Source of the DNA: a virus
Virus record (IMG/VR): IMGVR_UViG_3300028283_000188
Coordinates: 1 to 20,829 of that record
Direction: 5' to 3' (one strand)
Length of the DNA stretch: 20,829 bases
Shown here: piece by piece, positions 1 through 20,829 of the stretch
Position numbering within the stretch: position 1 is the stretch's first letter
Layout of the letters: the number at the start of each line of letters is the position of its first letter
The notes under the pieces: model-generated
The model's database searches: none
What the model saw: only the letters and a program-made list of their open reading frames with translations
Told to the model about the DNA's origin: nothing
Made by a program: the position numbers and the translations under genes

Positions 1-1157
1 TCCTTTGGCTCGGGTGCGGCGCTGGCCTTCGGCATTTCCTTGATGACTACCCGCTTCGGCGCGGGTGCATTGGCTTCGGCGTGCTCGTGCATCGCCTTTT
101 CGACTGCCCGGCGCAGTGTCGGCGCGATGGCCTTGAGCGACGCATAGCTGGACTTGGCCCACTTCCGGGCCAGGATGTCCGCCACCACACCGGGATCGAG
201 CCCCGGCTTTTTGACGACGAACGCCACCAGGGCGGTTGCCAGGAATCCCACCCGCGGCCGGTCACCGTCTGCGATGTTCTCGTGGGTCAATCCGTCGAAG
301 TCGGCCGCGGTGTCGTCGGCAAGGTTTTCCGCGCGAATTTCCTTGTTGACGCGGCGGGTAGTGTCGTCGGTATCGGCCGGCTTCGGCGCAGCGTCCTTGA
401 CCTCCGGAATGCCGCCCAGTTCGGCAATGGCCTTATCGGCGTTCTGGCCCTTTTCCTGGCACCACGTCCGGACGCGATCGATGCTACGGTGAGCTTCAGC
501 GATGTCATCGGTGTAGTCGGAAATATTCGCATCGCCAGCGGCAACAGCGTCACGCATGTAGGCAAGCTGTTCGATGGCCTGTTTCAGCTTTTTGACTGCG
601 GACTGGTGCAGCTTCGGCAATTCCAGTTCGCTGGAGCCTTCCGGACCAACGGCATTGGCCGATTCCAGTTCGTAATCGTAGATTTCTTTGTCGGTGAGCT
701 GGCGCGGGTAGTCGATAGTCCCATGCCGCCACCGCGGATTGGTCGACGGCTTGTGCGATTCCGGGATGTGGCCCTTGGGGATGGCGCCATAGGCCGGCGG
801 CCGGTTGCGCATGCCATAGGTCCAGGTCTGCGGCGCGGCGGCCGGCTCCGGCACCGGCTTTTCCACCACGGGCGCAGGAGCAGCTACCGCAGCAGCCGGC
901 TTGACCGCGAACATATCGCCTTGCCGCTCATCCACCGGCTTGGCCTTCACGGGCGCAGCGGCCGGCTTGGCGCCCATGGCGGCACCGCCGAACAGGTCAC
1001 CCTGGCCGGCTGGTACCAGCAGCTTCTTGCGGGTGCTGTGGTGCGGCGCGATGTAGACGCCGTCACGGCGAACGAAGCCAGCAACGTCGACGGGCGCGTC
1101 GAACAGGTTGCCGGTAGCCTTGTAGCCGCGGGCGATGGCCTTGAGGAAGAGGATCAC
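1..1157 (-). CDS. Large multidomain (polyvalent-like) protein, 3' end beyond the window
   Basis: The reading frame is open from a GTG at 1157 to the left edge, so 385 codons are visible and the C-terminus is missing. The start lies 2 nt after the stop of the upstream gene and is preceded by GGAG, which supports GTG initiation. The first ~45 residues form a compact basic segment. An Ala/Pro-rich linker follows and carries QGDLF and QGDMF, both resembling beta-clamp-binding pentapeptides. Next comes a domain with an NRPPAYG/RWRHGTIDYPRQLT segment, then a long charged helical region. I recognise no enzymatic motif. Its position after a pyrophosphatase/TGT-like gene and its linker-rich build suggest another polyvalent or virion-associated protein. 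That is inference; the reading frame itself is well supported by codon use. Confidence 0.75.
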   Translation of the reverse strand, partial: MILFLKAIARGYKATGNLFDAPVDVAGFVRRDGVYIAPHHSTRKKLLVPAGQGDLFGGAAMGAKPAAAPVKAKPVDERQGDMFAVKPAAAVAAPAPVVEKPVPEPAAAPQTWTYGMRNRPPAYGAIPKGHIPESHKPSTNPRWRHGTIDYPRQLTDKEIYDYELESANAVGPEGSSELELPKLHQSAVKKLKQAIEQLAYMRDAVAAGDANISDYTDDIAEAHRSIDRVRTWCQEKGQNADKAIAELGGIPEVKDAAPKPADTDDTTRRVNKEIRAENLADDTAADFDGLTHENIADGDRPRVGFLATALVAFVVKKPGLDPGVVADILARKWAKSSYASLKAIAPTLRRAVEKAMHEHAEANAPAPKRVVIKEMPKASAAPEPK

Positions 1158-1159
1158 GG

Positions 1160-2926
1160 CTATGCTCCAAACAAATCGAGTTGCGCGTGCTCGCTCTTTT
1201 CGTCGGCGGTAATGGCCGCGGACCGCGCGCCAGAGCGCACCGCCCTGTCGGCGTCATGGGCAAACAGGCCGCGCACAGCGTGCTCGGTCATCATCCCGTT
1301 GCCGTCGGCATCGTTGATCAGGTCGGCGAGCCCGAATGCCCGGTGCGCGATGATCCACGCCTCTTGCTCGGCAGGATCGGTCACTCCCAGGTCGCTGGCG
1401 AGCTGGCGCACCTGCGCAGGAGTGAGCCAGTTCGTGTGCTCTAACACCCGGTCCATCAACTCGGTGATGTCCGTCGTTGACCATCGATCGTCGGCGAGTA
1501 CCGAGCGCTGGCGGGCGGACTCTTCCGTCACGGCCCGGCCCTGCCCGACCTTGGCCCGGAGCCGGTTGGCATCGCTGGTGATAGTGGTAGACGGCGAGAG
1601 CTGGTGGATCAGCTTGACGATGCTTCCCAGCTTGGCCTTGTCGGCAGCCACGCCGAGCAGGTGGACGCGCGCCGGACGGCTGGTACCTGAGAACAGCTCA
1701 CGGATGTCATCCAGGTCAAACGCGACTTCGTTGCTCGGGATGGCCAGCGTGAAATCGTCGGTGCCCAGGATGTTGCAGACGCGGTCCCAGGACGCCGACG
1801 GCGAGAGCTGGCCGCGCTGGATTGGGACCAGGGCATCATGTCTGTCGGCGATCAGAGCCCGCACCGACGCCCGGTGCTTGGTCAGCACGTCGAAGCTGGC
1901 GGCTTGGTCGCCCACCACGTCGGGCATGACGAAATGCAGCCGGCCGCCCTTGGCACTATCGGCGAGCTGGCGGTACAGGCCGAGCACGCGATCGAAGTCA
2001 ACTGGCTGGCCCTTGGTGAATGCTGTGAACGCGCCAGAGTCCACGAACACGTCGCCGCCGGACCGGGCATAGGCCGAGATCATCGGCCATGTCGCGCTAC
2101 CCGGCCCGATTTCCGCCAGGGATACGCCCACCGGGACACCCGCCTTGACGTAGCCTCGGAAGTCGGCCGGAGCCGATGCGCCAGACCGGAATGACAGCAC
2201 CGGTGGCGCACCATGGGCCGGCGCGGTCCGGGTGCTGTGCGCGTTGACGTGAATGACTGCGCCGGAATGCCCATGCCGATCATAGGCTTGGACAAACGCC
2301 TTGCGGAAAATAACCAGGCTGTTTGCCTTGATCATTTGCGGCCGTGTCCGCGTCGCCAGCACCTTGGCCTTGAACTCGGCCATGGGCATGACGGTCACTG
2401 GCCCGAGAAACCGCGGATCGTCGTACTGGAGCAGGTAGGCGGCTCGGGCGGATGCCTCATCGGCAAACCCGAGCATGCACTTGTCCTCATCGTAGGCCGT
2501 CCAATCGCCGGCCCGTCGTTGGTGGACGATGTAGGCGAACTCGGACGCGGCACACGGCCCGACGTAGCAGTCCACATGGTCGCCATCCACGCCCAGGCTG
2601 CCGCGGATATAGCCGTAGTCATTCGCCATGCTGACGGCCCATTCATGGCCGCCGGGATCAACACCGGTTCGCAGCGTGCCGCGCGGGTTCACAATGGTGA
2701 TGTCCAGCCCTTGAAACTGGGTGTGGTGTTTTTGGTAATTGCCGGCGTTGAGCTGCGCCGGTGTCGGTGCAGCACCGCCATCGCCGGTGACAGCGCGGAT
2801 GGCGTTATGGACGCGAATGCGAATGGCTACGTCTTCACGCGCCATTGCCACAGGATCGCCGCCTGTCCGCCTTGACAGGAGCCGCTCATAGCGGTCGGCG
2901 GCAAAGGATTTCACTAGGACTGCCAT
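1160..2926 (-). CDS. Polyvalent protein: pyrophosphatase-like domain plus TGT/DpdA-like domain
   Basis: 588 aa. Residues ~55-195 match the phage inorganic-pyrophosphatase-like domain of polyvalent proteins: PRGTLRTGVDPGG at 81-93, NDYGYIRG at 102-109, VDGDHVDCYVGP at 113-124, and an E-K-MLGF segment near 147-154. Residues ~240-465 look like a tRNA-guanine-transglycosylase-type TIM barrel: VDSGAF at 295-300 (compare DSGGF of TGT), PDVVGD at 335-340, PIQRGQ at 368-373, HLLGVA at 422-427, and SDANRLRA at 451-458, where the nucleophilic Asp would sit. I see no TGT zinc site. The last residues are QLDLFGA; QLDLF is the consensus beta-clamp-binding pentapeptide. The pyrophosphatase call is firm, the TGT-like call moderate. 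A role in 7-deazaguanine DNA modification is inference, as no preQ0 synthesis genes are visible. The start has no Shine-Dalgarno sequence and lies in a hairpin shared with the portal gene. Confidence 0.85.
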   Translation of the reverse strand: MAVLVKSFAADRYERLLSRRTGGDPVAMAREDVAIRIRVHNAIRAVTGDGGAAPTPAQLNAGNYQKHHTQFQGLDITIVNPRGTLRTGVDPGGHEWAVSMANDYGYIRGSLGVDGDHVDCYVGPCAASEFAYIVHQRRAGDWTAYDEDKCMLGFADEASARAAYLLQYDDPRFLGPVTVMPMAEFKAKVLATRTRPQMIKANSLVIFRKAFVQAYDRHGHSGAVIHVNAHSTRTAPAHGAPPVLSFRSGASAPADFRGYVKAGVPVGVSLAEIGPGSATWPMISAYARSGGDVFVDSGAFTAFTKGQPVDFDRVLGLYRQLADSAKGGRLHFVMPDVVGDQAASFDVLTKHRASVRALIADRHDALVPIQRGQLSPSASWDRVCNILGTDDFTLAIPSNEVAFDLDDIRELFSGTSRPARVHLLGVAADKAKLGSIVKLIHQLSPSTTITSDANRLRAKVGQGRAVTEESARQRSVLADDRWSTTDITELMDRVLEHTNWLTPAQVRQLASDLGVTDPAEQEAWIIAHRAFGLADLINDADGNGMMTEHAVRGLFAHDADRAVRSGARSAAITADEKSEHAQLDLFGA

Positions 2927-2943
2927 GTTCGGATCATGGCGTC
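2918..2943 (-). promoter_or_regulatory. Hairpin containing the start codon of the 2926 gene
   Basis: GCCATG (2922-2927) pairs with CATGGC (2935-2940) around a 7-nt loop. It is extended by GAC/GTC pairs (2918-2920 with 2941-2943) across one bulged base. The ATG at 2926 lies in one arm and there is no purine-rich ribosome site upstream. The same stem with a different loop sits at the portal start (9002-9027). It could be a translational operator or a coupling device; this is not proven. Confidence 0.5.
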
Positions 2944-2948
2944 ACGAC

Positions 2949-2999
2949 TTACCCGATCAAGGTATCGTTCGTATCGAAAATTATACCAGATACAGGTAT
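2949..2999 (-). promoter_or_regulatory. Operator pair 1 with -10 element
   Basis: Two 17-bp palindromes of the form (A/T)TACC-N7-GGTAT lie at 2949-2965 (TTACCCGATCAAGGTAT) and 2983-2999 (ATACCAGATACAGGTAT), with starts 34 bp apart. Read leftward, the distal copy runs into TATAAT (2980-2985), so a repressor on it would cover the -10. The proximal copy would fall just after the start of transcription. No good -35 is visible. The same arrangement recurs at 13878-13928 and 20671-20721. Confidence 0.7.
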
Positions 3000-3084
3000 T
3001 TTTGTGTTGATATCAGATCGGATTACCGATTACGTAATTCCGCACAAGTAATCAAACTCCACCAGATCAGAAAGCCATCACATC

Positions 3085-3312
3085 ATGCCCACCAACAGCA
3101 ACCACAACCAAACGGCTGGGAAGCCGACCGTCCACGACTTCAAGAATGGCCAGAAGGTCCAGTTCAAAGCCGGCCCGCAGTCCAAGACCCTGTCCATCGG
3201 CAGGGTGACTGGCTATGGCATGAACGGCAGCGCCGTTTCGGTGGTCCACGTCGAAGCCAACGGCCGGACCTACAAGAAGTATCCGGTCCAGCTCACCAAG
3301 ATCGCGGCCTAA
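3085..3312 (+). CDS. Small hypothetical protein, probably an SH3-like beta barrel
   Basis: 75 aa on the plus strand and the first gene of the rightward cassette. An Asn/Gln-rich N-terminal tail of ~15 residues is followed by a strand-rich region (FKNGQKVQFKAG, then LSIGRVTGYG, then SVVHVEANGRTYKKYPVQL). The alternation of strands and glycine turns resembles small SH3/KOW-like barrels, but I cannot assign a family. The ribosome site is weak (AGAAAG about 12 nt upstream), and no in-frame start lies further up. It is 36 nt upstream of the MucR/Ros-like gene and probably on the same transcript. Function unknown. Confidence 0.7.
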   Translation: MPTNSNHNQTAGKPTVHDFKNGQKVQFKAGPQSKTLSIGRVTGYGMNGSAVSVVHVEANGRTYKKYPVQLTKIAA

Positions 3313-3348
3313 CCATCTCCGTCGACCAACATCACAGGAGACAGCACT

Positions 3349-3741
3349 ATGCCGCCCGAATACACCATCGACCGGACCGTGGCCATCGCGGTTGCTTACC
3401 TCACCAAGAACGCCGTCGCCATCTCCGACATTTCGGCTCTGCTCAAGAGCATCCATTCCGCTCTGGAAAATCTCAACCTGCCCGCGCCGGCCCCGGAGGT
3501 CGTGCTGGCGCCGGCCGTCCCGGTCAAGAAGTCGGTGACACCCGACTACATCGTCTGCCTGGAAGACGGCAAGAAGCTGAAGATGCTCAAGCGGCATTTG
3601 CGGACCTCCTACGGTCTGTCGCCGGACGAATACCGCGCCAAGTGGGGGCTTCCGTCCGACTACCCGATGGTGGCGCTGAACTACGCCAACCAGCGGTCGG
3701 CGCTGGCCGTGAAGATCGGCCTGGGTAAGCGCGCCGAGTAG
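3349..3741 (+). CDS. MucR/Ros-family transcriptional regulator
   Basis: 130 aa, with a strong AGGAGA ribosome site. Residues 1-60 are a helical N-terminal region (the oligomerisation part in this family) ending in an Ala/Pro linker. Residues ~62-127 carry the Ros/MucR signature: VTPDYIVCLEDGKKLK, LKRHLRT, SPDEYRAKWGLPSDYPMVA and LGKRAE. The family are zinc-finger DNA-binding regulators typical of Alphaproteobacteria. The zinc site looks degenerate: C70-x2-D73-x9-H83, and the residues expected to supply the last histidine are Ser87-Tyr88. Zinc-less MucR/Ros homologues with C-x2-D are known, so DNA binding need not be lost. The gene diverges from the leftward gene at 2926 across an operator pair and is a candidate regulator of that unit, though the palindromes are not a typical MucR target. 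Confidence 0.9.
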   Translation: MPPEYTIDRTVAIAVAYLTKNAVAISDISALLKSIHSALENLNLPAPAPEVVLAPAVPVKKSVTPDYIVCLEDGKKLKMLKRHLRTSYGLSPDEYRAKWGLPSDYPMVALNYANQRSALAVKIGLGKRAE

Positions 3742-3752
3742 CGCTTACCTCT

Positions 3753-3828
3753 GCCGCTGTAGCTCAACTGGTAGAGCATCTGATCTGTAATCAGGCGGTT
3801 CTTGGTTCGATTCCGAGCAGCGGCACCA
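3753..3828 (+). tRNA. tRNA-Thr (anticodon TGT), atypical C33
   Basis: 76 nt fold as a full cloverleaf. The acceptor stem GCCGCTG/CAGCGGC pairs perfectly. The D stem is GCTC/GAGC. The anticodon stem TCTGA/TCAGG has one G-U pair and a 7-nt loop, TCTGTAA. The T arm is CTTGG-TTCGATT-CCGAG, and ACCA is encoded at the end. The anticodon at loop positions 34-36 is TGT, which reads ACA (Thr). Position 33 is C rather than the near-universal U. A one-base shift would give GTA (Tyr), but the stem would then not pair and the long variable arm of bacterial tRNA-Tyr is absent. It is transcribed with the MucR/Ros-like gene, 11 nt after its stop codon. Confidence 0.92.
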
Positions 3829-3834
3829 GATATA

Positions 3835-3870
3835 GGGGCGTAGTCAATCGACTACGCCTCTTTTCTTTTT
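3835..3870 (+). terminator. Rho-independent terminator of the rightward cassette
   Basis: A 9-bp perfect stem, GGCGTAGTC/GACTACGCC (3837-3845 with 3850-3858), with an AATC loop. It is extended by a G-T and a G-C pair and followed by TTTTCTTTTT. It ends the transcript carrying the two plus-strand genes and the tRNA. The stop codon of the convergent Mu F-like gene lies in the loop. On the minus strand there is no T-run, so it should act mainly rightward. Confidence 0.9.
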
Positions 3871-5058
3871 CTGATCTGCGATGTATTTCGCTGTGCCCTT
3901 GGCGACCAAGTCCTTCAGGTACGCATCGAACTCTTTGCTTACACCCGGCGGCGGCTCACTCGGGCCGGTGCCCCACCCGCCGCGGCAGTGCGGGTGCTGG
4001 AGCCCGGCGGCAATCCACCACATCTCGTGCGGCTCGCGCGGTATCAGGATACCGTCAACCTTTTTCATCGGCGATGCCGACCTGCCGATGTTGGTCTTTC
4101 CCACCCACACCTCGTTGTCGCCGTCCTTGTTCGGCTTGGCCGGATCAACGACGGTGACGATCTTGCCCTGGATCGACTGGCACCACGGGCAGGCGCCGCG
4201 GTATGCCTCCAGGCGGACCAGCTTGGCGCCGTGCTTGCAGGCAGCAACTTGACCCTGCGCCATGGCCTCTCCGGCCTCGGTAATGGCGATGCGCCGCATG
4301 TCGCGGTTCAGCGCGCCGAACTCTGAGATCAGCCGCGTCTCCAGGTGCCCGGTGGTGCCTTCCTTTTGCCCGAGCACGATGGCCTGGACGTGCTCCAGGA
4401 TGACGCCCTTGAGCTTGTGGCGCATGTCGCCAGACAGGGCCGTGATATTCTCGGCGACGCGCTCATGAGCCACCCGCAAGATGGCTTCCTCGACCGGCGT
4501 CAGCACCTTGGGCGGCACGTCGGCGAACTTGGTCGGGACCAGCTCCACCACCGCGGCGGTCACATCGTCAGGCAGGCGGTCCCTCCGGGCATCGAGATTG
4601 AGTTGCAGCTTGCCAGCCATGGCCGACCGCACCGTCAGATACTCGGCCTCTGACCGGATCACGCCGTCCGGCAGGTAGCGCTGGATCAGGTAGTCCACCA
4701 ACAGCAGCCAGTCATCGAGCGTGTAGCTGGCCGGCGCCTTGCTCTCCAGCTCGTGCAGCGCGGCCCTGAACCCGTCGTCGAACCATCGCTCCCACGGCAC
4801 CGCCGATTTGAGCATGATGGTGCCGATTGGCTCGCCGCCCAGCACCCGCGTCAACACCGCCTGTATCTTCTCCAGGATTCCGCTCATGTCACCGGTCCAC
4901 GCCTCGACCGGGTCACGTAACCATGGATTCTCGTGCGGCGTCCAGATCGACTCACCGGTGCCAGCCGGGTCTTCCGCCAGGGCCTTGTGCATCTCTTCCA
5001 GGCCGTGGTCGCAATGGCAGCTCGCCACGCCGCCCAGGTCGATAAGGACCGAATCCAT
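3844..5058 (-). CDS. Mu gpF/SPP1 gp7-like head morphogenesis protein
   Basis: 404 aa from the ATG at 5058, 2 nt after the stop of the zeta-domain gene and preceded by AAAGGG. The N-terminal two thirds are helical. The C-terminal part carries the Mu F-type signature: RRIAITEAGEAMAQGQ (255-270), GACPWCQSIQGK (288-299) with Cys290 and Cys293, then PHEMWW (343-348) and HPHCRGGW (355-362), a likely metal site. In this family the protein is a minor capsid or head-assembly factor bound near the portal and injected with DNA in some phages. The N-terminus has an extra CHCDH motif (14-18). Position downstream of the portal agrees. The gene converges with the plus-strand cassette and ends inside its terminator. 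Confidence 0.85.
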   Translation of the reverse strand: MDSVLIDLGGVASCHCDHGLEEMHKALAEDPAGTGESIWTPHENPWLRDPVEAWTGDMSGILEKIQAVLTRVLGGEPIGTIMLKSAVPWERWFDDGFRAALHELESKAPASYTLDDWLLLVDYLIQRYLPDGVIRSEAEYLTVRSAMAGKLQLNLDARRDRLPDDVTAAVVELVPTKFADVPPKVLTPVEEAILRVAHERVAENITALSGDMRHKLKGVILEHVQAIVLGQKEGTTGHLETRLISEFGALNRDMRRIAITEAGEAMAQGQVAACKHGAKLVRLEAYRGACPWCQSIQGKIVTVVDPAKPNKDGDNEVWVGKTNIGRSASPMKKVDGILIPREPHEMWWIAAGLQHPHCRGGWGTGPSEPPPGVSKEFDAYLKDLVAKGTAKYIADQKKKRGVVD

Positions 5059-5060
5059 GG

Positions 5061-6791
5061 TCAGCCCTTTAGAAAGATGACTCGGCGTCCTTCGACAAAG
5101 CATTTGCCGAGTCGCCCTTCATCATCTTTTGGATGTAGTCCGGTACCCGAACCGGGCTTTTCGCTCCCGGACGGCAATCGAAGCTGTCCATCTTTTCCAG
5201 CATCGCCTTTGGAGTCAACAGACCCTTGAGATTCAGTTTCATTACCGCTCTCCGATATTAGCTTAGGCTCTTGGCCCTTGCTGACGTTATTGTCACGGAA
5301 TGACCACTTGTCGCACATACCTTTGACGGCGTCAAAAGCGGCCTCGTTGCCGGTGTTTAAAAGTACCACATCGGGAGGCACAAAACGACCAGTCGGGCCA
5401 AGAAATCTACCGATAGCACGCTTAGCCGCTTCCTGACGCGGCAAGTGCATGTAGTGAGCCTCGACGCGACTTCCACCATCCTTAAACCGCTTGACGAGAG
5501 CAACTGCCTTTTTGGCAGTTTTCATCGTGGCATCATGGACAAGATTGAGCCTCATGCCCTCTGCCATATCGGTCAAAGCATCAAACAAATGCCCGGACTC
5601 TTCATGTACCTGGAAGGCGTTCCATCCTTCATACTCAGGGATCATGTGCTTGATTTCATCAGCATCAAGGACGATGGCTTTTGAAGGGTCGAAGACCTTC
5701 CCATTAAACCAACTCTTTCCTGATCCTCCGCGACCGCCAAGGATCGTAAAAGTTGGCGGCTCACCATCAGCCGGTCTTGCAGCCTCAATTTTCTCAGGAG
5801 AAAGAATATGCTTGATGATTTTCTTATGTAGAGCTTGACGCTCAGGCGTATACTCGCCATCTTTCATGTGCTCTTTGTATGTTTCAGTAACTCCCGCAAG
5901 TTTCTTTTGAGTTTCTGAAATCTTATCAGCGGTATCTGGCGGGAATCCCTTCAGAACAGATTCAATGGTAGCATTGGGATCATTATCCCTCTCATAGATG
6001 GACGTTGCCTTGAACTGATCGGGAGATACCGATTCACCAGCCGAATCCGCCGGCTTGACATCTCCACCGGCCTCGGCCTTGTTGCCGTTTGCCGCCGTGT
6101 CGTTCGCCGGTTCTTTGTGCGGTCCGATCAGATGTTCATGGCGGACTTGGTGTTCCCGGCCCGTTTCGTCGGCAACCGTCACGCCATGCTGGCCGCTGGC
6201 GACTACCTTGCCCTTGCCCTCGACATCGCCATGCCGGAACGCGACCACGCCGCCATGCTGCATCGGTGCCCCGGCCTTGGGCTTTTCGGCCGGCTGCTCC
6301 TGCCCCGTCTTGGTCCACCGTTTCGTCTGGTGGCCGCCCTTGTCGGTCACGTCCTTGAGCGCCAGCCCGGCCCGGTTGGCAATCTGGCCGCCGGCCTTGA
6401 AAAACATCACGCGCGAGGTTCCGAACATGGTCATGGCTTTCTTGAGCTTGCCGAGCCCGCCAGTGAGCGGATCGTCGTTCTGTGGGGTCACCGGCTCGGC
6501 CGGCTGTTCGGGCATGGGCACCTCGCCCTCGACGTACCGGCGCTTGCCGTCCGACTCTTCGAGGATCGCACCGTCGGCGCCTTGCTCGACCAGCTTGGCC
6601 GTGATCGGTCGGCGATGCCGGACGCCGAGCACGGTATCCCAGCCCGCCGTGTGGCGCTGGCCTTGCTCGCACCGGCCGGTCATACCGTCCTTGCCGCAAG
6701 CCGTCACCCGGACCGCTATGGGGCCGCGGGTGGCATGTTGCAGGTAGACGTGGTCGCCGCACTCTACGCCGCCGGTGTTGGGTTTTTTCAT
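5061..6791 (-). CDS. Polyvalent protein with zeta-toxin-like kinase domain
   Basis: 576 aa from the ATG at 6791, which overlaps the preceding stop as ATGA; an in-frame upstream start (6860) would overlap the previous gene heavily. Residues ~10-60 and ~178-223 are two small SH3/KOW-like segments (GDHVYLQHA; GGVVAFRHGD) joined by linkers. Residues ~260-480 are a complete zeta-type P-loop kinase: GGRGGSGKS (352-360, Walker A), VLDADEIK (374-381) with the catalytic Asp, HEES (396-399), HDATM (419-423), and GRFVP (468-472). Zeta toxins phosphorylate UDP-N-acetylglucosamine and block cell-wall synthesis. No epsilon-like antitoxin is visible. The tail is Ser/Gly/Lys-rich. The zeta part is AT-richer than the N-terminal part, which suggests separate origins. 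It may be a head-packaged effector, by inference from its place between portal and Mu F-like genes. Confidence 0.88.
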   Translation of the reverse strand: MKKPNTGGVECGDHVYLQHATRGPIAVRVTACGKDGMTGRCEQGQRHTAGWDTVLGVRHRRPITAKLVEQGADGAILEESDGKRRYVEGEVPMPEQPAEPVTPQNDDPLTGGLGKLKKAMTMFGTSRVMFFKAGGQIANRAGLALKDVTDKGGHQTKRWTKTGQEQPAEKPKAGAPMQHGGVVAFRHGDVEGKGKVVASGQHGVTVADETGREHQVRHEHLIGPHKEPANDTAANGNKAEAGGDVKPADSAGESVSPDQFKATSIYERDNDPNATIESVLKGFPPDTADKISETQKKLAGVTETYKEHMKDGEYTPERQALHKKIIKHILSPEKIEAARPADGEPPTFTILGGRGGSGKSWFNGKVFDPSKAIVLDADEIKHMIPEYEGWNAFQVHEESGHLFDALTDMAEGMRLNLVHDATMKTAKKAVALVKRFKDGGSRVEAHYMHLPRQEAAKRAIGRFLGPTGRFVPPDVVLLNTGNEAAFDAVKGMCDKWSFRDNNVSKGQEPKLISESGNETESQGSVDSKGDAGKDGQLRLPSGSEKPGSGTGLHPKDDEGRLGKCFVEGRRVIFLKG

Positions 6792-6973
6792 GGCAGCCGC
6801 AGCACAGGCGGAACAGGAGAATGGGATTGGATGATAAGCGTAATGCCAATCAGCCGGCATGATGCCCGATCAAATGCTTTTTCCGCCTCATGAACTGAAA
6901 CACGAGCACGAGCGAGCTTGGCATAGCAAGAATTGGTGTTCCAGTATGCCACCGCCTTACGAAAGGCTGTCAT
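6788..6973 (-). CDS. Small hypothetical protein in the head module
   Basis: 61 aa from the ATG at 6973, which overlaps the upstream stop as ATGA; an in-frame ATG at 6982 is the alternative, and AAGGA lies just upstream of both. The gene ends in an ATGA overlap with the zeta-kinase gene, so it is translationally coupled on both sides. The sequence is a basic amphipathic region (FRKAVAYWNTN, KLARARVSVHEAEKAF) followed by a hydrophobic stretch (LIGITLII) and a Pro-rich end. No family recognised. The overlaps at both ends are the best evidence that it is translated. Confidence 0.6.
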   Translation of the reverse strand: MTAFRKAVAYWNTNSCYAKLARARVSVHEAEKAFDRASCRLIGITLIIQSHSPVPPVLRLP

Positions 6974-7242
6974 GATGCCCATTGTCCTTTACTCCGCAAG
7001 AGCAGGTCTTTCAGATCGCGAGTTTCTTCTGTCATGGCCGTGACAGCTTCAGTGACCGCGCTGACTTGACCGGCCTGCATCCGGTGTACGTCCGCCAGCT
7101 TTTCGAGCGTGTCGATATGCGCCTTGCGTTCCGAGCGCAGTTCCATCGACAGCCAGTAGATGGCCAGTCCGAGCACCAGGACCAAGATCGATGACTCGGT
7201 CAGCAGGCGCTTGAACACGTCAGTCAGAATGCCGTCGCCCAT
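6970..7242 (-). CDS. Single-span membrane protein with a coiled coil
   Basis: 90 aa from the ATG at 7242, 4 nt after the portal stop, with AGG at good spacing. A longer in-frame start at 7473 would lie inside the portal tail and is rejected. Residues ~15-33 (SSILVLVLGLAIYWLSMEL) are one transmembrane helix. The rest is a charged heptad-like helix (LRSERKAHIDTLEKLADVH, then VSAVTEAVTAMTEETRDLKDLL). This layout resembles membrane-anchored phage coiled-coil proteins, including some lysis-accessory proteins. The neighbours are head genes, so I leave the role open. It ends in an ATGA overlap with the next gene. Confidence 0.75.
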   Translation of the reverse strand: MGDGILTDVFKRLLTESSILVLVLGLAIYWLSMELRSERKAHIDTLEKLADVHRMQAGQVSAVTEAVTAMTEETRDLKDLLLRSKGQWAS

Positions 7243-7246
7243 GTAC

Positions 7247-9010
7247 CTATACCCGGTAGATGGACGGGAACAACGCCGCAGCTCTGAATGCCTTGCCGAA
7301 GTCGCCGCCCTTGGGCTGGCCACCGAAGTCCTCTTGCCCGCCCGGTTGGGCGCCATCCGTGCCGTCATCCTGGGCGTCGACGGCATGATCGTCCTCTTTG
7401 CCGTAGTCCGGGCCGGCTTCCGGCTTGCCGCCGCCGAAGTCCTGTCCGGGCTCGGCTGCTTCCGGTGCAGCACCGCCGAAGTCCTGTCCCGGCTCGGTCG
7501 GCTGTTGGGATTGCTGCCACGGCCCGATCAGGCTCGGATTGAGCGGCGCCGCGCCAAGCGGGCCGTCCCACGCCTCATACCCCTTTTCCGCCCGCAGTTC
7601 ATCGAGCGACAGGATCAGCTTTTTTGCTTCCCACTCGGTCGCCTCGTTGACTGGGTCAAGGCCCACCCAACGGAAACAATACTTGTCCGAGAAGTCGGCT
7701 ACCACGAAGTCAGACAGGATATTCTCGAAATACCCCATCAGCGGGCGCAAGCCTTTGTCCTTAGACGATGCCAGCTTTTCAGCGGTATCGGAACCGGATA
7801 GGGACGAAGCTGTTGAACTGAAAGACTCGAAGTTGATTTCGTCTGGAGCCATTCCATAGATGGCGCAGATCATGGATGTTAAGAACGTCATCCACTTGGC
7901 GAACATCATTTCGTCGAAGTCTATACCGAATTTCTCGAATGATGCCTTGGACTCTTGATCCTTCGACACCATAACCGGCAATGACCACGCATTATTGACG
8001 CCGCGAACCATCGAGTTCCAATAGCGCTTGAATGCCGATAGGTCTTCGGTGCTGTAGTCACCGGACAGGTGCAGCATGCCTCGCGGGATGGCGTTCTTGT
8101 CGAAGCCGTCAATGTTGTGGGTCATGGCGTTCAGGAAGCCGGTCACCAGCCGAACCAGCAATTCCGTCTCGCCCAAGCCATAGCCGCCGAGTTTGACATC
8201 GGTGCGCGGATTGCGCGGCTCGTAGATCAGTTGGTCGCGGGTGTAGGCGGTGCAGGCCCGCCCGCTCACCACCTGGACCGCGAAAATCTCATCGTCGCCG
8301 CTGTATCCGTCCTCGGTGCAGAGCCTGATCGTCGCGCCGTCCACCGCGTAAATGCCGTCGATCCCCTTGGACCGGTCCCGGCGCATTTCGGTTTCGATCG
8401 GCGCTGCGTCCATCGTCAGGGAGTCGCGCGCCAGCTTCGCCATGAACTGCGGGAACGAATCGCGCTTGAGATTGCGGCGCTTCCGCGGATTACTCTCCCA
8501 CCCGCAATGCTGAAAGAACTTGGCAAGCTCTTTTGTGGACTCTTGTTCCTCAGCCGTCAGCTTGTGCTTACGGTCAATGTGACGAATTTCAAATCCAGGA
8601 CCGCCATCTTCTGACAGAGCGCAGAAGCGTGAAATCTGACGGATGCGCGTCAGGATAACCGCGTTGAGCACGGGAGTCTGGTCAACCATTGACCGTAGGG
8701 TGTCAAATCCAAGGGTTGATGGTTTCTCGAACCATTCGCCCATGACATTGATCTGCATGTCATCGAGAAAGATCGACTGCATACCGCGCTTAGGCACGTC
8801 CCGGTACCGGCCGGGAAAGTCGATGACTTGACCCTTCGCCTTGAGCATGGCTTGCTCGGCGAAAGAGTCCTCGATGAAGGAAATTGTCGCGGCCAGATCG
8901 GACGGTGGCGCTATGTGCGTGCGCTGGAGCTGCGATAGCGCGTCCGTCCGCTCACCTTGCGGTGCGCGCGGGTCAAAGGCCACAGTGCGGGGATCGTCGA
9001 TGACTGCCAT
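7247..9010 (-). CDS. Portal protein
   Basis: 587 aa. The core (~70-480) has portal-type features: SQLQRTHIAPP near the N-terminus, a SMVDQTPVLNAVILTRIRQI segment, DQLIYEPRNPRTD, GLGETELLVRLV, and FLTSMICAIYGMAPDEIN leading into the long helical part. In this family a dodecameric ring forms the DNA gate at one capsid vertex and docks the terminase. From residue ~496 the protein has an acidic Gly/Pro-rich tail with repeated DFG units (EPGQDFGG at 506 and 520, PDYG at 534, QEDFGG at 559, GDFG at 569), then a hydrophobic end. The start ATG has no Shine-Dalgarno sequence, lies in a hairpin shared with the gene at 2926, and is overlapped by a small membrane-peptide gene, so coupling is likely. Confidence 0.9.
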   Translation of the reverse strand: MAVIDDPRTVAFDPRAPQGERTDALSQLQRTHIAPPSDLAATISFIEDSFAEQAMLKAKGQVIDFPGRYRDVPKRGMQSIFLDDMQINVMGEWFEKPSTLGFDTLRSMVDQTPVLNAVILTRIRQISRFCALSEDGGPGFEIRHIDRKHKLTAEEQESTKELAKFFQHCGWESNPRKRRNLKRDSFPQFMAKLARDSLTMDAAPIETEMRRDRSKGIDGIYAVDGATIRLCTEDGYSGDDEIFAVQVVSGRACTAYTRDQLIYEPRNPRTDVKLGGYGLGETELLVRLVTGFLNAMTHNIDGFDKNAIPRGMLHLSGDYSTEDLSAFKRYWNSMVRGVNNAWSLPVMVSKDQESKASFEKFGIDFDEMMFAKWMTFLTSMICAIYGMAPDEINFESFSSTASSLSGSDTAEKLASSKDKGLRPLMGYFENILSDFVVADFSDKYCFRWVGLDPVNEATEWEAKKLILSLDELRAEKGYEAWDGPLGAAPLNPSLIGPWQQSQQPTEPGQDFGGAAPEAAEPGQDFGGGKPEAGPDYGKEDDHAVDAQDDGTDGAQPGGQEDFGGQPKGGDFGKAFRAAALFPSIYRV

Positions 9011-9117
9011 GTCGCAAGCATGGCGTCACGACCGATCAGCAGGCGGTACACCGCCACCACAACGCCGAGCATGGCGATTGCGATGACGGCGCAGACGTGA
9101 TCGAAGGCATCACACAT
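8911..9117 (-). CDS. Small membrane peptide overlapping the portal start
   Basis: 68 aa from an ATG 7 nt after the clamp-gene stop, with a GGTGTGAG ribosome-site-like stretch. Residues ~8-30 (CAVIAIAMLGVVVAVYRLLIG) form a transmembrane helix. The C-terminal half is read out of frame within the first 100 nt of the portal gene and looks low-quality (basic and Ser-rich). The short membrane part may be the functional piece, or translation through it may simply open the hairpin at the portal start. The RDAMLATWQS stretch over the hairpin has a counterpart (RDAMIRTWQS, then stop) in the untranslated leader of the gene at 2926. Confidence 0.5.
   Translation of the reverse strand: MCDAFDHVCAVIAIAMLGVVVAVYRLLIGRDAMLATWQSSTIPALWPLTRAHRKVSGRTRYRSSSART
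9002..9027 (-). promoter_or_regulatory. Hairpin containing the portal start codon
   Basis: GCCATG (9006-9011) pairs with CATGGC (9019-9024) around a 7-nt loop (TCGCAAG on the plus strand), extended by GAC/GTC (9002-9004 with 9025-9027) across one bulge. The stem and the bulge are identical to those at 2918-2943 while the loop differs, so the conserved part is the helix around the start codon. No Shine-Dalgarno sequence precedes the ATG at 9010. Confidence 0.5.
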
Positions 9118-9124
9118 GCTGTAC

Positions 9125-10228
9125 TCACACCTTCATCGGCATAAGCACGCTCAGGAAGTCGGCCCGGCCCGGATCAGTGATGATAGATGGGGCTCCAGCG
9201 TCGAGTAGCAGGAACCGGGCAACATCGCCCTTGATCTGGCGCAGTAGATCGGAAAGATATTTCGAGTTGTAACCGATTTCGAGATCATGTCCCGTGTAAC
9301 CGATGTCGATTTCCTCGCTCGACGTACCGGTTTCTGCGCCTTGCGCAGACAACGTCATGAGCCCCTTGGTGAATGATAGCTTAATGGCGCGTGTTTTTTC
9401 CGTCGCTACCACGATTACACGATCAACGGCGCGGTCAATTTCTGATGATTTGACCTCGATAACCACGTTATTACCAGTCGGAATCACGCGCTGATAATCT
9501 GGGAACGTGCCGTCGATCAGCTTGCTTGTCACCGTCACATCGCCGATCCCGAATCCGATTTTGGTTTCAGACATTGTGACCGACACATGGTCAGTCCGCT
9601 TGTCGACCAGCTTGCGCACCTCGGTAAACGTCTTGCGCGGAATGATGACGCCAGTGATGTCTTGAGCCCCCGCAGGCAACGCAATCTCGCAGCGGGCCAG
9701 CCGGTGGCCGTCCGTGCTGACAGAGCGCAGGTGGGCGCCGTGTCGGTGCAAATAGATTCCGTTGAGATAGTAGCGGGTTTCCTCGGTCGACACCGCGAAG
9801 GCCACGCTATCGATCAGCGTCCGCAGGTCCGCCGCGGCAATCTCGAAATTGTGGGCGAGCTTTCCAGACATGACGGCTGGAAAGTCCTCGGCCGACAGCA
9901 CCGCCAGTTTGAACCGGGACCGGCCGCACTTGATCGCGATCGAGCAGGCATCCTTGGCCAGCTCAATCTCGACCGACTCACCGTCCAATTTGGACATGAT
10001 TTCATACAGCAGGACCGCCGAAACGGTGGTGGTTCCGGGCGTGATGACGATGGCCGGAACGCGCTCGGTGACCTCGATGTCAAGGTCAGTGCCGCGTAGC
10101 TCCAGCAGGCCATTGCTGGCCGACAGCAGGACGTTCGCCAGCACCGGGATCGTGGTCCGCCGCTCGATGATGCTCTGGACATGGGATAAGGCGCGCAGAA
10201 GGGTGCCGCGCTCGATGGTGATTTTCAT
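9125..10228 (-). CDS. dnaN: DNA polymerase III beta subunit (sliding clamp)
   Basis: 367 aa from the ATG at 10228 (MKITIERGTLLRAL), close to the 366 aa of the E. coli clamp. The ATG overlaps the methyltransferase stop as ATGA. The three repeated clamp domains are present. Family landmarks include IPVLANVLL, LRGTDLDIEV, TRYYLNGIYLH, VSTDGHRLARCE, IIPRKTFTEV, LIDGTFPDYQRVIP, and the C-terminal end FLSVLMPMKV (compare the MPMRL end of bacterial clamps, part of the peptide-binding pocket). The dimer forms a ring on DNA and tethers polymerases and other proteins through QxxLF-type peptides. Finding it between a methyltransferase and the portal is unusual. Several other proteins here carry such peptides, including the protein encoded immediately upstream. 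Confidence 0.97.
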   Translation of the reverse strand: MKITIERGTLLRALSHVQSIIERRTTIPVLANVLLSASNGLLELRGTDLDIEVTERVPAIVITPGTTTVSAVLLYEIMSKLDGESVEIELAKDACSIAIKCGRSRFKLAVLSAEDFPAVMSGKLAHNFEIAAADLRTLIDSVAFAVSTEETRYYLNGIYLHRHGAHLRSVSTDGHRLARCEIALPAGAQDITGVIIPRKTFTEVRKLVDKRTDHVSVTMSETKIGFGIGDVTVTSKLIDGTFPDYQRVIPTGNNVVIEVKSSEIDRAVDRVIVVATEKTRAIKLSFTKGLMTLSAQGAETGTSSEEIDIGYTGHDLEIGYNSKYLSDLLRQIKGDVARFLLLDAGAPSIITDPGRADFLSVLMPMKV

Positions 10229-10929
10229 GGCTGGGCCTGTTGAAAGAGTTCTTGTTGGGTAGTTGGCGCCTTCGGCTTCCGCCGGCTTGGGTGCGCTAGT
10301 GCCTTGGTGGCAGCGAAGTCGGCCGCCCGCAGCCGGCATGGCATGGTCAGCGGGCCGGTAGCGCGATGGTCCCAGACGAACCAAGTGAACGACATCATAC
10401 CGCCGCCGATGCCATGCTTTTCGTCATTGCCGCGCAAGCATTGCAGACGATCAGCGAACGGATAGAACCGAGACGGCGGGAATTCATCCATCACAGGTGA
10501 ACGATCCATGCTCTCAAAGAATGTCGTCTTGAGCAGCATGGCAACTTTTCCGCCCGCTTCCTTTGTCAGTTCCAGCGCTTTGAGCACGAACGGAACAGCC
10601 AATTTGAACGGTGGATTGGTGATGATGTTATCTACCTGATATGTGTTCATCAGGAAGTCTATCCGTGGTGCTCCATAACCACGGTCGACCAAGTCGCTTG
10701 ACCACACGTTATAGCCAAGGTCGATCAGCACCTTGCTAATATGGCCCATACCGCAGGCTGGTTCGGCGATCGATCCATAGAATTTCTCGACCGACAGCAG
10801 GGCTAACGTGCCCTCCGTCGGCGTCGAATAGAAGTCGTCGCGGTCACGGGCCGATGGGTCGCCCGCCACCATCTGGCGACGGGTCCGCGATGCCTTGCTG
10901 GCCGCCATGGTGGCGAGCGGGTTGGTCAT
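10225..10929 (-). CDS. SAM-dependent DNA methyltransferase, C-terminal clamp-binding motif
   Basis: 234 aa from the ATG at 10929, overlapping the NrdJ stop as TGATG. Residues 56-62 (EPACGMG) are the SAM-binding motif I. Residues 104-108 (TNPPF) are motif IV of amino-methyltransferases acting on adenine or cytosine; NPPF favours N6-adenine. DFYSTPTEGTLALL (32-45) and SSDLVDRGYG (77-86) match small phage methyltransferases of this kind. I see no target-recognition domain and no restriction enzyme nearby, so it looks solitary. The tail has QQELF (225-229), a clamp-binding form, only a few codons before the clamp gene begins. Likely role: modification of phage DNA against host restriction. Specificity cannot be read from the sequence. 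Confidence 0.88.
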   Translation of the reverse strand: MTNPLATMAASKASRTRRQMVAGDPSARDRDDFYSTPTEGTLALLSVEKFYGSIAEPACGMGHISKVLIDLGYNVWSSDLVDRGYGAPRIDFLMNTYQVDNIITNPPFKLAVPFVLKALELTKEAGGKVAMLLKTTFFESMDRSPVMDEFPPSRFYPFADRLQCLRGNDEKHGIGGGMMSFTWFVWDHRATGPLTMPCRLRAADFAATKALAHPSRRKPKAPTTQQELFQQAQP

Positions 10930-13367
10930 CAGCCGCACTCACTGTACGAGCACGACAGGCACTTCCTACAGCCGTCCGTCCGGATAAGCGCGGGGGCGCC
11001 ACACTTCGGGCACGTCTCGCCGAGCGTGACTTCCTTGACCGGCGCACTCGATGCCTTGACCGTCTCATCCTCGATCATGCCGAGCCAGGCCATGTGCCGG
11101 CGCAGCACGCCAGCAATCAGCGCGACCACGCCGGGCACGTACTTTCCGTTGACCCATGCCCCTTGGGCCGACTGGACGCCCTCCAGGTCTTCCACCATGA
11201 ACAGAGGGTGTTCAGCCCGGCGCAGGATCGCCGACATCAGCAGCGTCAGGCCAGATAGCAGTTCGGCATGGGCTGCGGACCGAGATGCGACGAAAATCTC
11301 GAACGGCCGGCGGGGGCCGCCTTCGTCTGTGTCGTTGATCGTGACGTAGAAGCTGTCATCGGTCGCCGGCCACTTGAGCTTGTAGGTGGTGCCGCGCAGA
11401 ACCTCGGGCCGCTTGGGCAGCGGAGAGACAATCTCTCGGGCAACGAACGTCGTCGTGAGCTTTTCGATTTCCTCGGGCGACAGGGTTTCAAGGAACGACG
11501 GCTCCTGCGCGATGATGCCCGGTAGCAGAACTAACGTGCCCTTGTCCGCGTCCCACTGATCCTTGAACGCCTGGACCTGATCAGCGGTCAGGTGGTCGGT
11601 GTTTACGATCGTCGATGGCTGCTTGGTGGGCTTATCCACCGTCAGCACAGCGCCGCGTGTGCCATTGGGCCGGTAGGTGGTTGCGCCCTTGCAGCCAAGT
11701 TCATAGGCTCGCCGGAAGACGTTGGCATAATCGGCGTAGGTAATGTCTGGTGGGCAGTTGATCGTCTTGGAAATGCTGGCGTCGACGTACTTCTGGCACA
11801 CCGCCTGCATTTTCAGGTGGTCTTCGACGGTCAGTTCCAGCGCCGTCGCCATGTAACCCGGCAGGGAATCGGTGGGAGCCGTCAGCGGGTCTAGACTGTT
11901 GACATCGCAATATGCTTCCCAGCCAGCATCGAGCACGGAGAAGTCACGGAAAGTCCCATCGTGGTTATCGACCTTACGGTTAAATCTCCATGCAAACGAC
12001 GGCTCAAGGCCAGACGAGACGTTGTTGTAATAGATCGCCGTTGTCCCAGTCGGCGCGATAGTCAGCAGGCATCCGTTGCGAATGCCATGGTCTTCGATTA
12101 ACCTTTGCAGGTATTGCGGCAGGTCTTTGACATTCCAGCTCGACAGAAATCCAGCCGCGTCATAGGCCGGAAAACTTCCGCGCTCGGCCGACAGATTGAT
12201 TGATGTCGCATAGGCTGCAATCTTTATCGCCTCCATAATGGCGCCCGCTGCCGCAATAGAGTCCTTGCTACCATAGCGAATACCAAGCATCTGGAGAGCA
12301 TTGCCCAGGCCCATGATACCCAGGCCAATCCGGCGTTTTGCCAGCCCTTCGGCTTCCTGTTCCGGGACCGGCCATGATGTGCGATCCAGTACGTTGTCGA
12401 GGAACCGGACGCCGAGTTGCGTTACCTTTTTCAGCCGGTCAAAGTCAAAGTAGGCATCTTTGGTGAATGGATTGCGTACCAGCACCGCCAGATTGACGCA
12501 GCCAAGGTTACATGCTCCGTTGGGCGGCAAAGGTTGCTCTCCACACGGGTTAGTCGCGCGGATGTCCTCGCAGTAATGCAAGTTGTTGCGCTTGTTTACT
12601 TGATCAATAAAGATCACACCCGGCTCGGAGTAGTCATAGCTGTTGCGGGTGATGGCTTCCCACAGATCGCGAGCCTTGACAACTTGATAGGTATACCAGG
12701 GTTTCCCGTTGTTCAGGATCAGGGTGAATGGCTCCTGATCAGCAGGTGGAACATCGAAACCGAGATACCACTGATCATCGGCATCGACCGCCTTCATCAG
12801 CGCGTCACTGACTAGCACCGACAGATTGAAGTTGGTAAGCCGGCCCGTTTCGCGCTTGGCCGTGATGAAATCAAAGATGTCCGGGTGGGTGTCGCACATA
12901 GTCGCCATCATGGCGCCGCGACGGCTACCGCCCGACAGGATGGTGGCGCAGGTAGCATTCCACACGTCCATGAACGACAGCGGGCCGCTGGACACCGAGC
13001 CGACGCCCTTGACCACCGCGCCCTTGGGCCGCAGCGTCGAGAAATCCTGGCCGATGCCGCCGCCGGTCTGCATGGTCAGAGCGGCGCGCGTGTTGGCCGC
13101 CATGATGCCGGGCATGCTGTCTTCGATGGTGTCGTTGACGAAGCAGTTGATCATGGTGCTGCGCAGACCGGTGCCGGCGCTGGCATGGATGCGCCCGCCA
13201 GGGCAGAACTCATTCGTGAGCATGGCGCCTAGAACAGCTTCCATGAAGCCGGGTTCCGGGTCGCCAGCGCATACGGCTTTCGCCACCCGAGTTTTGCTTA
13301 CGCCCGGACCTTCCTCGTCTCCGTGCCGGTACTTTTCACGCCAGATGGTGTCGACGATCGGCTGCAT
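10929..13367 (-). CDS. nrdJ: Class II (adenosylcobalamin-dependent) ribonucleotide reductase
   Basis: 812 aa from the ATG at 13367; an in-frame GTG at 13376 overlapping the upstream stop as GTGA is the alternative. Motifs in order: MINCFVND with the first redox Cys, TGGGIGQDFS, SGGSRRGAMMA, the NPCGEQ active site (273-278) followed by PPNGACNLGCVNL, and LTIAPTGTTA. A TSCPD-like domain (KWPATDDSFYVTIND, GLTLLMSAILRR) follows, then a terminal Cys cluster (CPKCGAP, CRKCLSC, ECG). This is the NrdJ layout. The enzyme makes deoxyribonucleotides with coenzyme B12 and works with or without oxygen, so it supplies the phage with DNA precursors. No nrdB-like or activase gene is nearby, as expected for class II. 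It is first in a run with the methyltransferase and clamp. Confidence 0.97.
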   Translation of the reverse strand: MQPIVDTIWREKYRHGDEEGPGVSKTRVAKAVCAGDPEPGFMEAVLGAMLTNEFCPGGRIHASAGTGLRSTMINCFVNDTIEDSMPGIMAANTRAALTMQTGGGIGQDFSTLRPKGAVVKGVGSVSSGPLSFMDVWNATCATILSGGSRRGAMMATMCDTHPDIFDFITAKRETGRLTNFNLSVLVSDALMKAVDADDQWYLGFDVPPADQEPFTLILNNGKPWYTYQVVKARDLWEAITRNSYDYSEPGVIFIDQVNKRNNLHYCEDIRATNPCGEQPLPPNGACNLGCVNLAVLVRNPFTKDAYFDFDRLKKVTQLGVRFLDNVLDRTSWPVPEQEAEGLAKRRIGLGIMGLGNALQMLGIRYGSKDSIAAAGAIMEAIKIAAYATSINLSAERGSFPAYDAAGFLSSWNVKDLPQYLQRLIEDHGIRNGCLLTIAPTGTTAIYYNNVSSGLEPSFAWRFNRKVDNHDGTFRDFSVLDAGWEAYCDVNSLDPLTAPTDSLPGYMATALELTVEDHLKMQAVCQKYVDASISKTINCPPDITYADYANVFRRAYELGCKGATTYRPNGTRGAVLTVDKPTKQPSTIVNTDHLTADQVQAFKDQWDADKGTLVLLPGIIAQEPSFLETLSPEEIEKLTTTFVAREIVSPLPKRPEVLRGTTYKLKWPATDDSFYVTINDTDEGGPRRPFEIFVASRSAAHAELLSGLTLLMSAILRRAEHPLFMVEDLEGVQSAQGAWVNGKYVPGVVALIAGVLRRHMAWLGMIEDETVKASSAPVKEVTLGETCPKCGAPALIRTDGCRKCLSCSYSECG

Positions 13368-13372
13368 AATTC

Positions 13373-13576
13373 TCACGCGATATGGTAAGGGATGCCGGTC
13401 ATGCGGTCCGCTGCGGCGCGCAACGCCATGGCCTTTTCGGTGGCGGTCAGTCCGGGGTGGTAGCGGGCCGCCGCGCCCACCAGGAAGTTGACCATCATCT
13501 CGATGGCCACGATCCTGGTGGTTTCCAGCATGGTCTGATCCGGCGCCGGGCGGATGACGGCGAAGTCAGAAGTCAT
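13373..13576 (-). CDS. Small hypothetical protein
   Basis: 67 aa from the ATG at 13576, overlapping the upstream gene by 11 nt; a GTG at 13585 is a possible alternative. The sequence is helical (TMLETTRIVAIEMMVNFLVG, then ATEKAMALRAAADRMTG) and has no Cys or recognisable motif. It lies just upstream of nrdJ and ends 5 nt before the ATG chosen for that gene, so the two are co-translated. Function unknown. Confidence 0.65.
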   Translation of the reverse strand: MTSDFAVIRPAPDQTMLETTRIVAIEMMVNFLVGAAARYHPGLTATEKAMALRAAADRMTGIPYHIA

Positions 13577-13829
13577 ACCGAGCACCGCCCTGGAACGGCT
13601 TCAGTCGGGCTCCAGCCGGCATGGTGAACGGCCTGGACTTGACACAGTCGTTTTCGATCCGCAGCCGGGCATTGTCGGCCTCGATGTCGTCGACCTGCAG
13701 CGCGATGTCGCGCAGGCTCAGGGCCAGCTCGTAGCGGTCCGGGACCGGGCTTCCGGCCTTCGCCATGGTCAGGGGATTGACCAGGGCCGCGGCGAATTCG
13801 TTGATACCGTCGCTCAGGGATTTGCTCAT
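13566..13829 (-). CDS. Small hypothetical protein, first gene of the nrdJ-portal unit
   Basis: 87 aa. The ATG at 13829 has an excellent ribosome site, GGAGG with 5 nt spacing. The middle is a predicted helix or coiled coil (YELALSLRDIALQVDDIEAD, then NARLRIEND), and the C-terminus is Gly/Pro/Phe-rich. No family recognised. It is the first gene downstream of operator pair 2, so it should be the most directly controlled gene of this unit. Confidence 0.75.
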   Translation of the reverse strand: MSKSLSDGINEFAAALVNPLTMAKAGSPVPDRYELALSLRDIALQVDDIEADNARLRIENDCVKSRPFTMPAGARLKPFQGGARYDF

Positions 13830-13877
13830 TTTGGCCTCCGTCGGGTGCCCTTGGTAGGCGCCGCGTTGGCCGATCTT

Positions 13878-13928
13878 ATACCCGATCCGGGTTTGTTATG
13901 CCAGAGCCATTATACCGGGATCAGGTAT
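13878..13928 (-). promoter_or_regulatory. Operator pair 2 with -10 element
   Basis: Palindromes lie at 13878-13894 (ATACCCGATCCGGGTTT) and 13912-13928 (ATACCGGGATCAGGTAT), 34 bp apart start to start. Read leftward, the distal copy runs into TATAAT (13909-13914) and the proximal copy into TATAAG (13875-13880). The region lies between the terL stop, 1 nt from the distal copy, and the gene starting at 13829. No convincing -35 is seen for the distal -10. CTGGCA lies 18 nt upstream of the proximal one. Confidence 0.75.
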
Positions 13929-13929
13929 T

Positions 13930-15912
13930 TTATGAGAAAAGCACACAGCCAGGGTCACGCGGCGCCACGGTCAGGCCGCGGGCTGTGCAGTGGCCATCCT
14001 CAAACGACGAGCACCGCCCGCAGGTTCCGGCCGGAATGTCGTCGATCATGCGCAGCACCGCCGGAGGTAGGCCGGAATTCGCGGCGTCGATCTGTTCGGC
14101 GCGCGGCGATAGCTTTACCTCCTCCGGCATGATGAAGCTGGAAGTACCGTGGTTGCGCGACCAAGCAATATCACACAGCATGTTGGCGTAGCTGTAATGA
14201 GGATCAATGCCGACCTTTACCACCTTTCGGCGGAATTTCTTTTGCTCATCGTCCTTGATAACAACAAGAGCAGTCTTTGTGAAGTGTAACCACACCTCGT
14301 CACGCAGGATATTGACGCGCTTTGTTTGACCTTTGACTTTGATGTCTTGAGCTAGTCCGTTGGGATCAGGGAATAGGCATTGCTTGTTGATAAAGCGCGC
14401 CATAGACACCGACATGCACTTGAACTGGTCTAGCGTCACGGTATAGCGGTCTCTTGCCTCGTCAGCGCTCTTGCGCTCGGCTTTAGTCGGCTGTGCGTCG
14501 CCCCAGCGCAGCATTTCCTCGGCGATGTCAGAGTATCCAGCCAGAAATACCTTGCCACGATGGCGCTGTGAGAAGCGCTTTGCATCGTTGTAGTTGGGCA
14601 ATGTCTCAAGCACGCAAATATCAACGCCGTATTGAACCATCAAGTCATCGCAACGCGAGAACGGATCGGCGTCATAGATGCTTTCGACATGGATGATTGC
14701 TTGCCGTCCGTCACGAAGTCTTTCTTTCACTACCACACAGTTGAAAGCGCCCATTTGATCGATACCCATGACGGTGCCGCGCGCCTTGGCCTTCCAGACA
14801 ACGCCGGCTCGGGCTCCTTCGACCGCGCACGCCTCGAGGATTGCGAGCGTGATCGGGACTTGGCTCGGGTCCGTCCACGGCTTGCCGAGTTTGCGATTCC
14901 AGAAATTTTGAAGGTCTTGAGCACTCTGATAGCTCTCGATGATTTCACGGGCCGATACCGTCGGCGACAGGGTTTGTGGGAAGTGAAACGAGGGGTTTTT
15001 CGCTCCAGGATTTGACGCCACCCAACGCCCGGCTTGCGGATTCTCGATGTACGCTCGGCAGATCGGGCAGACGTATATGTAATCGTGAAGCGGTGCTGAT
15101 TGCCACTCGGACCCATCGTTGAATTGGATGCAGTCAGGGAAGCATTCGTCGAGAATGCACCCGTCGTCACAGTCGCAGTCTGAGTGAAACCGCCGCTGGT
15201 CTCCCTGCTTGTATAAGAAATCAATGTCAGCTCCCGGCCATTTAGCTGTTGAGCATGCGAAGAAAAACCTCAAATCACTGGCAGACATGCGCTCGCGAAT
15301 GCGTTCAATGTCATCCACGAGCATGCTTTGCACTTCGTCGGCAATCACCATGCCGAGCGGGAAGCTCTCCGTGAAGGCGCTGCCGCTGGTCCACAGGAAC
15401 AACACCTCGGACTTGCCGAGTTGCCGCGTCAGGATGTTGCCCTCGTTTCCGTTGTTGGCCTCGAGCAGCGCCCGGTGTGCCAGCGGCACGGTACGAACGG
15501 TGGGCATGAACCGGTTGGCCGACACGTAGCCGGCGAGATTTCGGTCAGGGTAGTAGACGCCGACCTTGACTGGGGTGTGCTTGAGCGCGACGTAGAGCTG
15601 GAGCAGGAAGGTCAGCACGGTTAGGCCGGTCTGTGCGCCCTTCATGATCGCCATGCTCTGGCCATAGCCGTCGGCCTTGTGCGTCGGGATCGCCTCATAG
15701 ATCGCCCGCAGCGCCGGCCGGTTGTCCAGGCGGAACGGCTGGCCATCAACCTCGAGCCCATGCTCGGCGAGCGTTTCCACCCACGCCAGGAACGACATAT
15801 CCGCCGGGATGCCCTCCGGGTCGATGCCATGCGAACGATTGACCGACGCGAAGATGCGGTGGAACCCAGCCGTAAGCTGCGAAGGGTATTCGCCAAGTTT
15901 AAGAGGCGTCAT
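13930..15912 (-). CDS. terL: Terminase large subunit (GpA-like)
   Basis: 660 aa from the ATG at 15912, overlapping the upstream stop as ATGA, with GGGGA as ribosome site. It has KGAQTGLT (91-98, the GpA-type Walker A variant), VIADE (189-193, Walker B), FFFACSTAKWPG (217-227, coupling region), CPIC (282-285, the zinc knuckle of GpA terminases), and GIDQMGAFNCVVV (383-395), the start of the RNase H-like nuclease with its first acidic residue. The protein cuts concatemers and pumps DNA into the procapsid. Two oddities: a Cys-rich insertion (C246, C248, C252, C257, C261), and a C-terminal CGRCSSF-GHC-DPGC cluster in the last ~30 residues that could bind metal. The gene follows a small-terminase candidate. 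Confidence 0.95.
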   Translation of the reverse strand: MTPLKLGEYPSQLTAGFHRIFASVNRSHGIDPEGIPADMSFLAWVETLAEHGLEVDGQPFRLDNRPALRAIYEAIPTHKADGYGQSMAIMKGAQTGLTVLTFLLQLYVALKHTPVKVGVYYPDRNLAGYVSANRFMPTVRTVPLAHRALLEANNGNEGNILTRQLGKSEVLFLWTSGSAFTESFPLGMVIADEVQSMLVDDIERIRERMSASDLRFFFACSTAKWPGADIDFLYKQGDQRRFHSDCDCDDGCILDECFPDCIQFNDGSEWQSAPLHDYIYVCPICRAYIENPQAGRWVASNPGAKNPSFHFPQTLSPTVSAREIIESYQSAQDLQNFWNRKLGKPWTDPSQVPITLAILEACAVEGARAGVVWKAKARGTVMGIDQMGAFNCVVVKERLRDGRQAIIHVESIYDADPFSRCDDLMVQYGVDICVLETLPNYNDAKRFSQRHRGKVFLAGYSDIAEEMLRWGDAQPTKAERKSADEARDRYTVTLDQFKCMSVSMARFINKQCLFPDPNGLAQDIKVKGQTKRVNILRDEVWLHFTKTALVVIKDDEQKKFRRKVVKVGIDPHYSYANMLCDIAWSRNHGTSSFIMPEEVKLSPRAEQIDAANSGLPPAVLRMIDDIPAGTCGRCSSFEDGHCTARGLTVAPRDPGCVLFS

Positions 15913-16613
15913 AATCCCCACTCGGCTTGCACTCGGCGGATACGATCCAAGATGCGTGTTGTTACCTCGAACGACTCCTTTTCGATTTCCTCAATAATGA
16001 TCGTAAAAAGCATGTTGATGTTGCCCTGGACCGCATACTTTTCTTGCATGTCGATCATTTTAAGCGTCATCTTGGCAAGCTGGTCAACAACTTGCAACAG
16101 CATTTTCGGATTACGGATTTTCCCGCTGCCGTCTTGAGTATGGCAGTATTCAATCATCGACTGGTTCAGGTCGATGGCTTGTTGGATTTTCTCCATCAGC
16201 GGAATACCGAAGCCGACTACCTGGACACGCCGCGGGGCCGGCTCCAGTAGCACGATTTCCTGCAGTACCGCCTCGACCGCTTCCAGGCCCGGCGGCTCGG
16301 GCTCGGGTGGGGCCGGCTCAGGATCAGGTTCCACCACCGGCCATGACGACACAGGGTGCTGCACTTCCGCCAGGACGAATGGCGGCGGTGGCGGCGGCTT
16401 GCGGTCTACCTCATCCCGAAAGAATGGAACAGTCCCGCCCTTACGCGCGTCCTCAATCTTCTTCGCGATGCGGTAGCCAGTCGAAAAGGTAATGCCGCGA
16501 GGCACCCATGATTCGACAAACGACCGTCTCTCGAAGACTCCAAGCTCTTCCATCTTCGCCGTGTACTCGGCAACGAACTGCATCTTGAGACTGTGTTTTT
16601 CGGACTTGCTCAC
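15909..16613 (-). CDS. Putative terminase small subunit
   Basis: 234 aa from a GTG at 16613 that overlaps the upstream stop as GTGA, with GGAGG 11 nt upstream. Residues ~10-55 contain an HTH-like region (FVAEYTAKMEELGVFERRSF, then GITFSTGYRIAKKI), which would bind DNA. A long Pro/Glu-rich linker follows, including six consecutive prolines. The C-terminal ~100 residues are helical (PLMEKIQQAIDLNQSMIEYC, QVVDQLAKMTLKMIDMQ), as expected for an oligomerising part. Direct overlap with terL and this HTH-linker-helix plan fit a small terminase. No specific family signature was recognised. Confidence 0.65.
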   Translation of the reverse strand: MSKSEKHSLKMQFVAEYTAKMEELGVFERRSFVESWVPRGITFSTGYRIAKKIEDARKGGTVPFFRDEVDRKPPPPPPFVLAEVQHPVSSWPVVEPDPEPAPPEPEPPGLEAVEAVLQEIVLLEPAPRRVQVVGFGIPLMEKIQQAIDLNQSMIEYCHTQDGSGKIRNPKMLLQVVDQLAKMTLKMIDMQEKYAVQGNINMLFTIIIEEIEKESFEVTTRILDRIRRVQAEWGL

Positions 16614-17140
16614 AGTGCTCCGCCCTCCCGCAGTGCTCCGATGAACGATTTCACGTCAGGAGACCATGCTCCGTAGCGCCGGACCACGGACGAAAACTCT
16701 TCGATGTCATGTCCGACCAAGCCCCATATTGGGCGTCCGTCTTCATCGAATTTCGGCTCACCTTCCTTGTCGGCCTTTTGGATGCAATGGGCCAACTCGT
16801 GATAGATCAGCACTTCGCGCGAGCGCAGGTCACTGGCAGTCCACCAGATGCTATCGATCAGGATCATGAAGTCCGGCAGGCCGTCGAACATGGACGCCAG
16901 CAGCCACGCCCCAAGCGCCGCCGTGCCGCCCTGGAAGCGCGGCAGCATAGCCTCTCCGATGATGGTCCGGTTCCCGCGAGTCTTACTCTCGGCCCGCATC
17001 AGGTAGACGATCCGGGCATTCCCTTCCTTCAGGTGCGTGAACTCGGGTAGGGTTTCGATCAGTCGGACGCCGATGTCTTGCGGCTCGGACGCGGGAGCGA
17101 ATAGGTTGCGCGGATCGATGTCTTCGGCTTCGTCGCTCAT
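16610..17140 (-). CDS. Putative phage metallopeptidase (HExxH)
   Basis: 176 aa from the ATG at 17140, overlapping the preceding stop as ATGA. Residues 114-118 are HELAH, a zinc-metallopeptidase HExxH, in the context VLIYHELAHCIQ. A later GHDIEEFSSVVRRYGAW segment (143-159) supplies a further His and acidic residues. The IWGLVGHD...F..VV.RYG pattern matches the small putative phage metallopeptidase family often found beside terminase genes. The substrate is unknown. It also has RNLFAP (11-16), which only loosely resembles a clamp-binding peptide. Confidence 0.8.
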   Translation of the reverse strand: MSDEAEDIDPRNLFAPASEPQDIGVRLIETLPEFTHLKEGNARIVYLMRAESKTRGNRTIIGEAMLPRFQGGTAALGAWLLASMFDGLPDFMILIDSIWWTASDLRSREVLIYHELAHCIQKADKEGEPKFDEDGRPIWGLVGHDIEEFSSVVRRYGAWSPDVKSFIGALREGGAL

Positions 17141-17274
17141 GGCACCCACCGCAGCGATAGGTGGCTGATGAACCAACAGGCCGACCACGCTACCGCATAG
17201 AGTGCTGCCAGGAAGGTGGAGACGATCGCAATGGCGGTCGCGATCAGCGTTCGATCGATGTTTTTGTCGGTCAT
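17137..17274 (-). CDS. Small single-span membrane peptide
   Basis: 45 aa from the ATG at 17274, with its stop overlapping the next start as ATGA. Residues ~9-35 (TLIATAIAIVSTFLAALYAV, then WSACWF) are strongly hydrophobic and form one or a tightly packed transmembrane segment, with a charged N-terminus (MTDKNIDR). Function unknown. It follows the previous gene by 2 nt, and its start is next to a 9-bp inverted repeat (17276-17309). Confidence 0.65.
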   Translation of the reverse strand: MTDKNIDRTLIATAIAIVSTFLAALYAVAWSACWFISHLSLRWVP

Positions 17275-17275
17275 G

Positions 17276-17309
17276 GTTATGCCCGGTAATTAGAGTTATA
17301 GGGCATAAC
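17276..17309. repeat. 9-bp perfect inverted repeat at a gene junction
   Basis: GTTATGCCC (17276-17284) and GGGCATAAC (17301-17309) flank a 16-nt loop. The element covers the end of the 85-aa gene and lies just before the ATG at 17274. No T-run follows, so it is not a typical terminator. It could fold in mRNA and affect initiation of the membrane-peptide gene. Confidence 0.5.
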
Positions 17310-17534
17310 AGCCGGACCGGTCACTTCCGATAAGTGATGGTTATCGGAACCTTCCAGGTGTCGGACGGTTCGCTTCATGGACGCCATCGCCTTCCGCATC
17401 GGCTCCAGCTCGGCATTGAGCGTGCTCGCCAGCCGGATGGCCAGCAGCAGTTCTGCCTTCAGGTCCAGAATTTCGGCATCGAGCGCCGCAATCCGCTGCC
17501 GGTGTGCGCCTGCCATGGCTGCGAGCGCGCTCAT
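17277..17534 (-). CDS. Small coiled-coil protein
   Basis: 85 aa from the ATG at 17534, overlapping the preceding stop as ATGA. Residues ~8-60 form a long heptad-rich helix (AHRQRIAALDAEILDLKAEL, LLAIRLASTLNAELEPMRKA), with a basic stretch (MKRTVRHLEG) after it. The C-terminal ~30 residues are polar and are encoded by DNA holding two strong inverted repeats. No family recognised. It resembles many small phage coiled-coil proteins of the early region. Confidence 0.65.
   Translation of the reverse strand: MSALAAMAGAHRQRIAALDAEILDLKAELLLAIRLASTLNAELEPMRKAMASMKRTVRHLEGSDNHHLSEVTGPAVMPYNSNYRA
17325..17349. repeat. 9-bp perfect inverted repeat inside the 85-aa gene
   Basis: TTCCGATAA (17325-17333) and TTATCGGAA (17341-17349) are exact inverse copies around a 7-nt loop. 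They lie within the coding region (SDNHHLSE part). The stem is strong for a coding sequence, and it stands 15 nt from another 9-bp inverted repeat, so the two could form tandem hairpins in the leftward transcript. Confidence 0.5.
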
Positions 17535-17872
17535 GACTGCACCACCTTGGGCTGGTCCAGGCGAATGCCCACCACGGTAGCGGTCCATAGATCGGATTCA
17601 GCACTAAAGGAATGGTCCAGCGCCAGCGGAACCACGGCCGCCTGCCCGAGCGCGAGCGCGGTGGTGGCAGCTTCCCCGAGCTGCATCGCCACGGCAATGT
17701 GCGGAGCCAGGGCGGTCAGGTCCGCCTGGATGCCGCGGATTTCGTCCTCATAGTCGCTGGCGATCTTGCGCAGCGCTGCATTTTCGCGTTCGAGCTTCGC
17801 AATCCGGCCCTCGACCAAATTACGCCCGTCCTGCCCGATCAACTGACCCATGCCTACTACCCTTTCCATCAT
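17531..17872 (-). CDS. Small hypothetical protein with N-terminal coiled coil
   Basis: 113 aa from the ATG at 17872, which overlaps a preceding stop as ATGA and has GGGGG upstream; ATGs at 17869 and 17851 are in frame. Residues ~22-55 form a coiled coil (GRIAKLERENAALRKIASDY, EDEIRGIQADL). The rest is an Ala/Leu-rich region (AMQLGEAATTALALGQAAVV) ending in a strand-rich stretch (WTATVVGIRL). No family recognised. It is part of the overlapped chain upstream of the terminase genes. Confidence 0.65.
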   Translation of the reverse strand: MMERVVGMGQLIGQDGRNLVEGRIAKLERENAALRKIASDYEDEIRGIQADLTALAPHIAVAMQLGEAATTALALGQAAVVPLALDHSFSAESDLWTATVVGIRLDQPKVVQS

Positions 17873-17967
17873 GACCCCCAGCCTTGCAGGGCTTCTATCG
17901 CGGATTTCGCCTTGGCCCGGTACTGGTCCGGGAACGTGTCCTTGGTCAGAACGGATTCTGACAGCAT
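17869..17967 (-). CDS. Very small hypothetical protein (32 aa)
   Basis: 32 aa from the ATG at 17967 (MLSESVLTKDTFPDQYRAKA, ending ALQGWGS). Its stop overlaps the next ATG as ATGA, the junction used throughout this operon. Otherwise this would be an unexplained gap between genes. The ribosome site is weak (GTGG), while an AAGG lies better placed for a non-ATG start nine bases upstream. Function unknown. Confidence 0.4.
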   Translation of the reverse strand: MLSESVLTKDTFPDQYRAKAKSAIEALQGWGS

Positions 17968-17985
17968 GTCAAACCACAGGTCGCC

Positions 17986-18084
17986 TTAGACCGGGTGTTC
18001 TGACCGGTAGATGGCACGAGCCACGGTGTCGAGTTGCGCCAAGGTCAGTCCGTGGTTCATCAGCCAATGGCTGTGATCGATCAC
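17986..18084 (-). CDS. Very small hypothetical protein (32 aa)
   Basis: 32 aa from a GTG at 18084 that overlaps the upstream zinc-ribbon stop as GTGA, with AGG upstream. The sequence (IDHSHWLMNHGLTLAQLDTV, then ARAIYRSEHPV) is a plausible helical peptide. A longer frame through the same stop, starting at 18345, lies over the zinc-ribbon gene and is rejected. Function unknown. Confidence 0.5.
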   Translation of the reverse strand: MIDHSHWLMNHGLTLAQLDTVARAIYRSEHPV

Positions 18085-18389
18085 GGTTGCACCTGCGCAG
18101 AAATCGGCAGGCCGTTGAACAACACAACGATTTGAGACGGATTGAACGGGTCCGGGCCGCACTCGAATGGTGACCGGCTGCCCTTGCGCTGGCCCTCGCG
18201 CCGAATGCCGCAGCCGCAGATAGCCTCTACCGGTGCGCCTGGAATGGTAGTGAGATTGCACCCCATGCACCGATATGCCTGCCCGTCGGCGCGCTGCAGA
18301 ATCCGGCTCCGGCACCAACGGCAGCAGTGATCGGTGATGGTCCAATATTCGGTCAGGTCGACCGGCCGCGGAAACTTTCCTGCGCTCAT
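18081..18389 (-). CDS. Small zinc-ribbon protein
   Basis: 102 aa from the ATG at 18389, overlapping the preceding stop as ATGA. It has CCRWC (22-26), CMGC (41-44), CGCG (58-61) and FEC (75-77), so at least two Cys pairs form a zinc ribbon and a third pair may bind another ion. The C-terminus (FNPSQIVVLFNGLPISAQVQ) is strand-rich. Such ribbons bind nucleic acid or serve as structural adaptors. No named family. It sits directly after another Cys-rich gene. Confidence 0.75.
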   Translation of the reverse strand: MSAGKFPRPVDLTEYWTITDHCCRWCRSRILQRADGQAYRCMGCNLTTIPGAPVEAICGCGIRREGQRKGSRSPFECGPDPFNPSQIVVLFNGLPISAQVQP

Positions 18390-18964
18390 AGCCGTAGCTC
18401 CAACTGCCTGGAAATCTGAACCTGCTTACCGTTCCAAGAGCCGACCACGAAGCCAGCCACAGACTCGTATGGCACCCTGCCGAAACCGATCGCGCCGTCG
18501 GCTTGTCTGGCGAGCGACACCATGGCCTCGATCGGGTCCACCACGTCGTGGACCACCTCGACGCGGTGGCCGGTAGCCGTGATCACCGATATGGCTTCAG
18601 CGTGCAGTGCAATGCGGGGCCGGGTGCCCTTCCGGTTCCGGCCAAGCCGGAATTCGCGGGTGCGGTTGTAGCAGCTCACGCAGAGATGTCCGTGGATAAT
18701 GCGGCTAGACAGGCGCAGGCACCGCGGGCAGACCTTACGCCACTCATCCCGCACCACCTGTCGAGCGCTGGCGGCTGTGTCTAGTACTACAACAGCAGTC
18801 CCGGCAGCATTAGCCGCGCCTATGGCGCAAGTCCGACAGTGGAATCGATTACTCCACGGCTGCCGAGTCTGCGCATTTTCCATACGATGGAACTTCGAGC
18901 ACGCCGCTGTTGTCAGCGACATTGCATATTTATCACACCGGAACAGGTCGAGCTGCTGTGTCAT
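18386..18964 (-). CDS. Zinc-binding protein with N-terminal clamp-binding motif
   Basis: 192 aa from the ATG at 18964; a TTG at 18997 is in frame but lies inside a tandem repeat and is rejected. It begins MTQQLDLF, where QLDLF (4-8) is the consensus beta-clamp-binding pentapeptide. Cys/His pairs follow: CSKFH and FHCRTC, which may form one zinc site, and CPRC with CVSC (about residues 78-98), which form a second ribbon. A basic stretch (RLGRNRKGTRPR) and a mixed alpha/beta domain (AISVITATGHRVEVVHDVVD) follow. Zinc ribbons plus basic residues suggest nucleic-acid binding, recruited by the phage or host clamp. Enzymatic role unknown. Confidence 0.72.
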   Translation of the reverse strand: MTQQLDLFRCDKYAMSLTTAACSKFHRMENAQTRQPWSNRFHCRTCAIGAANAAGTAVVVLDTAASARQVVRDEWRKVCPRCLRLSSRIIHGHLCVSCYNRTREFRLGRNRKGTRPRIALHAEAISVITATGHRVEVVHDVVDPIEAMVSLARQADGAIGFGRVPYESVAGFVVGSWNGKQVQISRQLELRL

Positions 18965-18976
18965 CTGACAAAAAAC

Positions 18977-19020
18977 CGTTCTCAGTGCCGTTCTCAATCG
19001 TTCTCAGTGCCGTTCTCATG
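18977..19020. repeat. 22-bp tandem repeat, two copies (four CGTTCTCA units)
   Basis: Copies at 18977-18998 and 18999-19020 differ at the last two bases only. Each holds two CGTTCTCA units 12 bp apart, giving four units at spacings of 12, 10 and 12 bp. An inverted TATGAGAATC lies just beyond (19031-19040). The repeats sit in the only ~100-bp gap of this part, upstream of the leftward gene at 18964. They could be operator sites or iterons; no clear promoter hexamers could be fixed. Confidence 0.7.
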
Positions 19021-19065
19021 ACGTAAAAATTATGAGAATCAGGCAGCGTGGTACCCTAATACCGC

Positions 19066-19533
19066 TCAAGCGTAGCCTGCGCCATCGATCACCAGATGCA
19101 GGATGGCCAGCGCGTCCGCCTCGTTGTCGTCGCCCGGCCGGTGCCCTTTGGCTTCCATGGCCGCGATCATGGCCGGTTTGCCGGCGTTGCCCTTGCCGGT
19201 GGCGTGTTTCTTGATGGTGCCCACCGGAACACCGGAGTAGGGAACCTTCTTCGTCTCGCACCACGCCGTCAGGCTTGCCAGGAAGCCTCCGTAGGCGTGT
19301 GCGGCATCTACCCCGGCATGGCGGCGCACTTCCTCGAAACGCAGCTCCATGATGCCCCCCGCGAGCAGGAACACCTCATCGAGCCAGCGGGTGAATCGCA
19401 GGTAGCGCATGCCGCCACCCTCGAACCGGGCTGGCCTGAATTCGAGGGTGCCGGACGTGATCCTGCCTTCCGTCGAGATCATGGCGAACCCGGTCTTGGT
19501 GCCCAGGTCCAAGGCCATCACACGGGCGGTCAT
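19066..19533 (-). CDS. ruvC: RuvC-like Holliday-junction resolvase
   Basis: 155 aa from the ATG at 19533, overlapping the preceding stop as ATGA; an in-frame upstream start lacks support. It has MALDLGTKTGFA (6-17) with the first catalytic Asp (D9), ELRFEEV (63-69) with the second acidic residue, VPVGTIKKHATGKGNAGKPA (102-121), and DDNEADALAI (135-144) with the last Asp residues. This order is the RuvC-type RNase H fold. Length is near the usual ~170. The role would be resolving four-way or branched DNA before packaging. It lies in the gene order leading to the terminase genes, which fits trimming of replication intermediates. Confidence 0.92.
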   Translation of the reverse strand: MTARVMALDLGTKTGFAMISTEGRITSGTLEFRPARFEGGGMRYLRFTRWLDEVFLLAGGIMELRFEEVRRHAGVDAAHAYGGFLASLTAWCETKKVPYSGVPVGTIKKHATGKGNAGKPAMIAAMEAKGHRPGDDNEADALAILHLVIDGAGYA

Positions 19534-19640
19534 GAGAACATCAGATAGATCAAGGCACTGACCATCATGGCTGCGATCAAAGCGCAAATGGCGCCCACCA
19601 CCCATTGCTCACGATGGGTCAGGACCGGTTGAATATCCAT
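19530..19640 (-). CDS. Small single-span membrane peptide (36 aa)
   Basis: 36 aa from the ATG at 19640, which shares a base with the upstream stop (TGATG); its own stop overlaps the ruvC start as ATGA. Residues ~13-35 (WVVGAICALIAAMMVSALIY) form a transmembrane helix after a short polar N-terminus (MDIQPVLTHREQ). Both junctions match the pattern of the operon, which supports translation. Function unknown. Confidence 0.65.
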   Translation of the reverse strand: MDIQPVLTHREQWVVGAICALIAAMMVSALIYLMFS

Positions 19641-19828
19641 CAATGCACCATTTGGTTTGGCCGCGGCAGCAGCGCCGCAAGGTTTGACAGCGCAACGGCA
19701 TGAGCTTCAGCCAGTTGTTCAACCAGCGTTTCCAAACGTCTCACGTCCTCGATGGCTGCGATCATCTCGATCGGATCGACGATCGAATGCTCAAACATCG
19801 ACTTCAACCGACGCGATGGTTTGATCAT
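19640..19828 (-). CDS. Small hypothetical helical protein
   Basis: 62 aa from the ATG at 19828, overlapping the preceding stop as ATGA; an in-frame GTG at 19840 is the alternative. It has a basic N-terminus (MIKPSRRLKSMFEHS) and a heptad-like helix (IEDVRRLETLVEQLAEAHAV). No family recognised. Its length and coiled coil resemble other small early phage proteins. Confidence 0.6.
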   Translation of the reverse strand: MIKPSRRLKSMFEHSIVDPIEMIAAIEDVRRLETLVEQLAEAHAVALSNLAALLPRPNQMVH

Positions 19829-20145
19829 GAGAACCACCACATCAGAATGCCGCCAACCACGACGCCGAGAAGTCCGAGTGACATTCCGCCGAGCCAGATC
19901 ATTTCGATCCAGGTCAGTGGACTGTTGTTCAACGTCTCATATGAGAATTCATCATCGTCTAACATTTGCCACCATTCTTTCTCATGTCGATCTTTTGTCG
20001 ATCCGTCATCGGGAATTGCAACGCCGCGAAGCCAGAGCCAACCATCACCATGGTCGGCTGAACCTGTGTCTCGATCTGTCGCGCGAATTCTCCGCCGATG
20101 CGGGTGCAGATCGTTTGAGCCAGCCGATTCATCATTCCAGGTCAT
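19825..20145 (-). CDS. Small C-terminal membrane protein (start uncertain)
   Basis: 106 aa from the ATG at 20145. The C-terminal ~46 residues (from MLDDDEF, ATG at 19965) look genuine and contain a transmembrane helix (WLGGMSLGLLGVVVGGILMW). The first ~60 residues are His/Arg/Asp-rich and have a lower third-position GC than neighbours. A competing frame over the same DNA (19959-20132) fits codon use better. So either this is one 106-aa protein, or the real gene is 19825-19965, preceded by a separate 57-aa gene. The ATGA overlap at its end supports the C-terminal part only. Confidence 0.5.
   Translation of the reverse strand: MTWNDESAGSNDLHPHRRRIRATDRDTGSADHGDGWLWLRGVAIPDDGSTKDRHEKEWWQMLDDDEFSYETLNNSPLTWIEMIWLGGMSLGLLGVVVGGILMWWFS
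19959..20132 (-). CDS. Alternative small gene (57 aa) overlapping the frame above
   Basis: The ATG at 20132 shares a base with the upstream stop (TGATG). The frame (MNRLAQTICTRIGGEFARQI, ETQVQPTMVMVGSGFAALQF, ending KNGGKC) ends 7 nt after the ATG at 19965 of the membrane part. By my count third-position GC is about two thirds, against under one half for the competing frame. The overlapped junctions match the operon habit. I cannot decide between the two readings without homologues. Confidence 0.4.
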   Translation of the reverse strand: MNRLAQTICTRIGGEFARQIETQVQPTMVMVGSGFAALQFPMTDRQKIDMRKNGGKC

Positions 20146-20278
20146 TTCCACACGGCTCACAGCCGGCGTCCTGGACGATCACGGGATGCACAGGCAGGCC
20201 CGACAGTGCCATGTGCAAGCCGCCCGCCACCGCCAGGGCGGCATAGGCGGACATGACGATCAGCAGCACGGTCTTCAT
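20132..20278 (-). CDS. Small secreted or membrane peptide with CxxC
   Basis: 48 aa from the ATG at 20278, overlapping the preceding stop as ATGA. Residues 1-27 look like a signal peptide or membrane anchor (MKTVLLIVMSAYAALAVAGG). The short remainder ends in AGCEPCGNDLE, with a CxxC. It could be exported and disulfide-bonded, or metal-binding at the membrane. Function unknown. Part of the small-gene run after operator pair 3. Confidence 0.6.
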   Translation of the reverse strand: MKTVLLIVMSAYAALAVAGGLHMALSGLPVHPVIVQDAGCEPCGNDLE

Positions 20279-20445
20279 GCCTTAGCACCGATGCAGGCCC
20301 GGCATTCGATGTGCTGGCACTTTTCGACGGCCCGTCCGACTGAGATACCGCAGGCCGGTGGTGTGACCGGGCAGAGGTAGTTTTCCGACGGCATACTGTG
20401 CGCCGCCTTAGCCGGCCGCGGCTCAATCATCCATCCACCCGTCAT
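20275..20445 (-). CDS. Small Cys-rich hypothetical protein
   Basis: 56 aa from the ATG at 20445, overlapping the preceding stop as ATGA. Cys residues in CPVTPPAC and CQHIECRAC suggest a small metal-binding fold. The N-terminus (MTGGWMIEPRPAKAAHSM) is disordered-looking. No family recognised. A longer in-frame start (20517) would lie inside the upstream gene. Confidence 0.6.
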   Translation of the reverse strand: MTGGWMIEPRPAKAAHSMPSENYLCPVTPPACGISVGRAVEKCQHIECRACIGAKA

Positions 20446-20672
20446 GTCGCAATTCCTTCGTGCAAACATTTGTCGTGAATCCACACCCCGTTCGACAACG
20501 GGACCATGGTGCCCCACGTCTGGCCTTCCAGCGCTTGTCCGCAGGCCGTGCAGCGCTGCGGTCCGTGGAACCGGCCGTCCGCTGCGGTATCGACGATCTG
20601 GGAGTGGCTGGCAGTAGCGCGGCGGGCCATGAGGGCGGTCACCAGGGCAATGGGCTCGGTTAAGAGTTGCAT
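20442..20672 (-). CDS. Small zinc-finger-like protein, first gene after operator pair 3
   Basis: 76 aa from the ATG at 20672. An in-frame ATG at 20630 with GGTGA upstream would give 62 aa and would leave the proximal operator outside the gene, so it may be the real start. The C-terminal half has CTACG, then WIHDKCLHEG, a Cys2-(His/Cys) arrangement typical of small phage zinc proteins, with LEGQTWGTMV between. The first half is helical. Role unknown. It heads the leftward run of overlapped small genes. Confidence 0.6.
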   Translation of the reverse strand: MQLLTEPIALVTALMARRATASHSQIVDTAADGRFHGPQRCTACGQALEGQTWGTMVPLSNGVWIHDKCLHEGIAT

Positions 20673-20721
20673 ACCCGATTTAGGTATGCTGGTCAAGCGG
20701 CGTTATACCCTGATCGGGTAA
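20671..20721 (-). promoter_or_regulatory. Operator pair 3 with -10 element
   Basis: Palindromes lie at 20671-20687 (ATACCCGATTTAGGTAT) and 20705-20721 (ATACCCTGATCGGGTAA), 34 bp apart start to start. Read leftward, the distal copy runs into TATAAC (20702-20707). TTGACC (20691-20696) lies between the two and sits 17 nt from TATGCA, a weaker second promoter option. The sites overlap the 3' end of the incomplete gene at the right edge and the start of the next gene. Confidence 0.72.
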
Positions 20722-20829
20722 GTTCTGGTTGGTAGGGTTGGCTGGAGCGAATTTGTTAATTTCACGCCAGAACGTAATCTTTTCGGCAACATTGCATTGT
20801 TTCCAAGCAATCCTAAGCTCATCAAGGTT
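20680..20829 (-). CDS. C-terminal end of a hypothetical protein, start beyond the window
   Basis: The frame is open from the right edge to a TAA at 20680-20682, giving 49 visible residues. They read as a helical, charged end (LDELRIAWKQCNVAEKITFW, then REINKF) followed by a polar tail (APANPTNQNLPDQG). AT content is higher than in neighbours. No family recognised. Operator pair 3 lies within its last codons. Confidence 0.5.
   Translation of the reverse strand, partial: NLDELRIAWKQCNVAEKITFWREINKFAPANPTNQNLPDQGITPLDQHT

Follow-up and report, generated by a model that had tools for sequence, protein, structure and literature searches.

The stretch of DNA analysed here (the window) is the complete 20,829-base IMG/VR record IMGVR_UViG_3300028283_000188, which nevertheless covers only part of the genome of a phage of roughly 90 kb. 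Three sets of genes lie on its minus strand, and gene order and strand suggest that each would form one transcription unit. Pfam profiles recognise InPase and DarA_C domains in the first, a large ribonucleotide reductase and DnaN in the second, and a GpA-type terminase and a phage metallopeptidase in the third; elsewhere in the record they recognise a portal protein and a MucR/Ros-like gene adjoining a tRNA-Thr, and this tRNA is the sole match in an RNA family search of the record. Because MucR/Ros proteins are typical of alphaproteobacteria, the host is probably an alphaproteobacterium. The genes concerned are:

3..1157, minus strand: second gene of unit 1, for a protein with a DarA C-terminal domain; it extends past the end of the record (Pfam PF18789, 2.5e-8)
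1160..2926, minus strand: first gene of unit 1, for a polyvalent protein with an inorganic pyrophosphatase domain (Pfam InPase PF18823, 1.9e-43)
3349-3741: MucR/Ros-like gene, divergent from the first pair of sites described below (Pfam ROS_MUCR, 5.1e-44)
9125..13829, minus strand: unit 2, with two small ORFs, large ribonucleotide reductase, DNA methyltransferase-like gene and DnaN clamp
10929-13376, minus strand: the large ribonucleotide reductase in unit 2 (the class II NrdJ label is that of the preliminary description)
13930..20696, minus strand: unit 3, with small genes, RuvC-like gene, metallopeptidase-like gene, 234-aa ORF and terminase large subunit
13930-15921, minus strand: the terminase large subunit in unit 3

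Three pairs of palindromic sites accompany these units. Pair 1 stands at the head of the InPase/DarA genes and pair 3 at the head of the small-gene/terminase unit, while pair 2 separates the terminase stop from the ribonucleotide reductase unit. The preliminary description had reported six copies of a palindrome, ATACC-N7-GGTAT, arranged in pairs exactly 34 bp apart from start to start, and all six positions and the exact spacing were confirmed. Only three copies (2983, 13912 and 20671) are perfect, while each of the others differs at one of the ten arm positions (TTACC..GGTAT at 2949, ATACC..GGTTT at 13878 and ATACC..GGTAA at 20705). The candidate operators are:

2949..2965, minus strand: pair 1, proximal, ATACCTTGATCGGGTAA, abutting GTCGTGAC at 2941-2948
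2983..2999, minus strand: pair 1, distal, ATACCTGTATCTGGTAT, continuing into TATAAT
13878..13894, minus strand: pair 2, proximal, AAACCCGGATCGGGTAT
13912..13928, minus strand: pair 2, distal, ATACCTGATCCCGGTAT, its end adjoining the terminase stop codon
20671..20687, minus strand: pair 3, proximal, ATACCTAAATCGGGTAT, overlapping a possible ATG of the first small gene
20705..20721, minus strand: pair 3, distal, TTACCCGATCAGGGTAT, continuing into TATAAC

A scan of the whole record returned exactly three 34-bp pairs and no match of at least 9 of 10 arm positions elsewhere in the window. When the window was subjected to 200 dinucleotide shuffles, sites of at least 9/10 occurred at a mean of 0.13 per shuffled window (largest count 1) and 34-bp pairs did not occur at all; when neither the arms nor the spacing were fixed, the leading family of the real sequence was again the three pairs (ATACC, 34), and none of 60 shuffles exceeded one pair. 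The same candidate operator thus recurs at separate putative promoters of a single phage genome (three pairs, six sites), and the six sites are real and ordered, and probably regulatory.

Each distal copy was also said to run into a -10 hexamer at one constant offset, and this holds for all three (TATAAT twice, TATAAC once), the minus-strand continuation of every distal copy being GGTATAA(T/C):

2985-2980, minus strand: -10-like TATAAT of pair 1, in an extended -10 form (TGG before it)
13914-13909, minus strand: -10-like TATAAT of pair 2, with TTCTCA upstream at an 18-nt spacer
20707-20702, minus strand: -10-like TATAAC of pair 3

TATAAT occurs twice in the whole window on either strand, where base composition predicts 2.7, so that the hexamer is not enriched and yet is confined to operator pairs, both copies lying at the distal sites of pairs 1 and 2. 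A consensus -35 accompanies pair 2 only (the TTCTCA with its 18-nt spacer) and was looked for at pairs 1 and 3 without being found; with -35 boxes this poor or absent, the hexamers may not mark transcription starts. When the last T of the -10 is set as -7, the distal site spans about -26 to -10 of the inferred start and the proximal site about +9 to +25, which shifts slightly the +8 to +24 first given for the latter.

Within each site, one half is strong, matching ATACCCGAT at 8-9 of 9 positions, and the other is weak, matching at 5-6 of 9; such a combination of a strong and a weak half is common in repressor operators. The GATC in the core is offset to opposite sides in the proximal copies at 2949 and 13878 and the distal copies at 13912 and 20705, as had been described, and is lacking in the sites at 2983 and 20671. 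The suggestion that each pair is itself roughly inverted applies to pairs 2 and 3, whose strong halves face outward, and fails for pair 1, where the distal copy breaks the pattern.

A second element, resembling a late promoter, lies beside pair 1 and upstream of the portal gene:

2941-2948, minus strand: GTCGTGAC, late-promoter-like element in front of the InPase/polyvalent unit, adjoining the proximal operator of pair 1 without a gap
9025-9032, minus strand: GTCGTGAC, late-promoter-like element of the portal gene

The grouping of the portal gene with nrdJ in one unit under pair 2 was accordingly too broad, since the portal gene has this element of its own. The extended motif GTCGTGAC-N3-A-N3-T has 2 copies in the window and 3 to 17 copies in 13 of the 14 other relative DNA sets scanned (one of which includes host DNA), while permuted-core controls gave means of 0.07-0.33 and the scan of relative G001 gave none. 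A position profile around GTCGTGAC shows A at +11 and T at +15, a spacing equal to that of the conserved A and T in a -10 hexamer, with the commonest ATG start at +22. In the window, the ATG at 2926 and the ATG at 9010 each fall exactly at motif position +22, the predicted +1, and an ATG in this position would be the transcription start and hence give a leaderless messenger. The papers listed for GTCGTGAC as a phage promoter appeared unrelated when judged by title, and the paper found on this phage group does not mention promoters.

The terminase and portal sequences match those of ~90-kb phages, among them PHB04 (Bordetella), Dolphis (Pseudomonas), Jeremy, Touem01, ST4 and Mecenats66. In IMG/VR, relatives were found with the portal as query, whereas a single terminase sequence as query found none; the nearest relatives have portal proteins about 55-66% identical. 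The portal profile also matched 14 bacterial contigs, which include those of Microvirga lupini (1.44 Mb), Oxalobacter (1.8 Mb) and Methylovulum (1.2 Mb). Because relatives sit in bacterial contigs, some of them longer than 1 Mb, the family is probably temperate, with members living as prophages, and the phage of this record is probably temperate as well.

A scan of related phages for the paired 17-mer, proposed in the preliminary description as a check, gave neither ATACC operator pairs nor the 34-bp spacing in any relative, and none of the ATACC sites in the portal relatives occur in pairs. An exact IMG/VR scan for two TACC-N7-GGTA at 34 bp gave 10 matches, none recognised as a relative; several of these carry repeated palindromes of their own. 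In the nearest relatives, the operator sequences differ from ATACC and the pairs are mostly 22-26 bp apart. At least three relatives have their own scattered palindromes, and in two of them (G004 and G007) some of these fall in the gap beside or between repressor genes. In G004, TTCTGC-N7-GCAGAA occurs at 22 sites with up to 2 mismatches, compared with 0-12 for shuffled arms. They are found, among other places, between two divergent HTH_3 genes, one CI-like and the other Cro-like (83609), and at the portal promoter (41590/41643); pairs are about 22-24 bp apart, and about half of the weaker matches lie in coding DNA. In G010, TTACTCA-N4-TGAGTAA occurs at 14 sites, mostly at promoters (0-8 for shuffled arms), with pairs 22-26 bp apart and operator copies upstream of three GTCGTGAC promoters. 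In G007, a TTAGCG-N3-CGCTAA pair 24 bp apart lies beside an HTH/S24 repressor and continues into a -10, TAATATAAT, and a second pair lies 25 bp apart at 14977/15002; the case here depends on position, because the total count of 7 is not above the shuffled-arm controls (0-14). GGTAG-N7-CTACC sites were seen in the non-coding DNA of G001.

These palindrome families came from scans of non-coding DNA in the large relative records, with non-coding stretches defined by a crude longest-ORF rule, because unrestricted statistics were dominated by the codon bias of GC-rich coding DNA; some selection is built into the relatives' motifs, since they were found by looking for palindromes. Scans of the non-coding DNA of several further relatives gave nothing clearly scattered, and a search around the CI/Cro genes of G011 revealed no clear family of operators. 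TTTTC-N4-GAAAA in G012 and AATCA-N4-TGATT in G021 were considered as regulons and rejected, neither forming a convincing set. Scattered operators with private sequences thus have support in some members of the family and are not proven in all. The 34-bp spacing of the window exceeds the 24 bp of relatives by about one helical turn (10 bp), and such an extra turn would keep the rotational relation of the two sites similar, which may be of importance.

It is fairly probable that one dimeric HTH protein, a lysogeny repressor of the CI/Cro or C1-like kind encoded elsewhere in the phage, uses all six sites as operators. The likeliest role is repression, since one site of each pair, the distal, overlaps the -10 and the other overlaps the start of the inferred transcript, and a CI/Cro-like phage protein is the best candidate because two relatives, G004 and G007, have repressor genes with their own candidate operators beside them. 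The earlier proposal of one regulator for all three units is supported in part and stands as the best reading, backed by the dispersed operators of relatives. The regulator is not in the window: HTH_3 and S24 profile searches of the 20.8-kb record (G000) found no repressor gene. In a lysogen, each early promoter would have its spacer and -10 covered by one dimer on the distal site, and the first transcribed bases would be covered by a second dimer on the proximal site, perhaps binding cooperatively with the first, so that polymerase binding and early elongation would be blocked in simple repression. The polyvalent-protein, nucleotide/replication and small-gene/terminase units would be shut together, and loss of the repressor would release them all. 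This model is well motivated, and its binding, repression, cooperativity and protein identity are inferred. Against it speak the lack of a repressor gene in the record, the private operator sequence and spacing, which recur in no relative, the poor -35 boxes, the unexceptional palindrome count in G007, the coding-DNA matches in G004 and the relatives in which no clear scattered palindrome was seen.

At pair 1, the same repressor would in addition lie over the upstream flank of the neighbouring putative late promoter. One protein might in this way silence both an early and a late, leaderless entry to the polyvalent unit, with the distal operator over the early -10 and the proximal operator touching a phage-specific late promoter (GTCGTGAC plus -10). 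This extension is offered tentatively, as possible rather than likely; in some relatives, other operator sequences lie just upstream of GTCGTGAC promoters that serve the portal gene and further units.

The same anatomy could also serve at a different moment, if the sites were used by a phage regulator of lytic timing, acting as an early-to-middle switch or a Cro-like shut-off. The units hold ribonucleotide reductase, DnaN and terminase, and not only immediate-early genes, and weak -35 boxes suit regulated promoters; in addition, CI-like and Cro-like proteins could share operators, because both flank those of G004. This is nonetheless rather unlikely, as the overlap with the -10 and with +9 to +25 suits blocking over activation and the family occurs as prophages. 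Still less probably, the sites are recognised by an XRE protein of the host or an accessory one, for example a HigA-type antitoxin. In favour of this, an exact ATACC-N7-GGTAT lies at a gene pair resembling HigB/HigA in the stretch from Microvirga lupini (G021:C1, about 713594-713610), where the site has a TATAGG -10 at the offset seen in the window. XRE-family proteins plausibly use such a sequence; the Microvirga lupini case, however, is a single site in about 100 kb and not a 34-bp pair, and no 34-bp operator pair with a -10 occurs in 385 alphaproteobacterial genomes, as would be expected of a phage-specific site.

The MucR/Ros-like protein encoded beside pair 1 is the sole transcription-factor-like gene product recognised in the window, and its gene is divergent from that pair. 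MucR/Ros proteins bind long AT-rich stretches, however, whereas the sites here are 17-bp CC/GG-anchored palindromes, and no MucR gene lies near pairs 2 and 3, which makes this protein a very improbable regulator. The palindromes might instead be RNA structures (terminators) or replication/partition repeats, and weak stem matches do occur on the plus strand at 13880-13892 and 20706-20720. These stems have 5 pairs each and lie on the strand opposite to the units, and the copies are strictly paired at promoters instead of being clustered in one place, so that this last explanation is scarcely credible.

The lysogeny-repressor reading provides a testable regulatory plan for a large group of ~90-kb phages, probably temperate and for the most part uncharacterised, with alpha-, beta- and gammaproteobacterial hosts, in which scattered repressor sites of apparently phage-specific sequence lie beside a late promoter motif common to nearly all. 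Such sites could predict immunity groups, promoters and inducible genes where a metagenomic contig misses the repressor.

Parallels can be drawn with several known systems. The CI and Cro proteins of lambda bind 17-bp imperfect dyads with a strong and a weak half, in operators about 23-24 bp apart. The sites here are likewise imperfect 17-bp dyads with unequal halves, paired over a promoter, and the 22-26 bp pairs of relatives resemble the spacing in lambda OR; unlike those of lambda, which lie in one immunity region, the pairs here stand at three distant units, and the lambda arrangement is not reproduced, there being no cI/cro in the window and a spacing of 34. Phage phiC31 has conserved inverted repeats over its genome, and mycobacteriophage stoperators are also repeated operator copies over the genome (PMC9283540). 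The present sites are like both in this respect and differ from stoperators, which lack symmetry and affect elongation inside units, in forming pairs at unit heads.

The C1 repressor of P1 has 22 dispersed operators, of which the sequence is the asymmetric 17-bp ATTGCTCTAATAAATTT (PMC8546580), and the activator Lpa binds a 9-bp inverted repeat in the 11 late promoters of P1 (PMC10695390). As with C1 of P1, a myovirus, 17-bp sites are here scattered over the genome of a ~90-kb, probably temperate phage at unit promoters, and P1, too, carries DarA and a separate set of late promoters, which there are activator-type. The sites differ from the asymmetric P1 operator in being dyads of another sequence set in fixed 34-bp pairs, and no C1 homologue was identified; the late promoter plan is P1-like, with an element that differs from that of P1 and no activator identified here. 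As candidate dispersed phage operators, the six sites are of a known kind, while their sequence is private and their fixed 34-bp spacing is unusual.

The motif GTCGTGAC-N3-A-N3-T is found family-wide immediately 5' of the start codons of structural genes, with the ATG at motif +22, and is carried by the relatives L015-L041 and G002-G011 as well as by G021, a Microvirga lupini stretch. It looks like a phage-specific late promoter, which would give a leaderless mRNA. Two copies lie in the window, among the following features:

2941-2948 and 9025-9032, minus strand, copies of GTCGTGAC-N3-A-N3-T
3349-3741, plus strand, MucR/Ros zinc-finger regulator (Pfam, 5.1e-44)
3753-3828, tRNA-Thr, adjoining the MucR/Ros gene
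10929-13376, minus strand, large ribonucleotide reductase subunit; its unit lies between the terminase and portal genes

In the viral relative L015, TTGACAT..TAGACT occurs in two near-identical promoter stretches (1356-1470 and 2062-2236), which are likely duplicated early promoters. In L019, inverted GGTATC/GATACC copies cluster upstream of a putative GTCGTGAC promoter, at about 19940-20302. Within the window, GTTCTCA is repeated four times between two leftward genes (18978, 18990, 19000 and 19012) and recurs on the minus strand close to gene starts (19533 and 19828), and at 17278-17309 a minus-strand TATAAC is flanked by the inverted repeat TTATGCCC ... GGGCATAA.

MucR homologues are scarce in phages (6 records). 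The ribonucleotide reductase gene may have been acquired by the window phage, as five related prophage-bearing genomes give only distant matches to it elsewhere (about 30%).
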